Of a stretch of 64,000 nt of DNA, positions 1-64,000 are shown piece after piece. Source of the stretch: Nakamurella aerolata (GTDB taxonomy: Bacteria > Actinomycetota > Actinomycetes > Mycobacteriales > Nakamurellaceae); the NCBI RefSeq assembly GCF_013002705.1, contig NZ_JABEND010000004.1, positions 248,001 to 312,000 of the forward strand, given 5' to 3'. Below the pieces are notes generated by a model. That model was not told the origin of the DNA and did not search any database. It was given only the letters and a program-made list of their open reading frames with translations. A program made the position numbers and the translations under genes. The number at the start of each line of letters is the position of its first letter. The stretch's first letter is position 1.

Positions 1-2
1 GC

Positions 3-785
3 TCGCTGGTATTCACGGTCGGCGGCCTGATGGCCGACGCCACCATGGCCGCCGCCAAGACCCACCCCAAGCAGAACTTCGTCGGCATCGACTTCGCCGG
101 CAACGGCAGCAACATCAAGGGCCTTGAGTTCGACTCGTCCCAGGCCGGCATGCTGGCCGGTTACCTGGCGGCGGGCTACTCCAAGACCGGGGTGGTGGCC
201 ACCTACGGCGGCCTCAAGATCGACCCGGTCACCATCTACATGGACGGCTTCGTCGAGGGCGTGCAGAAGTACAACGCCGACAACGGCAAGAACGTCAAGG
301 TGTTGGGCTGGGACGAGGCCAAGCAGGACGGCAGCATCGCCGGCTCGTTCACCGACCAGAACAAGGGCAAGCAGCTGGCCAGCAACTTCATCAACCAGCA
401 GGCCGATGTGCTGTTCCCGGTCGCCGGTGGCACCGGACTCGGCTCCGCCGCCGCCGCGCAGGCGGCCGGTGACACCGCGGTGATCTGGGTGGACGCCGAC
501 GGCTACACATCGGCCCCGCAGTACAAGAGCGTCTTCCTTGCCACCGCCGAGAAGAACATCACCGGCGCGGTGAAGGTGGCCATCGAGCAGGCCGCCGGCG
601 GCAAGTTCGACCCGAGCAACTACCTCGGCACGCTGGCCAACGGTGGTGTCGGGCTGTCCAGCTTCCACGATTTCGAGGACAAGGTCCCCGCCGAGTTGAA
701 GACCCAGCTGCAGACCCTCGAGCAGGATCTGGCCTCCGGCAAGGTCACCACCAACTCGCCGGCCGCCAAGAAGCTCACCAAGTAG
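3..785 (+). CDS. Bmp-family ABC transporter substrate-binding protein (5' truncated)
   Basis: Extracellular binding protein of a nucleoside (purine nucleoside/Bmp-PnrA type) ABC importer. The reading frame is open from base 3, so the N-terminus with its expected lipoprotein signal lies outside the window. About 260 residues are visible. They include the family-like stretch NFVGIDFAG, a segment with AGYLAAGYSKTG, and VLFPVAGGTGLGSAAAAQ, the region that forms the ligand cleft in this periplasmic-binding fold. The gene for a double ABC ATPase follows 150 bp downstream, then a fused permease and nucleoside-degrading enzymes, which supports a nucleoside substrate. A strong intrinsic terminator-like hairpin separates it from the ATPase gene. 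The exact ligand cannot be told from sequence. Confidence 0.92.
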   Translation, partial: SLVFTVGGLMADATMAAAKTHPKQNFVGIDFAGNGSNIKGLEFDSSQAGMLAGYLAAGYSKTGVVATYGGLKIDPVTIYMDGFVEGVQKYNADNGKNVKVLGWDEAKQDGSIAGSFTDQNKGKQLASNFINQQADVLFPVAGGTGLGSAAAAQAAGDTAVIWVDADGYTSAPQYKSVFLATAEKNITGAVKVAIEQAAGGKFDPSNYLGTLANGGVGLSSFHDFEDKVPAELKTQLQTLEQDLASGKVTTNSPAAKKLTK

Positions 786-826
786 CCAGCGCACTCAGCA
801 GCCGCGTCGTCGGCAGCACAGTCACA

Positions 827-877
827 CCCGCCCGGTTCCGGCGTCCCAGCGGCGCCGGAACCGGGCGGGCGGCTTTT
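827..877 (+). terminator. Strong hairpin between binding-protein and ATPase genes
   Basis: A perfect 17-bp GC-rich inverted repeat (827-843 and 853-869) with a 9-nt loop is followed within a few bases by a short T run (GGCTTTT, 871-877). It lies 42 bp after the stop of the binding-protein gene and about 60 bp before the ATPase start. Read on the + strand it looks like an intrinsic terminator. Within an importer operon it may act as a partial terminator or 3' mRNA stabiliser that keeps binding-protein levels above those of the membrane parts. Confidence 0.75.
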
Positions 878-935
878 CGTGGTATCAAACTTGCAGCATC
901 CGTGAGTCAGCCGTCCGGCGGCGGGAGGAGCAGCG

Positions 936-2537
936 TTGAAGCTGGAGCTGCGCGGTATCACCAAGCGCTTCGGGCCGCTGGTGGCCAACGATGCGATCGA
1001 CCTCGAGGTCAATCCCGGCGAGATCCACGCCCTGCTCGGCGAGAACGGCGCCGGCAAGTCCACCTTGATGAATGTGCTGTACGGGCTGTACCAGCCGGAC
1101 GCCGGCGAGATCCTGCTCGACGGGGTGCCGCAGCACTTCACCGGCCCCGGCGACGCCATCGCTGCCGGCATCGGGATGGTGCACCAGCACTTCATGCTGA
1201 TACCGGTGTTCTCGGTGGCCGAGAACATCATGCTGGGCGACGAGCCCACCGGCCCGGCCGGCACCCTCAACGTGCGGGCGGCAAGAGCACGGGTGCGCGA
1301 GCTCAGCCAGACCTACGGGCTTTCGGTCGATCCGGACGCCATGGTGGAGAACCTTCCGGTGGGTGTGCAGCAGCGGGTGGAAATCCTGAAGGCGCTGCTG
1401 CGGGATGCCAAGGTGCTCATCCTGGACGAGCCCACCGCGGTGCTGACCCCGACCGAGATCGACGACCTGATGCGGGTGATGGGCGAACTCCGCGACAACG
1501 GCACCGCGATCGTCTTCATCACGCACAAGCTCCGCGAGGTGCGGCAGATCGCCGACAAGATCACCGTGATTCGCCGCGGCAAGGTCGTCGGGCAGGCCGA
1601 ACCCACTGCGTCGCAACAGGATCTGGCATCGATGATGGTCGGCCGGTCGGTATCGCTGACGGTCGCCAAGACCCCGGCCGAGCCGGGTGCCGAGCGACTG
1701 GAGCTGGCCGACGTTGCCGTCGCGGACGACCGCGGGCACGTCACCGCCAGCGGCGTCAACCTGACCGTGCGGGCCGGCGAGATCGTCGCGCTGGCGGGGG
1801 TGCAGGGCAACGGCCAGGAGGAGCTGGTCGAGTGTCTGCTCGGGCTGCGTCCGGTGCAGGCCGGCACCATCACGTTGGGGGGCAAGGACATCACCACGCT
1901 CGGGCCAAGGCAGATTCTCGAGTCCGGGGTCGGTTTCGTGCCGGAGGATCGCCAGCACGACGGGCTGGTCGGCTCGTTCACCGTCGCCGAGAACCTGGTG
2001 CTCGACCGGTTCCGTGACGCGGAGTTCGCCCGCGGCGCCTCGCTGCGGCTGGGTGCCATGCAGGCGAACGCCGAGCACCGAATCGCCGAGTTCGACATCC
2101 GCCCACCCAACCCGAGCGCGCCGGCGACGACGCTGTCCGGCGGCAATCAGCAGAAGGTGGTGCTGGCCAGGGAACTGTCGCGGCCACTGCAACTGTTCGT
2201 TGCCAGCCAGCCCACTCGTGGTGTCGATGTCGGTGCGCAGGAAGCGATTCACGCCAGGATCGTTGCCGAGCGGGACGCCGGCAGCGCGGTGGTGCTGGTG
2301 TCGAGCGAGCTGGACGAGGTGCTGGCAATGGCCGACCGGATCGCGGTGATGTACCGCGGCGGCATCATCGGCGAGCTGCCGGGCGGCAGCACCCGCGACG
2401 AGGTCGGCCTGATGATGGCTGGCGTCACCGAGCCCGGCCAGGAACCCCAGCACCTGGCCGAGCCGGTGGAGCTGCCCGCCACCGAGCGCCCAGCCGAACC
2501 GCGAACCGAGCGCGGCGTCCAGGAGAGCGGAGCATGA
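936..2537 (+). CDS. Nucleoside ABC importer ATPase with two ABC domains
   Basis: Energises nucleoside uptake. At 533 residues it has the tandem-ABC layout of RbsA/NupO/YufO-type ATPases. The first domain has an intact Walker A (GENGAGKST, about residues 35-43), Q-loop, and Walker B with ILDEPTAVLTP. The second domain has a degenerate Walker A (LAGVQGNGQEEL), a signature LSGGNQQKVVLARE near residue 400, and QPTRGVDVGA, as usual for the family's second half. The chosen start is TTG at 936 because GGGAGGAG sits just upstream and the protein begins MKLELRGITKRFG, typical for ABC ATPases. It overlaps the permease gene by 4 bp (ATGA), so translation is coupled. A ribose-type sugar importer is a weaker alternative given the Bmp protein and the cdd/deoA neighbours. 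Confidence 0.93.
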   Translation: MKLELRGITKRFGPLVANDAIDLEVNPGEIHALLGENGAGKSTLMNVLYGLYQPDAGEILLDGVPQHFTGPGDAIAAGIGMVHQHFMLIPVFSVAENIMLGDEPTGPAGTLNVRAARARVRELSQTYGLSVDPDAMVENLPVGVQQRVEILKALLRDAKVLILDEPTAVLTPTEIDDLMRVMGELRDNGTAIVFITHKLREVRQIADKITVIRRGKVVGQAEPTASQQDLASMMVGRSVSLTVAKTPAEPGAERLELADVAVADDRGHVTASGVNLTVRAGEIVALAGVQGNGQEELVECLLGLRPVQAGTITLGGKDITTLGPRQILESGVGFVPEDRQHDGLVGSFTVAENLVLDRFRDAEFARGASLRLGAMQANAEHRIAEFDIRPPNPSAPATTLSGGNQQKVVLARELSRPLQLFVASQPTRGVDVGAQEAIHARIVAERDAGSAVVLVSSELDEVLAMADRIAVMYRGGIIGELPGGSTRDEVGLMMAGVTEPGQEPQHLAEPVELPATERPAEPRTERGVQESGA

Positions 2538-5119
2538 CAGAGCCGACCAAGCCCAACGATCCAACAGGTTCGGCAGCGGGCTCCGAATCCGCTGGGGCAA
2601 CGGCGGTATCGGCCGGCGCGTCAGGGGTAGCCGAACCGCCGGCAACCGGTGGCGGTACCGGCAGCCCGTTGGCCAGGGCGCCGCGCCGCGGCTCCGGTGC
2701 GCTGCTGACGCTGGTCTCCATCGTGCTGGCGCTGATCGTCGGTGGCGTCATCATCGCGCTGTCCGACCAGGTGGTGCGCAGCGAGCTGACCCATGTCTTC
2801 TCCGACCCAGGGCCGTTCTTCCGCGACTTCTTCCTGTCCATCAGGGACGCCTATTTCGCGTTGTTCAAGGGCGCCATCTACAACCCGGACAACGACGGCA
2901 CGTTCGCCGGCATCTTCGCTCCGCTCGGTGGCACCCTCTACAAGGCGGCGCCGCTGATTCTCGGCGGCCTTTCCGTCGGGCTCGCGTTCCGGGCCGGCCT
3001 TTTCAACATCGGTGGCGAGGGCCAGGTGATGGCCGGCGCGTTCTGCTCCGGCTTCGTCGGATTCACCTTCACCAGCCTGCCCGCCGTCGTGCTGCTGCCG
3101 TTCGCGGTGCTCACCGGCCTTGCCGGCGGCGTCCTGTGGGGGTTCATCGCCGGATGGCTCAAGGCCCGCACCGGAGCGCATGAGGTGATCACCACCATCA
3201 TGCTGAACTGGATAGCCACGTTCGCGCTTGCCTGGTTGATCACCACCTCGAAGGTGGTTGACCCCAGCAACTCTCAGCAGTCCAAGCCGGTGGCCGAAGC
3301 CGCGCGAATCCCCAAGCTGTTCGGGTCGGGGGTGCTGGTCGACTGGTCGTTCGTGCTGGCCATCGTGGTGGCCGGGTGGTTGGTGTGGCTGCTCACCCGC
3401 TCGAAGCTGGGGTTCCAGTTGCGTGCGGTCGGCGCCAACCCCGCCGCCGCCCGTACCGCGGGGATCAGCGTCGGCGGTATGACGATCACCGCCATGACGA
3501 TGGCCGGCGGCTTGGCCGGCCTCGCCGGTGTCAGCTTGGCGCTCGGCGGTGCCACCAGCTACTCGGTCACCGGCAGCATCTCGTCCAACATCGGATTCGA
3601 CGCGATCACCGTCGCGCTGCTGGGCCGCAGCCGGCCGTGGGGCGTCGTCGGTGCCGGTCTGCTGTTCGGCGCGCTGAAGCAGGGCGGCGCCACCATGCAG
3701 GCCACTGCCGGCGTCGAGGTCCCGATCGACATCATCACCGTCATCCAGGCGCTGATCGTGATGTTCGTTGCCGCGCCGATGCTGGTGAAGTCCATCGTGC
3801 GGTTCAAGGCACTCGGCGGCTCCGCGCTGAACACCGCGACCACCAACCTGGTCACCACCGTCACGCACGTGCGGAAGGACCGGTTGCCGCGCAACGTTTT
3901 TGCCGGTGGCATGCAGGTGCTGCTTGCCGCGCTGGCGCTGGTGCTGTTCGCCACCTCGCGCCGGACGTCCGGTGAGGCGGCGCTGCAGTTCTCGCTGCGC
4001 GGCGACACCGTGCAGCTGCCGACCTGGACCTACTCGGCGCGAACCTGGATCATCATCGCCTGTGTTGCCGCGATCGTCGTCGGGGTGCTGCGCATTCTCA
4101 AGGTGATCGGGCCGCGCTGGGCGATCGCGCTGTGCACTGTGCTGCTGGTGTTCGCCTTCATCACCTGGTCGATTGCCGGCACCGGTAACCCGTTCCTGGC
4201 AACGGGTCTGCTCAAGGGCGCGTTGTTCCCGCTGGCCATCCCGCTGATTCTCGGCGCGCTGGCCGGGGTGATCGGTGAGCGCTCCGGTGTTGTCAACATC
4301 GCCATCGAGGCGCAGCTGCTCGGCGGTGCCTTCCTGGCCGCGGTGATCGGCACCGTCACCGCGTCGATGTGGTTCGGCGCGATCGGCGGCCTGCTGGCCG
4401 GGCTGTTGATCGCCGGGTTGCTGTCGGTACTTGCCATCAAGTATTTCGTGGACCAGGTGATTGTCGGTGTGGTGCTGAACCTGTTGGTGCTGGGCCTGAC
4501 CAACTTCTTCTTCAACAAGCTGCTGTCGCCGAACCCGGACGGCTTCAACAACCCGCCAACGTTCCCGATCTGGAAAGTTCCGCTGCTGAGCGACATTCCG
4601 ATCATCGGGCAGATCTTCTTCCAGGGAACCATCTTCCTGTACGCCACCTACCTGATCATCGCGCTGGCGCAGTTCGGGCTCTTCCACACCAGGTGGGGGT
4701 TGCGGGTGCGGGCAGTAGGTGAGCACCCGCGCGCCGCCGATACCGTCGGCATCAACGTGCGGCGCACCCGCTACCGGGCAGTCTGGCTGGCCGGCCTGGT
4801 CGCCGGTCTCGGCGGCGCCTTCCTGGTGCTCGGCACCGGCTCGATCGGCACCTTCGGGCTGAACATGAGCAACGGTATGGGCTTCATCGCGCTGGCCGCG
4901 GTGATCTTCGGCCGCTGGAACCCGCTGGGTGCGGTGGCGGCGGCGCTGCTGTTCGGCTTCACCACCCAGCTGGCCGCGCTGCTGCAGCAAGCCGGCTCGC
5001 CGATCAACGGCAGCCTGCTGCTCACCCTGCCGTACGTGGTGACGCTGCTGGTGGTGGCCAACTCCGGTGGGCGGGTGCGGGCGCCGGCCGCCGACGGCCA
5101 GCCGTACCGGGTGGGCTGA
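2534..5119 (+). CDS. Fused double permease of nucleoside ABC importer
   Basis: Forms the membrane channel of the Bmp-type importer. The 861-residue protein contains two complete BPD_transp_2 permease units in one chain: roughly residues 50-425 and 455-850. Each half has its own copy of the family-like blocks (GLAFRAGLFNIGGEGQ and GVIGERSGVVNIAIEAQLLGG; later LRAVGANPAAARTAGI and VRAVGEHPRAADTVGI). The first 50 residues are an Ala/Gly/Thr-rich cytoplasmic tail. In most bacteria, and in NupP/NupQ, these are two genes, so a fusion has replaced a heterodimer. The start overlaps the ATPase stop by 4 bp. Cytidine deaminase follows after 3 bp. Confidence 0.93.
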   Translation: MTEPTKPNDPTGSAAGSESAGATAVSAGASGVAEPPATGGGTGSPLARAPRRGSGALLTLVSIVLALIVGGVIIALSDQVVRSELTHVFSDPGPFFRDFFLSIRDAYFALFKGAIYNPDNDGTFAGIFAPLGGTLYKAAPLILGGLSVGLAFRAGLFNIGGEGQVMAGAFCSGFVGFTFTSLPAVVLLPFAVLTGLAGGVLWGFIAGWLKARTGAHEVITTIMLNWIATFALAWLITTSKVVDPSNSQQSKPVAEAARIPKLFGSGVLVDWSFVLAIVVAGWLVWLLTRSKLGFQLRAVGANPAAARTAGISVGGMTITAMTMAGGLAGLAGVSLALGGATSYSVTGSISSNIGFDAITVALLGRSRPWGVVGAGLLFGALKQGGATMQATAGVEVPIDIITVIQALIVMFVAAPMLVKSIVRFKALGGSALNTATTNLVTTVTHVRKDRLPRNVFAGGMQVLLAALALVLFATSRRTSGEAALQFSLRGDTVQLPTWTYSARTWIIIACVAAIVVGVLRILKVIGPRWAIALCTVLLVFAFITWSIAGTGNPFLATGLLKGALFPLAIPLILGALAGVIGERSGVVNIAIEAQLLGGAFLAAVIGTVTASMWFGAIGGLLAGLLIAGLLSVLAIKYFVDQVIVGVVLNLLVLGLTNFFFNKLLSPNPDGFNNPPTFPIWKVPLLSDIPIIGQIFFQGTIFLYATYLIIALAQFGLFHTRWGLRVRAVGEHPRAADTVGINVRRTRYRAVWLAGLVAGLGGAFLVLGTGSIGTFGLNMSNGMGFIALAAVIFGRWNPLGAVAAALLFGFTTQLAALLQQAGSPINGSLLLTLPYVVTLLVVANSGGRVRAPAADGQPYRVG

Positions 5120-5122
5120 GCC

Positions 5123-5575
5123 GTGGCCTCAGACGCTGCCGCCGCTGTCGACGCTGCCGCGATCGACTGGGAGGCGTTGCGGCACCAGGCCATCGACGCC
5201 GCCGCGCTGGCCTACAGCCCGTACTCCGGGCTGCAGGTCGGGGCGGCAGCTTTGGTGGCCGGCGCCACCGGCAGCCGGGTGATCAGCGGCTGCAACGTCG
5301 AGAACGCCTCGTACGGCGTCGGCGTCTGCGCCGAGGTGACGCTGGCCGGGCAACTGCGGCTGACCGGCGGTGGCCGGCTGCTGGCGGTGGCCTGCCGTTC
5401 CGGCAGCGGCGAGCTGCTGATGCCGTGCGGTCGCTGCCGGCAGGTGATCTACGAGTTCGGCGGCCCTGACTGCTTGCTGGACACGCACTCCGGCCCGCGG
5501 CCGATGAGCTGGGTGCTGCCCGACGCGTTCGGTCCCGAGTTCCTGCCGCACCAGCACCAGGAAGGGTCAGCATGA
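5123..5575 (+). CDS. cdd: Cytidine deaminase
   Basis: Deaminates cytidine and deoxycytidine to uridine and deoxyuridine in the cytosol. The 150-residue length fits the homotetrameric class. Zinc-site motifs are visible: CAE with Cys69 and the catalytic Glu71, and PCGRC with Cys102 and Cys105. The substrate motif NVENASYG precedes them. Start is GTG at 5123, three bases after the permease stop. It overlaps deoA by 4 bp. Its place in the operon means imported cytidine is converted at once into a pyrimidine nucleoside that the next enzyme can cleave (after deoxycytidine deamination). Confidence 0.95.
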   Translation: MASDAAAAVDAAAIDWEALRHQAIDAAALAYSPYSGLQVGAAALVAGATGSRVISGCNVENASYGVGVCAEVTLAGQLRLTGGGRLLAVACRSGSGELLMPCGRCRQVIYEFGGPDCLLDTHSGPRPMSWVLPDAFGPEFLPHQHQEGSA

Positions 5576-6882
5576 GCCAGCAGTCAGTTCCCGGTTCCGT
5601 CACCGCGGTGGACGTGATCCGCACCAAACGCGACGGCGGTGAGCTGTCCGACGAGCAGATCGACGGGGTGATCGCCGGTTACACCGCAGGCCAGGTCGCC
5701 GAGGAGCAGATGTCGGCGCTGTTGATGGCGATCCTGTTGCGGGGCATGACGTCCAGGGAGATCGCCAGCTGGACCGACGCGATGATCTCCTCCGGCATCA
5801 GGATGGACCTGTCGGCGGTGACGGCGGCCGGCCGGCCGACCGTCGACAAGCATTCCACCGGCGGGGTTGGGGACAAGATCTCGCTGCCGCTGGCTCCGCT
5901 GGTGGCGGCCTGCGGTGCCGCCGTGCCGCAGCTGTCCGGACGCGGGCTGGGGCACACCGGCGGAACCCTGGACAAGATGGAGTCGATCGCCGGCTGGCGG
6001 GCTAGCCTTTCGCCGCAGCAGCTGCTGGCGCAGCTGACCGACGTCGGCGCGGTGATCTGCGCGGCGTCGGACGAGCTGGCACCCGCCGACCGGCGGCTGT
6101 ACGCGCTGCGCGACGTCACCGCGACGGTCGAATCGATCCCGATGATCTCCGCGTCGATCATGAGCAAGAAGATCGCCGAGGGCACCGACGCGCTGGTGCT
6201 CGACGTGAAGGTCGGTTCCGGCGCCTTCATGAAGAACCTGGACGACGCCCGCGAACTCGCTCGCACCATGGTGGAACTCGGTACCGCGCACGGGGTTTCC
6301 ACCGCCGCGCTGCTCACCGACATGTCGACACCGCTGGGCCGCGCCGTCGGCAACGCGGTGGAGGTGGCCGAGTCGCTTGAGGTACTGGCCGGTGGCGGCC
6401 CGGCCGACGTCCGTGAGCTGACGCTGGCGCTGGCCGCCGAGATGCTGGCCCAGGCCGGGCTGGACGCCGACCCTGAGCAGGTACTCGACTCCGGCAAGGC
6501 GATGGACGCCTGGCGCGCGATGGTCACCGCGCAGGGTGGCGACCCTGATGCCCCGCTGCCGGTTCCGGGGCACATCCAGACCGTGGCGGCCGCCGAAACC
6601 GGTGTGTTGCAACACCTTGACGCCTACCGGGTCGGTGTCGCGGCCTGGCGGCTGGGCGCCGGCCGGGCCCGCAAGGAAGACCCGGTCCAGGCGGCCGCCG
6701 GGCTGCTCTGCCTGGCCAAGCCGGGGGACACCGTCACCGCGGGACAGCCGCTGTTCGAGCTGCACACCGATACCCCGGAGCGCTTCGACGCCGCCATTGC
6801 CGAGCTGGACGGCGCGGCGAGGATCGGCGCCGACCCGCTGCCGCGGCCGCCGCTGGTGATCGACACCGTTCGCGCCGGCTGA
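5572..6882 (+). CDS. deoA: Thymidine phosphorylase
   Basis: Phosphorolyses thymidine and deoxyuridine to the free base and 2-deoxyribose-1-phosphate. The 436-residue length is normal for the glycosyltransferase family 3-like nucleoside phosphorylases. The phosphate-binding signature KHSTGGVGDK is intact near residue 95, and the usual SGRGLGHTGGTLDK block follows. A good ribosome site (AGGAAGGG) precedes ATG at 5572, and the start overlaps cdd (ATGA). The deoxyribose-1-phosphate produced would feed, after mutase action, the DeoC aldolase encoded about 39 kb downstream. A pyrimidine-nucleoside phosphorylase with wider specificity (pdp) is possible. Confidence 0.94.
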   Translation: MSQQSVPGSVTAVDVIRTKRDGGELSDEQIDGVIAGYTAGQVAEEQMSALLMAILLRGMTSREIASWTDAMISSGIRMDLSAVTAAGRPTVDKHSTGGVGDKISLPLAPLVAACGAAVPQLSGRGLGHTGGTLDKMESIAGWRASLSPQQLLAQLTDVGAVICAASDELAPADRRLYALRDVTATVESIPMISASIMSKKIAEGTDALVLDVKVGSGAFMKNLDDARELARTMVELGTAHGVSTAALLTDMSTPLGRAVGNAVEVAESLEVLAGGGPADVRELTLALAAEMLAQAGLDADPEQVLDSGKAMDAWRAMVTAQGGDPDAPLPVPGHIQTVAAAETGVLQHLDAYRVGVAAWRLGAGRARKEDPVQAAAGLLCLAKPGDTVTAGQPLFELHTDTPERFDAAIAELDGAARIGADPLPRPPLVIDTVRAG

Positions 6883-6926
6883 CAGCGGGAAACTGACAGC
6901 GGGAACAAGCAGCGGGAAACTGACAG
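6883..6926. repeat. 17-bp short direct repeat pair between convergent genes
   Basis: CAGCGGGAAACTGACAG occurs at 6883-6899 and again at 6910-6926, with a shared partial copy between them (CAGCGGGAA at 6897-6905). The repeat fills almost the whole 48-bp gap between the convergent deoA and oxidoreductase genes. No stable hairpin is obvious in it. It is probably a slippage product. Confidence 0.8.
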
Positions 6927-6930
6927 TCGG

Positions 6931-8541
6931 CTACTGAAAGCCGTAGCGCGCCAACGGTTCCAGCAGCTCCTGCTCCTCGTAGGCCAGGTGCGAGCGCATG
7001 GTGTCGGTGAGCAGGTCCACCTTGCGCTGCAACGCATCCAGCGCTTCCTGGCCGGCCACGCCGTAGCCGGGCTCGTCCACCAAACCGACCAGCGCCCTGT
7101 CCAGCTCGTCCAGCACGTGATGGATCACCTCGTGCTCGTCCTGCAGTCGATCGAGCACCGGGCCGAGCTCGGGGTCGGCGCGGCGCAGGTGCGGGAAGAT
7201 GCTGCGATCCTCCAGGGTGTGGTGCCCGGTGACGATGCGGCAGTACGACTCGCAGAAGGCGCCGAGCGTCCAGTTGTTCTGCCGCATCGCCATGGTGTTC
7301 AGCACCGAACGGGCCTGGCCCACCGACAGGTGCCCCTGCCGCACCTGCTGCACGACGTCGCGTACCTGGTCGAGCTCGGCGCGCAGGCCGTCGTGGATGT
7401 CCACCAGGTGCTGCGGTGCCGCCAGCTGTTCGGCGGTGAATTGGCTCTGGTCGACCCTCGCGCCGTCGGTACGCGGCCGCGCCCGCTCGTCCCACTCCAG
7501 CTCGCCGGTGAGCCGGCTGCCGTCGTCGTGGGTGGGCGTCACGGTGATCCGCTGCCGCTGCGGCGGCACACCGGCAGCAGGGCCGTCGCTGCTGGAGCTG
7601 CCGACGGAGCCGTCCGGGGCATCGGGCGTCGGCGGCTGCATCGGCACCGGCTGGCTGGCAACCCGTTCCCGTTCCGCCGCCACCTGTTCGCGCACCGCGG
7701 GGGCGACCTCGGCGGCGATCCGGCGGACGTCGTCCGGGTCGTCGGTACCCACCACAAAGGTGCTCATCCCGACCGTGACGGCCAGCTCGGTGAGCTGCTC
7801 GGCCCACTGATCAGCGGTGCCGCGCAGCAGCCCGCTGCCGCGGCCGAACTGCCCGAAGACGTTGTAGATCCGCTTGATCGAGCCGGGAGCCCGGCCGGCC
7901 TGCAGGGCGGCCTCGTCGATCTGTGCGCTCAGCCCGGCCAGCGCCGGCGGATCGGCGTAGCCCATCGACGGCACCCAGCCGTCGGCGAGCCTGCCGGTGA
8001 GCGCCAGCATCCGCGGCTTGTACGAGCCGATCCAGATCGGAATCTGATGCGCAGGAGCCGGGCCGGCGTGCAAACCCTTGACCTGGTAATGCTTTCCGGG
8101 GAAACGGAGCGAGCCGCCGGCCCACATCGCCCGCATGATCTCGATGGCCTCGGCCAGCGCGTCCACCGCTTCCCCCGGAGTCCTCCGGGGTCCGCCGGCC
8201 GCCTCGATGGCATCCCAGAAGGCACCGGCGCCGAGACCGAGTTCCACCCGGCCGGCCGTCAGCAGATCGAGCGTCGCGGCCGCCTTCGCCAGCACCACCG
8301 GCGGCCGCAGCGGCAGGCTCACCACGTTCGGTGCCACCTTGAGCTGCGAGGTGCGGGCGCCGATGACGCTGAGCAGCGTCCAGGTGTCGACGAACTTGCC
8401 CTGATAGGGATGGTCCTGAACGGCGACCAGGTCGATGCCGACCGCGTCGGCCAACTCGGCCAGCGCGACGGTCTGCTCGACCTGGTCGGCCGCCGGGGTG
8501 GGGAAGATCCCGAACTCGATGTCCTGCAGGTAGTCCGCCAT
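6931..8541 (-). CDS. Luciferase-like (LLM) F420-type oxidoreductase fused to hemerythrin HHE domain
   Basis: The 536-residue protein has two parts. Residues 1 to about 300 form a bacterial-luciferase-like barrel ([51 protein letters not shown]), which in actinobacteria usually binds F420 or FMN. After a Pro/Ser-rich linker, residues about 365-536 form an HHE/hemerythrin four-helix bundle with metal-ligand patterns [21 protein letters not shown] and [13 protein letters not shown]. The true start is ATG at 8541 ([10 protein letters not shown]); the open frame extends further upstream only as antisense to add. It is divergent from add with a 78-bp shared promoter region. A hydride-transfer domain joined to a diiron or dioxygen-sensing domain suggests redox or NO/O2 chemistry. 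The substrate is unknown. Confidence 0.9.
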
Positions 8542-8619
8542 CGCTCCAGTCTGCCGCGTCGACCGGACCGGTGCCGGCGGGCCGCTGACCGCGCAGGTGC
8601 CCGCGATAGGTTGGAGGGT

Positions 8620-9720
8620 ATGCCCGCGCCGCTGACCGAAGAGAACATCCGCCGCGCCCCCAAGGTGCTGCTGCACGACCATCTGGACGGCGGCCTGCGG
8701 CCCGCCACCGTGATCGAGCTGGCACAACAAACCGGCTACGACAAGCTGCCGACCACCGACGTCGATGAGCTGTCCACCTGGTTCTACGGCGCCGCCCATT
8801 CCGGTTCCCTTGAACGGTATCTGGAGACGTTCGCGCACACCGTCGGGGTGATACAGACCCGGGACGCGCTGATCAGAGTGGCCGCCGAATGTGCCGAGGA
8901 TCTCGCCGACGACGGCGTGGTCTATGCCGAGGTGCGCTTCGCCCCCGAGCTGCACGTGGAGCAGGGTCTGACGCATGAAGAAGTGATTGATGCGGTGCTG
9001 GAGGGGTTCGCCCGCGGCACCGCGGCGGCGGCAGCGCGCGGGCACGTGATCGTGGTGCGGGCGCTGCTCACCGCCATGCGGCACGCCGCGCACTCCCGCG
9101 AGATCGCCGCCCTGGCAGTGGCTTTCCGGGACAAGGGCGTCGCCGGTTTCGACATCGCCGGTGCCGAGAAGGGATTCCCGCCCAGCCGGCACCTCGACGC
9201 CTTCGAGTATCTGCGCAGGGAGAACGCCCACTTCACCATCCATGCCGGCGAGGGGTTCGGGCTGCCGTCGATCTGGGAAGCCATTCAATGGTGCGGCGCC
9301 GACCGGCTCGGGCACGGCGTGCGCATCGTCGAAGACATCGACACCGCTGCCGCCGGCGACGGTGAGGCGCCGGCGCTCGGGCTGCTGGCCCAGTACGTGC
9401 GGGACAAGCGCATCCCGTTGGAGCTGGCCCCCACCTCCAACGTGCAGACCGGTGCGGCCGCGTCCATCGCCGAGCACCCGATCGGGCTGCTGACCGACCT
9501 GAAGTTCCGGGTCACCGTGAACACCGACAACCGGCTGATGTCCGGCTGCACCATGACCAGCGAGATGCTCGGCCTCGTCGAGGCTTTCGACTACCCGTGG
9601 GAAACCCTGCAGTGGTTCACCGTGAACGCGATGAAGTCTGCCTTCCTGCCCTTCGACGAGCGGCTCGCCATCATCAACGACGTGATCAAACCCGGCTACG
9701 CCGAGTTGATCAACGCTTAG
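8620..9720 (+). CDS. add: Adenosine deaminase
   Basis: Converts adenosine and deoxyadenosine to inosine and deoxyinosine. The start is ATG at 8620, preceded by GGAGG, giving 366 residues, normal for the family. Zinc and catalytic motifs are all present: HDHLDGG (His19, His21), [14 protein letters not shown] and VTNTDN-like (VNTDNRLMS). The product inosine is the substrate of the purine nucleoside phosphorylase at 55898-56728. The gene stands alone on this strand, divergent from the luciferase-like/hemerythrin gene. Confidence 0.96.
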
Positions 9721-9777
9721 CTGAACCTGGCTGGGGCGTTGGTCAGCGCTTGCGGCGGAACCAGCGGCGCCGGCTCC

Positions 9778-9873
9778 GGGTGGCAAGGCCGGCGCTGGGC
9801 TTCGCAGCGCCTGCCCGGCTGCGCTGCGCTTGCCGGTCAGCCGCTGCTGCAGAATCGCGCCGGCCTTCCACCC
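9778..9873. repeat. Fold-back arms in repeat copy 1
   Basis: GGGTGGCAAGGCCGGCGC at 9778-9795 pairs with GCGCCGGCCTTCCACCC at 9857-9873: 17 base pairs with a single bulged base and a 61-nt loop. The same structure recurs 270 bp on (about 10048-10065 and 10127-10143). The conservation of both arms suggests a structured RNA or a MITE-like mobile remnant. Confidence 0.7.
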
Positions 9874-9906
9874 TGCGCCGGCTCCAAAGTGTGCCGACCC
9901 AATTGG

Positions 9907-9977
9907 CCGAAAATGGCTTCTCGTTCGTCAAAACGGCCTGTCACGGGGTGTTTTCGCCGACGAGAAGCCACTTTCGG
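9907..9977. terminator. Long imperfect hairpin, copy 1
   Basis: Arms 9907-9934 and 9950-9977 match at 23 of 28 positions with a 15-nt loop; the core TGGCTTCTCGT/ACGAGAAGCCA is perfect. AAAAC and GTTTT close the loop end. It lies downstream of the minus-strand acidic-protein gene and of the plus-strand add gene, so it could serve as a bidirectional terminator or mRNA 3' stabiliser. Confidence 0.55.
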
Positions 9978-10176
9978 TCAAATGACGTCCGGTACCCGCC
10001 CGCGGGCGTTGGTCAGCGCTTGCGGCGGAACCAGCCGCGCCGGCTCCGGGTGGCAAGGCCGGCGCTGGGCTTCGCAGCGCCTGCCCGGCTGCGCTGCGCT
10101 TGCCGGTCAGCCGCTGCTGCAGAATCGCGCCGGCCTTCCACCCTGCGCCGGCTCCAAAGTGTGCCGACCCAATTGG

Positions 10177-10247
10177 CCGAAAATGGCTTCTCGTTCGTGA
10201 AAACGGTCTGTCACGGGGTGATTTCGCCGACGAGAAGCCACTTTCGG
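10177..10247. terminator. Long imperfect hairpin, copy 2
   Basis: Second copy of the hairpin, 270 bp from the first, with a few changes near the loop (GTGAAAAC and GTGATTTCG). It begins 35 bp after the stop of the minus-strand acidic-protein gene (10282), the position expected for that gene's terminator. The duplication thus seems to have copied gene tail plus terminator. Confidence 0.55.
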
Positions 10248-10281
10248 TCAAATGGCGCCCCGCACCCGCGCGGGGCGACGG

Positions 10282-11952
10282 TCAGCGCTTGCGGCGAAAC
10301 CAGCCGCGACGGCCGGAGTCGGCGTCTGCATCAGAGTCAGTGTCCGAGTCCGAGTCCGAGTCCGAGTCGGCGTCTGAGTCTGAGTCGGCGACTGAATGAG
10401 AGTCGGGGGCAGCAGCGGTCTCATCGGCCTTGGGCGCCCCGTCTGAGCCGGATGCGCCGTCCGAGTGAGCTGGGTCGAGGGGGGCCGGATCGGGATCGGA
10501 GTCGGAGAACGGGTCCCACTCGACGGTGCCGGTGAAGCGCTCCACCAGCACGTCCCAGGCGGCGGCCTCGTCCTCGAACGGGGGAGAGGGCGGCAGCCGG
10601 TCCGGGCTGGGGTTGGCGATGGCCGACACCAGGTAGCCGAGCGGCGAGGCCGAGCCGAGCGCGTCGGTGGTCTCGGAGTCACCGCGGGCGGTGGCGGCGT
10701 CGGTCAGCAGCTCGGTCGCCAGGGCCAGCTGGCGGCGGTTCACCTCGGCCGGTCCGGCGCCGAGCGCAGCTCCCAAACCGTCGAGCTGGTAAGTGTTTTC
10801 CGGCCCGGCCAGCACCGCGGCGTCACCCTCGATGATGGCGTTGCGGATGATGCCGTAGGCCTCCAGCTCGCTCAGCGAGTTCTGCTGGGCGCCGTCGCCG
10901 GCGTCGGAGGCACCGGTGTACTCGGTCAGGTACTGCTCGAGCCCAGCGGGGTCGGAGAACAGGTAGATCCTGGTCGAGCTGGCGCCGGACCGGCCCGCCG
11001 GCCCGAGGAACACCGGTTGCTCGTCCAGGTAGCAGCGCAGCGTCCAGCCGGTGCGCTCACCGACGGTGATCTGTACCGGGTCGATGCCGACGCCGTCCCA
11101 GAAGATCAACTCGGCGTCGCGCTCATCGTCTTCGTCGTCGTCTTCGTCGGACACGATCGCCTGCACCGCGGACAGCTCGGTGTTGGCCTGCTCCAACGCT
11201 TCCGGGTCAACCGGCGGGGTGGCGACGGCGCCGTCCAGCGCCTCCACCACCTTGTCCCAATCAGCGGCGACCACCTGACCGATCTCGTCCCACAGCTTCG
11301 CGCCCTGCCGGCCGATGAAGGCGCTCTGTCCGTGTCCCAGCAGCGCGAAGCCGTCGGAGGAGTCGAGCACCTCCTCGATCACCGGCAGGTCGCAGACCTC
11401 GGCCAGCGACCGCAGAATGGCCACCGTGTCGGCCAGCTCGGCCAGCGTCCAGGTGTCCGGCGGCTGGGCCACCAGATCCATCACGCCGACGATGTCGAAG
11501 CGGTGATCCTCGTCCGGCAGCAGCTCGTCGGCCAGTGCCTTCTTGGCCTGCGGCCAATCCGGGTGGTCGGACAGATCGTGCTCGTCGGTGGTCCGGATGA
11601 ACGCCGCGAGGTGCGCGGCAGTCGGGAACACGAACACCTTGTCGTTCGATGACGCGTCGTTCGATGACGCGGCGGCTTCTGCGTCATCGGCGCCGGCTGT
11701 GTCCTCAGCGTCGTCGGCGCCGGCTGGGTCATCAGTGACCACGTCTTCAGCGGCTGTGTCGTCAGCGATGTCCGCGGCAGAGTCCACGTCGTCGTCATCG
11801 ACTCCGGACGCGACCACTGTGCCGGTGTCCGGGTCGATGGTGCCGCCGAGGAAGGCTTCCCACTCCTCGCCGTCCTCGACCCAGCGCGGCGCCCACAGCG
11901 TGAACCCGACTCCGTCGGTCAACCCGAGCTGGATGGGGATGATCTCGGCCAC
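10282..11952 (-). CDS. Acidic conserved actinobacterial protein with Ser-Asp repeat tail
   Basis: Function unknown. Start is GTG at 11952 with AGGAAGGA upstream, giving 556 residues. The core has stretches I recall from a conserved actinobacterial family often labelled primosomal protein without clear evidence (GFTLWAPRWVEDGEEWEAFLGG, PTAAHLAAFIRTTDEHDL, TWTLAELADTVAILRSLAEVCDLP, WTLRCYLDEQPVFLG). M. tuberculosis Rv3311, next to add, seems to be a relative (from memory). Two Asp/Ala-rich inserts lie near residues 50-100, and acidic EDDDEDDE near 280. The C-terminus is a run of Ser-Asp dipeptides (about 505-545) ending in a basic GRRGWFRRKR. No signal peptide or membrane segment is seen. The tail coding sequence is duplicated downstream in the 270-bp repeats. 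Confidence 0.85.
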   Translation of the reverse strand: MAEIIPIQLGLTDGVGFTLWAPRWVEDGEEWEAFLGGTIDPDTGTVVASGVDDDDVDSAADIADDTAAEDVVTDDPAGADDAEDTAGADDAEAAASSNDASSNDKVFVFPTAAHLAAFIRTTDEHDLSDHPDWPQAKKALADELLPDEDHRFDIVGVMDLVAQPPDTWTLAELADTVAILRSLAEVCDLPVIEEVLDSSDGFALLGHGQSAFIGRQGAKLWDEIGQVVAADWDKVVEALDGAVATPPVDPEALEQANTELSAVQAIVSDEDDDEDDERDAELIFWDGVGIDPVQITVGERTGWTLRCYLDEQPVFLGPAGRSGASSTRIYLFSDPAGLEQYLTEYTGASDAGDGAQQNSLSELEAYGIIRNAIIEGDAAVLAGPENTYQLDGLGAALGAGPAEVNRRQLALATELLTDAATARGDSETTDALGSASPLGYLVSAIANPSPDRLPPSPPFEDEAAAWDVLVERFTGTVEWDPFSDSDPDPAPLDPAHSDGASGSDGAPKADETAAAPDSHSVADSDSDADSDSDSDSDTDSDADADSGRRGWFRRKR

Positions 11953-12044
11953 GTGTGGTTCCTTCCTCGGTTGGTCCCCGGACGGGGTGCCGGGTGAGCC
12001 TATCGATCGGGTCTGAGTGTTCGGTGCCGGGAAGCCGGCCGGCG

Positions 12045-13520
12045 TTACAGCGCGCTCATCACGTGCTTGACCCTGGTGTAGTCCTCCAGCGAGTACATCG
12101 ACAGGTCTTTGCCGTACCCGGAGTGCCCGAAGCCGCCGTGCGGCATCTCTGCGACCAGCGGAATGTGGGTGTTGATCCACACGCAGCCGAAGTTCAGGGC
12201 GTTCGACACCCGCAGGGCCCGGCCGTGGTCGGCCGTCCAGACCGAAGACGCCAGCCCGTACCGGGTGTCGTTGGCCTGCCGGATGGCCTGCGCCTCCACC
12301 TCCTCAGCCGAGCTGCCGGCGGACCCCTCCACCATCTTCTGCACGGTGATCACCGGCCCGAAGATCTCGTCGGTCACCGCCTCGTCGCCGCTGCGCAGCC
12401 CGGAAACAACGGTGGGGGAATAGAAAAAGCCAGGGCCGTCCGGCCGGCTGCCGCCGGCCTCGACGGAAGCGTTGTCCGGCAACCGATCCACGAAACCGGA
12501 CACCTTCTCCAGCTGTGCCGCCGAGTTCAGCGGCCCGTAGGCGGCGTCCGGATCGGACGGCGGCCCGGTGACGGTGCCGCGGGCCTGCTCGGCCAGCGCC
12601 GCGACCAACTCGTCGTGCACGCCCGGGGCGGCCAGCACCCTGGTGGCCGCCGTGCAATCCTGCCCGGCGTTGAAGTAGCCGGCCTCGGTGATCGCGGCGG
12701 CGGCCGCGACCACGTCGGCGTCGTCGAAGACCAGCACCGGCGCCTTGCCGCCGAGTTCCAAATGCACCCGCTTCAGGTCGGCCGCTGCGGCCTGCGCCAC
12801 CTGCATGCCGGCCCGCACCGACCCGGTGATCGACACCAGCTTGGCCGCGGGGTGCGAGACCACCATCGCGCCGGTCTCCCGGTCGCCGGTCACCACGTTG
12901 AAGGTGCCCTCCGGCAAAAACTCGGCAGCCAACTCGGCCAACAGCAGGGTGGTCTCCGGGGTGGTTTCCGCCGGCTTGAGCACAACGGTGTTCCCGGCGG
13001 CCAGCGCCGGGGCGATCTTCCAGATCGCCATCATCAGCGGGTAGTTCCACGGTGTCACCTGGCCGACCACCCCGATCGGTTCGCGGCGGGTGTACGAGGT
13101 GAAGCCGGCCATGTACTCGCCGGCCGACTTGCCCTCGAGCACCCTAGCGGCGCCGGCGAAGAACCGCAGCTGGTCGACGGCCGGGGGCAGCTCTTCGGAC
13201 GCGGTGAGCCCCAACGGTTTTCCGGTGTTGCGGGATTCCGCGGCGACGAACTCGTCGGCCCTGGCCTCGAGCGTGTCGGCGATTTTCAGCAACGCCAGTT
13301 GGCGCTCGGCCGGGGTGGTGTGCCCCCAGGTGTCGAAGGCCTTCGCGGCGGCGCTGTAGGCGGCGTCGACCTCGGCCTGCCTGGAGAGCGGCGCATGGGT
13401 GTACACCTGCGCCGTCGCCGGATCGACGACGTCCATCCCGGCATCGGCGCCGGCGTGCCAGTCGCCGGCGTAGAAGTTCCGCAGCTGTTGCGGTGCGCTC
13501 GTTGTGGTGTCCGTCGGCAT
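12045..13520 (-). CDS. Aldehyde dehydrogenase, gamma-aminobutyraldehyde type
   Basis: NAD(P)-dependent oxidation of an aldehyde to its acid. The 491 residues have all landmarks: TPWNYPLMMAIWKIAPALAAGNTVVLKPAETTP for cofactor binding, ITGSVRAG, catalytic Glu in LELGGKAP, catalytic Cys in GQDCTAATR, and EIFGPV. The GQDCTAATR block and the MPHGGFGHSGYGKD end resemble putrescine-pathway 4-aminobutyraldehyde dehydrogenases (Prr/PatD), so that substrate is the best guess. The start is ATG at 13520 with GGGGAGG 6 nt upstream. It sits 92 bp upstream of the acidic-protein gene on the same strand. Confidence 0.92.
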   Translation of the reverse strand: MPTDTTTSAPQQLRNFYAGDWHAGADAGMDVVDPATAQVYTHAPLSRQAEVDAAYSAAAKAFDTWGHTTPAERQLALLKIADTLEARADEFVAAESRNTGKPLGLTASEELPPAVDQLRFFAGAARVLEGKSAGEYMAGFTSYTRREPIGVVGQVTPWNYPLMMAIWKIAPALAAGNTVVLKPAETTPETTLLLAELAAEFLPEGTFNVVTGDRETGAMVVSHPAAKLVSITGSVRAGMQVAQAAAADLKRVHLELGGKAPVLVFDDADVVAAAAAITEAGYFNAGQDCTAATRVLAAPGVHDELVAALAEQARGTVTGPPSDPDAAYGPLNSAAQLEKVSGFVDRLPDNASVEAGGSRPDGPGFFYSPTVVSGLRSGDEAVTDEIFGPVITVQKMVEGSAGSSAEEVEAQAIRQANDTRYGLASSVWTADHGRALRVSNALNFGCVWINTHIPLVAEMPHGGFGHSGYGKDLSMYSLEDYTRVKHVMSAL

Positions 13521-13770
13521 GTGGTGGCCTCCCCAGGTCGGGCCGCTGTCTCGGCACCAACGCGCCCGGCGGGTAGCCGGAACCGGCGCTGGTGTGCGGC
13601 TGACTCCAGCCTGCCATTGCCGGCGGCCGCTCCACAGCGAGGGTCGGGCGCGAACGGGTTATCAACGTGACAGCCCAGCCGCGGCCGGGTGATGATGGGG
13701 GCCCAACGACCGAAGCCGGGCCGGCGCCGCACGAGCAGCCGGCCAGGCACCAGACGTCAGGAGAACGGGA

Positions 13771-13998
13771 ATGCCGTCGCAGCCGAAACCGCAGCAGCAC
13801 AGCGCCGATGCCGGCGCCGCCGACGCGGAGGGCGGCTCGCCGGTGAGCAAGTCGACCAAGGACGCGATGGCGGCAGCGCTGGCCCGCAAGCAGGCCGGCG
13901 GGCAGAGCCACGGCAACCACCTGGACTCCGGGGCAAAGGTCAACGACGCCACCGAGAATCACAAGGCCACCCGCACCTTCCGCCGCAAATCGGTCTGA
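13771..13998 (+). CDS. DUF5302-like small protein
   Basis: A 75-residue hydrophilic protein of unknown function. The layout, a short helix KSTKDAMAAALARKQA, a His/Gly/Asp-rich middle and the ending TRTFRRKSV, matches what I recall of the DUF5302 family of actinobacteria. AGGAG at about 13759-13763 precedes the ATG at a good distance. It is divergent from the aldehyde dehydrogenase (250 bp between starts) and 82 bp ahead of the PP2C gene. It is too small and featureless for a functional guess. Confidence 0.7.
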   Translation: MPSQPKPQQHSADAGAADAEGGSPVSKSTKDAMAAALARKQAGGQSHGNHLDSGAKVNDATENHKATRTFRRKSV

Positions 13999-14080
13999 CC
14001 GGCCGGTCAGCGTGCGCAGCGCCGATGGGCACCGGTCCCCATCGCAGCCGGTTCGACGCCGCCCCTAGGTTGGTCGGAAC

Positions 14081-14950
14081 ATGTCGGTGGTCGGGACCGG
14101 ACCCGAGGGTGAGTGCGTGCGAGCGGGGCAAGTGAACTGGGGCAGTGCCACCAACCGGGGGCGGGTGCGGCGGGTCAACGAGGACGCCATGTTGGCGCTT
14201 CCCGACGTCTTCGTGGTGTCCGACGGCATGGGTGGGCACCGGGCCGGAGACGTGGCGGCCCGCACCGTGATCGACGAGTTCGCCGGCGCCCACACCTCCG
14301 CCGACCCCCGCGACCGCGAGTGGGTGACGCAACGGGTGCGCCGCGCCGGGCGCAGCATCAGGCAGGGCAGCGGTGGCGGCGCCACCGTCGTCGGGCTGGT
14401 GGCCGAGCCGGGGCGCTGGCTGGCGTTCAACATCGGCGACTCCCGCGCCTACGCCTGCTACCAGGGCACCATGCAGCAGATCACCACGGATCATTCGGTG
14501 GTGCAGGAGCTGGTGGATTCCGGCGAGCTCGACCGGGCCGGGATGCGCACGCATCCGCAGCGGCACGTCATCACCAGGGCGATCGGCCTGGTGGGCGACA
14601 GCCACCCGGACTTCTTCCAGCTGCCGATCCGCGAGGGTGAGCGGCTGCTGTTGTGTTCGGATGGGCTCACCAACGAGCTCACCGAGGCGCAGATCCACAG
14701 CGTGCTGGCAAGCCAGATCGACCCGCAGTTGGCGGCCGATGCGCTGGTTCTTGCTGCGGTGCGGGCCGGGGGCCGTGACAATGTCACGGTGGTGGTGGTT
14801 GATGTACTGGCAGTGCCAGGCGCCGCCGCATCGGAAGACACCCGGCCACGGGAGCTACCTGTCGAGCCTCTCGAGGAAGACATCGAGAGCACCTTGCCGA
14901 TGCCGTGGGCGGCGCTTCCGGTACCGGCAAGCAGAGGGAGCAGTAGGTGA
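14081..14950 (+). CDS. PP2C-family Ser/Thr protein phosphatase
   Basis: Metal-dependent phosphatase expected to reverse the action of the kinase encoded three genes on. The 289 residues carry the family motifs in order: NRGRVRRVNEDA (start of fold), VVSDGMGGHRAG, GGGATVVGLV, NIGDSRAYA, HPQRHVITRAIG, LLLCSDGLTNEL and GGRDNVTVVVVD, with the metal-binding aspartates intact. No membrane segment, so cytosolic. A GTG start is also possible inside, but ATG at 14081 fits best. The stop overlaps the FHA gene (GTGA), showing translational coupling. It opens the 26-kb co-directional block. Confidence 0.95.
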   Translation: MSVVGTGPEGECVRAGQVNWGSATNRGRVRRVNEDAMLALPDVFVVSDGMGGHRAGDVAARTVIDEFAGAHTSADPRDREWVTQRVRRAGRSIRQGSGGGATVVGLVAEPGRWLAFNIGDSRAYACYQGTMQQITTDHSVVQELVDSGELDRAGMRTHPQRHVITRAIGLVGDSHPDFFQLPIREGERLLLCSDGLTNELTEAQIHSVLASQIDPQLAADALVLAAVRAGGRDNVTVVVVDVLAVPGAAASEDTRPRELPVEPLEEDIESTLPMPWAALPVPASRGSSR

Positions 14951-16866
14951 GTACATCGGACGGATCGACGGATCCGATCTCGCAGGTCGGCTACCTGGCC
15001 GGTGACCAGTGGTTGGTCGCCGGCCCGCGGGCGTTGGTGCTGTTGGCCGGTGACCCGGCCGACGCGTTGCGGTGGTGGCCGGCGGTCCGCGCCGGCGCCG
15101 ACGCCACCGAGCTGATCGGGCTGCTGTACACCGACGGGGTCCTCGGCACCGACCGCCCGGTGACGGTGGTCTGCCGCGAGGACGACGACGCGGTGCGGCT
15201 GCTGGTGCAGTCCGGTGCTGCCGCGACGGTCCGCACGGCCGACGGCGGTGACGTGCTGGTCGATTCCGCCGGGTTGCTCAGCTGGCGCGAGCAGCTGGTG
15301 CCGGACGCCGCGCTGGTGCGCCTCGGGCCGGCCGTCGCTGGGACGTCCGATCCGGCGCCCGCCGACGCTGGGTCCGCCGACGCGCTGCCGCTGCCGGACG
15401 AGCTGCTGCCGATGCCGACCGGTGTGGTCAGGGCCGGGCAGGTGTGCTGGCAGCTGCGCAGGGACGTCCCCCAGCCGCGACCAGCACAGCCAGCGCAACC
15501 GGAGCAGCCAGCGCAGCCGGAGCAGGCTACGGAACCAGCAGCAGACCCGGGGAGCGCAGCGAACCCGAAACCAACGGCGAATCTAGAAGGCGCGGAGGAC
15601 CCGGGGAGCGAAGCGAACCCGGAAACACCGGCGAATCTAGAAGGAGCGGTCGACTCGGGGAGCGCAGCGAACCCAGAGCCAGCGGCAGACCTGGGGAGCG
15701 CAGCGAACCCAGAGCCAACGGAAGGCCCGGGGAGCGCAGCGAACCCGGAACCAGCGGTCGACTCGGGGAGCGCAGCGAACCCGGAAATAACGGCGAACCC
15801 AGAACCAGCGGCAGACCCGGGAAGCGCAGCGAACCCGGCAACTGCCGACGAGCCCGTGCAGGAGCCGGAAACGGAGCCAGCGCCGGCGCAGGAGTCTGAG
15901 GCCGAGCGCACCGGCTCCATGCCGGTGCAGCTGCCCGCCCCGGCGGCAGCGGCGCTGGCGGCGCTCGCCGGCCGGCAGCCCCCGCCGCAGCCAGATCCGG
16001 ACGCGACGCAGGACCTGCCGGCCGATCCCGACGACAACGCCGGCGCCGACCACAATGCCAGCACCGGTGCGCCACCGGCGGCGAGCCCCGCGGCGAGCCG
16101 GGCGCCGGACATGTCGCGGGCGAACCCGTTCCCGCCGCTGTCGGTGCCGCAGTTCGCCCCGCCGCCGTTCGTGCCGATCGCGACGACGCTGCCGCCGGCC
16201 GGGCCCCAGAACGCTCAGAACACCCCCGACCTGTCGAAAACCCCTGCGCCGCAACCGGAAGGCGACCACGACGGCCACACCCAGGTGGGCTTCTCGCAGC
16301 TGGCGTCGGACCTGGCGGCGGGCACGGCGGGCAACGGCTCCGACCCGGGTGCCGGCAACCCCGACATCACCGACAGCTACGACGCGGTCGAGCTCGGACC
16401 CGGCGAGGTGTACGCGGTGGTGTGTGCCAGTCGTCATGCCAACCCGCCGCTCAGCACCAGCTGCCGGGTCTGCGGTGCGGCGATCGCGAACACCCGGCCG
16501 GAGCCGGTCGAAAGGCCGGTGCTGGCCGACCTGGCGCTGTCCACCGGGCAGCGGGTGGCTGTGCAGGCGCCGGTGGTGATCGGCCGGGCCCCCGCCGCGC
16601 TCGGTAACGGGGCGCAGCTGGTCACCGTTCCCAGTCCGCACCAAGACATTTCGCGCAGCCACGTCGAGGTGCGCGCCGAAGACTGGCACGTGGTGGTGGC
16701 CGATCTGAAGTCCACCAACGGAACGGTGGTGCGGGCGCCGGACCGGCCGGACCAGCTGCTGCACCCCGGCCAGGCGATCGTGGTGGAGCCGGGCTGGGAG
16801 ATCGATCTGGGCGACGGGGTCACCGTGCAGGTTCGCGAACCCGGCGATCAGCGGGACATGCGTTGA
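14947..16866 (+). CDS. FHA-domain protein with low-complexity repeat linker
   Basis: A cytosolic 639-residue phosphothreonine reader. Residues 1-165 form an unrecognised N-terminal domain. Residues about 180-305 are a Pro/Ala/Glu-rich linker built from repeated GSAANPE units. Residues about 480-520 hold a zinc-ribbon-like CxxxxxxP...CRVCGAAI piece, and residues about 540-635 a FHA domain with IGRAPAALG, SRSHVEV and DLKSTNGTVV, the phosphopeptide-binding Arg, Ser, His and Asn positions. It starts GTG inside the PP2C stop and is followed after 16 bp by the kinase, its likely phospho-partner. Linker length is likely variable between strains. Confidence 0.9.
   Translation: MSTSDGSTDPISQVGYLAGDQWLVAGPRALVLLAGDPADALRWWPAVRAGADATELIGLLYTDGVLGTDRPVTVVCREDDDAVRLLVQSGAAATVRTADGGDVLVDSAGLLSWREQLVPDAALVRLGPAVAGTSDPAPADAGSADALPLPDELLPMPTGVVRAGQVCWQLRRDVPQPRPAQPAQPEQPAQPEQATEPAADPGSAANPKPTANLEGAEDPGSEANPETPANLEGAVDSGSAANPEPAADLGSAANPEPTEGPGSAANPEPAVDSGSAANPEITANPEPAADPGSAANPATADEPVQEPETEPAPAQESEAERTGSMPVQLPAPAAAALAALAGRQPPPQPDPDATQDLPADPDDNAGADHNASTGAPPAASPAASRAPDMSRANPFPPLSVPQFAPPPFVPIATTLPPAGPQNAQNTPDLSKTPAPQPEGDHDGHTQVGFSQLASDLAAGTAGNGSDPGAGNPDITDSYDAVELGPGEVYAVVCASRHANPPLSTSCRVCGAAIANTRPEPVERPVLADLALSTGQRVAVQAPVVIGRAPAALGNGAQLVTVPSPHQDISRSHVEVRAEDWHVVVADLKSTNGTVVRAPDRPDQLLHPGQAIVVEPGWEIDLGDGVTVQVREPGDQRDMR
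15546..15843 (+). repeat. Seven in-gene copies of a GAGCGCAGCGAAC-type repeat
   Basis: The core GGGGAGCGCAGCGAACCC, with small changes, recurs seven times at irregular 40-60 bp spacing inside the FHA gene and encodes (P/L/S)GSAANPE. Two intervening ACCGGCGAATCTAGAAGG-like pieces are also duplicated. The GAGCGNAGCGAAC core resembles a short interspersed repeat seen in GC-rich actinomycete genomes, here kept in frame. Confidence 0.8.
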
Positions 16867-16882
16867 GCCGTCAGCGATCTCG

Positions 16883-18445
16883 GTGGCGTCGATGAGCCGC
16901 CGCCCCCCGGCACCACCGCCCGATCTACCCGGCTACACCGTCAGCAAACTGCTCGGCTCCGGCGGTTTCGCCGACGTGTACCTGTACGAGCAGCAGTTGC
17001 CGCGCCGTTCGGTCGCCGTCAAGGTGCTGCTGCCGGGCGCCGCCGACGCCGAACTGCTCGCTCAGTTCGACGCCGAGGCCAACCTGATGGCGGCGCTGTC
17101 GACCCACCCGGCGATCGTCACCATCCACCAGGCCGGAATCTCCCGCGACGGCCGGCCGTACTTGGTGATGGAGCATTGCTCGCGCCCCAACCTGGCGGCC
17201 AGGTACCGGTCGGAGCGGCTCGGTGCCGCCGAGGTGCTGCGGGTCGGTATCCGGCTGGCCGGCGCCGTGGAGACCGCGCATCGCGCCGGCATTCTGCACA
17301 GAGACATCAAGCCGGCCAACGTGTTGACCACCGATTTCGGTCATCCGGTCCTCAGCGACTTCGGCATCTCGGTGCAGAGCGCCAGCGTCCGCGGCCCGGC
17401 CGGACGGCCCTCGGGCGAATCGGGTTCGGTCGGCATGAGCATCCCGTGGTCGGCACCGGAGGTGTTCACCGAGCACGGCGGCGACGAGCGCGCCGACATC
17501 TACTCGCTGGCCGCCACCCTGTACACGGTGCTGGCCAGCCGGTCGCCGTTCGACCGGCCCGGCGGGCCGAACACCTCGGCCGATCTGATGAACCGGATCC
17601 GGACCGCGCCGCTGCCGCCGATCGGCCGGGACGACATTCCGGACGCGCTGGAGCGGGTGATCACCCGCGGCATGGACCGCAACCGCGGCGCCAGGTTCGC
17701 CACCGCGCTCGATTTCGCCAGGGCGCTGCAGCAGGTGGAGGCGTCGCTGCGGTTGTCGCCGACGCCGATCGATGTGCTTGACGAGGATCCGCAGCACGCC
17801 GCCGAGGAGCTGGGGGACACTCCCGCCACCAGGGTGCGGGCGCTGACCGTCATCCATCCGCAGGCGCCTGCGGCCGGTGCCAAGCAGTCCGGCGTTCCGC
17901 AGTTCGCCAACCCGGGGACGGCCGCCGCCGGCGGCGGTGGCGGGTTCGCGCCACCCCAAGGGGGCCAGGGCGGCGCGGCCGCGGGCTGGTCCGGCCCGGG
18001 CACAGTCGTTGCCGCGCAACAATTCTCGGCGCCTCCGCCGGCCCAGCCCGCGCGTCGTTCCAGCTCGCTGCTCGGCTGGCTGGGCGGTGCTGCGGTGCTG
18101 GCGGTCGCCGCCGTCGTCGCGGTGTTGGCGCTGAACGGCGGTGACGACCCGGCTCCGCCCCCGTCCGGGCCGGCGCTGCCGAGCATGTCGCCGCAGGGCC
18201 CGATGGATGTGCTGCCGGCACCGAAGGTGGCGGTCAAGGTGGTGGACGGCAAGAGCGTTTTCAGCTGGGCGCCGCCGAAGGGCTTCGCCGATGGGGACTT
18301 CTACCGATGGAGCACTTCGCCCGATGGCGGGTACAAAACTATCCGGGACACTACGGTGACGGTCCCCAAGCCGAGCGCCTGCCTGTACCTACAGGCAGTG
18401 AGCAAGGCGGGTACAGCATCCGAGACGGAGCACAGGTGCTCGTGA
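16883..18445 (+). CDS. Membrane Ser/Thr protein kinase (PknB-like)
   Basis: Hanks-type kinase. The N-terminal kinase domain shows the glycine loop LLGSGGFADVYLYE, Lys in VAVKVLL (about residue 46), HRDIKPANVLTTDF (about 139), DFGISVQ (about 159), and SAPEVF plus DIYSLAATLYTVL. A Gly/Pro/Ala-rich linker leads to one membrane helix at about 393-417, then a 100-residue extracellular domain starting with a Pro-rich piece and ending in TASETEHRCS. It lacks the PASTA repeats of PknB. GTG at 16883 is the listed start; ATG at 16892 is an equally good choice (residue 4). It sits between two FHA genes and downstream of PP2C, a complete phosphorylate/read/reverse module. The activation loop contains SGESGSVGMSIPW. 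Confidence 0.93.
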   Translation: MASMSRRPPAPPPDLPGYTVSKLLGSGGFADVYLYEQQLPRRSVAVKVLLPGAADAELLAQFDAEANLMAALSTHPAIVTIHQAGISRDGRPYLVMEHCSRPNLAARYRSERLGAAEVLRVGIRLAGAVETAHRAGILHRDIKPANVLTTDFGHPVLSDFGISVQSASVRGPAGRPSGESGSVGMSIPWSAPEVFTEHGGDERADIYSLAATLYTVLASRSPFDRPGGPNTSADLMNRIRTAPLPPIGRDDIPDALERVITRGMDRNRGARFATALDFARALQQVEASLRLSPTPIDVLDEDPQHAAEELGDTPATRVRALTVIHPQAPAAGAKQSGVPQFANPGTAAAGGGGGFAPPQGGQGGAAAGWSGPGTVVAAQQFSAPPPAQPARRSSSLLGWLGGAAVLAVAAVVAVLALNGGDDPAPPPSGPALPSMSPQGPMDVLPAPKVAVKVVDGKSVFSWAPPKGFADGDFYRWSTSPDGGYKTIRDTTVTVPKPSACLYLQAVSKAGTASETEHRCS

Positions 18446-18460
18446 GGGAAGATAGGTCAG

Positions 18461-19318
18461 ATGACCGAAACGGTAGTTCGGGGTTCAACGGCCTCGCGGG
18501 CGAAGGGTGACATCCGGGTGTCCATGGACCACCAGCAGGATGCGGTGACGCCCGCCGGCGGACCGGCCACCGGCGAACCGGCCGGCGGCGACCAGGCCGC
18601 CCCGGCAACCGCCGGCGCTGCGGGAGCCACCGCGATGCACATCGAGTTCTGCGGCGAGTGGTCCAAGCTCGACCAGGACAAGCCCTTCACCATCGGCCGC
18701 GGCGGCGACCTGCAGATCGACGACAATCCCTACCTGCACCGGCACTTCCTGCAGGTGGCCTACGGCGACGGGCTCTGGTGGCTGACCAATACCGGCAGTC
18801 AGTTGTCCGCGACGGTCAGCGATGCCGCCGGGTCGGTGCAGGCCTTCCTGGCGCCGGGGGCGCGGCTGCCGCTGGTGTTCGCCAACACCACGGTGCTGTT
18901 CACCGCGGGACCGACAACGTACGAGCTCACCCTGGTCGGCAGCGAGCCGGCCTTCCAGGTCGTCGAACCTGTCGACGGCAGTACCTCGGGGGAAACCACC
19001 ATCGGGCCGGTGGCACTCACCGACTCGCAAAAGGCGGTGATCGTGGCGCTGGCGGAACCGCTGCTGCGCCGCGACGGCACCGGGACGTCGGCAATGCCGT
19101 CGTCGAAGGAGGCCGCCGCCCGACTCGGTTGGGAGATGACCCGATTCAACCGCAAACTCGACAACGTGTGCGACAAGCTCGACCGGCGCGGGGTCCGTGG
19201 CCTGCGCGGCGGTCCCGGCCAGCTGGCCACCAACCGGCGGGCCCGGCTGGTGGAGCATGCGGTGGCGTCCCGGCTGGTGACGCCGGAAGACCTGCCGCTG
19301 CTGGATCAGTCGTTGTAG
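18461..19318 (+). CDS. FHA-domain protein with C-terminal helix-turn-helix-like region
   Basis: A 285-residue cytosolic protein. After a 55-residue disordered start, residues about 58-165 form an FHA-like beta sandwich (FTIGRGGDLQIDDNPYLHRHFLQV), in which the usual SxxH is replaced by YLHRHF. Residues about 185-285 are helical and resemble a winged helix: LTDSQKAVIVALAEPLLR, KEAAARLGWEMTRFNRKLDNVCDKL, then RGVRGLRGGPGQLATNRRARLVEHAV. I recall the same pairing next to giant Ig-like/FN3 genes in other actinobacteria. It could couple kinase signalling to transcription of the giant genes. ATG at 18461, 15 bp after the kinase stop. Confidence 0.85.
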   Translation: MTETVVRGSTASRAKGDIRVSMDHQQDAVTPAGGPATGEPAGGDQAAPATAGAAGATAMHIEFCGEWSKLDQDKPFTIGRGGDLQIDDNPYLHRHFLQVAYGDGLWWLTNTGSQLSATVSDAAGSVQAFLAPGARLPLVFANTTVLFTAGPTTYELTLVGSEPAFQVVEPVDGSTSGETTIGPVALTDSQKAVIVALAEPLLRRDGTGTSAMPSSKEAAARLGWEMTRFNRKLDNVCDKLDRRGVRGLRGGPGQLATNRRARLVEHAVASRLVTPEDLPLLDQSL

Positions 19319-19386
19319 CGACGCCGCCCCGCGTGCTGATCGGTCGGCTTCGAGAAACCGCACGCGGCTGCTGATTCGAGCACACC

Positions 19387-22300
19387 ATGATCCGGCTACC
19401 CCGCCCCCTGCTCATCGTGACCGCCGCCGCGCTGGCCTGCGCCGGTGTGGTGGTCGCCGTCGCGCAAGATACCGGCTACCCCGCCGCCAAGACCGACATG
19501 GCCGACCGGCCCATCTGGGTCAGCAGCGGCTCCGACGGCATGCTCGCCAGGGTCAACCTGACCAGCCGTGACCTGGAGAGCGGCGTCGTGGTCGGCGACA
19601 ACGACTTCGACCAGCTGTACCAGGACGGGCAGACCGTGCTGGTGGCGAACTCGCAGACCGGCTACGTCAAGACCGTCGACCCCGTCTACGCCGAACTCCG
19701 CGGCAACACCGGCGTGCCCGTCGGCGCCGCGCTGGCCATCGGCGGCACCCACGCCACCGGCAAGACTCCCGGCTCCGGGGTGCTGGCCGTCGCGGACGCC
19801 AAGAAGGACGCGCTGTGGGTGCGGCCGCTGAACCAGCTCGGCCGCGGCCAGCTCGGTTCGGTGGCACCGACCGCCGCGGTTCCGGCCGGATCCCGGGTGG
19901 CCGTGGGGGAGTCCGGCACGGTGTTCGCCGTTTCCCCCGACGCCGGCGCCGTCACGGTGGTGCCGACCGGGCCGGAGGGCGCCGGCCGCCCGCAGCGGCT
20001 CACCGTCCCGGCCGCGCCCGCTGGTGCCGCCAGGACGCCGGCCGGCGGGGTGACGGTGGCCGCGGTCGGCGACACCGGGGTGGCGCTCGACCCTGCGCAC
20101 CAACGACTGCTGGTGATCACCCCTGGCTCGGGCACCGCGGGGCCCGCGGTCCGCGCCTTGCCGCTGCCGGCGCAGCTGCTCGCCGAACCCGCCGCGGCGC
20201 CCGGCGCCGGCGCCGGGCTCGCCCTGCAACAGAGCGGGCCGGACGACCCCGCCGTGCTGCTGAGCACCAGCAGCACGCTCTGGCAGCTACCGCTCGACGG
20301 CGGCCAACCCAACGCGCTCGGCCACACCACGCCTGGCGCGGGAAGCACTGCGCCGCAAGGTGTTCCGGCCGCGCCGGTGCGGCTGGCCGGCTGCAGCTAC
20401 GCGGCCTGGGGCACCGGCGCGACGTCGTACCTTGCCGCCTGCGCCGGCCGCGATCCGGTGGCCCGCCGGCTGCCCAAGGTGGATCCGAAGGCCGACGCCC
20501 AGCTGACCCCGGTGTTCCGGGTGAACGGCACCGTGGTGGTACTCAACGACGTCCGCAGCGGCAAGGTCTGGACGGCGGACGCCTCCGAGGTGGTCGACTC
20601 ATGGCCGGAGCTGCGCGGCGCCGTCACCGCCGGGCAGCAGCAGACCGACAAGAACGGCGCCGGCGACGCCGTCGGCTCCGGCGACCAGCCGAAGGTCGAC
20701 TGCCGTAAGGCCGGCGCCACCGTGCCGCGCGGCGTCGACGATCAGCTCACCCTGCGCGCCGGCGGCAGCTACCTGCTCGATGTGCTCGCCAACGACGACG
20801 TGGACGCCTGCACCGTCCCCACCATCGTCGGGATCGGCAACGTCGACACCAGGATGCTGCGGGTACAGAAGTTCGGCGGCCAGCAGCTGCTGATCACCGC
20901 AAGGGACGACGCCTCGGGTGCGGCACCGGCCTTCAGCTACGAGGTCGCCGGCGACGGCACCACCCGCCGCACCGCGGCGGTCAAGGTGAGAGTGCTTGGC
21001 AGCAAAGAGAAATCGCGACCGGCCCGGCAGGCAAGCAGCCCGATCGTCAGGGCAACGCCGGGCAGCACCGTCACCGCCAACGGGCTGGCCGGGTTCACCT
21101 CGACCAGCGGCGACCCGCTGCGGCTGCTGGCCGCCGACCCGCAGTCCGCCGACATCAGCATCCCGGCCAAATGGTCGGACGGCCGGCTGCGGATCGCCGT
21201 CGCCGCCGGTGCCGAACCGGGGCTGCGCACCGTCGAGGTCCAGGTCACCTCCGGCGACAGCGAACCGGTCCGTGGCACCGTGCAGGTGCAGGTGGTGGCG
21301 CCGGCCAAGGCCGTCCCCGAGGCGGCGCCGGTGTTCGCCACCGCGCAGGTGGGCCGGTCCACGCGCATCGACCTGCTCGACAAGGTGCGGATGCCGGACT
21401 CGTCGGCGCCGCGGCTGGTGTCGGTGACGCCGGACAGCGCCGCTGCGGGCGGTAATGCCGACGCGGTGTCTCCACATGCGGTGCCTGCCGAGACCGACCA
21501 GCTTTCCGGCACCGTCACGGTGCGACCGGAGCGGGCCGGCAGCTACTACTTCAGCTATCGGGTGGCCGGCGTCGGCGGCGAGACCGACGGCCGGCTGCGG
21601 GTCGATGTCGGTGCCGACACCGCCGACGGCACAGGCACGTCCGACGGCCGGCCGGTCGCCGGCAGCCGCGACGTGTACCTGCCGGTGGACGGCTCGTCCG
21701 TGACGGCCGACCTGTCCGGTGTGCTCACCTCGCCGGTAGGGAAAACCGTTGCGGTGCAATCGATCGAGGTGCCGGCGGGGGCTCCGGTGAAGGCCGCCGT
21801 TGTGGCCGGGTCGGTTGGCGTGTTCTCGGCGGCGGCGCCGCTGCCGGCCGAGGGACTGCTGGTGAAGTACACCGGCACCGACGGCCAGCACACCGCGACC
21901 GGCACCATCAGGCTGGTCGCCACCGAGCAGGCGGCTCCGGCCGCGAAACCGCTGGTACGGCCGCTCAGCGCCAGGGTGGCCCCCGGCGGCATGCTCAGCA
22001 TCCCGGCAGCGCAGTTCGCCACCGAACCCAACGGCAAGCCGCTGACCGTGCAGACCCCGCCGGCCACCGACACCCAGGGCCGTCCGATTCCCGGGATGCT
22101 GGTCGCCACCGGCACCGGGCTGGGTTACCGGGCCGGGACGCGGCCCGGCACCTTCACCGTCCCGGTCGGGGTCATCGGCGCCGGCGGCACCGCCACCGCG
22201 CCGGTCACCATCACCGTCACCGGCAGCCGCGGCGGCAGTGAGCAACTCGGCAAGCCGGCCGACGCGGCCCTGCGGCTGTACACCGACTCCGCCGGCACGG

Positions 22301-25300
22301 TGGCGTTGCCGCTGGCCGACCTGGACCCCAGCGGCGATCCGCTCTGGCTCACCTCGGTGGACCGCCCGCAGCTCGGTTCCGCCGACGCCGCCGGACCCAC
22401 CACGCTGCGATACCGGGCCGGGCCGCGAGCCGGCACCGACACCGTGCGCTACCGCGCGGTGAACTCAGCGGGCAAGGCGGTCAGCGGCCAGGTGCAGGTG
22501 GTGGTGATGCCCCCGCCGAGTACCGTCGCGGCCCCGCTCACCGAGAATCTGCACACCACCATCTCGTCGAAAACCCCTGCGGTGTACGACATTGCGGCTC
22601 AGGTGACCGACCCGGCCGGGCTGCCGGTCGAGCTGGTGGGTATGCCGAAACCGCAGTCGGCGGGCTCCGGCATCACCGCCACCGTGCGTCCGGACGGCCG
22701 GGTGCAGCTGACCGGGAAGGACGGCGCCGTCGGGGTGTTCAGCTACACCGTCAAGAACTCGCGGCAGGCCACCTCGTCCGGCTACCTGCAGGTGAGCGCC
22801 AGCGCGTCGGCCCCGGCCCCGCAACCGACCGCCCGCGACGTCTACGTGACAGCGGCCGACGTCCGCGGTGCGGCCGCGACCGTGAATCTGGCCGGTGCCG
22901 TCGACCTGCCCGGCGGCGACCGCGACACCCTGCGACTGGCCGCCGCCCCGCTGCCGTCCGGCAGCAATCCGCTGCAGCCGGCGGGCAAACGTGCCTTCAC
23001 CGCGCCGATCACCGACAAGCGGCAGGTGCTGCCGTATCGGGTGAGTGCCGGCGACGCCGGTCAGGCCGCCACCTCCTTCGTGGTGATCCCGCCGGCGTCC
23101 GCGCTGCCCAAGGTGACCACCGAGCCACCGGCCGCGGCGCAGCAGCTGCGGCCGGGCAATCCGCTCGACGCCGCCGAGCAGGCCGGGTCGGCGCCGCAGT
23201 CCGGCACCGCCACCGGTGCCCCCAGTACCGGCCGCCCCGACCGCAGCACCGCCGCCCCGCAGCGGCGCGCCGCCCAGGCGGTCGGCAGCACCGCGCCGCC
23301 GTCCGGCAGCGCAGGGGCCGGCACCGCCACCGGCGGCGCCCAGACCACCGGCGGGCAGGCCACCGCGGCACCGACCACCGGCGCCGGAACCGGTGCTGGC
23401 ACCGCGGGCTCGGCGCCGGCGACCACCGCCGGCGGCCAGAACGGGACGCAGGGTGCCGGCACCCCCTCCGCCGCCGGTACCCGTACCGGCGGCAGCAGCC
23501 CAGGCACCGGTGCCGGCACGGTTGCCCCGCCCACCGCCGGGCCCACCGGGCCGACCGGCCCGGCCGCACCGCCCGCCTCGACCGTGCCGCCCGTCACCAG
23601 CCCGACCGCTCCCAGCGCGCCGCCACGGCCGGCCGTCGAGCTGACGCCGAACCAACTTCCGGTCGAACTGCAGCCGGGTGAACAGCGCCGGCTCACGCTG
23701 GCCGACCTGGTCACCGTCGTCGGCACCACCGGCGACCAGCTGCGCTTCAGCCCGGTGGACAACCCCGCCGTGCCCGGCCTGACGGTCAGCCAGCCCGATG
23801 CCGGCAGCGTGCTGGTCAAGGCGGCCCCCGACGCCGCGCCCGGCACCAACCAGCAGGTGCAGTTCACCGTCAGCGCCCCCAAGGCGCCCGACGCCCAGTC
23901 GAAGGTGCTCACCATCCCGGTGACGGTGACCCGCAGCACCCTACCCCCGGTGTACGTGCCCGGCCAGAGCGTCACCCTCGAGGCCGGTCAACCGCAGCAG
24001 GTCGACCTGCTCAAGGGCGCCGTCGACCCGTTCCGCAAGGGGCTGAAGGTGACCGCGCTTGGCCAGCCGCAGAAGGGCATGCAGGCCTCCCTCGACGACG
24101 CCGGCAAGGTCGCGACCGTCACTTCGGCCAGCGTCGGCACCTACTCGCTGGACTACACCGTGCAGGACGCCACCGGCGACCCGGCCCGCGCCGCCACCGG
24201 CACCTTGACCGTCGTTGTGCGCGGTGCGCCGGGCAAACCGTCTGCGCCGCAACAGGAATCGGTGGACGCCGGCGCCGCCACCATCAGCTTCAGCAAGCCC
24301 GACGAGAACGGCAGCGCCATCAAGCAGTACACCGTCTACGCCGCGGGCCGGACATGGCCGTGCGAACCGAGCGCCGGCAGCACCGTGCAGTGCACCATCA
24401 GCGGGTTGACCAACGGCGAGAAGTACACCTTCACGGTGTCGGCCAGCAACGACTCCGGCGAGGGCCCGAAATCCGATCCGAGCGCGGCGATCGTCCCCGA
24501 TGTGGCGCCGGGGCAGCCGGGCAATCTCGCCTACAAGGCCGGCGACCGCCGGCTCGACGTGAGCTGGACCAAGGCCACCACCAAGGGCGCGCCGATCGTC
24601 GGCTACCGGCTGTCCATCACCCCGGCGGACGGCGGCCAGGCGACCGTCAGCGTCGACGCCGCCGCTACCTCGCACCAGCTCACCGGGCTGACCAACGGCC
24701 AGGCCTACACCGTCACGGTGGTGGCGGTGAACAGCGTCGACAAAACCTCCGACCCAGCCACCGTCGACGGCACGCCCGCCGCCAAGCCGGGTGCGCCCTC
24801 GGCCGTCACCATCGCCACCAGCCCGCGGGACGCCGGTGCCAGCAACAGCGCCACCGCCACCTGGAAGGCCGCCGACGGCAACGGCGACGACGCCATCACC
24901 TACACCGCGCAGCGGCTGGACTCCGACGGGCAACCGGCGGGCGATCCGGTCATCGTCAACCCTGGCGACCCGCTCAGCGCCGACTTCGCCGTCGAGGTCG
25001 GACAGGCGTTCAGCGTCAAGGTGACGCCGAAGAACAGTCAGGGCGACGGGCCGGCGGCGACGTCCGACCAAGTGTTGCCGACCCGGTTCCCGTCCAAGCT
25101 CACCGGCGTCACCGCCAAACCCACCGGAGAGCGCGGCAAGGTGAAGGTCAGCTGGGGCGACCCGGCCGACACCGGGCTGCCCGTGCAGTCGTTCACCATC
25201 GCCGGGCTGCCGGCGTCGCAGACCATCACCGACCCGGCCGCCAGGCAGGCAACGGTCGACGCCCCCAACGGCCAGCCGGTGACACCGACAGTTTCGGTGT

Positions 25301-26568
25301 GCCAGTCCGGCGACAAGGGCGAAGAGTGCAGCGAGCCGGTGGCCGCTGACCCGGTCACCCCGTACGGGACGTCCGGACCGGTGGAGAACCTCACCCTCGA
25401 CCCCGACGCCGCGCCCGGCCGGCTGGTGGCGAACTGGAATGCGCCCGCCGACAACGGCGGCAGCAAGGTCACCGGCTACCTGGTGACGGTTCCCGGGCAC
25501 CCGACGCAGACCGTGCAGGGCGCCTCGGCGACCATCACCGGCCTGCCCGACGGCCAGCAGGTGACGGTGCAGGTCGCACCCAAGAACGCCGCGGGCACCG
25601 GCGAACCGCGGTCGGCCGACGAAACGCCGTACGCCAATCCCGGCGCGCCGAAGCTGACCAGTGCCAGCGGCGGCGCCAACGCCATCACGCTCGGCTGGAG
25701 CGCCCCGACGATGAACGGACAGACCGGCGGCGGCTACCAGTACTCGCTGGACGGCGGTGGCTGGCAGCCGTTGACCGTCGACGGCTCCGGCACCAGCGCC
25801 ACCATCTCGAACATGACCAGCGGCACCAAACAGGTGCGCATCAGGGTGGTCGGCGGGCGTGCCCAGCGGCAGGACGGCGCCCCGTCCGACGCCAGGTCGG
25901 TGACGGTCTACAACCCGCTCAACACCCCGACGATCCAGCACAGCTGGCCCAAGGGTTCCGGCCCCAACCGCATCCAGTTCAGCTGGGAGATGCCCGGCGG
26001 CGGCAACGGCCGCAAGGTCACCGGCATCACCCTGTCGATCGACTCCACCAACAAGAACTTCGCCGACCAGACCTTTCCCACCACCGAGACCAAGGGCGAC
26101 AGCGCCGTGCACGACGTCGGCTACGGCGACTCCGGCAGCGCCACCGTGAAGGTCTGCGTCGAAGGTGGTGAATGCAAGACCTCGGCGGCCGACAACTACA
26201 AGACGGGTGCCGCCCCCGCACCGCCCAAGTCGGCGGTGACGCCAGTGGAGGGCGCGTACACGACGTACCGGAACCAGTGGGGCAACTGCGCCAACGGCTG
26301 CAACTTCGCCGGGGTGAAGTATCAGAACCTGCCGCAGGGCCGCTATGCGGTGACGTGGAACTTCCGCAGCAACGGCCCCGCGCACAACCCGAGCCCGTAC
26401 TACGGCAGGTTCGGCGGCGACGGAACGTTCACGATCGACCCGAAGACGACCCAGTACTGGACGGCGTACGGGTTCTACGACGGCGCCCAGGCGAAGGTCA
26501 CCATGGTCAACCGGGACACCGGGGCAAGGTACGAGAGCGACTGGGTGCCGTGGGTCCGCAAGAGGTGA
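19387..26568 (+). CDS. Giant Ig-like/fibronectin type III surface protein 1
   Basis: A 2,393-residue extracellular protein. One N-terminal hydrophobic helix (residues about 4-27) acts as signal or anchor. Residues about 35-405 look like a beta-propeller-type domain (VNLTSRDLESGVVVGDNDF, TVLVAN). From about 440 to 1240 there are cadherin/Ig-like repeats with PxxxDVYVTAAD and similar linkers. Residues about 1250-1420 form a Pro/Thr/Gly/Ala-rich stalk. Another Ig-like part follows, then about seven FN3 modules (about 1618-2280) with GLTNGEKYTFTVSASN-type strands. A distinct C-terminal domain of about 105 residues closes the chain (YQNLPQGRYAVTW, GFYDGAQAKVT). The Shine-Dalgarno sequence before ATG 19387 is weak. 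It is paralogous to the next gene. Likely cell-envelope adhesion or sensing. Confidence 0.9.
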   Translation: MIRLPRPLLIVTAAALACAGVVVAVAQDTGYPAAKTDMADRPIWVSSGSDGMLARVNLTSRDLESGVVVGDNDFDQLYQDGQTVLVANSQTGYVKTVDPVYAELRGNTGVPVGAALAIGGTHATGKTPGSGVLAVADAKKDALWVRPLNQLGRGQLGSVAPTAAVPAGSRVAVGESGTVFAVSPDAGAVTVVPTGPEGAGRPQRLTVPAAPAGAARTPAGGVTVAAVGDTGVALDPAHQRLLVITPGSGTAGPAVRALPLPAQLLAEPAAAPGAGAGLALQQSGPDDPAVLLSTSSTLWQLPLDGGQPNALGHTTPGAGSTAPQGVPAAPVRLAGCSYAAWGTGATSYLAACAGRDPVARRLPKVDPKADAQLTPVFRVNGTVVVLNDVRSGKVWTADASEVVDSWPELRGAVTAGQQQTDKNGAGDAVGSGDQPKVDCRKAGATVPRGVDDQLTLRAGGSYLLDVLANDDVDACTVPTIVGIGNVDTRMLRVQKFGGQQLLITARDDASGAAPAFSYEVAGDGTTRRTAAVKVRVLGSKEKSRPARQASSPIVRATPGSTVTANGLAGFTSTSGDPLRLLAADPQSADISIPAKWSDGRLRIAVAAGAEPGLRTVEVQVTSGDSEPVRGTVQVQVVAPAKAVPEAAPVFATAQVGRSTRIDLLDKVRMPDSSAPRLVSVTPDSAAAGGNADAVSPHAVPAETDQLSGTVTVRPERAGSYYFSYRVAGVGGETDGRLRVDVGADTADGTGTSDGRPVAGSRDVYLPVDGSSVTADLSGVLTSPVGKTVAVQSIEVPAGAPVKAAVVAGSVGVFSAAAPLPAEGLLVKYTGTDGQHTATGTIRLVATEQAAPAAKPLVRPLSARVAPGGMLSIPAAQFATEPNGKPLTVQTPPATDTQGRPIPGMLVATGTGLGYRAGTRPGTFTVPVGVIGAGGTATAPVTITVTGSRGGSEQLGKPADAALRLYTDSAGTVALPLADLDPSGDPLWLTSVDRPQLGSADAAGPTTLRYRAGPRAGTDTVRYRAVNSAGKAVSGQVQVVVMPPPSTVAAPLTENLHTTISSKTPAVYDIAAQVTDPAGLPVELVGMPKPQSAGSGITATVRPDGRVQLTGKDGAVGVFSYTVKNSRQATSSGYLQVSASASAPAPQPTARDVYVTAADVRGAAATVNLAGAVDLPGGDRDTLRLAAAPLPSGSNPLQPAGKRAFTAPITDKRQVLPYRVSAGDAGQAATSFVVIPPASALPKVTTEPPAAAQQLRPGNPLDAAEQAGSAPQSGTATGAPSTGRPDRSTAAPQRRAAQAVGSTAPPSGSAGAGTATGGAQTTGGQATAAPTTGAGTGAGTAGSAPATTAGGQNGTQGAGTPSAAGTRTGGSSPGTGAGTVAPPTAGPTGPTGPAAPPASTVPPVTSPTAPSAPPRPAVELTPNQLPVELQPGEQRRLTLADLVTVVGTTGDQLRFSPVDNPAVPGLTVSQPDAGSVLVKAAPDAAPGTNQQVQFTVSAPKAPDAQSKVLTIPVTVTRSTLPPVYVPGQSVTLEAGQPQQVDLLKGAVDPFRKGLKVTALGQPQKGMQASLDDAGKVATVTSASVGTYSLDYTVQDATGDPARAATGTLTVVVRGAPGKPSAPQQESVDAGAATISFSKPDENGSAIKQYTVYAAGRTWPCEPSAGSTVQCTISGLTNGEKYTFTVSASNDSGEGPKSDPSAAIVPDVAPGQPGNLAYKAGDRRLDVSWTKATTKGAPIVGYRLSITPADGGQATVSVDAAATSHQLTGLTNGQAYTVTVVAVNSVDKTSDPATVDGTPAAKPGAPSAVTIATSPRDAGASNSATATWKAADGNGDDAITYTAQRLDSDGQPAGDPVIVNPGDPLSADFAVEVGQAFSVKVTPKNSQGDGPAATSDQVLPTRFPSKLTGVTAKPTGERGKVKVSWGDPADTGLPVQSFTIAGLPASQTITDPAARQATVDAPNGQPVTPTVSVCQSGDKGEECSEPVAADPVTPYGTSGPVENLTLDPDAAPGRLVANWNAPADNGGSKVTGYLVTVPGHPTQTVQGASATITGLPDGQQVTVQVAPKNAAGTGEPRSADETPYANPGAPKLTSASGGANAITLGWSAPTMNGQTGGGYQYSLDGGGWQPLTVDGSGTSATISNMTSGTKQVRIRVVGGRAQRQDGAPSDARSVTVYNPLNTPTIQHSWPKGSGPNRIQFSWEMPGGGNGRKVTGITLSIDSTNKNFADQTFPTTETKGDSAVHDVGYGDSGSATVKVCVEGGECKTSAADNYKTGAAPAPPKSAVTPVEGAYTTYRNQWGNCANGCNFAGVKYQNLPQGRYAVTWNFRSNGPAHNPSPYYGRFGGDGTFTIDPKTTQYWTAYGFYDGAQAKVTMVNRDTGARYESDWVPWVRKR

Positions 26569-26574
26569 CGGTGA

Positions 26575-26593
26575 CCACCGCCATGGGCGGTGG
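26575..26593 (+). terminator. Short hairpin between the two giant genes
   Basis: A perfect 8-bp stem CCACCGCC/GGCGGTGG with a 3-nt ATG loop begins 7 bp after the stop of giant gene 1. No T run follows, so it is more likely an attenuator or mRNA-end stabiliser than a full terminator. The remaining 120 bp before giant gene 2 may carry an internal promoter, but I cannot define it. Confidence 0.4.
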
Positions 26594-26715
26594 CAGGGGC
26601 GATTTGCCTCAACGCCGCCCGCCCGTCACATTGTTATGAGATCGTGCAGCAACATGGGGGAGTCGGTGCGCTGACGGAGTCGACCGGCCCGTAGCGAAAG
26701 AACCAGGAGTCGAGT

Positions 26716-29700
26716 GTGCCGGTGAGTCAGCAGCCCGGCGGCGCCGCGCCGCCGTCGTGGCCGGCCGGGGCCGTTCAGCAGCCGCCTGCCCGCAACCGCC
26801 GCGGGCTGGTGGTGACGGCCGTCATCTGCGTGCTGGCGCTGGTCGCCACCGCGGTGGTCGCGCTGGCCACCCGCTCGCCCGGCTACGCCGCGACGACGGT
26901 CACCTCGCAGCCGCAGACCGCATGGGTCACCAAGTCCGACGAGATGATGGTCGGTTCGCTGAACCGGCAGAGCGCCGCCGTCGAGTCCCCTGTCTATCCG
27001 GACGCCCGCGATTTCCAGCTGCTGCAGTCCGGCCCGACGGTGGTGCTGGTCGACGCCAAACAACACCAGCTGCGGGTGCTCGACCCGGTGAACGCCGCGC
27101 TGTCCGGCAAGCTGCTGCTGCCCGACCAGGTGTCGGTGGCCGTGTCCGACTCCACCGTTGCGGTGCTCGACCAGAAGACCGGAAAGCTGTGGCTGCTGCC
27201 CAGCACCGGGCTGGGCGCCGGTGAGCTGACCAGCCTGCCGCCGGCTGCCGGCAACAGCACCGATCGGATCGGCGGGGTTGTCGCGCTGGCCGGCGACACC
27301 GCCTACATCGCCGCTGCAGGCAAGGGCGTGCTGTCGACGGTGCAGCGGCCAGGCACCCGCGCTCCGGGCCAGCCGACGGCTCCGCAGCCGTCCGGTTCCG
27401 CGGTCGCGCCTGGCAGTGCCGCCCCGGCATCGGTTGCCGGATCCGGTCCCGCGCTGCCGGACCTGCCGGCCAAGACCGCCCAGCCGCTCACCCGCCCGCT
27501 CGGCGCCGACGGGGCCGCGCTCACCGGCGCCACCGCCGCCAACCCGGCGCCGGTCTCCATCGCCACCGTCGGCGACCAGCCGGTGGTGCTCGACCACGTG
27601 GCCCGCCGATTGCTGCTGCCGGGCAAGAGCTTTGCGCTGCCGAACAGCGGCGAGAGCGCAGGCGGTTCGTTGACCCTGCAGCAGTCGTCGCAGGACGCCG
27701 GGTTCGCGCTGGTCGCCACCGACCGGGCGGTGCTGCGCGTCGACCTGGCCACCGGCGCCATCAGCAGGGCCGAGGCCAGCCGACCCGGCCGGCCGGTCGC
27801 CCCGGTGTACGTCGCCGGCTGCGTCAGCGCGGCGTGGGCGCCGACGTCCGGCAGCACCGGCGACTACCTGTCCTGGTGCGGCGACGAGCGCAGCAACCAG
27901 GACGTCACCGGCGTGGCCGGCGCCGACCAGGTCACCTTCCGAGTGAACCGAGACACCGTGGTGCTCAACAACACCGGCAGCGGCGCGGTGTGGATGCTCG
28001 ACGACAAGATGACCCTGGTCAACAACTGGGACGAGATCCGCCGCCAGCCCAAGGAAGAGAACACCGACGCCGACGGGCAGGACACCGGCGCCGCCGGCAA
28101 GGTCACCAGCGAACGGCAGGACTGCGCGGCCGGCATGCCGCCGGTGACGCTGAAACCCGACGAGTACGGGGTGCGGCCGGGCCGCCCGCGGGTGCTGCCG
28201 GTGCTCGACAACGACGCCCAGTCCTCCTGCGCGGTGCTGCGCATCTCGAAGGTGCAGGCGCCCAAGGGGGTCACCGCCAGCACCGTCGCCGGCGGCGCCG
28301 CCCTGCAGGTCACTCTGCCGGAGAACGCCGACGCGCCGGTGCAGCTCACCTACACCGCGGGCGACGGCGCCTCGCACACCGGCCAGGCCACCGTCACGGT
28401 GACGCCGCAGCGGGCAGACCCGTTGCCGCCCAAGAAGGTTCGGCCGTCCAGCACCAAAATGGTTGCCGGCGGCACCGTCACCCGCAACGTGCTGTCCGAC
28501 TGGATCTCGCCCAGCGGCGACGACCTGTGGCTCACCGAGGCCAAGAGCAGCAACAGCGACGATCTGGTCAACTTCAGCGCGAACGGCAACATCAGCGTCA
28601 CCGACTCCGGCACCGGCGGCAAGAAGAGCATCGCGTTCACCGTCACCGACGGCACCAACAGCGAGACCGGGCAGCTCACCATCGAGGTGGTCGACGCCGC
28701 CGACGCCCGCGCCATCGCCGACCCGATCAGCGCCAGCGGCGTGGTGAACACCCCGATCACCGTCAACGTGCTGGATTCGGTGTTCTGGCCGGGCAAGGAA
28801 CAGCTGCGGCTGGTCAAGGTCGATCCCAGCAAGCTGGCACCGCCGAAGGCCGACGCCAGGCTCACCGCGACCATGGATTCGACCACCGGCCAGGCCACGG
28901 TGACGGCGGCCACCGCCGGCACCTATTACCTGGACTTCCAGGTGAGCGCCGGCAGCGCCGACCCCACCAGCGGCGTCATCCGGGTCGACGTCACCGACCC
29001 GAAGAAGACCACAGAGCTGCCGGCACCCGAGCTCAAGGTCGCGTACCTGCCCGAGGGCGGCAGCACCACCGTCGACCTGGCCAGCACCAGCGGGCCGCCG
29101 GTCGCCGTGCAGCAGGTGAAGGCGCCGGCCGAGTCCGGGCTGGTGGTGCAGCAGAGCGACATGCACCTGCTGCGGCTGTCGTCTCCTGGCCGGCTGGCCG
29201 GCGGGCAGACCTGGGTGCCGTACACCGTTGTCTCCGGTGAGGCGTCGGCGCAGGGCTGGCTGCACGTGATCGGCATCGCCGCGCAACAGACCCCGAGTCG
29301 CCCTGTCGCCAAAGACATCTCGGTGACGGTGCGGGCCGGCAACCCGATCGACCTGCCGATGGCAAGGTACGCCTCCGACCCGCAGGGCCTTGCGGTGACG
29401 CCGCGGCCGTTCCGCGCCGATCAGATCGAGCCGGACCAGGGCATGCTGATCACCACGGACGCGGCGATCCGGTATCTGGCGCCGCGGGACGGGCCGACGG
29501 TCGGCGGCCGCCCGGTGCGCACCACCTACGAGGTGGCCAACTCGGCGGGCAGTACCGACTCCGCCTCCCTGGTGATCACCGTCCTCCCGGCCGGCGACAA
29601 CTCGGCGCCGCGTACCCCGCAGCCGACGGTGCTGCGCACCTTCGCCGGTGGCAGCGGCGATGTCACGCTCCCGCTGGACGGCATCGACCCGGACGGCGAC

Positions 29701-32700
29701 TGGGTGTCGGCCACCCGCATCGAATCGACACCAGAGCTCGGCATGCCGACGCTCACCGGCCCGAACACGTTGCGGTTCAGGGCATTCGGCAAACCCGGCG
29801 TGGAGAACGTCAAGTACACCGTGCAGGACGCCGGCGGCGAGACCAGCACCGGCGTCGTGCAGGTGGTGATCGCGCCGCAACCCAAGATCGCCCAGCCACC
29901 GGTGCTGCCGAACCTCGAGGCCTCGGTGCTGCCGGGGCGCACCATCTCCTTCGACGTGCTGTCCAAGGTCACCGACCCGGCCCGGCTGCCGGTGGAGTTC
30001 ACCGCAAAGGACGCGGTGTCGGTGCAGGGCAACCACGACCCGCAGTTCAGCGTGCGGGTGTCCGGCTCCGCGCTGCTGATCACCGCCGGCGCCCGCGAGG
30101 AGCAGGTGCCGGTGACGGTGTCGGTGCGCAACAGTGCAGGACGCACCACCCGGTCGACGGTGCAGGTGAACGTCAGCTCCAAGGCGCCGCTGCTGCCGCC
30201 GCAGGCGCACGACGTTTACGTCACCGCGAAGGAGTTGCAGCCGGACAAGAAGACGGCGCAGGTGGTGCTGAACCCGTATGTCAGCAACCCGAGCGGCACC
30301 CTCGACGACCTCAAGACCGACGCCCCGGCCATCTCCAAGGGCCTGCTGACCATCGCCGGCCCGTTGACCGTGAAGGTGCCGGTGCGCAACGACCGGCAGG
30401 TGCTGGCCTACCGGGTGACCAACATCGACAAGCGCAGCGCTGAGGCGCTGCTGGTGGTGCCGTCACGGGCCGAGCTGAACCTGCCCCCGCAGACCGGCGA
30501 CGCCGAGGGCACCGACGCCGGCAACGACGACGCGCCCAACTCCGCCGGCAACGCCGACGACGCTGCCGCTGCCGCCGCCAAGCGCGCCGCCGCCAGCAAG
30601 GCGGCTGCCGCCAGCCGGGCCGCGGCCAGCAAGGCCGCCGCCAACAGCCGCGCCGCCGACAGCAAGACCACCGCCAACACCACGGCCGAGACGACGCCCA
30701 GCTCGCAAGCTCCGAGGCCGACCACCAGCGCGGCACCGCCGCCGCCGGTGTTCCGGCCGGAGCTGACCGGCCAGCAGCTGCGGGTGAATGCCGGCACCAC
30801 CGTCGACGTCGCCATCGCCGAGTACCTCACCGGCGCCGCGCCGGGGCAGCAGGTGAGCATTGCCGATGGCCCGGTCGGCGCGACCGTCGGGTCCGTCACC
30901 CGCACCGACGCGCAGACCCTGCGCTGGAAGGTGCCGGAGGACGCGTCCGGCGGCGCCGCGCTCACCATGCTCGTCACCGACGGGGTGTCGCGGCCGCAAC
31001 AGCAGGCCATCTCGGCGGAAATCATTCCGACCAAGCCGGCCCCGCCGGTGCTGCAGGGCGCTGAACTGCGGGTGGAGCCGGGCGCCGCCGATTCCGTCGC
31101 GCTGGCCGACGCCACCGACTACCAGCCGGCCCCGGCCGGCAAGGGCAGCCAGCAGCCGACCTACCGGCTGGTCTCCGCCGCCGACGACGGTACCGGCATC
31201 ACCGCCGGCATCCAGGGCGGTGCGCTGCAGGTGCGCGCCGGGCTGGACGTCAAGCGCGGCGCCAGCCGCACCGTGACGGTCAGGGTGACCGACGGGCTCG
31301 GGCAGACCGGCGAGGCCGACTTCGTGGTGACCGTGGTGGGCAGCACCAAGCCGCTGGCCCAGGTGGACAACGTCAGCAAGACCATCAACGAGGGCCAGAC
31401 CGCGTCGGTCAACGTGCTGCAGGGCGCGTCGAACCCGTTCCCGGACAAGCCGTTGAAGCTGGTCTCGGTGAAGCAGGGTGACGGCTACTCGATGACGTTC
31501 GACCCGGCCGGCACCATCTCGGTGACGCCGAAGGCCGGCAGCCGCAAGCTGCAGATCGCCTTCACCGTCGCCGACGCCACCGGCGACCAGCAGCGGCAGG
31601 TGACCGGAACGCTGATCGTGCAGGTGCTGGGCAAGCCGGACACCCCGCAGGTGCCGCGCGCGGAGAACCTCGGCAGCCGGCAGGTGACGCTGACCTGGTC
31701 GGCGCCGGCCGACAACGGCTCACCGATCACCGGCTACCTGGTGCAGGACGCATCGAAGGGCTATCGACACGAGTGTGCGGCATCGCCGTGCAATCTGACC
31801 GACCTGACCAACAACGTCGGCTACCGCTTCACGCTGACCGCGGTGAACGCGGTGGGGCAGTCGAAGCCGTCCAGCAGCACCGATGTGCTGCGCCCCGACG
31901 CCGCACCCGACCCGCCCGGCCGGCCGACGCTGAAGTACGGCAACGGCAGCCTGCAGGTGGCGTGGAAGGAGCCGGCGAACGAGGGCTCGCCGATCACCGG
32001 GTACGACGTTGAGATCTCTCCGGCCCCCAGCGGTGGCGGGGTACGCACCGTGAAGGGTGTGTCGACGTCGTTCGACAACCTCAGCAACGGCACCGAGTAC
32101 TCGGTGCGGGTAAAGGCCAAGAACAGCGCAGATGCGCCGAGCGACTGGTCGGAGCCCGCCGCCGAAACCCCTGCCACCAAACCGGAAACGCCGTCCGGTC
32201 TCGCGGTGAGCAGCAGCGAGGACGCCGGCCAGAGCCGGTCCATCTCGGTGAACTGGAAGCCCGGCGACACCGGCGGCGATCAGCCCGAGTACACCGTGAC
32301 GTACACCGTCGACGGCGCCACGAAGTCGCTGGCGCCCACCACCGACACCTCGGCGACCATTCCCGACGTGCAGTTCGGTTCCGACTATTCAGTGACGGTG
32401 CAGGCCGAGAACAAGGCAGGCAAGTCCGGCGTCAGCGACGCCAAGACCGTCAAGCCCTACATCGCCCCCGAGGCGCCGACCGGTCCGAAGGCCACCGCCA
32501 CCGGTGACAGCCAAGTGGTGGAGCTGTCGTGGGGGGCGCCCAGCAGCACCAACGGCTATCCGCTGGACCACTACGCCTACTCCGTCAACGGTGGTGATCA
32601 GCAGCCGGTGGGCAAGCAGACCAGTGCGACGGTGAGCGGCCTGCAGAACGGTCAGGACGCGAAGTTCACCGTCTACGCCTGCACGGCGGCGCCCGATCAG

Positions 32701-33906
32701 GGCCTGCAGTGCTCCCAGCCGTCGGAGTCGGTGACCGCCAACCCGTACGGCCCGCCCAGCGCGCCAAGCATGAAAGCGGTCGAGTCGCCCAAGGCCGGCC
32801 AGCTGGCGGTGAGCTGGGATCCGGCGCCCACCAACGGCCGTGACCTGGCCGAGTACCGGGTGTTCCGCGATGGCAAGCAGGTGTACAACGGCACCAACAC
32901 CAGCTTCACCGACACCGGCCTGACCAACGGCCAGGACTACAGCTACACCGTCCGGCAGTACACCAACGCGGACAAGTCCAACTTCAGCGAGGCCTCAGCG
33001 CCGAAACCCGGTAAGCCGTACGACGTTCCGGCCGCTCCGCCCAACCTGGACGCGGTCGCCACCGGCAACAACAGCGAGTTCAAGCTGACCTGGGGAGCCA
33101 CCGCCGACGGCGGCGACCCGATCACCAAGATCGAGGTCTCGGTGAACGGCGGCGGCTGGGAACCGTTGGCGTCCGACGCGCCGACCTCAGCCAACAAGGG
33201 CGGCCTGGAAAACGGCACCAACTACACCTTCAAGATCCGCGCGGTGAACCAGCGCGGCTCCGGTGCCGAGTCCAACACCACCGCCGCCAAGTACCCCTAC
33301 GGCCCGATCGGTCCGGTCAACAATCTGAGAGTCACCGGCCAGAAACAGGATTCGGTGACGTTCAGCTGGGACGACCCGGCCGACAATGGGGTCTCCCCGC
33401 GGACCGGGGCATACACCTTCGCTGTGGACCAGGGAAACCTCAACGGCCGCTCCGTGACTGTTCCGACCAGCTGCGGCAAGGACGTGACCGTGACGGTGAC
33501 GGCCAAGGATGCCCAGGGTCACGGTCCGGGGGAGGCCACCTCGGCCACCGGAACCGCGGCAGCTTGCCCGCCACCGCCACCGCCGCCACCGCAGCCCAAG
33601 GAGAGCGTGACCATGAAGCACGGCGCCCCACGGCCGTGTCAAACGGGTGGTGGTACCTGCTACTACCTGGCGATGGACTACAGCAATTTGCCCGGTGGCA
33701 CGTACAACGTCTGCTTCCAGTTCGACAACAATGGCCCCGGTTGCTGGAAGCAGTACAGCGTTAACCTGTCCGGCAACGGCTCCTGGAGCACCAACGACGT
33801 GCACGGGTACGACGGCGCGCACTACGGCCAAAACCAGCGGACCAAGGGCACCGTTCGCCTGACCGGTCCGGCGACAGTCACCAGTCCACCCTTCCAGTGG
33901 GGATGA
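26716..33906 (+). CDS. Giant Ig-like/fibronectin type III surface protein 2
   Basis: A 2,396-residue paralogue of the preceding protein, almost the same length and layout. A 26-residue Pro-rich cytoplasmic tail is followed by a membrane helix (about 27-50), a propeller-like domain, cadherin/Ig-like repeats to about 1270, an unusual Ala/Ser/Lys/Arg linker (about 1275-1335), more Ig-like modules, and FN3 modules from about 1638 (ENLGSRQVTLTWSAPADNG, GLTNGQDYSYTVRQY). After a PPPPPPP stretch comes a Cys-containing C-terminal domain (YSNLPGGTYNVCFQFDNNGPG) related to that of giant 1. GTG at 26716 is preceded by AGGAG; GTG 26722 is an alternative. The MoxR gene follows after 13 bp, so the giant is probably co-expressed with the MoxR/DUF58 machinery. 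Confidence 0.9.
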   Translation: MPVSQQPGGAAPPSWPAGAVQQPPARNRRGLVVTAVICVLALVATAVVALATRSPGYAATTVTSQPQTAWVTKSDEMMVGSLNRQSAAVESPVYPDARDFQLLQSGPTVVLVDAKQHQLRVLDPVNAALSGKLLLPDQVSVAVSDSTVAVLDQKTGKLWLLPSTGLGAGELTSLPPAAGNSTDRIGGVVALAGDTAYIAAAGKGVLSTVQRPGTRAPGQPTAPQPSGSAVAPGSAAPASVAGSGPALPDLPAKTAQPLTRPLGADGAALTGATAANPAPVSIATVGDQPVVLDHVARRLLLPGKSFALPNSGESAGGSLTLQQSSQDAGFALVATDRAVLRVDLATGAISRAEASRPGRPVAPVYVAGCVSAAWAPTSGSTGDYLSWCGDERSNQDVTGVAGADQVTFRVNRDTVVLNNTGSGAVWMLDDKMTLVNNWDEIRRQPKEENTDADGQDTGAAGKVTSERQDCAAGMPPVTLKPDEYGVRPGRPRVLPVLDNDAQSSCAVLRISKVQAPKGVTASTVAGGAALQVTLPENADAPVQLTYTAGDGASHTGQATVTVTPQRADPLPPKKVRPSSTKMVAGGTVTRNVLSDWISPSGDDLWLTEAKSSNSDDLVNFSANGNISVTDSGTGGKKSIAFTVTDGTNSETGQLTIEVVDAADARAIADPISASGVVNTPITVNVLDSVFWPGKEQLRLVKVDPSKLAPPKADARLTATMDSTTGQATVTAATAGTYYLDFQVSAGSADPTSGVIRVDVTDPKKTTELPAPELKVAYLPEGGSTTVDLASTSGPPVAVQQVKAPAESGLVVQQSDMHLLRLSSPGRLAGGQTWVPYTVVSGEASAQGWLHVIGIAAQQTPSRPVAKDISVTVRAGNPIDLPMARYASDPQGLAVTPRPFRADQIEPDQGMLITTDAAIRYLAPRDGPTVGGRPVRTTYEVANSAGSTDSASLVITVLPAGDNSAPRTPQPTVLRTFAGGSGDVTLPLDGIDPDGDWVSATRIESTPELGMPTLTGPNTLRFRAFGKPGVENVKYTVQDAGGETSTGVVQVVIAPQPKIAQPPVLPNLEASVLPGRTISFDVLSKVTDPARLPVEFTAKDAVSVQGNHDPQFSVRVSGSALLITAGAREEQVPVTVSVRNSAGRTTRSTVQVNVSSKAPLLPPQAHDVYVTAKELQPDKKTAQVVLNPYVSNPSGTLDDLKTDAPAISKGLLTIAGPLTVKVPVRNDRQVLAYRVTNIDKRSAEALLVVPSRAELNLPPQTGDAEGTDAGNDDAPNSAGNADDAAAAAAKRAAASKAAAASRAAASKAAANSRAADSKTTANTTAETTPSSQAPRPTTSAAPPPPVFRPELTGQQLRVNAGTTVDVAIAEYLTGAAPGQQVSIADGPVGATVGSVTRTDAQTLRWKVPEDASGGAALTMLVTDGVSRPQQQAISAEIIPTKPAPPVLQGAELRVEPGAADSVALADATDYQPAPAGKGSQQPTYRLVSAADDGTGITAGIQGGALQVRAGLDVKRGASRTVTVRVTDGLGQTGEADFVVTVVGSTKPLAQVDNVSKTINEGQTASVNVLQGASNPFPDKPLKLVSVKQGDGYSMTFDPAGTISVTPKAGSRKLQIAFTVADATGDQQRQVTGTLIVQVLGKPDTPQVPRAENLGSRQVTLTWSAPADNGSPITGYLVQDASKGYRHECAASPCNLTDLTNNVGYRFTLTAVNAVGQSKPSSSTDVLRPDAAPDPPGRPTLKYGNGSLQVAWKEPANEGSPITGYDVEISPAPSGGGVRTVKGVSTSFDNLSNGTEYSVRVKAKNSADAPSDWSEPAAETPATKPETPSGLAVSSSEDAGQSRSISVNWKPGDTGGDQPEYTVTYTVDGATKSLAPTTDTSATIPDVQFGSDYSVTVQAENKAGKSGVSDAKTVKPYIAPEAPTGPKATATGDSQVVELSWGAPSSTNGYPLDHYAYSVNGGDQQPVGKQTSATVSGLQNGQDAKFTVYACTAAPDQGLQCSQPSESVTANPYGPPSAPSMKAVESPKAGQLAVSWDPAPTNGRDLAEYRVFRDGKQVYNGTNTSFTDTGLTNGQDYSYTVRQYTNADKSNFSEASAPKPGKPYDVPAAPPNLDAVATGNNSEFKLTWGATADGGDPITKIEVSVNGGGWEPLASDAPTSANKGGLENGTNYTFKIRAVNQRGSGAESNTTAAKYPYGPIGPVNNLRVTGQKQDSVTFSWDDPADNGVSPRTGAYTFAVDQGNLNGRSVTVPTSCGKDVTVTVTAKDAQGHGPGEATSATGTAAACPPPPPPPPQPKESVTMKHGAPRPCQTGGGTCYYLAMDYSNLPGGTYNVCFQFDNNGPGCWKQYSVNLSGNGSWSTNDVHGYDGAHYGQNQRTKGTVRLTGPATVTSPPFQWG

Positions 33907-33919
33907 GGAATTTACCCAG

Positions 33920-34885
33920 ATGAGCATGACCCCCGACCACGCCCAGTGGTTCGCGCAGACCTTCTCGTCGCTGGTGGGCAACATCGGCCAGGCGGTGCTC
34001 GGCAAGCCGCGCACGGTGTCGCTGGCCGTCACCTGCCTGCTCAGCGAAGGTCACCTGCTGCTGGAGGATTTCCCCGGAACCGGAAAGACCAGTCTGGCCA
34101 AGGCGTTGGCCGCCACCGTGCAGGGCACCAACTCGCGGATCCAGTTCACCCCCGACCTGCTGCCCAGCGACGTCACCGGGGTGACGATCTACGACCAGAA
34201 GTCGGGCAAGTTCGATTTCCACCCTGGCCCGATCTTCGCCTCTGTTGTGCTGGCGGACGAGATCAACCGGGCGTCGCCGAAGACCCAGGCGGCGCTGCTG
34301 GAGGTGATGGAGGAGTCCAAGGTCACCGTCGACGGGGTGAGTCACAGCGTCGGCAACCCGTTCATGGTGATCGCCACCCAGAACCCGGTGGAGCAGGCCG
34401 GCACCTACAAGCTGCCAGAGGCCCAGCTCGATCGATTCTTGATGAAAACCTCGCTGGGTTACCCCGATCACGCTGCCACGGTGGAGATTCTGGCCGGTGC
34501 CACCACCAAATCCCATGTGCGGCAGGTGGATCCGAAGATCACCACCTCGGCGGTGGTGGACATGGCCGAGCTGGCGGCGACCGTGCACACCGACCCTGCG
34601 GTGCTCGACTACGTCGCCCGCATCGCCGAGGCCACCCGCAGCACCCCGGAGACAACGGTGGGTGTTTCGGTGCGCGGGTGCCTTGCGCTGGTCCGCGCGT
34701 CCCGCACCTGGGCGGCGGCGCACGGTCGGCACTACGTGGTGCCGGACGATGTGAAGGATTTGGCCGAACCCGTGCTGGCGCACCGGATTCTGCTCGATGC
34801 CGAGGCGGAGTTCTCCGGCAGCACGGTGCCCGCGGTGCTGGATCGTATCCTCGGCGAGGTGGCACCGCCGGAGCGCAGGCGCTGA
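33920..34885 (+). CDS. MoxR-type AAA+ ATPase
   Basis: A 321-residue cytosolic ATPase of the MoxR/RavA class, which act as chaperones or maturation factors, often with VWA or DUF58 partners. It shows Walker A in EDFPGTGKTSLAK, Walker B in VVLADEINRASPKTQAALLE, sensor 1 in VIATQNPVEQAGTYKLPEAQLDRF and sensor 2 near VGVSVRGCLALVRASR. GAGGAA lies 9 nt before ATG 33920. Next gene is DUF58, starting 4 bp past the stop, the standard MoxR-DUF58-transglutaminase order. Inference: it prepares or assembles an envelope complex that acts with the giant surface proteins. Confidence 0.95.
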   Translation: MSMTPDHAQWFAQTFSSLVGNIGQAVLGKPRTVSLAVTCLLSEGHLLLEDFPGTGKTSLAKALAATVQGTNSRIQFTPDLLPSDVTGVTIYDQKSGKFDFHPGPIFASVVLADEINRASPKTQAALLEVMEESKVTVDGVSHSVGNPFMVIATQNPVEQAGTYKLPEAQLDRFLMKTSLGYPDHAATVEILAGATTKSHVRQVDPKITTSAVVDMAELAATVHTDPAVLDYVARIAEATRSTPETTVGVSVRGCLALVRASRTWAAAHGRHYVVPDDVKDLAEPVLAHRILLDAEAEFSGSTVPAVLDRILGEVAPPERRR

Positions 34886-34889
34886 GCCG

Positions 34890-36203
34890 TTGACCGCCCC
34901 ACCGCAGAGCGACGCACCGCCCGACACCACCGGTTGGCAGCGGCACCAGCTCACCGAGAACGCCGATCCGGCTGCGGCCGCCGGCTCGGAGCACACCGGC
35001 TCGCGCAGCTTCTCGCAGCGGCTGCAGCTGGTGGCCGAGCCGCTGCGCCGCGCCTCCGGCCCGGTGACGATGCTCGGGCTGGTGGCGGCGGCCGCGGTGG
35101 TGATCGGGCTGCTGGTGGTCTGGCTGACCAACTGGTCGGAGTTCTTGGCGTTGGCGCTGGTGGCCGGGGTGCTGCTGCTGATCGCGTCGGTGTTCCTGGT
35201 GGGCCGCAGCTCGTACGGCGTCGAGGTGAAGCTGCAGTCGGGTCGGGTGGTGGCCGGGGAGCGGGCCACCGGCGAGCTCGTCATCCGCAATACCGGCACC
35301 CACCGGCTGCTGCCGGCCAGGGTGGAGTTGCCGGTGGGCGGCAACCTGGCGTCGTTCCGGGTGCCGAGCCTGCCTGCCGGTGGCAGCCACGACGAGCTGT
35401 TCGTAATTCCGACCGAGCGGCGCGCGGTGATCAGGGTCGGCCCGGCCACCTCGGTGCGCGGCGACCCGCTCGGCCTGCTGCGCCGCCAGGTGCGCTGGAC
35501 CGGCGTCACCGAGCTGTACGTGCACCCGCAGCTCACCCGGCTGCACGGTGCCGCCACCGGTTCGGTGAAAGACCTTGAGGGGCAACCGACTCGGGAGCTT
35601 TCCAGCAACGACGTGTCGTTCCACCAGTTGCGGCAGTACGTGCCCGGCGACGACCGCCGCTATGTGCACTGGCGCACCTCGGCCCGCACCGGCGTGCTGA
35701 TGGTGCGGCAGTTCGAGGAGACCAGGCGCACCCATCTGGCGGTGGCGCTGTCGCTGGCCGCCGACGAGTACCACACTCCGGCCGATCTTGAGCTGGCGAT
35801 CAGCGCCGCCGCTTCCCTTGGCGTGCAAGCGATGTCGGAGGAACGCCCGGTGACGGTGTGCGCCGGCGCCGCGGTGCTGCACGGCGCTTCGGCGCGCCGG
35901 CTGTTGGATCGGTTCTCGGCGTTGGAGGCCGAGCCGGCCACCGCGGGCGTTGTCGGCGCAGGTCAGTTGGCGTCGTCCGCGGTGCCGAACGCGTCGGTGG
36001 CGGTGATGATCACCGGTGGTGCGGTGAGCCCGCCGGTGCTGCGGCATGCCGGCGCTGGCTTCTCCGTCGGGGTGCGGGTGGTGGCGCTGCAGGTCCGGTC
36101 GGGTGCCGCGCTGTCGCTGGGCACGGTGGGCCGGGTCGATGTGGCGACGGTCGGCTCGCTGGACGAACTGCCGCGGGCGCTGCGCTCGCTGAAGGCGGCC
36201 TGA
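34890..36203 (+). CDS. DUF58-domain membrane protein
   Basis: A 437-residue protein with two closely spaced membrane helices (about 58-80 and 83-105), then a beta-rich region (VEVKLQSGRVVAGERATGELVIRN), and the DUF58 signature at about 230-260 (LSSNDVSFHQLRQYVPGDD and YVHWRTSARTG). DUF58 has a von Willebrand-like fold and is a usual partner of MoxR ATPases. TTG at 34890 is chosen because it lies 4 bp after the moxR stop; the frame stays open further upstream into moxR but no better start is seen. The gene ends 3 bp before the transglutaminase-like gene. Confidence 0.88.
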   Translation: MTAPPQSDAPPDTTGWQRHQLTENADPAAAAGSEHTGSRSFSQRLQLVAEPLRRASGPVTMLGLVAAAAVVIGLLVVWLTNWSEFLALALVAGVLLLIASVFLVGRSSYGVEVKLQSGRVVAGERATGELVIRNTGTHRLLPARVELPVGGNLASFRVPSLPAGGSHDELFVIPTERRAVIRVGPATSVRGDPLGLLRRQVRWTGVTELYVHPQLTRLHGAATGSVKDLEGQPTRELSSNDVSFHQLRQYVPGDDRRYVHWRTSARTGVLMVRQFEETRRTHLAVALSLAADEYHTPADLELAISAAASLGVQAMSEERPVTVCAGAAVLHGASARRLLDRFSALEAEPATAGVVGAGQLASSAVPNASVAVMITGGAVSPPVLRHAGAGFSVGVRVVALQVRSGAALSLGTVGRVDVATVGSLDELPRALRSLKAA

Positions 36204-36206
36204 GGC

Positions 36207-38570
36207 ATGCAGCAGCACATCAGCCGCCCCAGGGTGGCCGTTGACGCCGTGGTGTTGGCGGCGTTGGTGGTCGGTGCCGGGTTGGCCTTCGGACCGGCCT
36301 ACGGCGGCAGCCGCTATTTGCTGACGCTCGGGCTGGGCGCGCTGCTCGGCGCCGTCGCCGCCGCGGTTCCGGTGTTGCTGCGCTGGCCGGGGTGGATGAC
36401 GCTGCCGATCGCCGCGGTCGGTTATCTGCTGGTCGGCCCGGTCGCGGCGACCCCGACGGTGGCGACCGCGGGGGTTTTGCCCAGCCTGGAGTCGACCAGG
36501 TTGTTGGCCAGGGGCGTGATCAGCTCGTGGAAGCAGATGCTGACCATTGCGGTGCCGGTCGGAGATTTCGGCGCGCTGCTGCTGCCGGCGTTTCTGTTGG
36601 CGCTGCTGCTGACAACGGCGGCGGTGCTGGTGGCGCTGCGCACCTCGGTGCCGCTGCTGGCGCTGCTCGGGCCGGTGCTGATGGGCATCGGCGCCGCCGC
36701 GTTCGGCACCACGACGGCGGTGGCCCCGGCCATCGCGGGCACCGCGCTGGGTCTTGCCGGGCTGGTGTGGGCGGCGTGGCGACGGCGGGCGTCCGGCAAG
36801 CCGGGACTTGAGCTGCGCAGGCCGACAGCTCTTGCGCTGCTGGTGATCCCGGCGGTGGCTGCCGGTGCGCTGCTCACCCCGGTGCTGGCCCCGGCAGCGG
36901 ACCGGGCGGTGCTGCGTACCGAGGTGGTGCCGCCGTTCGACGCCTCCAAGATCGAAAGCACCCTGAAGAGCTACCGCGGTTATGTCCGCAAGACCCCGAA
37001 CGACGTCGAGGTGGTGCTGGGCGGGGTGCCCAAGGGCGGCCTGTTCCTCGGCATGTCGACGATGACCGACTACAACGGGCTGCTGATGTCGGTGAACGAC
37101 GCCTCCGGTCGGTTCGCGCCGATCGGCGGTCAGCTCAACTCGGACGGTGACACGCCGGGGCAGCAGGTCCAGCTGACCGTCCAGGTGCAGGACTACTCGG
37201 GTCCGTGGGTGTTCACCGCAGGGCAGCTGCGCTCGCTGAAGTTCACCGGGGCGAGGGCGAACCAGCTGCAGCAGGGGCTGTTCTACAACCGCGACACCGG
37301 CAGTGCGCTGGTGCGCCCCGATCTGCAGAACGGCGATGGATACCGGCTCGCCACTTCGGTGCCGACAACTGTTGGCCTTGACGATCTTTCGGCGAGCAAG
37401 GGTCTGCAGGTGGACACCAGCGTGCCGATCCCCACCGCGACTAACGTGCCGACCGAGGTGCGTCAGCGCGCCAACGACTGGGGCGGTGACTCCACCGATC
37501 CCACCGACATCACCAGGGCTCTGTTGACGGCCACCAGCCAGGAGCACGGCTGGTGGAGTCACGGTGCCAGCGGCGAGCCGGCGAGCGCGGGCGGTCATGG
37601 CGCCGACCGGATCAGGGCGCTGCTCACCAACGACACCATGTACGGCGATGCCGAGCAGTACTCGGTGGCGGCGGCGTTGATGTTGTGGGAGCGCAAGATT
37701 CCGGCGCGGGTGGTGATGGGCTTCCGGCCGACCGATGCCGGCACGGTGACGCTGCGCGGCAAGGACATGACGGCCTGGGTCGAGGTGCCGTTCCGCGGTC
37801 GCGGCTGGTTGCCGCTGGACCCTAACCCCAGCGAGCAGAAGCCGCCGCCGACCCAGAAGCCGGGTGAGGCGCCGTCCGCGGCTGCGCAGAACACCCTGCA
37901 GAACCCGCCGCCGCCGATCCCGGCGACCACCCAGCAGCAGAAGACTCAGGATCAGCCCAAGAAGCCGAGCCAGGCGTCGAAATCCAAGCAGGCGCAACAG
38001 GAACAGACCAGCCAGCAGAGCTCGTCGAGCTCGTTCCCGTGGTGGCTGCTGCTGGTGATTGCCGGCGCGTTGCTGTTGGTGCTGTTGCCGCTGCTGGTGA
38101 TCTGGCTGCTGAAACGCCGGCGCCGCAAGCGGTTGGCCACCGGCCCGCCGGAGCGGCGGATCGCCGGTGGGTGGACCTATCTGATGGGTTCGGCGCGGGA
38201 TTTCGGCCGGACGGTGCGTCCCGGCGCGACGCGGTCGGAGATCGCCAAGGAGTGGTACAGCCGGCCGCCGGGCAGCAAGACGGCGGGTTCGCGGTCGGCT
38301 GCGGCGCCGGTGTCGGCGCCGGCTGCGGCGGCGCCCGGTCAGCCGGCTGCCGACCGGGGCTCGGGTGTTGCGCTGTTGGCCCGGGACGCCGACACCCAGG
38401 TGTTCGCGCCCGATCCGGTGCCGCAGCAGGCCGCCGACGCGTACTGGGCCGCGGTGGACCGTGAGTTGGCATCGCTGCGCCGCGCGCACACCCCGGTGCA
38501 GCGGCTGCGCGCGATGCTGTCGCTGCGATCGCTGCGGGCCGATCGGCAGCGCAAGGGTTCTGGCCGGTGA
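36207..38570 (+). CDS. Transglutaminase-like (TgpA-type) membrane protein lacking catalytic Cys and His
   Basis: A 787-residue membrane protein. Six or so hydrophobic helices occupy residues 10-215, an external domain follows with the transglutaminase-like core at about 465-540, then a Pro/Gln/Ser linker, a single helix (about 610-632) and a cytoplasmic tail. The core reads GDAEQYSVAAALMLWERKIPARVVMGF and later GKDMTAWVEVPFRGRGWLPLDP. Compared with active members (GDCxxFA...GIPARxVxG...HxWxEV...W..xDP), Cys is Ala and His is Thr; the Asp is retained. A cross-linking reaction is therefore unlikely; a binding or scaffold role is inferred. Start ATG 36207, 3 bp after DUF58; stop overlaps the next gene (GTGA). 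Confidence 0.88.
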   Translation: MQQHISRPRVAVDAVVLAALVVGAGLAFGPAYGGSRYLLTLGLGALLGAVAAAVPVLLRWPGWMTLPIAAVGYLLVGPVAATPTVATAGVLPSLESTRLLARGVISSWKQMLTIAVPVGDFGALLLPAFLLALLLTTAAVLVALRTSVPLLALLGPVLMGIGAAAFGTTTAVAPAIAGTALGLAGLVWAAWRRRASGKPGLELRRPTALALLVIPAVAAGALLTPVLAPAADRAVLRTEVVPPFDASKIESTLKSYRGYVRKTPNDVEVVLGGVPKGGLFLGMSTMTDYNGLLMSVNDASGRFAPIGGQLNSDGDTPGQQVQLTVQVQDYSGPWVFTAGQLRSLKFTGARANQLQQGLFYNRDTGSALVRPDLQNGDGYRLATSVPTTVGLDDLSASKGLQVDTSVPIPTATNVPTEVRQRANDWGGDSTDPTDITRALLTATSQEHGWWSHGASGEPASAGGHGADRIRALLTNDTMYGDAEQYSVAAALMLWERKIPARVVMGFRPTDAGTVTLRGKDMTAWVEVPFRGRGWLPLDPNPSEQKPPPTQKPGEAPSAAAQNTLQNPPPPIPATTQQQKTQDQPKKPSQASKSKQAQQEQTSQQSSSSSFPWWLLLVIAGALLLVLLPLLVIWLLKRRRRKRLATGPPERRIAGGWTYLMGSARDFGRTVRPGATRSEIAKEWYSRPPGSKTAGSRSAAAPVSAPAAAAPGQPAADRGSGVALLARDADTQVFAPDPVPQQAADAYWAAVDRELASLRRAHTPVQRLRAMLSLRSLRADRQRKGSGR

Positions 38571-39988
38571 CGCCGCGCGGTTCCGGCGGCGCCAGGTACT
38601 GCCAGACCTGCGGCGTCCCGATCGATGCGATGGCGGTGAGTTGCCCGGCATGCGGGTCGCCGACGCCGCTGCGCAACGCCGCGCTCGACCGGATCCGCCC
38701 GGCCCCGGTGGGTTCGCGGGTGAAGGCCGCGGTGGCCGAGACGCTGCCCGCCCTGGTTCTGGTGATCGCCGCCGTTGTCGCGGTGTTCCTGGATCTGCAG
38801 TGGCAGGTGTGGGTCGGGCTGCTCGGCGCCGCGGTGTTGGCGGTGCTCGCTGTTGGGCTCACCGGCGGGCAGGGCTTCGGCAAGGCCGGCGCCGGGCTGC
38901 GGGTGATCGATGAGCATTCCGGTGCGCCGATCGGCGGTGGCGCCATGGCGGTGCGGCTGCTGCTGCGGCTGCTGATGACGGTCGGAACCCTTGGGGTGGC
39001 TGCGTTCTCCTACCGCTGGGATCCTTCGGGCCGCGAGCAGACCTGGTGGGACCGGGCCACCCACACCAGGGTGGTGGACGCTCACCAGCGGGCCGGCGAC
39101 GATCTGCCCTGGCTGAACACCGGTGCAGCGCCGATGGCCGGGGCCGGCCCGGTGACGTCGGTGCCCGGCTTCGCGCAGCGCCCGTCCGAGCCGCCGCTCG
39201 GCCCGCCCAGCGCCGGCACCGCGATATCACCGCAGCCGCAAAGACTTTCCGGTCCCGGCCTCGACGAACCCACCGTCGTCCTTCCCGGCCGCGACACCGG
39301 CATCGACGGCCCCACCGTCATCCTCGAGCAACCCACCGCCGAAGAACCCACCGTCGCCCTCACCAAGCAACCCGCTGAGCCCACCGGCGAATCGGCGCAG
39401 CCGAGAGCTGAGCAACCCGAGCAGCCGCCGGCGAGGCACGAGCCGCGGCCTTATCCCGCGGATCCTGCGCCAGAACGCGAATCGGCGCAGCCGAGAGCTG
39501 AGCAACCCGAGCAGCCGCCGGCGAGGCACGAGCCGCGGCCCCACCCCACGGACCCTGCGCCAGAACGCGAATCGGCGGAGCCGAGAGCACCAGAGGATGA
39601 CGACGAACCAGAAGAACACCACACCGTCATCCGCCCGGAACGCGCCGCCGCGCTGATCCAGCGCGGGGTGACGCTGCGCTGGGACGCGGGCTCGGAGATC
39701 ACGGTGGAGGGCATGGTGCTGATCGGCCGCGACCCGATGCCGGCGGACGGTGAGCAGGTCGACCGCAGGCTTGCGGTTGGCAATGAGTCGCGCGGGGTGT
39801 CGAAAACCCATCTGGCCCTGCTGGTTTCCGACGGCGCTCTGTCGGTCATCGACCGGCACTCCACCAACGGCGTCCGCATTGTGCGCGCCGGCGGCGAGGT
39901 GATCACCTGCGTGCCGGGCGAGCCGACGAGCACCGAACCGCACGATCGCATTGCGTTCGGTGGTCGCTGGCTGGAAGTGCTCGACTGA
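38567..39988 (+). CDS. Zinc-ribbon / RDD membrane / FHA protein
   Basis: A 473-residue protein that ends the block. Order of parts: N-terminal zinc ribbon (CQTC...CPAC, residues about 12-30); an RDD-type membrane region (about 45-165) with two to three helices and GQGFGKAGAGLRVID; a Pro/Glu-rich linker (about 180-355) with a 30-residue tandem repeat; and a C-terminal FHA domain (about 375-470) with LIGRDP, SRGVSKTHLAL and DRHSTNGVRI. It would tether a phosphothreonine-binding module to the membrane beside the DUF58/transglutaminase-like complex, linking that complex to the kinase. GTG at 38567 overlaps the previous stop by 4 bp. Confidence 0.9.
   Translation: MTPRGSGGARYCQTCGVPIDAMAVSCPACGSPTPLRNAALDRIRPAPVGSRVKAAVAETLPALVLVIAAVVAVFLDLQWQVWVGLLGAAVLAVLAVGLTGGQGFGKAGAGLRVIDEHSGAPIGGGAMAVRLLLRLLMTVGTLGVAAFSYRWDPSGREQTWWDRATHTRVVDAHQRAGDDLPWLNTGAAPMAGAGPVTSVPGFAQRPSEPPLGPPSAGTAISPQPQRLSGPGLDEPTVVLPGRDTGIDGPTVILEQPTAEEPTVALTKQPAEPTGESAQPRAEQPEQPPARHEPRPYPADPAPERESAQPRAEQPEQPPARHEPRPHPTDPAPERESAEPRAPEDDDEPEEHHTVIRPERAAALIQRGVTLRWDAGSEITVEGMVLIGRDPMPADGEQVDRRLAVGNESRGVSKTHLALLVSDGALSVIDRHSTNGVRIVRAGGEVITCVPGEPTSTEPHDRIAFGGRWLEVLD
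39387..39590 (+). repeat. 90-bp in-frame tandem repeat in FHA linker
   Basis: A 90-bp unit is repeated at offset 90 (starts 39387 and 39477), with a partial third copy from 39567. It encodes a 30-residue Glu/Pro/Arg unit beginning ESAQPRAEQPEQPPARHEPR. The copies are nearly identical in DNA, so the duplication is recent and linker length may vary between strains. Confidence 0.88.
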
Positions 39989-39997
39989 TTACCCGCA

Positions 39998-40267
39998 CTA
40001 CCCGTTCTCGGCGGTGCCCGCTTCCTCGCGCTCGATCTCGCGCCGTACCCGGGCCATCGATTCCGGTGAACGGGAGGCGATGGTCGAGTGGAGCACGGCA
40101 TCAGCTTGTACGCGCGAAAACCCCAGCGGCTCCGAACTCAGTGCGCGGTATCTCTCGGATTCGTCCGCGGTTGTCGCGACGATGTCGTCCACGAGGGTCC
40201 GGTACTCGGCGGCTTTGAGGATCGCGCGGAGTATGCTGAGTCGATCGTCTGGTTTCGAAGAACTCAA
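39998..40267 (-). CDS. Stand-alone GyrA/ParC coiled-coil-like small protein
   Basis: An 89-residue protein beginning TTG at 40267. Its layout, a long helix RLSILRAILKAAEYRTLVDDIV, a loop, then LGFSRVQADAVLHSTIAS and MARVRREIEREEAG, resembles the coiled-coil segment of type II topoisomerase A subunits (RxxILEGLxxAL...ID.VI..I, then SE.QA.AIL..RL..LT..E...I..E). There is no DNA-cleavage tyrosine domain, so it is not a working gyrase. Similar short orphan proteins occur in actinobacteria, as I recall. No clear ribosome site is seen, so the start is uncertain. It follows the secreted-protein gene by 15 bp on the same strand and converges on the FHA gene. Confidence 0.5.
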   Translation of the reverse strand: MSSSKPDDRLSILRAILKAAEYRTLVDDIVATTADESERYRALSSEPLGFSRVQADAVLHSTIASRSPESMARVRREIEREEAGTAENG

Positions 40268-40282
40268 CGGATAATCATTTCG

Positions 40283-40858
40283 CTAGTAATCGCAGCCCAA
40301 CACTGCGGATTCGTCTACCGATGTGCCGCCTCCGTGAAACCATGTCTCTGATCGCGTCAACGGACACGCGTATCTAATGAGGCTAGCCTCGGCCTGGGAA
40401 TTGTTTGGAAAGGTCTTCGTGATGCTCGTCTTTGGGCGAGTGGCGCCGCGTGCGTGCAGTTCGTGAGTGTAGGTTTTCGGCAAACATTGGGGTCCAGTCG
40501 TCACCCAGATTGTGCCGGCGATGATCCTCGGCGAGCTTTGATATTGGTAAGGGTCGCTGACCTGCACCGTTACGGTGCAGACGCCCGAAGGTGTGTCCGA
40601 CGAGTCTGTCGATTCGACGTAGAGCGTCTGCCGAACATTGACGGCGATGGCGGCGCCAATCGGGACCTTCTTGATCGTCTTCACAGATGACACCGCCATG
40701 TTAGTGATGTCTGACTCTATGTCTGTGTGCGTTGCTTCCGTTGCCGTTTCGGATGCCTGAACGGCGGTTGTCGCGGGCGATGGCATAATGCCCATCAGGA
40801 TTGCCAACACACATCCTGAAATTGCAAAGCTGCGGGACGTTGCGCCTCGTCGATAAAT
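40283..40858 (-). CDS. Small secreted protein of unknown function, probable ATT start
   Basis: About 191 residues if started at ATT 40858; 175 if at GTG 40810. The longer form gives a textbook Sec signal: basic start (YRRGATSRS), hydrophobic core (FAISGCVLAILMGIMP) and an Ala-x-Ala-like end (TTAVQA). A strong GAGGGGG sits 5 nt before the ATT, whereas the GTG lacks good spacing and removes the positive residues. No in-frame ATG, GTG or TTG lies between a TGA upstream and GTG 40810. The mature part has four Cys (VCTVTV, PQCLP, RYACPL, LGCDY), suggesting two disulfides. GC content is visibly lower than in neighbours, pointing to transfer. No known family recognised. Confidence 0.6.
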   Translation of the reverse strand: MYRRGATSRSFAISGCVLAILMGIMPSPATTAVQASETATEATHTDIESDITNMAVSSVKTIKKVPIGAAIAVNVRQTLYVESTDSSDTPSGVCTVTVQVSDPYQYQSSPRIIAGTIWVTTGPQCLPKTYTHELHARGATRPKTSITKTFPNNSQAEASLIRYACPLTRSETWFHGGGTSVDESAVLGCDY

Positions 40859-40986
40859 GGTTTCCCCCTCAAGTCGTCTCTCTACTCAAGAACTTCTTGT
40901 GACGAGATTACGCTCCGTCGTGAGTCGTGGCACCGCCAAAAGGGTGAACTGTTTCGGGAAGTATCCCTGAAGCATAATGCCCGAGA
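40859..40986. other. Gene-free spacer with a 13-bp palindrome
   Basis: AT-richer spacer between the ybaK-like stop and the secreted-protein start, both on the minus strand. It contains the perfect palindrome CAAGAACTTCTTG (40887-40899), 29 bp upstream of the proposed ATT start, which could be an operator for the secreted-protein gene. No clear terminator is visible for the fprA-ybaK pair. Confidence 0.45.
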
Positions 40987-41526
40987 TCAGCGGCCCAGGC
41001 CGTCGATCACCTCGGCGCCGGGCAGCTTCGCCAGGTCGGCACCGTCGATGACGATCTTGGATGCCCTGATGCCGGATCCGATCACCACGGGGCCGGCTTC
41101 GATCACCCTGGCGTCCAACAAGATTGGCCATTCGGCTGGCAGTCCGATCGGGGTGATGCCGCCGTACTCCATGCCGGTCTGGCTGGTGGCGTCGGCCATC
41201 GACGCGAAGCTGATCTTGCGCACGTCGAGGCGGCGCCGGATCACGGTGTTCACCTCGGCGCGGGTGGTGGCCAGCAGCACAGCGGCCGCCCAGCGCTGCT
41301 GGCCCTCGCGCTTGCCGGTGACCACGACGCAGTTGGCGCTGGCCGCCGGCGGCACGTCGTAGGCCCGGCAGAACTCGGCGGTGTCGGACAGCTCGGCGTC
41401 GATCGGCGCTACCCAGGCCGGCGGAAAGCCGGGCGCGGCAACGGCTTCGCGCACCGGCGCCGCCACCAGTTCGAGCGCGTCGGCGATCGGAGTCAGCTGG
41501 AGCGAGCCGAGGGTCGTGGCCCTCAT
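40987..41526 (-). CDS. YbaK/EbsC-type aminoacyl-tRNA editing domain protein
   Basis: A 179-residue stand-alone deacylase of the YbaK/ProX superfamily, which hydrolyses mischarged tRNA. The central part shows CVVVTGKREGQQRWAAAVLLATTRAEVN, the RRRLDVRKISFASMADATSQTGMEYGGITPIGLP block with the family's Lys and GGxxP loop, and a C-terminal VIGSGIRASKIVIDGADLAKL. Start ATG 41526 overlaps the fprA stop (ATGA), so the two are co-translated. The exact amino acid edited cannot be told. Confidence 0.88.
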   Translation of the reverse strand: MRATTLGSLQLTPIADALELVAAPVREAVAAPGFPPAWVAPIDAELSDTAEFCRAYDVPPAASANCVVVTGKREGQQRWAAAVLLATTRAEVNTVIRRRLDVRKISFASMADATSQTGMEYGGITPIGLPAEWPILLDARVIEAGPVVIGSGIRASKIVIDGADLAKLPGAEVIDGLGR

Positions 41527-42944
41527 GCGCCGCTTCCTCGTCTGGCGATGTCTGTCATCTCGGCACGGTTGGTCACCTTGCGGCGCTCGCGCGGATGCTG
41601 GTCGGCGGCGCCGAGGCCGCGTTCGTGCTCGTCCAGCCGGTCCCAGCCGGCAAAGTCGGTGACCTGCAAGCCCTTTGACGCGAGCATGGCGATCACGTCG
41701 TCGCGGCTGCGGTGCGGCGCGCGCGGCAGGGTGGGGGCGTCGCTGAGCAGGTGGCCGACAGTCTCGGCGGCGTCGGACTTGGTGTGGCCGATCAGCCCGA
41801 CCGGGCCGCGCTTGATCCAGCCGGTGGCGTAGACACCGGGCAGCGGCTCGCCGCTGCTGGTGATCACCCGGCCGGCCTCGTTGGGCACCACCAGGGTGCG
41901 CTCGTCGAACGGCAGGTCGCTGATCGGTTCGGAGCGGTAGCCGACGGCCCGGTAGATGGCCTGGATCGGCCAGTCGGTGTGGGTGCCGGTGCCGACCACG
42001 CCGCCGTTGCCGTCCAGCTCCATGCGTTCGGTGCGCAGCCCGACGACGGCGCCGTCCGCGCCGAGCACCTCGACCGGATTCTCCAGGAAGTGGATGTGGA
42101 TGCGGCGGCCCACGTTCGGGTCGGCGTCGCGCAGGGCCCACTCGCTGAGCACATCGACCACCATCCGCAGCGCCTTGGCCGAGGTGATGGCCTGTTCGCT
42201 GGCCTCGTCGAACTCCATGCCCTGCGGATCGACCACCACCTGCACGTTCGGCGAGTGGTCGAGTTCGCGCAGTTCCACCGGGGTGAACTTGGCCTGGGCC
42301 GGCCCGCGCCGCGCGAACATGTGGATGTCGGTGACGGCGGAGTTCGCCAGCACCGCGTGCACGTGATCGGGGATCTCGGTGTACAGCAGTTCATCGCCGG
42401 TCCTGGCGAGGATCCGCGCGACGTCGAGGCCGACGTTGCCGACGCCGATCACCGCGACTTCTTTGGCGCCGCTGAGGTCCCAGGTCTGCGGGCGGTCGGG
42501 GTGCGAGTCGTAGAAGGCGACGAAGTCGGCGGCGCCGTGACTGCGTTCGAGGTCGATGCCGGGGATCGGCAGATCGCGGTCGCGTTCGGCGCCGGTCGCG
42601 ACGATCACGGCGTCGTAGTACTGGCGCAGTTCGTCCAGCTTGATGTCGGTGCCGACGGATACATTGCCGAAGAATTGAATCCGCGGGTTCTCCATCACCC
42701 GGTGCAGCGCAACGATGATCTGCTTGATCCGCGGGTGGTCGGGAGCGACGCCGTAGCGGATCAGCCCGTACGGGGTGGGCAGCCGGTCGAAGATGTCGAC
42801 GGTGACGCCGGCGGCCGCCGGGTCGGTCGATTTGGTCAGGATGTCGCTGGCGTAGATGCCGGCGGGCCCGGCACCGATCACCGCAATCCGCAGCGGCTGG
42901 TTCGTGGCGGTAGCGGTGTCGGTATCGGTGGGCTGCTCAGGCAT
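41523..42944 (-). CDS. fprA: Ferredoxin/NADP+ reductase, FprA type
   Basis: A 473-residue flavoprotein moving electrons between NADPH and ferredoxin (adrenodoxin-reductase-like). FAD site GAGPAGIYASDIL near residue 24, DRLPTPYGLIRYGVAPDH typical of the family, ATGAERDRDLPIPG, second nucleotide-binding GVGNVGLDVARIL, ARRGPAQAKFTPVELREL, and GYATGWIKRGPVGLIGHTKSDA-like end (VYATGWIKRGPVGLIG). Length and motifs match mycobacterial FprA. ATG at 42944. It probably serves cytochrome P450 or other ferredoxin-dependent enzymes elsewhere in the genome. The last 60 residues are poorly conserved and charged. Confidence 0.94.
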   Translation of the reverse strand: MPEQPTDTDTATATNQPLRIAVIGAGPAGIYASDILTKSTDPAAAGVTVDIFDRLPTPYGLIRYGVAPDHPRIKQIIVALHRVMENPRIQFFGNVSVGTDIKLDELRQYYDAVIVATGAERDRDLPIPGIDLERSHGAADFVAFYDSHPDRPQTWDLSGAKEVAVIGVGNVGLDVARILARTGDELLYTEIPDHVHAVLANSAVTDIHMFARRGPAQAKFTPVELRELDHSPNVQVVVDPQGMEFDEASEQAITSAKALRMVVDVLSEWALRDADPNVGRRIHIHFLENPVEVLGADGAVVGLRTERMELDGNGGVVGTGTHTDWPIQAIYRAVGYRSEPISDLPFDERTLVVPNEAGRVITSSGEPLPGVYATGWIKRGPVGLIGHTKSDAAETVGHLLSDAPTLPRAPHRSRDDVIAMLASKGLQVTDFAGWDRLDEHERGLGAADQHPRERRKVTNRAEMTDIARRGSGA

Positions 42945-43157
42945 GCATGGCTCTCTGACGTCTGGAAGATTCGGCTCGGTTGTAGGTTACCGGCTGGGCA
43001 TACCGGCGCTGAGCAGTGTCGATGTGAGCTGACCCTCAAGCGGAGTTGAGCTTCGCCGGTGCTGTCGGTGGGCGAGGGAACCGGCCGCCGCCGTGGCCCG
43101 TCGGAGCTGGCGTCCCCGAACATTGTTGCTCACTCATTTGCCCAGGAGGCACTCCCC

Positions 43158-43487
43158 ATGCGCGTGATGACCCGTATCGGTATCGCTTTGATCATCTTCG
43201 GTGCCGGATCGGCGCTACTGCGGCTGATCGACCTGCAGTTCAAGATCCTGTCGTGGGCCGAGGGTGCGCAGCCCTACCTCGGTATCGGGATGGCCGGGCT
43301 CGGCGTCGCGTTGATCGTCATCGACCAGGTCAACCGCCGGGCACCGCGGCCGGCCCCGGTGCAGTTCGCCGGTCAGCAGTTCCAGCAGCAGCCGCAGTTC
43401 CAGCCGCAGCAGTACGCGCAGCAGCAGTTCCCGCAGCAGCAGTACCAGCCGGCCCAGCAGCAGTACCAGTACCCGGCCGGCCGCTAG
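43158..43487 (+). CDS. Small two-helix membrane protein with Gln-rich tail
   Basis: A 109-residue protein, start ATG 43158 chosen because AGGAGG lies just upstream, although the frame extends further. Residues about 5-25 and 40-62 are hydrophobic helices (IGIALIIFGAGSALLRLI; YLGIGMAGLGVALIVI). The cytoplasmic or external tail (about 70-109) is almost all Gln, Pro, Phe and Tyr in QQxQFQPQQ-type units, a low-complexity segment of the kind that may drive condensation or self-association. No family recognised. It converges on the short aldehyde dehydrogenase gene with an 11-bp gap. Confidence 0.75.
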   Translation: MRVMTRIGIALIIFGAGSALLRLIDLQFKILSWAEGAQPYLGIGMAGLGVALIVIDQVNRRAPRPAPVQFAGQQFQQQPQFQPQQYAQQQFPQQQYQPAQQQYQYPAGR

Positions 43488-43498
43488 TCAGCCGCTAG

Positions 43499-44401
43499 TC
43501 AGTACGAGCCGCCGCCGGCCAGCGACAGCGCACCGGTGGGGTGCCAGACCGTCTTCTGCTCGAGGAAGGCGCGCAGCCGGGCGGTGCCGGGGTCGGCGCT
43601 GAAGGTGACGTCCGGCGGCGGCGCGAAGACCCGCTTCACGGTGCCGGCCGCTGCGCGTTCCAGCTCGGCGCGCTGGTCGCCGGCAACACCGGTCAGATCG
43701 AGCGCGTTGACGTCGCCGTGCGCGGCCAGGTGCGGCATCACCTCGGCGGCCGAGCCGGTGAGCAGGTTGACCACACCGCCCGGCAGGTCGGAGGTGGCGA
43801 GCACCTCGGCGAGCGTCACCGCTGGCAGCGGACGATCCTGCGAGGCGACCACCACGGCGGTGTTGCCGCTGGTGATGATCGGCGCGATCACCGACACCAG
43901 TCCGAGCAGCGCGTCCTGCTGCGGCGCGGCGGCCCCCACCACGCCGGTCGGCTCCGGTGTGGTGAACGAGAAGTACGGCCCGGCAACGGGATTGGCTCCG
44001 CCGAACACTGCGGCCACCTTGTCGGTCCAGCCGGCGTAGTGCACCAGCAGGTCGATGGCGGCGTCCACCTCGCGGTGCGCCTTGGCGACGGCCCGTTGGC
44101 CGGTGCTGCTGGTGTTGCCGGCGCGTACCAGCTCGGTGAACTGGTCCCGGCGACCCTCGAGCATCTCGGCGATCCGGTAGATCACCTGGCCCCGGTTGTA
44201 TGCGGTGGCCGAGCGCCAACCGGGAAAAGCCTTGCGGGCAGCCACAACCGCGTCGCGGGCGTCCTTGCGGGAGGCCTGGGCGGCATTGGCGGCGAACCGT
44301 CCGGCCCCATCGGTCACCTGATAGGTGCGGCCGCTCTCGCTGCGCGGGAACTTGCCGCCGATGTACAGCTTGTAGGTCTTGGCAACGTCCAACCGGCTCA
44401 T
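43499..44401 (-). CDS. Short aldehyde-dehydrogenase-like protein lacking the catalytic Cys
   Basis: A 300-residue relative of aldehyde dehydrogenases with the cofactor half only partly kept: YKLYIGGKFPRSESGRTYQV, FAANAAQASRKDARDAVVAARKAFPGW, SGNTAVVVASQDRPLPAVTLAEVL, GVVNLLTGSAAEV. The usual catalytic Cys segment and the whole C-terminal third are missing, and the end LEQKTVWHPTGALSLAGGGSY is unlike a normal enzyme's. It starts where the full-length dehydrogenase stops (TGATG, one shared base). A similar short partner next to a full ALDH and deoC recurs in actinobacteria, as I recall, so it may be a structural subunit, not a decayed gene. Confidence 0.85.
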   Translation of the reverse strand: MSRLDVAKTYKLYIGGKFPRSESGRTYQVTDGAGRFAANAAQASRKDARDAVVAARKAFPGWRSATAYNRGQVIYRIAEMLEGRRDQFTELVRAGNTSSTGQRAVAKAHREVDAAIDLLVHYAGWTDKVAAVFGGANPVAGPYFSFTTPEPTGVVGAAAPQQDALLGLVSVIAPIITSGNTAVVVASQDRPLPAVTLAEVLATSDLPGGVVNLLTGSAAEVMPHLAAHGDVNALDLTGVAGDQRAELERAAAGTVKRVFAPPPDVTFSADPGTARLRAFLEQKTVWHPTGALSLAGGGSY

Positions 44402-45900
44402 CAGAACTGGTCCTTCGCATCGGGTTGCAGGTAGGCGGCCAGCCCGCTGCGGCCGCCCTCGCGGCCGAAACCGGACTCGCCGTAGCCACCGAAGGCGGCG
44501 GTGGGGTCGAACCGGTTGAAGGTGTTGGCCCACACCACCCCGGCTCGCACGGCCTGGGCCATGCCGAGAATGCGAGAGCCCTTGTCGGTCCAGACGCCGG
44601 CGGACAGACCGTATGGCGTGTTGTTGGCCTTGCTGACCGCCTCGTCGGGGGTGCGGAAGGTCTGCACCGCCAGCACCGGGCCGAAGATCTCGTCCCTGGC
44701 GATCCGCATCGACTGGGACACATTGGTGAACACCGTTGGCGGGAAGTAGAACCCGCGGTCGGGGACCGGGCACGGCGAGGTCCAGCGTTCGGCGCCGTCG
44801 TCGTCGCCGGTGGCGGACAGTTCGGTGATGCGCGCCAGCTGTTCGGCCGAGTTGATGGCGCCGATGTCGGTGTTCTTGTCCATCGGGTCGCCGAGCCGCA
44901 GCGTCGAGACCCGGTCCTCGAGCTTGTCGATCACCTCGTCGGCGACCGATTCCTGCACCAGCAGCCGGCTTCCGGCGCAGCACACGTGGCCCTGGTTGAA
45001 GAAGATGCCGTTGACGATGCCCTCGACGGCCTGGTCGATCGGGGCGTCGTCGAAGACGATGTTCGCGGCCTTGCCACCCAGTTCGAGGGTGAGCCGGCGG
45101 CCGGTACCGGCCAGCGCCGACTGGATCTGTTTGCCGACGGCGGTGGAGCCGGTGAAGGCGACCTTGTCGATACCGGGGTGGGTGACCAGCTCGGCACCGA
45201 CGTCACCGGCGCCGGGCAGGATGTTGACCACCCCTTCGGGCAGGCCGGCGTCGGCGATGATCTCGGCGAGCACCAGGATCGACAGCGGCGTCGTCTCCGC
45301 CGGTTTGATCACAACGGTGTTGCCGGCGGCCAGCGCCGGGGCGATCTTCCAGGCCGCCATCAGCAGCGGGAAATTCCACGGAATCACTTGTCCGGCAACG
45401 CCGATGGGCGTCGGGTTGGCGCCCAGCCCGGCATGCCGGAGCTTGTCGGCCCAACCCGCGTGGTAGAAGAAGTGCGCCGATGCGGTCGGCACGTCGACGT
45501 CCCGTGACTCCTTGATCGGCTTGCCGTTGTCGAGGGTCTCGACGACGGCGAGCTCGCGGGCGCGTTCGGCAATGCCCCTGGCGATCCGGAACAAGTATTT
45601 GCCGCGTTCGGCGCCGGGCATTGTCGACCAGACCCGCTCGTACGCCCGGCGGGCGGCGGCGACGGCGCGGTCGACATCGCCCTTACCGGCGGTGGCCACC
45701 GTTGCGAGCGGCTCGCCGGTGCCGGGGTTGACGGTGGTCAGGTCCGCCCCGCCGCCGTCGACGAACGCGCCGTCGAGGTACATCTGGTATCTGGGTTGGA
45801 TCCGGCCGATCGCCGCCGACTCCGGCGCCGGTGCATAGTCGCCGAAATCGGTGAACGTCTTCTTGGCCGGGACGGTCTTGCGTGCGGCACGTGCTGCCAT
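44401..45900 (-). CDS. Aldehyde dehydrogenase (deoC-linked)
   Basis: Full-length 499-residue NAD(P)-dependent dehydrogenase. Landmarks: IPWNFPLLMAAWKIAPALAAGNTVVIKPAETTP, FTGSTAVGKQ, catalytic Glu in LELGGKAANI, catalytic Cys in NQGHVCCAGSRL, EIFGPVLAV, and NTFNRFDPTAAFGGYGESGFG. It sits 3 bp downstream of deoC on the same strand, so the likely role is to oxidise acetaldehyde released by the aldolase to acetate or a related step. ATG 45900. Substrate is inferred from position only. Confidence 0.93.
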   Translation of the reverse strand: MAARAARKTVPAKKTFTDFGDYAPAPESAAIGRIQPRYQMYLDGAFVDGGGADLTTVNPGTGEPLATVATAGKGDVDRAVAAARRAYERVWSTMPGAERGKYLFRIARGIAERARELAVVETLDNGKPIKESRDVDVPTASAHFFYHAGWADKLRHAGLGANPTPIGVAGQVIPWNFPLLMAAWKIAPALAAGNTVVIKPAETTPLSILVLAEIIADAGLPEGVVNILPGAGDVGAELVTHPGIDKVAFTGSTAVGKQIQSALAGTGRRLTLELGGKAANIVFDDAPIDQAVEGIVNGIFFNQGHVCCAGSRLLVQESVADEVIDKLEDRVSTLRLGDPMDKNTDIGAINSAEQLARITELSATGDDDGAERWTSPCPVPDRGFYFPPTVFTNVSQSMRIARDEIFGPVLAVQTFRTPDEAVSKANNTPYGLSAGVWTDKGSRILGMAQAVRAGVVWANTFNRFDPTAAFGGYGESGFGREGGRSGLAAYLQPDAKDQF

Positions 45901-45903
45901 CGA

Positions 45904-46911
45904 TCAATCCACCGTGACGTAGTCGGGGCCGCTGTAGTGGCCTTCCAGCTGGGTGCGGCGCTGCAGAATCAGATCGCCGAGCAGGCTCGACGCTCCGAAC
46001 CGGAAGTAGTAGGGGTCAAGCCATTCCGGCCCGGCGACCTCGTGCACCGCGACCAGGTAGCGGATGGCGTCCTTGGTGGTGCGGATACCGCCGGCGGGTT
46101 TGACGGCCCGGCGCTGGCCGGTGAGCTGGTACCAGTCCCGCACCGCCTGCAGCATCAGGTGGGTGACCGGGAGCGTCGCGGCCGGCGAGACCTTTCCGGT
46201 GGACGTCTTGATGAAGTCGCCGCCGGCGAGCAGTGCGAGGAAGCTGGCGCGGCGCACATTGTCGTAGGTGCCGAGCTCGCCGATCTCGAGGATCACCTTG
46301 AGCCGCACCGGGTTTCCGTCCGGTGTGCTGGCCGCGTCGCACACCCTGCGGACGTCGACGATCTCGTCGAACACGGTGCCGTAGTGCCCGGCGAGGAAGG
46401 CGCCTCGGTCGATCACCATGTCGATCTCGGTGGCGCCGGCGTCCAGCGCGGAACGGACGTCGGCGAGCTTGACGGCGCGAGCGGCGCGTCCCGACGGGAA
46501 AGCTGTTGCGACCGAAGCGATACCGATGCTCCCGCCGCCGGGCACGCCCGCCGGGCCGAGGGCGGCGACGGCGTCGGCGACCCGGTCGGGGTAGACGCAG
46601 ACCGCGGCGACGGGCGGGGTGTCGGGATAGTCGGGGTCGGGGCGGCGGGCCTTGGCCGCCAGCGAACGCACCTTGCCCGGGGTGTCGGCGCCCTCGAGGG
46701 TGGTCAGGTCGACCATCGAGATGGCCAGGTCGATGGCGGCGAGCTTGCTGGCCTTCTTGATGGAGCGGGTGGCGAGGGTGGCCGCGCGTGACTCGAGTCC
46801 AACCGGGTCGACACCTGGCAGGCCGTGCAGGAAGCGGCGCAACGCCGACTCTCCGGCGGTGGCCTCGGCCAGCTGCGCCGGCAGCGCCTGGCTCACGGGG
46901 GCGGACGTCAT
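45904..46911 (-). CDS. deoC: Deoxyribose-phosphate aldolase
   Basis: Splits 2-deoxyribose-5-phosphate into acetaldehyde and glyceraldehyde-3-phosphate. About 335 residues, the long form seen in actinobacteria and animals. Visible: AIDLAISMVDLTTLEG, AVCVYP, GIASVATAFPSG, EIDMVIDRGAFLAGHY, LKVILEIGEL, Schiff-base region DFIKTSTGKV, and VKPAGGIRTTKDA. ATG at 46911 is listed; GTG at 46917 two codons upstream is possible, neither with a clear ribosome site. It heads the deoC-ALDH-ALDH operon and is divergent from the membrane glycosyltransferase-like genes, with about 50 bp between. Confidence 0.94.
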   Translation of the reverse strand: MTSAPVSQALPAQLAEATAGESALRRFLHGLPGVDPVGLESRAATLATRSIKKASKLAAIDLAISMVDLTTLEGADTPGKVRSLAAKARRPDPDYPDTPPVAAVCVYPDRVADAVAALGPAGVPGGGSIGIASVATAFPSGRAARAVKLADVRSALDAGATEIDMVIDRGAFLAGHYGTVFDEIVDVRRVCDAASTPDGNPVRLKVILEIGELGTYDNVRRASFLALLAGGDFIKTSTGKVSPAATLPVTHLMLQAVRDWYQLTGQRRAVKPAGGIRTTKDAIRYLVAVHEVAGPEWLDPYYFRFGASSLLGDLILQRRTQLEGHYSGPDYVTVD

Positions 46912-46965
46912 CGGCACATCTTAGGTCGAACGGGGTCTGCGCCGACCGGCCCGTAGCATCGCGGC

Positions 46966-48138
46966 GTGACGTCCGTAATCGATCGCCGAACGCCCGCGCG
47001 CACCGCCGTGATGGTGGTCGCGGTGGCCGCGGTGCTGGGTCTGGCGATCCGGTTGACGTTTGCGGCCACCACTTTCGGCAGCCGCGACATCGGGCACTGG
47101 ATGACGTTCACCTCGTACATCCCTGGCTCCGGCCCGATCGGCATCTACGGTGTGCCGTTCGAGGAGACCGCGTACAACCACCCGCCGCTGATGGGTTACG
47201 TGCTGGTGGTGGTGTCGTGGCTGGAGAGCGCCGGGGTGCCGGTGTCGTTCTCGATCAGGGCGTTGTCGTCGGTGATCGACGTGGCCGGCGCGTTCGTGGT
47301 GTGCGCCCTGCTGCGGCAGGTGCGCTCGCTCGGCTGGGCCACCGCCGGGGGCGTTGCGGTGGCGCTGAGTCCCGCGCTGATTCTGATCGCCGGTTTCCAC
47401 GGCAACACCGATCCGGTGTTCGTGATGTTGACGTTGCTGGCGCTGTACCTGCTGCAGGTGCGCAGGGCGCCGGTGTTGGCCGGGTTGGCGATGGCGGCGG
47501 CGCTCGGCGTGAAGATCGTCCCGGTGGTGGCGGTGCCGGTGCTGCTGGTGCTGGCCTGGCGGCAGTCGCCACGGGCGTTCTGGCGATTCGGGTTGGCGCT
47601 CGCCGGGTTCTCGCTGCTGTGGTGGGGTCCGGCGCTGGCGTTGCAGGGTGCAGGGGTGCTGGCCAATGTGGTGGGTTACGCGGGCTGGAACAACCATGTC
47701 TGGGGCATCGACCGGCTGGTGACGTGGTGGGGCTGGGACGGCGTTGCCGGCTTCATCGAGGGTCCGGGTCGGATGCTGATCGTTGCGCTCTGTGCGCTGC
47801 TGCCGGCCTGGTGGGTGTGGCGCTCGCCGGGACGCGTGCTGCCGGCGGTGGCGATGACGCTGGTCGGATTCCTGGTGCTGACGCCGACGTTCGGGGTGCA
47901 GTACCTGGCGTGGGCGGCCGCGCCGGTGTTGCTGTTGACGGTGGTCGGCGGGGTGGTGTTCAACGTGCTCGCCGGGTTGTTCCTGCTGAAGATGTATTCG
48001 CGCTGGACCGAGTTCGTCGACTACAACCATCCGATCTCGGTGCCGTTCACCACCGCTGAAGTCTGGATGGCGCTGGTGGTGTGGCTGGTGCTGGTGGGTT
48101 GTGCGGCGGTGGGCCTGCGCCGGCTGGTGCGCCCATGA
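46966..48138 (+). CDS. GT-C-type polytopic membrane glycosyltransferase-like protein 1
   Basis: A 390-residue protein with about 9-10 membrane helices. Early motif GSRDIGHWMTF has an acidic residue in the first outer loop, as in polyprenol-phosphate-sugar-dependent GT-C enzymes; [36 protein letters not shown] and VLTPTFGVQYLAWA follow, patterns found in GT87/DUF2029-like mannosyltransferases. It would move a sugar to an envelope acceptor from a lipid-linked donor. GTG at 46966. It overlaps its paralogue by 4 bp (ATGA). Sugar and acceptor are unknown. Confidence 0.82.
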   Translation: MTSVIDRRTPARTAVMVVAVAAVLGLAIRLTFAATTFGSRDIGHWMTFTSYIPGSGPIGIYGVPFEETAYNHPPLMGYVLVVVSWLESAGVPVSFSIRALSSVIDVAGAFVVCALLRQVRSLGWATAGGVAVALSPALILIAGFHGNTDPVFVMLTLLALYLLQVRRAPVLAGLAMAAALGVKIVPVVAVPVLLVLAWRQSPRAFWRFGLALAGFSLLWWGPALALQGAGVLANVVGYAGWNNHVWGIDRLVTWWGWDGVAGFIEGPGRMLIVALCALLPAWWVWRSPGRVLPAVAMTLVGFLVLTPTFGVQYLAWAAAPVLLLTVVGGVVFNVLAGLFLLKMYSRWTEFVDYNHPISVPFTTAEVWMALVVWLVLVGCAAVGLRRLVRP

Positions 48139-49352
48139 CGCGTGGATTCCGCTGGGTGCTGCTGGCGGCGTCGGCCGCGCTGGTGGTCAAGGTGGTGCTG
48201 GCGCTGACCACCTGGGGCAGCAACGACATCGGGCACTGGCTGGCGTTCGTCGATGCTGCCAGGCAGACCGGCCCGGTGGACATCTATGCCTTCCCGTTCG
48301 ACACGACGCCGTGGAACGGGCGCTGGTCGTTCTACAACCACCCGCCGCTGATCGGCTTCTACCTGCAGCTGGTGATCTGGTTGCAGGACAGCGGGATTGC
48401 GCCGGAAGTGACGATCCGGGTGGTGTCGAGTCTTTTCGACGTGGCGGCCGCGCTGCTGGTGTATGCGCTGCTGCGGCGGCGCACCGTCGAGCGGGCGGCG
48501 CTGGCCGGCGGGCTGGCGGTGGCGCTGAGCCCGGTGCTGATCATCATCTCCGGGTTCCACGGCAACACCGATCCGATGTTCATGGCTTTGGTGTTGGCGG
48601 CGGTGTACCTGCTGGCCGACCGGAGGGCGGCGGCGTGGTCCGGGGTGTGTTTTGCGCTGGCGGTGGGGGTGAAGGTGGTGCCGCTGGTGGCCGGGCCGGT
48701 GCTGTTGTTCGCGGCCTGGCGGCAGGGGCGCGGCGTTGCGCTGCGCTGGCTGGCCGGCGCCGGGTTGACATCGGCGGTGTTCTGGCTGCCGGCGGTGCTG
48801 CAGCACGGGCGGATTCTGCTGCACAACGTGTTCGGTTATGGCGGTACCGACTATTACCAGGGCTGGGGGGTCGGCCGGCTCTCGGTGTGGGTGGCGGGGC
48901 CGGAGGTGTGGCGGACGGTGGCCGGCGGCGGGACCGTTGTGGTGGTGCTGTGCGCGCTGCTGCCGCTGGGGTTGCTGGTGCTGTTGGCGCGGCGCGGCGT
49001 CGACGGCTCGGCGGTGCTGCCGGGTGTGGTGGCGCTGTCGCTGGCCGGATTCTGTTTGCTGACACCGACTTTCGGCACCCAGTACCTGGTGTGGGGGGTG
49101 GCGCCCGCGGTGTTGCTGGCACCGTGGATCGGTGCGGTGTTCCAGCTGGTGGCGGGCGGCTGGTTGTTCTGGCTGTACACCAGGTGGAGCGGCGGCTTGC
49201 CGTGGTGGGAGGCCAAGGTGGCCGACTACACCACCGGTCAGCTGTGGCTCGGTCTACTGGCGTGGGCAATGTTGCTGGCCGCGATCGTGGTGGGGGTGCG
49301 TAACCTATGGCGGTGCCATCCACGCCTCCGCGCGACCTCGACGTCCGGGTAG
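48135..49352 (+). CDS. GT-C-type polytopic membrane glycosyltransferase-like protein 2
   Basis: A 405-residue paralogue of the preceding gene with matching blocks in the same order: [66 protein letters not shown] and [16 protein letters not shown]. Start ATG 48135 overlaps the first paralogue's stop (ATGA). The last 46 bases overlap the start of upp in another frame, so the tail [14 protein letters not shown] is probably not functional. The pair may form a heterodimer or add sugars in sequence. Confidence 0.82.
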
Positions 49353-49960
49353 TCGACCATCCGCTGGCCGCGTCCCGGCTGTCCATCATGCGGGACGCGC
49401 GCACCGACAACGCCACCTTCCGGGCTGCGCTGCGCGAGCTGACGCTGATGTTGATCTACGAGGCCACCAGGGATCTTGAGGTGGTGGAGACCACGCTGCA
49501 CACGCCGGTGGCGCGCACCACCGGGGTGCGGCTGGCGAACCCGCCGCTGCTGGTGCCGGTGCTGCGGGCCGGGCTCGGTATGGCCGACACCGCACACACG
49601 CTGATGCCGGAGTCGCAGATGGGTTTTGTCGGCATGGCCCGCGATGAGCGGACCCACCAGCCGACCACCTATCTGGAGTCGCTGCCGGCGTCGCTGGCCG
49701 GGCGACCGGTTTTCGTGCTCGACCCGATGCTGGCCACCGGTGGGTCGCTGGTGCAGACCGTGCAGCTGCTGGCGGACCGGGGTGCCACCGACGTCACCGC
49801 GGTGACGGCACTGTGCGCCCCCGAGGGGTTGACGGCGCTGGCCGAGTCGGGCCTGCCGGTGCGGGTGGTGACGGCGTCGGTGGACGAGCGGCTGAACGAT
49901 TCGGCGTTCATTGTTCCCGGCCTCGGCGACGCGGGGGACCGTCAGTTCGGCCCGCGGTAG
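49307..49960 (+). CDS. upp: Uracil phosphoribosyltransferase
   Basis: Makes UMP from uracil and PRPP. 217 residues. N-terminal [18 protein letters not shown], substrate loop [34 protein letters not shown] and the PRPP site [16 protein letters not shown] are intact. The only usable start near the conserved N-terminus is ATG 49307, so it begins 46 bp inside the preceding membrane-protein gene, an unusually long overlap. Its 3' end overlaps the 3' end of the convergent HNH gene by 19 bp. It salvages uracil released by pyrimidine-nucleoside phosphorolysis. Confidence 0.95.
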
Positions 49961-52224
49961 CCATCGACGATCCGTAGTGGTATTCGGCGAAAGTTGACGT
50001 CTGCCCGTGGAACGGTGCCCGCGGGTTGCCTGGCCGTCGCGACCTGCTCGGTGCGGGACGGCAGACCGCGGGTGGTTGCGACGATGGTGCGGTAGACGTG
50101 CCCGGTCGGTGTGCTGACGTAGGTGCCGTCGGGTTCGCGCCAGCTGTCCCAGCCGGGCAGCTCCTTGAGGTAGTTGCCGCGGGCGCACAGGCCCTGGCCG
50201 TTGTCTGCGCTGGTCGGGCCGCCCTTGGCGTGCGGGACGATGTGATCGGCGTGGCGGATCGGCGAGTCGCACCACGGTTGCCGGCATTCGCGGTCGCGGG
50301 CGACGATCAGCTCGCGCAGCATGCCGGTGAACTCGCGCGGCGCCCGCCGCCGGCGTTCGATGGCGACGACGGAGCCCGTCGTCGGGTCGGTGAGCAGCCG
50401 GCGCACCCAGGTGTGGGCGGAGCTGGCCGCGATCTCGCGGGCCAGGTCTGCAGGGACGGGGCCATGACCGTCGAGCCAGCCGGCGCCGTTGCTCGCCCCG
50501 AGTAGGGTCTCGGCGGACATGGTGATGTTCAGGACCACGCCGACGCCGGGCAGCTCGGGACTGTTCAACGCGCGTTCTGTCGGCACGCATTCTTTCGGCA
50601 CGGGTCGGTCGGTTGCAGGGTCTTCCGGCGCTGAATCTGTTGGCGTGCAGTGGGTTGACGTGCAGTGGTTTCCGATCGGATCTGCGAGGTTTTGGTCGAG
50701 TGATCCGACGTCGGGCCGTGAGGCGGCGCCATGCTGGTGGCATGGGCTCGCATCGGGCGGTGGGGCGGCGCCGTGCTGGTGCAGGTTGCTCGCATCGGGC
50801 GGTGGGGCGTCGCGGTTTTCGTCGCGTGATTCGGTGTCGGGCGGTGGGGCGCCGCGGTGCTCGGCGCTTGATCCGGTGTGGGGCGGTGGTGCGCAGCGGT
50901 TTTGGTCGCGCGATCCGGTGTCGGGCGGTGGTGGGGCGCCGTGCTGGGGCAGGTCGCTCGGACTCGTACCTGGGGGTGGGGCGGTGGTGTTCGGAGCGGG
51001 GAGATCGGGCCTGGACCCGGCGGGGCTCGTTGGCTCGGGCTTTGGTTCCGGCGGCGAGCTGCCGGCGTCGAGCGCCGAAGGATCAAGCACCGAATGACTG
51101 AGAACCGATTGAACGAAGAGGTCGGCCATCAGTTGATCTTTGGTTCGGGTGTCGCCGTCGGCAATGGCCTGGGCCGCCGCGCCGGCGAGCTTGGCGTGCG
51201 CGGCCACGCCCTGAGCCACCGGTAGCAGGGCGGACACCATCGTCATGGTGTCCGGCATCGGGCGGATGGTGACCCGGCGTTCCGACTCGGCCCTGCCCCG
51301 ACGCTCGACGGCGCCGTGCGGGTCGAGCTCGTAAACAGCTTGGCGCACACCGCGTTCGGTCTGCCGCAGGTTCCAGCCGGGGAGCAGCGGCGACAGCCCG
51401 GCGTCGACGGCGTGCGCCAGATCGTCGTCCAGGTGGGAGGATTCCCGGACGACGATCTGGCACTGCCGCCATGCCACCGCGCCGGCGCGGAGCAGGTCGA
51501 AGGTGAGCGGGAAGCGCTCGCGCAGGCGAGCCGCGGTGCCGAGATCGCGGGCGGCGGCGACCGGCGACATACGCCTTGCGTAGCCCACTTGCTCGGCGGT
51601 ACCGCGGCCGAGATCGCGGGCTCGGACACCGGCGGCCAGCTGCCGTTCCCGCTCGAGCGCGGCGAACTGCAATGATGCCGTAGCGATCGCCCCGGACAGT
51701 TGCGCCGACAGCCGTTCCAGCTGCTGGATTCGGTCGATGAGCCGGGCGGCGGCCTCATCGCGCGCAGCCTGGCCCGCGGTGGACTGTTGTGGGAGCGTGC
51801 GGCGACCCACGCTGGCTGCCTGCGGGTGCACGGGCGGCGCCTGTGGTGGGCAAGTCATGCCGTTCGCAACGGGCGGCGCCGGCTGATCGACATGCCTGCC
51901 GCCTGGTTGGGGAGCACTGTCGTCCGCGGGGCGTGACGTGGGGTCGGAGAGCGTGGCGGGGCTGGGCAGCGCGGGGGTTCGGGACCGGCCAGGTGGGACC
52001 GATGGTGGAACCGCCGTCCCAGTTGAGTCGGTTGGTTTGGGTGAGCTGTCGGACGGCGGCGTTAACGTCGGCAGCAGTGCCGCCAGCTCGGCTAGCAGCT
52101 CGTCGACGTGGCAGGCAACAGAATCGTCCGGCGGTGCACCCGTCGCGCTCAGCTGGAGCAGGCGTTGCTCGGCCAGGCTGACTCCCCGGCCGGTGGTGGC
52201 AACGTCGCGATCCATACCCATCAT
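49942..52224 (-). CDS. DUF222-HNH endonuclease (13E12-repeat type)
   Basis: A 760-residue member of the DUF222-HNH family common in actinobacteria. The DUF222 part spans about residues 135-380 ([70 protein letters not shown]). The HNH motif lies near 645-670: [23 protein letters not shown] with ADNGQGLC after it. The protein is longer than usual because of a Pro-rich N-terminal insert (about 45-135) and a 160-residue low-complexity insert (about 380-540) with six 14-residue repeats. ATG 52224 is listed; ATG 52221, 52215 or TTG 52251 are alternatives. SOS-like sites lie just upstream. Role unknown; family members are linked to DNA damage and mobile-repeat behaviour. Confidence 0.88.
50683..50937 (-). 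repeat. Six 14-residue repeats inside HNH endonuclease
   Basis: Six 42-bp in-frame units encode [14 protein letters not shown]-like sequences ([42 protein letters not shown] and so on). Only the phase and the APPPD start are strict. The insert separates the DUF222 part from the HNH part and is probably a flexible spacer that grows and shrinks by slippage. Confidence 0.8.
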
Positions 52225-52232
52225 CGTAACTC

Positions 52233-52283
52233 GAACAAACGTACTGCACAAGAGCTAGTGCAAACTTTCTCGAACTCATTTTC
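52233..52283 (-). promoter_or_regulatory. Two SOS-box-like sites upstream of HNH gene
   Basis: Actinobacterial LexA sites have the core GAAC-N4-GTTC. Here GAAC-AAAC-GTAC (52233-52244) and GAAC-TCAT-TTTC (52272-52283) each differ at one base. They lie 9 and 48 bp from the ATG at 52224. Mycobacterial 13E12-family genes were reported to carry SOS boxes (recalled), which supports LexA control. A further GAAC-GCG-GTTC at 52284-52294 has the wrong 3-bp spacing. Confidence 0.5.
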
Positions 52284-52494
52284 GAACGCGGTTCGGTGTC
52301 GGTGTCGGTGTCGCGGTCGCGGTGGTGCAGTCGAGGTGGGGCCGCGGAGCGCACGACGCTGATGCCTGCGCTCACCCTGGGCACGGCTCAGGCTGCGCTA
52401 GGCGCGGAGCTCAGGTCGTCCTGGGTTCGGGACACACTGCGCCGGGGCGCTACGGGCCGGGACCGCCGCTCGGGCTGCCCACGCTGCTCGGTCC

Positions 52495-52700
52495 GCTCGC
52501 ACCGGCTCGCGCCGCTCGGTCCGCTCGCACCGGCTCGCGCCGCTCGGTCCGCTCGCACCGGCTCCCGCTGCTCGCGCCGCTCGGGCGGCTCCCGCCGACT
52601 CGCGCTGCTCGGGCTGCTCGCACCGGCTCGCGCTGCTCGGGCTGCTCGCACCGGCTCGCGCCGCTCGCGCTGCTCGCACCGGGGCCGCCTGCTCGGGCTG
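52495..52700. repeat. 28-bp tandem repeats with degenerate GCTCGC array
   Basis: Two perfect 28-bp units (52495-52522 and 52523-52550: GCTCGCACCGGCTCGCGCCG then CTCGGTCC) run into a third and then into an irregular array of GCTCGCACCG, GCTGCTCGGG and GCCGCTCGC pieces to about 52700. The dense GAGC/GCTC pattern recalls the GAGCG-AGCGA interspersed repeats of actinomycetes, also seen inside the FHA gene at 15546-15843. Confidence 0.8.
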
Positions 52701-52872
52701 CTCGCGCCGACCGCGCCGACCGCGCTGCTCACGCCACTCGCGCTGCCAGCGCCTGCGCCTGCGGCCAGCGCCGCCGGTTCGGCTCACCACTCACCGCTCC
52801 ACAGTTCGGCTCACCTCTCCCCGGATTGGTTCGCCGCCAGGCCCGTGCAACCCGGCAGCACCGGCGTTCCGT

Positions 52873-52929
52873 CAACTCGGTGAACCCCGAACAACTCGGT
52901 GAACCCCGAACAACTCGGTGAACCCCGAA
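52873..52929. repeat. Triple perfect 19-bp tandem repeat
   Basis: CAACTCGGTGAACCCCGAA occurs three times head to tail (52873-52891, 52892-52910, 52911-52929), ending 31 bp before the META-lipoprotein start. Its position in the 5' region suggests possible repeated protein-binding sites, or simple slippage. There are no unique spacers, so it is not CRISPR. Confidence 0.9.
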
Positions 52930-52960
52930 AACCCATAGGGTGCAGACTGGAAGGAGCATC

Positions 52961-54151
52961 ATGCACACCCCCCGCATCCCACTCGCTCGCGTCCGGGTCA
53001 CCGGAATCGCGATTCTTGCCGCCACCACGCTCACGCTGACCGCCTGCGGTTCGTCCGGCAGCAGCGGATCCGCCGGCGGGCCAACCACCAGCCAGCAGAC
53101 AACGAACCAGCAATCCGGCTCAGCGCAGCCGTCCAGCCAGCAGACCAGTAGCGAGGATGTGAGCATGCCCCCAGCCAGCTCCCGCCCGTCCGGCGACATG
53201 TTGCCGCCGGTCTCCGGTGAGCCCACCCCGAACCAGTTGCAGAGCAAGAGCTTCGAGTCGATCACGATCGAGGGCAGGGACGCGGCGAGCGCACCGCTGG
53301 TGCTCGACTTCCCCGGCGGCGACACCATGGGCGCCAGCGCCGGGTGCAACTCCATGGGCGGCCGCGCCACCTTCACCGACAAGACCTTCACGGCCGGGCA
53401 GCTCAGCTCCACGATGATGGCCTGCGCCGACAAGGCCATCATGGACCAGGAGCAGTGGTACGCCGATTGGCTGAGCAAGAAGCTGACCTGGACCTTCGAC
53501 AACGACACGCTCGTGCTCTCCGGCGCCGGCGTCACCGTGACGTACAAGATCAGGGGCGACGTAATGGCCGGCCCCGGCGGCCCAGGCGCCGACGCAAGCT
53601 CGGCGCCCGGCTCCGGGTCGGGCAGCACCGGTGTCCCCGCGCAGTCGTCCGGCGGCGGCATGATCGCGCCCGGCGAGCCGGTGCTGGCACCAAGGGGAGT
53701 GCAGAGCATCGTGTTCCAGGCCGTCAAGATCACCGGACGCACCATGGCCGGCAAGCCGCTGAAGATCAGCTTCCCGAGCGCCGGCCGGATGAACGCCGAC
53801 GCCGGCTGCAACCGCCTCACCGGGCAGGTCAGCTTCTCCGCCGACACGATGACGATCAGCGCCCTCGCCAGCACCGAGATGTACTGCACCGACGCCGATC
53901 TGCGCGAGCAGGAGAAGTGGTACCTGCAGTGGCTGGAAACCCCGCTCAGCTGGAAACTGCAAGACAAGAAGCTGATCCTGTCCGGCGACGGCGTCACCGT
54001 CACGTACCGGATGGATGACGTCATCAGGCCGGCGCAGGAAGCTCCCGGCGTGCCGACCGTGCACACCCTGCCACCGAACACCCCGGCGCCGCCGGCCAAG
54101 ACCTCGAGCCCGGGACACCAGCTCAACCCGCCGCCGACCACGGAGAAGTGA
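52961..54151 (+). CDS. Lipoprotein with two META domains
   Basis: A 396-residue exported lipoprotein: basic start, hydrophobic core (VTGIAILAATTLTLTAC) with lipobox LTAC at about Cys32, then a Ser/Gln/Pro-rich spacer. Two HslJ/META domains follow (about 95-210 and 245-355), each with a GASAGCNSMGG or NADAGCNRLTG loop, a MACADKAIMDQEQWYADWL or MYCTDADLREQEKWYLQWL helix, and a final LVLSGAGVTVTY or LILSGDGVTVTY strand. The two copies are internal duplicates. A Pro-rich tail ends it. AGGAG precedes ATG 52961. Function of META domains is unclear; links to envelope stress are known in HslJ. Confidence 0.9.
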   Translation: MHTPRIPLARVRVTGIAILAATTLTLTACGSSGSSGSAGGPTTSQQTTNQQSGSAQPSSQQTSSEDVSMPPASSRPSGDMLPPVSGEPTPNQLQSKSFESITIEGRDAASAPLVLDFPGGDTMGASAGCNSMGGRATFTDKTFTAGQLSSTMMACADKAIMDQEQWYADWLSKKLTWTFDNDTLVLSGAGVTVTYKIRGDVMAGPGGPGADASSAPGSGSGSTGVPAQSSGGGMIAPGEPVLAPRGVQSIVFQAVKITGRTMAGKPLKISFPSAGRMNADAGCNRLTGQVSFSADTMTISALASTEMYCTDADLREQEKWYLQWLETPLSWKLQDKKLILSGDGVTVTYRMDDVIRPAQEAPGVPTVHTLPPNTPAPPAKTSSPGHQLNPPPTTEK

Positions 54152-54155
54152 GCGG

Positions 54156-55895
54156 CTACGCCAGCCCCAGCAGTTCGGTCATCCGGGTCCGCAGCCGAAC
54201 CAGTCGCTCCGCCGCCGCCGCTTTCGCGGCACTCAGCGCTGCCGATTCGGCGACCGGACGCACAGACTCCAAGTAGCACTTGAGCTTTGGCTCGGTACCG
54301 GACGGGCGCACCACCACCCGGTCCGACCCGTCGGGCCCCGAGGTTCGGATGACGACGGCGTCGGTGCGGGGCAGCAGATCGGTCACCTCGGTGACCTCGG
54401 CGCCGGCCAGCTCGGTCAGCGAGCCGCCGGCCGCCGCGGAACGCAGGCGCGCCATGGCATCGGCGATTTCCGACAGCTCCGCGACCCGCACCGACAGCTG
54501 GTCGGTGGCGTGCACGCCGTGGCGGACGGCCAGCTCGTCCAGCGCGTCGAACACGGTGCGGCCAACGCTTTTCAGCGAGGCGGCCAGCCCCGCGGCACGC
54601 ACCGCCGCGGTGATGCCGTCCTTGTCCCGGACCGCGTCCGGGTCGACGCACAGTCCCAGCGCCTCCTCGTAGCCGAAGACCAGGCCGGTGCCGTTGCCGT
54701 CACCGGCGCGGACGATCCACTTGAACCCGGTCAGCGTCTCGTCGTACCGCGCGTTCCGCTGGGCCGCAACGGATTTCAGTAGTGACGACGACACAATCGT
54801 GGTGGCCACCAGCGGGTCAGGGTGGGACGTCCGGTCCAGGTCCGCCAGCACTGCATCACCGAGCAGCGCGCCGGTCTCGTCGCCCCGGAGCATCCGGTAC
54901 GAGCCGTCGGCCGCGCGGGCCCCGATGGCGCACCGGTCAGCGTCGGGGTCCAGCGCGATCAGCAGATCGGCGCCGATGTGCTCACCCAGCGCCAGCAGCA
55001 GATCGGTGGCGCCGGGTTCCTCGGGATTGGGAAAGCTGACGGTGGGGAAGTCGGCGTCCGGTTGCTGTTGCGCCGCGACCTGCTGCACGTCGGTGAAACC
55101 GGCACGCCGCAACGCTTCTGCTGCGATCGCCGCGCCGACTCCGTGCATGGCAGTGAGCGCGATCCGCAACTCGGCGCCGGGTTCCGCGTTCGCGGGCTCC
55201 GCGGGTGGGTTTGCCGCGTTCTGGAGCGACGCGGCGCGTTGAAGGTAGGCCTCGACGATGGCGTCCGGCCAGGGTTGGGGGGTGCCATCGGTGTCGATGC
55301 TGACGGCCGGCCCGACGGCGGCGATGGCGCGCTCGATCTCGGCGTCGGTGGGCGGCACGATCTGCGCCCCGGCCTGCAGGTACACCTTGACGCCGTTGTC
55401 CCGCGGCGGGTTGTGGGACGCGGTGATCTGCACGCCGGCCACCGCGTCGAGCCTGCGGACCGCGAATGCCGTCACCGGAGTCGGCACCGGTCCGGGCGCA
55501 AGGATCACCTGAAAGCCGGCCGCCGCCAAGACCTTTGCCGCATCGGCGGCGAACTCGGCCGAACGGTGCCTTGCGTCGAAACCGACAACGACAAGACCGC
55601 CACCCGACCCGGTCGCGCGCAGGTACCCGGCGAGCCCGGCCGCCGCTCTGCGTACCACGGCAAGGTTCAGTCCGTTCGGCCCGGCGCGCAGCGGCCCGCG
55701 CAGACCGGCGGTGCCGAAGGCAAGGGGACCATCCATCCGGTCGGTCAGCTCGCCGACGGCCTCCGGCCGGCCGCCCATTGCGTCCGCCAGAATGCGTTGC
55801 AGCTCAACGCGATCACCGGGATGCGGGTCGTCGGCGATCCACCGCATGGCGGCGTCCCGTAATTGCGCCGGCAGCGCGGCAGCCCCCGACGCCAC
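54156..55895 (-). CDS. pmmB: Phosphohexomutase / phosphopentomutase-like
   Basis: A 579-residue alpha-D-phosphohexomutase family enzyme. Catalytic serine loop TASHNPPRDNG (about residue 157), metal loop DPDADRCAIG (about 317), sugar loop GYEEALGLC, and phosphate-binding RPSGTEPKLKCY (about 530). The N-terminal FGTAGLRGPLRAGPNG is typical of the long (PGM2-like) class, some of which use ribose- or deoxyribose-phosphate. Being 2 bp downstream of purine nucleoside phosphorylase, it likely converts pentose-1-phosphate to pentose-5-phosphate, although glucose- or mannose-phosphate is possible. GTG at 55895. The pair mirrors deoD-pmmB in M. tuberculosis (recalled). Confidence 0.92.
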   Translation of the reverse strand: MASGAAALPAQLRDAAMRWIADDPHPGDRVELQRILADAMGGRPEAVGELTDRMDGPLAFGTAGLRGPLRAGPNGLNLAVVRRAAAGLAGYLRATGSGGGLVVVGFDARHRSAEFAADAAKVLAAAGFQVILAPGPVPTPVTAFAVRRLDAVAGVQITASHNPPRDNGVKVYLQAGAQIVPPTDAEIERAIAAVGPAVSIDTDGTPQPWPDAIVEAYLQRAASLQNAANPPAEPANAEPGAELRIALTAMHGVGAAIAAEALRRAGFTDVQQVAAQQQPDADFPTVSFPNPEEPGATDLLLALGEHIGADLLIALDPDADRCAIGARAADGSYRMLRGDETGALLGDAVLADLDRTSHPDPLVATTIVSSSLLKSVAAQRNARYDETLTGFKWIVRAGDGNGTGLVFGYEEALGLCVDPDAVRDKDGITAAVRAAGLAASLKSVGRTVFDALDELAVRHGVHATDQLSVRVAELSEIADAMARLRSAAAGGSLTELAGAEVTEVTDLLPRTDAVVIRTSGPDGSDRVVVRPSGTEPKLKCYLESVRPVAESAALSAAKAAAAERLVRLRTRMTELLGLA

Positions 55896-55897
55896 GG

Positions 55898-56728
55898 CTA
55901 GGCCCGCTCGATCAGTTGCCGCAGCAGCGCACCCATGGAGGTGGCAGCGGCCTTGCCGGCCTCGAGCACCTCCTGGTGGTTCAGCGGCTCCCCGGTGACA
56001 CCGGCCGCAAGGTTGGTGACCAGCGAGAGGCCGAACACCTCGGCGCCCGCCGCCCGCACCGCGATCGCCTCGAGCGCTGTCGACATGCCGACCAGGTCGG
56101 CGCCGAGCAACCGCAGCATGGCGATCTCCGCCGGTGTTTCGAAGTGCGGCCCCGGGAGCTGGCAGTACACGCCTTCTTCCAGCGACGGGTCGATCGATCT
56201 GGCCAGTTCCCGCAACCGGGGGGAGTACAGGTCGGTGAGGTCGACGAACTGCGCACCCACCAACGGCGACGCGGCCGTCAGGTTGAGGTGGTCGGAGATC
56301 ATCACCGGCTGCCCCACCGAAAGGCCTTGCCGCACACCGCCCGCGGCGTTGGTCAGGATCACCGTGCGGGCCCCGGCGGCCACCGCGGTGCGCACCGGGT
56401 GCGCCACCGCCTGGGTGTCGCGGTTCTCGTAATAGTGATTGCGGCCGAGGAACACCAGCACGCGCTTGTCGCCGACCGGCACCGACCGGATGGTGCCGGC
56501 GTGCCCGGCGACCCCGGGGGCCCGGAACCCGGGCAGGTCGGTCACGGGTACCTCGCTGCTGGCGGTTCCCAACTCGTCGGCGGCCGGCACCCAGCCGGAC
56601 CCGAGCACCAGCGCCACATCGTGGTGCAGCACCCCGGTGGCCCTGGCCAGCGCCGCGGCCGCGTCCTCGGCAGTGGCGGGGCGTTGCTCCAGCCCGCCGT
56701 CGGTGCCGTCGGCTCCGCCAGTGCTCAT
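55898..56728 (-). CDS. punA: Purine nucleoside phosphorylase (trimeric type)
   Basis: Phosphorolyses inosine, guanosine and their deoxy forms to base plus pentose-1-phosphate. 276 residues, the trimeric PNP class: [65 protein letters not shown], and [14 protein letters not shown] with the base-binding region and [23 protein letters not shown]. It completes the route from adenosine deaminase. It is 16 bp after the Gfo/Idh/MocA gene and 2 bp before the mutase gene. Also called deoD in mycobacteria. Confidence 0.95.
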
Positions 56729-56744
56729 GGTGTCTCCTACCTCG

Positions 56745-57878
56745 TTACAGGGTGCTGGCCGCCGGGTTCCACTCGGTCGGCAGTGCCGGCGGTCTGCTGG
56801 TGGTGGTGGTCAGCGTCACCGGCTCGGCGCTGGCGACAGCCTGCTCGATGCTCAGCATGATGTCCAGCACATGCAGGCCAAGCTCGCCGGAGGCGTGTTG
56901 CGGGCTGCCGGTGCGGATGGCCCGCGCCAGGTCGACGACGCCGACGCCGCGTCCGACGTCGCCGCCGGCGTTGGCGGTGGCGGCGTCCACCTCGCGCGGC
57001 TCACCGTCGGCGATCACCACGGTGCTGGCGCCGACGTGCGCGTTCGGGTCGGGCACCACCAAGGTGGCGTCGGTTCCGGTGATCTCGACGAAGCCGTGCC
57101 GCGACTGCGGTGACTCGAACGAGAACACCGTGGTGGCGAAACCGCCGTCGGCGAACTGCAGCAGCGCGCTGACCGCAGTGGGCACCTCGACGGGAAACTG
57201 TTGCCCGGCCTTCGGCCCCGAGCCGATGGTGCGGGTGGCAAAAGCGGTGGAGCCCAACGCCATCACCCGTCGTACCGGGCCGAACAGCTGCACCAGGGCG
57301 GTGAAGTAGTACGGCCCGATGTCGAGCACCGGCCCGCCGCCGCGGGCGAACAGGAACTCTGGGCTGGGGTGCCAGGACTCCGGACCGGGACCCTGCATCA
57401 TGGTGACGGCGGAGGTGACCGTGCCGACGCTGCCGTCCTCCACCAGGTTCCGCGAAGCACGGAAACCGCTGCCCAGCAAGGTGTCAGGGGCGCAGCCGAC
57501 CAGCACCCCGGCGGCCGCGGCCTGCTCCAGCAGCTCGGCGGCCGCGCCGAGTTCGGTACCGAGTGGCTTCTCCGTCCAGACATGTTTGCCGGCGGCGACG
57601 GCCTGCTGGGACACCGCGACGTGCGCGGCCGGAATGGTCAGGTTGACGACGATCTCCACGTCGGGGTGCGCCAGCACCGCGGCGGCGTCGCCGTGCTCCG
57701 GGATGCCGAACTCTGCTGCTCTGGCGGCAGCCACCTCGGTAGCGAGGTCGCCGACGATCACCACCCGGACGTCCGGCAGCCGCACCAGGTTGGTCAGGTA
57801 TTGCGCCGAGATGTTGCCGGCGCCGATCAACCCGACCCCGACCGGGCCGGTCCGATCGGAGCCGACGATCCGGCTCAC
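56745..57878 (-). CDS. Gfo/Idh/MocA-family oxidoreductase
   Basis: A 377-residue NAD(P)-dependent sugar or polyol dehydrogenase. N-terminal Rossmann fold ([19 protein letters not shown]), the family EKPLG-type motif ([11 protein letters not shown]), and [23 protein letters not shown] with the catalytic-site Asp/Gly and Tyr region. Start is GTG 57878, overlapping the isomerase stop (GTGA). Together with the isomerase it suggests oxidation of an inositol- or rare-sugar substrate. The specific substrate cannot be told. Confidence 0.92.
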
Positions 57879-58717
57879 TCGGCCCCGCCGGTGGCGGCGG
57901 CGGAACCGGCGGCCGGCGCGATGCCGAAGGTCTGCCGGGCGTACGGCAGCGAGTCGGTGACGGCCTGCCAGATGTCGCCGGAGGTGTCGTCCAGCTCGAC
58001 GACGACGGTGTGCACCGAGCCCAGCTCGGCAACGGCGGCCGCGACCGCCGGTACGTCCATCCGGCCATGGCCGAGCGCCGTCTGCGCCGTGTTGTCCAGG
58101 CTCAGGTCGCCGTCCTTGGCGTGGATCAGCTTGACCCTGGCGCCCAGCCGGCGCAGCAACTCGGGGGCGTCCACCCCGCCGACCTGCGCCCAGTAGGTGT
58201 CGACCTCGAGGGCCACCTGCGGGTCCAGCTGCTCGGCGAACACTTCGAGCGCCGGCCGGTCGCCCAGCTTCGATGACAACTCGAAATCATGGTTGTGGTA
58301 ACCGATCTGCAGTCCGTTGGCCGCGCCCAGCGCGGCGATCCGGTTCAGCCGTTCCGCTGCCGCGGCCACCTCGTCCGCGTCGGTCCAGATCTCCTTGCTG
58401 TAGAAGGGATCGATCACGGTGCCGGCACCCAGCGCCTGCGCGGCGGCGAAGACCTCGGCCACGGCAGCGTCGTCGGGCAGCGACAACAGACCGGCGTGGA
58501 TCGACGGCACCGAAAGGCCGGCGCCGGTGGTCGCGGCGACCAGTGCGTCCAACCGGTCGGTGACGCCGAACAGCTCGATCTGGGAATAGCCGATCTCGGC
58601 CAGCCGGGCACACGCCGCCGCGGCGTCCTCGGCCAGCGCGTCGCGGATGGTCCAGGCCTGGACGGCCAGTCCCGGTGCCGCGGAGTCGGATGGGGTGGAG
58701 TGAACGCCAGAGTTCAC
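57875..58717 (-). CDS. Sugar phosphate isomerase/epimerase (AP-endonuclease 2-type TIM barrel)
   Basis: A 280-residue TIM-barrel protein of the xylose-isomerase-like family. Segments: VQAWTIRDALAEDAAAACARLAEIGYSQIELFG, IHAGLLSLPDD, LQIGYHNHDFELSSKLG, LEVDTYWAQVGGVD, KLIHAKDGDLSLDN and VVVELDDTSGD. The His/Glu/Asp metal ligands of the fold (HNHDFE, EVDTYW, HAKDGD) are present. GTG at 58717 has AAAGGA upstream (GAAAGGATCATC). It heads the four-gene operon ending in the mutase. Confidence 0.9.
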   Translation of the reverse strand: MNSGVHSTPSDSAAPGLAVQAWTIRDALAEDAAAACARLAEIGYSQIELFGVTDRLDALVAATTGAGLSVPSIHAGLLSLPDDAAVAEVFAAAQALGAGTVIDPFYSKEIWTDADEVAAAAERLNRIAALGAANGLQIGYHNHDFELSSKLGDRPALEVFAEQLDPQVALEVDTYWAQVGGVDAPELLRRLGARVKLIHAKDGDLSLDNTAQTALGHGRMDVPAVAAAVAELGSVHTVVVELDDTSGDIWQAVTDSLPYARQTFGIAPAAGSAAATGGAE

Positions 58718-58804
58718 GATGATCCTTTCGCAAGGCGATGAGGTGCGGTCCTGCTCGTGCCGACCACGGTATCGGGCCGGGCCGGCACCGATGCGGCAGC
58801 GGGG

Positions 58805-60424
58805 TCAGAGGGGTTCCGAGTCGAACCGGTACTGCGACATGCGGAAGTAGCCGCCGGCGTTGTTGACACAGCGGATGCCGTCGCTCTGCGAGTTGCAGCG
58901 CACCCCGTTGGGGCCGATCAGCAGGCTCCCGAACGCGGCCGTCACCGGATGCAGGTTCAGCAGGCCGTTGACCTTCGCGTCGGTGCAGGGCTGCTGCGCG
59001 CCCCGACCGGTGACGCCCAGCTCGGCGTAGATCCGGCCGGGATGCTCGGTGCACACCGTCGAGGTGTAGTTGGCCTTCTTGATCAGGCAGCGCGCGCCGT
59101 CGGCGTCGATGCTGCAGATGATGTTGCCGCTCGGGCTGGCAAAGGCGTCGATGCCGGAGATCTGTTTCCCGGTCAACTCGACCGCGCGCCCCGTCGTTGT
59201 CGGGGCGGCGGGCCGGGCCGCCGCGGCCGCCGACGAGCGACCCCAGTCCGACAGCGCCCGCGCCCCGAAGAAGGTCGCCAGCCCGGTCACCACCGCCAGC
59301 GCCAGCGCGGCCGGGAGCAGCCAGCGCGGCCTGCGGTCGCGATCAGTCCCGGTGCCTGCCGGCAGCGGCTCCAGCCCGGCCGAGCCGGTGGACGCCCACG
59401 GCGGCGGCGGCACCACAGCCGGTCCACCAGCGGCGACCGCCGGCCCCGCCGCGCGGGGCTCGGAAAGGGTGCCGACGCTGGGCCGTGACGGGGCGGCCGC
59501 GGTCCGGTCGGCGTCGTCCCCGCTGGTGCCGATCACCGCCTCCATACCGGTGGGGTCGTCGGCGATGGGTACCAGCCCGGCGCGGGCCTGGGCGACGGTC
59601 ATCCGTTCGGCGGCGTTCTTGGTGAGCAGCCCGGAGATCACCGGTGCCAACGGCCCGGCCGCTGGACAGTCCGGCACCGGTTCGGACATCACCGCGGTGA
59701 GGGTGGCGATCGGGTCGGAGCGGTCGAACGGCGGTCGGCCCTGCACCGCCGCGAACAGCATCGCGCCGAGTCCCCAGGCGTCCGACGCCGGGCCGGCCGG
59801 TTCGCCCGAGGCCACCTCTGGCGAAATGTAGGCCGGTGACCCCAGCAGCAAACCCGTTGCGGTGAGCGAGGAATCGTCGGGCGTGCGGGCAATGCCGAAG
59901 TCGGTCAGCTTGACCCTGCCGTCATAACCGACCAGCACATTGCCCGGCTTCACATCCCGGTGGGTGATACCCGAGCGGTGTGCGGCCATCAGTCCGCTGG
60001 CCACCGCGATTCCGACGGTGGCGGCCTGCTCCGGCGGCAGCGGCCCGAGCTGGGTCACCAGCTGCGCCAGCGACCGGGCGTGCAGCAGCTCCATCACGAT
60101 GTACGGCTGGCCGTCGACGGTGAGGATGTCGTGCAGGGTGATGACGTGCGGGTGCGACAGCGCACCGATCGCCCTTGCCTCCCGCAGCGTGCGGTCGGTG
60201 ATGTTCGCGGCGACACCGGTCGGCATGCCGTGCGGCAGGTTGATCTCCTTGATCGCCACCCGCCGGTGCACAACGTCGTCGTAGGCACGCCAGACGGTGC
60301 CCATCGCGCCGCGACCGATCACCGACTCCAGCCGGTAACGCCCGATCAGCACGCGGGCATCCGGCTGCATCGGGGCGGTCTGCTCGCCCTCGGCGGCTGA
60401 CTCGGGACCGGCCATGCCGGACAT
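58805..60424 (-). CDS. Membrane Ser/Thr protein kinase with Cys-rich outer domain
   Basis: A 539-residue Hanks-type kinase. Kinase domain about 28-290: [15 protein letters not shown], Lys in VAIKEINL (about 58), [16 protein letters not shown] (about 152), DFGIART, and [13 protein letters not shown]. After a Pro/Ala linker one membrane helix lies at about 367-389. The outer 135 residues contain seven Cys ([42 protein letters not shown]), arranged in likely disulfide pairs around short strands. It is divergent from kdp with about 178 bp between, so it may sense osmotic or envelope state. It has no adjacent phosphatase. Confidence 0.93.
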
Positions 60425-60449
60425 TCTCGCAGCACCGATCGGCGCCGCA

Positions 60450-60487
60450 TCAAGATCTCGTCAAGAACGCCGGGGCCGGCGTCAAGA
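60450..60487 (+). promoter_or_regulatory. Phased TCAAGA direct repeats, probable KdpE site
   Basis: TCAAGA occurs at 60450-60455, 60461-60466 and 60482-60487, spaced 11 and 21 bp apart, that is one and two helix turns. Such phasing is typical of OmpR/PhoB-family response regulators, to which KdpE belongs. The site is about 120-150 bp upstream of the kdpF start and also near the divergent kinase start (60424). Confidence 0.55.
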
Positions 60488-60602
60488 AGGTGTCTAAACC
60501 GGCCGGCCGGCCGGGCCCGGCCCCTAGCGTCGGCGGCGCCGGTTCGCTCACCACAGTCCGCGGACCCCTCCGCGGCGGCGGGACCGGCGGAGGTAGGCGT
60601 CC

Positions 60603-60686
60603 ATGCTCATCGTCGCCGGGATCATCGGGATCCTGCTGCTCGGCTATCTGATCGCCGCGCTGGTCATGCCGGAGCGTCTGGGATGA
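60603..60686 (+). CDS. kdpF: KdpF, small membrane subunit of K+ pump
   Basis: A 27-residue single-helix protein ([20 protein letters not shown] and a short charged end) that stabilises the KdpFABC complex. GGAGG at 60589-60593 is 9 nt before ATG 60603. The stop overlaps kdpA by 4 bp (ATGA). Length and gene order match known KdpF. It is too short for usual gene tracks. Confidence 0.93.
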
Positions 60687-62356
60687 CGCCGGCGCTCGCC
60701 GCTGCTGGGCAGATCCTGCTGCTGGTGCTCGCGCTGGTGCTGGTGCACCGGCCGCTGGGCGACTACATCGCCCGCATGCTGGGCACCCGTGCCGGGCAGA
60801 AACCGGACTGGAGGGTGGAACGCTTCCTCTACCGGCTGCTGCGCATCGACCCCCGCGCCGATCAGAAGTGGAGCACCTACCTCACCTCGGTGCTGGCCTT
60901 CTCGGTGGTGTCGATCGGCCTGTTGTGGCTGATCCTCTCCGCCCAGCGGGTGCTGCCGTACTCGCTCGGGCTGCCGGGAATGAGCCCGGACCAGGGCCTG
61001 AACACCGCGGTGTCGTTCGTCACCAACACCAACTGGCAGTCCTACGGCGGCGAGTCGACGCTCGGCTACTTCTCGCAGGCCGCCGGGCTGACGGTGCAGA
61101 ACTTCCTGTCGTCGGCGGTCGGCATCGCGGTGTTCGCGGCGCTGGTACGCGGTTTCATCCGTAAGGCCACCGGCCGGCTCGGCAACTTCTGGGTGGACCT
61201 GACCCGGCTGACGCTGCGGTTGTTGCTGCCACTGGCCGTGATCGGCGCCGTTGTGCTGCTGGCCGGCGGAGTGATCCAGAACCTCAACGACCCGGTGACC
61301 GTGCAAACCCTCGACGGCGGAACGCAAACCATCCCCGGCGGTCTGGTGGTCTCCCAGGAGGTCATCAAGGAACTCGGCACCAACGGCGGCGGCTTCTTCA
61401 ACGCAAACTCCGCGCACCCGTTCGAGAATCCGAACGCCTTCACCAATCTGGTGGAGATCTTCCTGCTGCTGGTGATTCCGTTCTCGCTGCCGCGCACCTT
61501 CGGCACCATGGTCGGAAACCACCGCCAGGGCAACGTGATCGTTGCCGTGATGGGTGTGCTGTGGGCGCTGTCGCTGGGGGCCGTGCTGTGGGCCGAGACC
61601 GCTCACAACGGCGTCGCCATGCAGGCCGCCGGCGCCGCCATGGAGGGCAAGGAGGTGCGATTCGGTATTCCGGGGAGCTCGCTGTTCGCGGTGTCGACGA
61701 CGCTGACCTCGACCGGTGCCGTCGACTCCATGCACTCCTCGTACTCGGGGCTCGGCGGTGGCGTGCTGCTGCTGAACATGCTGCTCGGTGAGATCGCGCC
61801 GGGCGGAACGGGTTCGGGCATGTACGGCATGCTGATCCTGGCGATCATCACGGTGTTCGTCGGCGGTCTGATGGTGGGCCGGACGCCGACCTATCTCGGC
61901 AAGCAGATCGGCGCGGTCCAGATGAAGTACGCGGCCGGTTACCTGCTGGTCACCCCGGCGCTGGTGCTGCTGGGCTCCGGCATTGCGCTGTTGATCCCCG
62001 GCACAACGGACACGCTGGCCAATCCCGGCCCGCACGGGCTGTCGGAAATCTTGTACGCCACCGGTTCCGCCGCCAACAACAACGGCAGTGCGTTCGCCGG
62101 GCTGAGTGCGAACACGCCGATGTGGAACCTGCTGCTGGCCGGTTGCATGTTTGCCGGACGCTTCGCCGGCATCGCCCTTGTGCTCGGGTTGGCCGGCTCG
62201 CTGGCCCGGCAGGGCAGCAAGCCCGACGACGCCGGCACGCTGCCCACCGGCAAGCCACTGTTCGCCGGAATGCTTTTCGGTGTGGTGATTCTCGTCGCCG
62301 CCCTGACCTATCTTCCCGCCCTCGCGCTGGGGCCCGTTGCCGAAGGATTGTCATGA
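60683..62356 (+). CDS. kdpA: KdpA, K+-channel subunit of KdpFABC
   Basis: A 557-residue membrane protein forming the K+ selectivity path of the high-affinity K+ ATPase. Family blocks: [70 protein letters not shown] and [15 protein letters not shown], with the filter-region glycines. About ten membrane helices. Start overlaps kdpF and end overlaps kdpB by 4 bp each, so all subunits are co-translated. Confidence 0.97.
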
Positions 62357-64000
62357 CCACCCCGACTCTCGCCAACGACGACCTGACGGCGCTGGCGACC
62401 GGACAGCCGTCGCAGCCGGGGACCGGGCACCGCAGGGTGCGGTCCAGCTCGGTGTTCCGCCCGGCCGCGCTGCTGCAGGCGCTGCCGGCCGCTCTGGCAA
62501 AACTCAACCCGCGCAGCATGATCCGCACCCCGGTAATGTTCGTTGTGCTGGTCGGGGCGGTGCTGTGCACGGTGCTCACCATCACCGACTACAGCCTGTT
62601 CGCGTTGCTGGCCACCATCTGGCTGTGGCTGACGGTGCTGTTCGCCAACGTCGCCGACGCCGTCGCCGAGGGCCGCGGCAAGGCGCAGGCGGCCAGCCTG
62701 CGGGCCGGCCGGGACACCCTCACCGCTCGAAAGCTCGACGCCGCCGGCGCCGAGACGGCCTGCCCTGCGGGCGAGTTGCGCATCGGCGACCTGGTGGTCT
62801 GCGAGGCCGGAGACGTCATTCCGGGCGACGGTGACGTGGTGGAAGGCGTTGCCTCGGTTGACGAATCGGCGATCACCGGCGAGTCCGCGCCGGTGGTCCG
62901 CGAGTCCGGCGGCGACCGCTCGGCCGTCACCGGCGGCACCAGGGTGCTGTCGGACCGGATCGTGGTGAAGGTGACCACGGCACCCGGACAGTCGTTCGTC
63001 GACCGGATGATCGCGCTGGTCGAGGGCAGCGCCAGGCAGAAGACGCCGAACGAGATCGCGCTGAACATCCTGCTGGCGGCGCTCACCATCGTGTTCCTGC
63101 TGGTGGTGCTCGCGGTGCAACCGATGGCCGACTACTCCGGCTCCCCGCAATCGCTGGTGGTGCTGGTGTGTCTGCTGGTCTGCCTGATTCCCACCACCAT
63201 CGGGGCGCTGGTGTCGTGCATCGGCGTCGCCGGGATGGATCGCCTGGTGCAGCGCAACGTGCTGGCGATGAGCGGCCGCGCGGTGGAGGCGGCCGGTGAT
63301 GTGTCGACGCTGCTGCTGGACAAGACCGGCACCATCACCTACGGGAACCGGCAGGCGGCCAGGCTGGTGCCGGCACCCGAGGTGAGTGCCGACGAACTGC
63401 GCGATGCCGCACTGCTGTCGTCGCTGGCCGACGAAACCCCTGAGGGCCGTTCGCTTGTCGACCTGTGCGCCGAACAGGGCGCCGACCTCGCCAGGGCAGA
63501 CCGGCTCGCCGACAGCGGCAGCGTCGTCGAGTTCAGCGCCCGCACCCGGATGTCCGGCGTCGACCTACCGGCCGACGCGCACCGCCCCACGGCGGTCCGT
63601 AAGGGCGCGGTGGGAGCCGTCGCCGGCTGGCTGGACGAGCAGCAGATCACGGTGCCGACCGAACTGCTGGCCGCCGCCGACGAGATCTCCGCCGCCGGCA
63701 GCACCCCGTTGCTGGTGGCCGAGGCCGGCGATGGCCCGCACGGCCGCACCGGCAGGGCACTCGGCGTGGTGGAACTGAAGGACGTGGTGAAACCCGGTAT
63801 CGCAGAACGGTTCTCCGAGCTGCGCGCCATGGGGATCCGGACCGTGATGGTGACCGGTGACTCGCAGCTGACCGCCCGCAGCATCGCGAGGGAGGCCGGC
63901 GTCGACGACTACCTCGCCGAAGCCACCCCCGAGGACAAGCTCGCCTACATCACCCGCGAGCAGCAGGACGGGCGCATCGTCGCGATGACAGGTGACGGCA
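62353..64000 (+). CDS. kdpB: KdpB, P-type ATPase subunit (3' truncated)
   Basis: Catalytic subunit hydrolysing ATP to drive K+ uptake. 549 residues are visible before the window ends. Motifs: [20 protein letters not shown] (actuator), [22 protein letters not shown] (membrane), phosphorylated Asp323 in [13 protein letters not shown], and [15 protein letters not shown], where Ser stands in place of the usual Asn of TGDN. VAMTGDG begins the hinge at the very end. ATG 62353 overlaps kdpA. KdpC and KdpD/E are expected beyond the window. Confidence 0.97.

Follow-up and report, generated by a model that had tools for sequence, protein, structure and literature searches.

Gene organization of the locus

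Ten genes in the window, by which we mean the whole 64,000-nucleotide stretch of Nakamurella aerolata DNA that was analyzed, raise the question of whether phosphorylation genes, a MoxR/DUF58 pair and two tandem giant surface proteins make up an undescribed system, as an initial annotation had proposed, and of how the second giant arose. Open frames and Pfam matches agreed with that annotation on the ten same-strand genes at 14081-39988 and their domain roles, and also on the placement of phospho-signalling genes beside MoxR/DUF58, and the giants, expected at about 2,395 residues, measured 2393 and 2396 aa. The features are as follows.

14081..14950, + strand, PP2C-type protein phosphatase, the eraser (Pfam PP2C_2, E 5e-11)
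14947..16866, + strand, FHA protein with a long Pro/Ala-rich stretch (Pfam FHA, E 7e-7, residues 543-620)
16883..18445, + strand, membrane Ser/Thr kinase (Pfam Pkinase, E 3.5e-32)
18461..19318, + strand, FHA-like and helical (winged-helix-like) protein, termed FHA-HTH (AF2 model, Foldseek)
19387..26568, + strand, giant 1, 2393 aa (Pfam fn3, E 8.8e-35, and Big_9)
26569..26715, + strand, 147-bp intergenic gap between giant 1 and giant 2 (from the coordinates)
26716..33906, + strand, giant 2, 2396 aa (Pfam fn3, E 1.2e-59, and Big_9)
33920..34885, + strand, MoxR AAA+ ATPase (Pfam AAA_3, E 2.8e-62; Walker A and B intact)
34890..36203, + strand, DUF58 membrane protein (Pfam DUF58, E 3.7e-12)
36207..38570, + strand, polytopic transglutaminase-like protein, 787 aa (Pfam Transglut_core, E 2.3e-10)
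38567..39988, + strand, RDD-FHA membrane reader (Pfam RDD, E 9e-8)

The PP2C and FHA genes share 4 bp, as do the transglutaminase and RDD-FHA genes, and the remaining gaps measure 16 bp (FHA-kinase), 15 bp (kinase-FHA-HTH), 68 bp (FHA-HTH-giant 1), 147 bp (giant 1-giant 2), 13 bp (giant 2-MoxR), 4 bp (MoxR-DUF58) and 3 bp (DUF58-transglutaminase), with TTG at 34890 taken as the likely start of the DUF58 gene, the frame of which is open from 34797. The 147-bp gap between the giants matched none of the block proteins at E ≤ 0.1. The PP2C protein scored 208 bits against the NCBIfam Stp1 family, under the cut-off of 230, and MoxR scored against Pfam bpMoxR (E 2e-9) as well. The RDD-FHA protein has a zinc-ribbon-like N-terminus, an RDD membrane domain and then an FHA domain, the first and last of which are sub-cut-off Pfam matches (zinc ribbon, E 9e-4; FHA, E 7.5e-4, just under).

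Relationship to the bifidobacterial PFNA operon

Judged by gene order and homology, the block belongs to the PFNA operon family as an extended actinobacterial version in which the fn3-type giant is doubled in tandem. We take the group of genomes labelled f62 to be Bifidobacteriaceae by a 16S genus signature, which occurred in 14 of its 24 genomes (including those of the four loci compared here), in 0 of 6 others and in 0 of 394 genomes of an earlier class-wide sample. The order kinase, FN3 giant, MoxR, DUF58 and transglutaminase-like protein on one strand is that of all four loci (G872, G682, G837 and G719), and tblastn gave best E values per locus of 3e-55 to 2e-63 for the kinase, 9e-56 to 3e-62 for giant 2, 5e-110 to 2e-120 for MoxR, 4e-38 to 6e-62 for DUF58 and 1e-46 to 5e-53 for the transglutaminase-like protein. 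The Bifidobacterium operon is described, in the available portions of the reports, as pkb2, fn3, aaa-atp, duf58 and tgm, joined in some species by prpC, a hypothetical gene and fha (PMC8430577, PMC6803598). With this architecture and with homologs of the five core proteins in 4/4 loci, the proposal of an undescribed system is ruled out. Seven Bifidobacteriaceae genomes were picked from those already matching the giant profile, so that 7/7 does not represent a frequency; among eight small genomes chosen by guess, four gave weak matches, mostly in the Ig region.

The window shares with PFNA the five-gene core order, the homology, the C-terminal FN3-like domains and the presence of PP2C and FHA genes. 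It differs in carrying two giants, whereas PFNA has one per locus (frames of 1837-2194 codons in the four loci), and in having seven FN3-like domains per giant as against two to three. The window departs from the PFNA pattern of a single FN3 protein carrying two such domains, which we read as a trait of the bifidobacterial branch and not of the wider family. Furthermore, its FHA gene lies between the PP2C and kinase genes, its PP2C gene precedes the core whereas that of PFNA follows it, and it has an extra FHA-like/helical gene in the kinase-giant interval, with no FHA-HTH match in the 19.9 kb covered at the four Bifidobacteriaceae loci. In B. longum GT15, PFNA is reported to be co-transcribed and Pkb2 to phosphorylate MoxR, in the part of the source available (PMC8430577).

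Distribution and modularity

A profile of the giant N-terminus matched 242 of the 396 genomes sampled from a single actinobacterial order. Giant-bearing blocks occurred in Nakamurella, Georgenia, Ruania, Occultella, Actinotalea and others, and MoxR-DUF58-transglutaminase modules with kinase modules in Arthrobacter, Paenarthrobacter, Agreia and some Microbacterium, where the giant would lie beyond the sequence covered. Most of these genera (Nakamurella, Georgenia, Arthrobacter and so on) are presumably environmental. A search with Pfam PF20597, a guessed family, gave no match and was uninformative. With 242/396 genomes matching, the published restriction to Bifidobacterium, where the accessible text states that PFNA is found in bifidobacteria alone (PMC10688814), fails, and the homology stands.

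This distribution bears on whether the block is an operon for sensing host immunity, the role put forward for PFNA in bifidobacteria. The core gene set is the same, and an FN3 fragment from B. longum is described as binding TNF-alpha in vitro (PMC8430577, PMC10688814, PMC12607495, each in part). However, blocks or modules are present in many genera other than Bifidobacterium, most of them presumably environmental, and the bifidobacteria-only claim is contradicted, so that we consider immune sensing here very improbable. The idea that the operon arose for host cytokine sensing is weakened because PFNA and its FN3 protein are not confined to bifidobacteria.

Free shuffling of the neighbours between genomes, which had been named as a sign against a coherent block, was not what we found, although the kinase module can stand on either side of the module made up of giant, MoxR, DUF58 and transglutaminase, giving two orders. 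The giant module stood without a kinase module in the 19.9 kb covered in three Nakamurella genomes (L026, L028 and L030), and the block of G016 had no kinase in its stretch, so that the block may not need its kinase, or the kinase may lie farther off.

Architecture of the giants

Giant 1 consists of an N-terminal transmembrane segment, a propeller-like domain (assigned by homology to giant 2), an Ig-like stalk, an Ala/Thr/Pro linker, seven FN3-like domains and a C-terminal cap, and giant 2 has the same architecture, also with seven FN3-like domains. The codon-position GC values of the two giants (0.69/0.60/0.92 and 0.66/0.55/0.92) are biased, indicating that both are coding. Giant 2 has a predicted beta-propeller at its end next to the membrane, as its N-terminal AF2 model (mean pLDDT 75.5) had as Foldseek top match the YVTN propeller of an archaeal surface-layer protein (1l0q, E 1.8e-11), with TM-scores by query length of just 0.15-0.40 across the propeller matches. 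Like giant 2, the archaeal protein (YVTN propeller, PKD) places a propeller before a domain of the Ig-like class; at 12% identity, a TM-score of 0.37 (query length) and an rmsd of 19 over the whole alignment, this likeness is one of fold type only. A sequence comparison of the giant 2 Ig stalk with solved structures yielded nothing at E ≤ 0.01. Both the distal domains of the giants and the kinase ectodomain are FN3-like.

Recurrence and origin of the tandem pair

The initial annotation was right that such blocks usually carry one giant and that the giant has been duplicated at this locus, the two copies being homologous end to end with 27-36% identity by segment. The tandem pair is no isolated case. 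Among the 17 Nakamurella genomes searched, tandem giants occurred in the window genome only and the giant family was absent from 10, whereas the profile search of the order-wide sample found tandem giants in at least 14 other genomes, which excludes a pair unique to the window genome. Such counts are lower bounds because few candidates (3 or 7 per genome) were scored in the large-group searches. Tandem matches were also seen in G732 and G848, and all 12 pairs examined sit directly before MoxR-DUF58-transglutaminase. To judge from the sequences, tandem pairs arose by several separate duplications.

The pair had also been taken for a specialized sensor or adhesin pair with diverged roles, kept together as a functional unit. 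Old pairs in fixed positions in two lineages are consistent with this, the first copy of G621 grouping with the first of G697 and the second with the second (G621a with G697a, G621b with G697b), as do those of G469 and G866 (G469a with G866a, G469b with G866b); moreover, the frame of giant 1 runs uninterrupted for 2393 codons, its codon bias is strong, and it keeps the same seven FN3-like domains as giant 2. Against it, in six other pairs (G418, G900, G839, G791, G777 and G534) the two copies are each other's sisters, so that many pairs are either young copies or homogenized by gene conversion, the second G866 copy has an interrupted frame, and no other Nakamurella genome searched has tandem giants. 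The matching length is no sign of specialization, since shared ancestry accounts for it. Specialization of the pair is, in our estimation, doubtful, if still a serious contender.

In giant trees made with a quick method, which raised long-branch and composition warnings and from which a short giant fragment (L025, second part) was excluded, giant 1 was the most diverged copy, with the longest end branch (2.12), and giant 2 grouped with the single giants of N. lactea (L022, 45% identity) and G016. It is conceivable that giant 1 was acquired from a different lineage or cluster and did not arise by duplication of the ancestor of giant 2, as it has a very long branch and a best identity to any other row of 30-31%, and its sisterhood with giant 2 was rejected by an AU test (p 0.005). 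On the other hand, giant 1 grouped with the clade of giant 2, N. lactea and G016 (SH-aLRT 95-96), its grouping with the second Nakamurella cluster was rejected (AU test, p 0.026), and it has the seven FN3-like domains of giant 2, compared with five to six in the six other complete-frame Nakamurella giants; seven are also present in G777a, a giant from outside Nakamurella. All of this placement evidence is restricted by long-branch effects, and the AU tests were chosen after the tree was seen. Transfer seems unlikely, and we infer that giant 2 is the ancestral type and giant 1 the divergent one, giving two fibres for one machine.

Kinase and FHA proteins

The window kinase has a transmembrane segment at about residues 395-417 (by eye) and an FN3-like ectodomain at about 443-514, and the family motifs are conserved (HRD in 79-81 of 81 and DFG in 80 of 80 aligned rows). 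Profile matching showed the ectodomain to be FN3-like at the family level: 59 of the 81 ectodomains matched the FN3 profile of the giants at E < 0.01, compared with 6 of 1620 shuffles, in a set of related rows in which N. lactea counts twice (L022 and L048) and with shuffled sequences as the sole control. The match of the window kinase itself was weak (E 0.0016), and 22/81 kinases missed E < 0.01. No kinase relatives were found in viral contigs.

Two cytosolic readers had been assigned to the block. The FHA protein (14947..16866) has a C-terminal FHA domain judged by eye to have the canonical motif. The FHA-HTH protein, 67-86% identical in six Nakamurella relatives, had no Pfam match at E ≤ 1 and chance-level matches alone to solved structures by sequence (best E 0.51); its AF2 model showed a sandwich at residues 59-160, matched by Foldseek to an FHA structure (6ccd, E 7.6e-5), and helices with a short strand at 188-269. 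Canonical phosphothreonine-binding FHA domains carry the motifs GR, SxxH and NG. In the alignment of 24 FHA-HTH sequences, GR was present in 24/24, the S position was P in 19, Q in 4 and L in 1, and the last motif was N-x-G, not NG, in 24/24. Because Pro, Gln or Leu replaces the FHA Ser/Thr in every row, FHA-HTH may not be a phosphothreonine reader.

Transglutaminase-like protein, MoxR and DUF58

The 787-aa transglutaminase-like protein of the window contains no Cys. Over 67 aligned members (related rows; one Micrococcaceae genome twice, as G839 and L098, and N. lactea once), the active-site Cys column held Cys in 0, D in 43, Q in 9, E in 7, S in 5 and A in 3, and the window residue there is Ala. 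The catalytic His position is Thr in the window (H in 42/67), and the catalytic Asp is kept (D in 40/67). The four Bifidobacteriaceae proteins are likewise without Cys (Ser in 4/4). The protein is a predicted pseudoenzyme without a nucleophile in all 67 aligned members.

A working transglutaminase, cross-linking one giant with another or with the wall, would accord with the Transglut_core match, the alignment to the structure of the active enzyme TgpA (6g49, E 1.4e-4) and the retained triad Asp; the absence of Cys from the active column in 67/67 and from the whole window protein effectively refutes it, and we regard it as almost certainly wrong. TgpA of Pseudomonas aeruginosa, which we take to be part of a MoxR-DUF58-transglutaminase trio, resembles the window protein in having a transglutaminase-core domain in a membrane protein. 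The metal-site residues of DUF58 seem absent when set against the canonical motif, a tentative observation on which we base no claim. In contrast to the Cys-free window family, TgpA is described, in the section available, as keeping its Cys-His-Asp triad and as having shown activity (PMC3507681). As the nucleophile is missing in 67/67 members, enzymatic cross-linking and cysteine-protease models of the transglutaminase-like protein need rethinking.

The available text of PMC6803598 describes moxR genes as often followed by DUF58 and transglutaminase genes. The mycobacterial moxR1 operon (ripAB, moxR1, DUF58 and vWA genes), compared with PFNA in the accessible part of PMC12067865, resembles the window in that MoxR adjoins DUF58 and differs in its vWA protein and cell-wall hydrolases. 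A conflict system of the MoxR-vWA ternary kind is scarcely credible for the block. Its MoxR does score against bpMoxR, but far more weakly than against AAA_3; none of the ten proteins has a classical vWA domain by Pfam, and no Pfam family of a VMAP, iSTAND or FtsH-type third component was found in them at E ≤ 0.001 (the NCBIfam run covered 9 of the 10). The ternary systems rest on MoxR and vWA in the available portion of PMC7159879, which mentions DUF58 and FN3 0 times, and we reject this candidate.

Proposed mechanism

The identity of the block is established, and its function we infer. A joint reading, to which we give an even chance, is that of a PFNA-family operon with a doubled giant, encoding a kinase-regulated envelope apparatus with a proposed fibre-handling mechanism. 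Each giant would span the membrane once, its short N-terminus lying in the cytoplasm and its propeller-Ig-linker-FN3 fibre passing through the wall. MoxR, DUF58 and the membrane-embedded pseudo-transglutaminase could form a complex without catalytic activity that serves as chaperone or dock, placing or remodelling the fibre. The outer domain of the kinase, being of the same kind as the distal repeats of the fibre, might sense the state of the fibre or a shared ligand, and the kinase would then phosphorylate MoxR and FHA partners, with PP2C resetting this phosphorylation and the FHA-like/helical protein possibly coupling the circuit to transcription. The two giants would be two fibres on one shared machine. 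None of MoxR, DUF58 and the pseudo-transglutaminase is known from experiment to take part in assembling a giant.

More tentatively, and at somewhat less than even chances, PFNA may be a late branch of an ancient, non-immune actinobacterial surface apparatus, in which an FN3-ectodomain kinase monitors the fibre, a non-catalytic MoxR/DUF58/pseudo-transglutaminase loader acts on it and the fibre has been duplicated repeatedly. MoxR/DUF58 and the family-wide pseudo-transglutaminase would load or gate the propeller-Ig-FN3 fibre, duplicated fibre genes would provide two alternative fibres under one kinase, and giant 1 could be an extreme, neofunctionalized second fibre.

Significance

What was known is a kinase-controlled surface-protein operon from gut bifidobacteria; what is new is its actinobacterial spread, the doubled giant and the Cys-free transglutaminase. 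The restriction of PFNA and the FN3 protein to bifidobacteria, as published in the available text of PMC10688814, is contradicted. The MoxR/DUF58/transglutaminase-like machine is thereby open to study in other, probably tractable actinobacteria with one or two giants, and the tandem giants provide natural replicates in which one-fibre and two-fibre operons are directly comparable.

The block and its two giants

The initial annotation had described ten co-directional genes as one block, which was borne out by open frames at the same coordinates, and its domain calls were supported by Pfam for all of the genes except the FHA-HTH gene, which had no Pfam support. The features discussed here are as follows.

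14081..39988, + strand: block of ten genes
18461..19318, + strand: FHA-HTH gene, between the kinase gene and giant 1
19387..26568, + strand: giant 1, Ig-like/FN3 surface protein
26716..33906, + strand: giant 2, Ig-like/FN3 surface protein
36207..38570, + strand: transglutaminase-like gene

Neither a search of the window's genome (4.35 Mb, 95% complete) with giant 1 nor one with a wider giant profile revealed any giant beyond giants 1 and 2. Elsewhere in the window, a minus-strand frame at 43502-44983 matched only positions 7-232 of the 461-position Pfam aldehyde dehydrogenase profile, roughly half of it, and is possibly truncated or frame-broken, and the stretch 46000-52000 had a GC skew of about +0.15 and an AT skew of -0.20 to -0.30, marked relative to the rest of the window.

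Both giants have a short N-terminal tail, a transmembrane segment, an N-terminal domain and a long Ig-like (Big_9) stalk, followed by a low-complexity linker that differs in composition between the two, seven FN3-like domains each and a C-terminal cap. Their identity was 36% in the N-terminal domain, 33% in the Ig part, 34% in Ig plus FN3 and 27% in the cap, for which the alignment score was 74 versus a maximum of 35 in 50 shuffles. An AlphaFold2 model, made for giant 2 only and covering 561 residues from residue 25 on (mean pLDDT 75.5, pTM 0.63), contained a predicted transmembrane helix, beta-propeller and Ig-like domain. The top Foldseek match was 1l0q (E 1.8e-11), an archaeal surface-layer protein with a YVTN propeller plus PKD, and the next were mostly other propellers, such as BamB; TM-scores by query length were 0.15-0.40 across the 50 rows listed, being low partly because the model spans more than the propeller.

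Giant copy number and the origin of giant 1

Among the 17 genomes of the family, which consists of the genus Nakamurella only, a two-giant profile matched seven, and a 20-row profile recovered these seven and, in addition, a weak Ig-only match in G002. Two giants in one block were present in the window only. A single giant was found in G007, G011 and G016, the last without detectable PP2C, FHA and kinase genes in the stretch read, and G009, G010 and G013 each carried one giant in the block and a second, distant giant-MoxR-DUF58-transglutaminase cluster. These second clusters (L026, L028 and L030) are a kinase-free version of the module, with no match to the kinase, PP2C, FHA or FHA-HTH in 19.9 kb. 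The frame of the block giant of G009 (L025) was interrupted (1208 plus 1063 codons), by decay or sequencing error.

A tree built from 58 N-terminal regions by a quick method, and subject to long-branch warnings, gave giant 1 an end branch of 2.12 versus a median of 0.21. It placed giant 1 in a clade (support 95-96) with giant 2 and the giants of N. lactea and G016, outside those three. AU tests run after the tree had been seen rejected both a sister relationship of giants 1 and 2 (p 0.005) and a clade uniting the second Nakamurella cluster with giant 1 (p 0.026). Seven FN3-like domains were present in these same four giants, whereas the six remaining Nakamurella giants whose frame is complete have five to six; outside the genus, one giant of G777 (G777a) has seven too. 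The domain counts are compatible with either an old duplication in this clade, with loss from other lineages, or a younger copy that evolved very fast.

Recurrence of tandem giants

Tandem N-terminal matches, defined as two matches that share a contig and strand and start no more than 10 kb apart, were found in at least 14 genomes of the order to which G418 belongs, which among the matches listed are G462, G418, G900, G819, G621, G732, G848, G534, G469, G697, G866, G777, G839 and G791. MoxR, DUF58 and the transglutaminase-like gene directly followed the pair in all 12 of the 14 that were fetched, and the kinase was present, upstream or downstream, in 10 of these 12 stretches; it was not found in the stretches read of G791 and G900. 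In the tree, the copies were mutual sisters in G418, G900, G839, G791, G777 and G534, an older pair was kept in G621/G697 and in G469/G866, whose upstream copies group apart from their downstream ones, and placement was mixed in G462 and G819. This pattern implies that giants were duplicated repeatedly, with or without gene conversion.

Between the giants of G791 (L154/L155) lies a decayed MoxR piece that is 78% identical to the intact gene across 241 bp; after it come 121 bp that match the first giant's leader at 90% identity. Judged from sequence, this is the trace of a direct tandem duplication. The window's inter-giant gap holds no MoxR or leader remnant of this kind. The gap of about 2.4 kb in G777 (L152/L153) contains a 717-codon open frame on the opposite strand, perhaps an inserted mobile gene, and the second giant of G866 (L160) has an interrupted frame of 1407 codons, owing to decay or sequencing error. 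We infer that tandem giants represent a second fibre added to the same machine, and the specialised pair proposed in the initial annotation is plausible for the lineages with an old pair and for the window.

Distribution of the block

The giant N-terminal profile matched 242 of 396 genomes in the order of G418 at E<=1e-12, two of which (G593 and G629) were weak enough to be Ig-only, and the other 240 were below 1e-28. In the order to which the window belongs, a weaker two-row profile matched 16 of 200 genomes, of which seven are Nakamurella, and 100 of 394 genomes in a class-wide sample matched at E<=0.001, many via the Ig part only.

The FHA-HTH alignment was also scanned against named genomes, and the best 80 of 561 relatives were used. 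Giant and MoxR lay downstream in 15 of these loci, and a giant with MoxR past the end in 2 more; MoxR, DUF58 or transglutaminase lay upstream of the kinase module in 38, the kinase side alone was in range in 5, and 20 had no kinase, MoxR, DUF58 or transglutaminase match in range. A single giant stood between FHA-HTH and MoxR in the 15 loci with both neighbours visible, a count that covers these 15 only, the giant's place in the 38 being past the stretch end. The solitary loci (L049, L059, L065 and 17 others; 17 of the 20 being Microbacterium records), read over at most 10 kb on each side, raise the possibility of a separate role for the FHA-HTH regulator. One of them, L121, has PP2C and FHA matches in its stretch. 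Actinobacterial-type FHA-HTH genes also occurred in records named Sporosarcina (L061), Planococcus (L110) and Acidobacteria MAG (L084), which are probably mislabelled or contaminated; L061 and L084 contain block genes as well.

Relation to the Bifidobacterium PFNA operon

One compared family, f62, we take to be Bifidobacteriaceae by a 16S genus signature, which was present in 14 of 24 f62 genomes, in 0 of 6 others and in 0 of 394 of the earlier class sample. The giant was found in seven f62 genomes (E 8e-71 to 3e-98), which were picked as prior matches, so that 7/7 is not a frequency. The gene order in four f62 loci was kinase-giant-MoxR-DUF58-transglutaminase, with a PP2C match 3' of the core in G837 (E 6e-17) and a marginal one at the stretch end in G872 (E 0.001), and no FHA-HTH match was found in the four loci read. 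Their giants have 2-3 FN3-like domains, whereas the window giants have seven each.

According to excerpts of PMC8430577 and PMC6803598, the PFNA operon of Bifidobacterium comprises pkb2, fn3, aaa-atp (MoxR), duf58 and tgm, to which some species add prpC, a hypothetical gene and fha; it is co-transcribed in B. longum GT15, and MoxR is a Pkb2 substrate. PFNA is termed unique to bifidobacteria in excerpts of PMC8430577 and PMC10688814, and the mycobacterial moxR1 operon is compared with it in part of PMC12067865. Among the papers that full-text searches listed, none had a title or abstract pointing to a PFNA-type operon outside Bifidobacterium.

Conserved and altered motifs of the block proteins

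Across the aligned kinase family, the histidine and aspartate of HRD were kept in 81/81 and the arginine in 79/81, DFG in 80/80 and the catalytic lysine in 81/81; MoxR Walker A (54/54) and Walker B (60/60) were invariant where aligned. The kinase ectodomain after the transmembrane segment has about 105 residues. An FN3 profile made from the giants' repeats only matched that of the window kinase weakly (E 0.0016). Across the family it clearly matched, hitting 59 of 81 kinase ectodomains at E<0.01 (6 of 1620 shuffled controls) and, at E<1, 78 of 81 (164 of 1620).

The transglutaminase domain of the window aligned with TgpA of P. aeruginosa (6g49, E 1.4e-4), which, according to part of PMC3507681, is active with an intact triad. 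TgpA keeps the catalytic cysteine, whereas the window protein has alanine in that column. Among 67 rows (the window and all 66 domain-matching stretches among 109 searched), this column held no cysteine (D 43, Q 9, E 7, S 5, A 3; serine in the four Bifidobacteriaceae rows). Histidine was kept in its column in 42/67 (threonine in the window) and aspartate in 40/67, including the window. None of the 787 residues of the window protein is a cysteine, and of the 67 domain segments 66 are wholly cysteine-free. By its residues, the "transglutaminase" is predicted to be not a transglutaminase but a pseudo-transglutaminase.

The FHA-HTH model showed an FHA sandwich and a helical domain (mean pLDDT 67.6, rising to about 81-91 over most of the sandwich and in stretches of the helical domain), and its best structural matches were FHA domains (6ccd, E 7.6e-5). 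The helical domain is read as winged-helix-like in the model, on which the HTH reading depends, since no DNA-binding fold was matched among solved structures at E<0.001. The serine of SxxH was substituted in 24/24 rows, and the protein may therefore bind a partner without phosphorylation.

A proposed kinase-regulated envelope apparatus

In many of the sampled actinobacteria, a fibre occurs together with a kinase that has a fibre-like domain, an ATPase whose motifs are intact and a membrane pseudo-transglutaminase. Association with an animal host is probably not what the carriers share. Taken together, the block is best supported as a kinase-regulated envelope apparatus, in which MoxR would drive a step of the fibre, of which kind (insertion, unfolding, anchoring or release) we can only infer, and the kinase, with an outer domain like that of the fibre, would act as the sensor.
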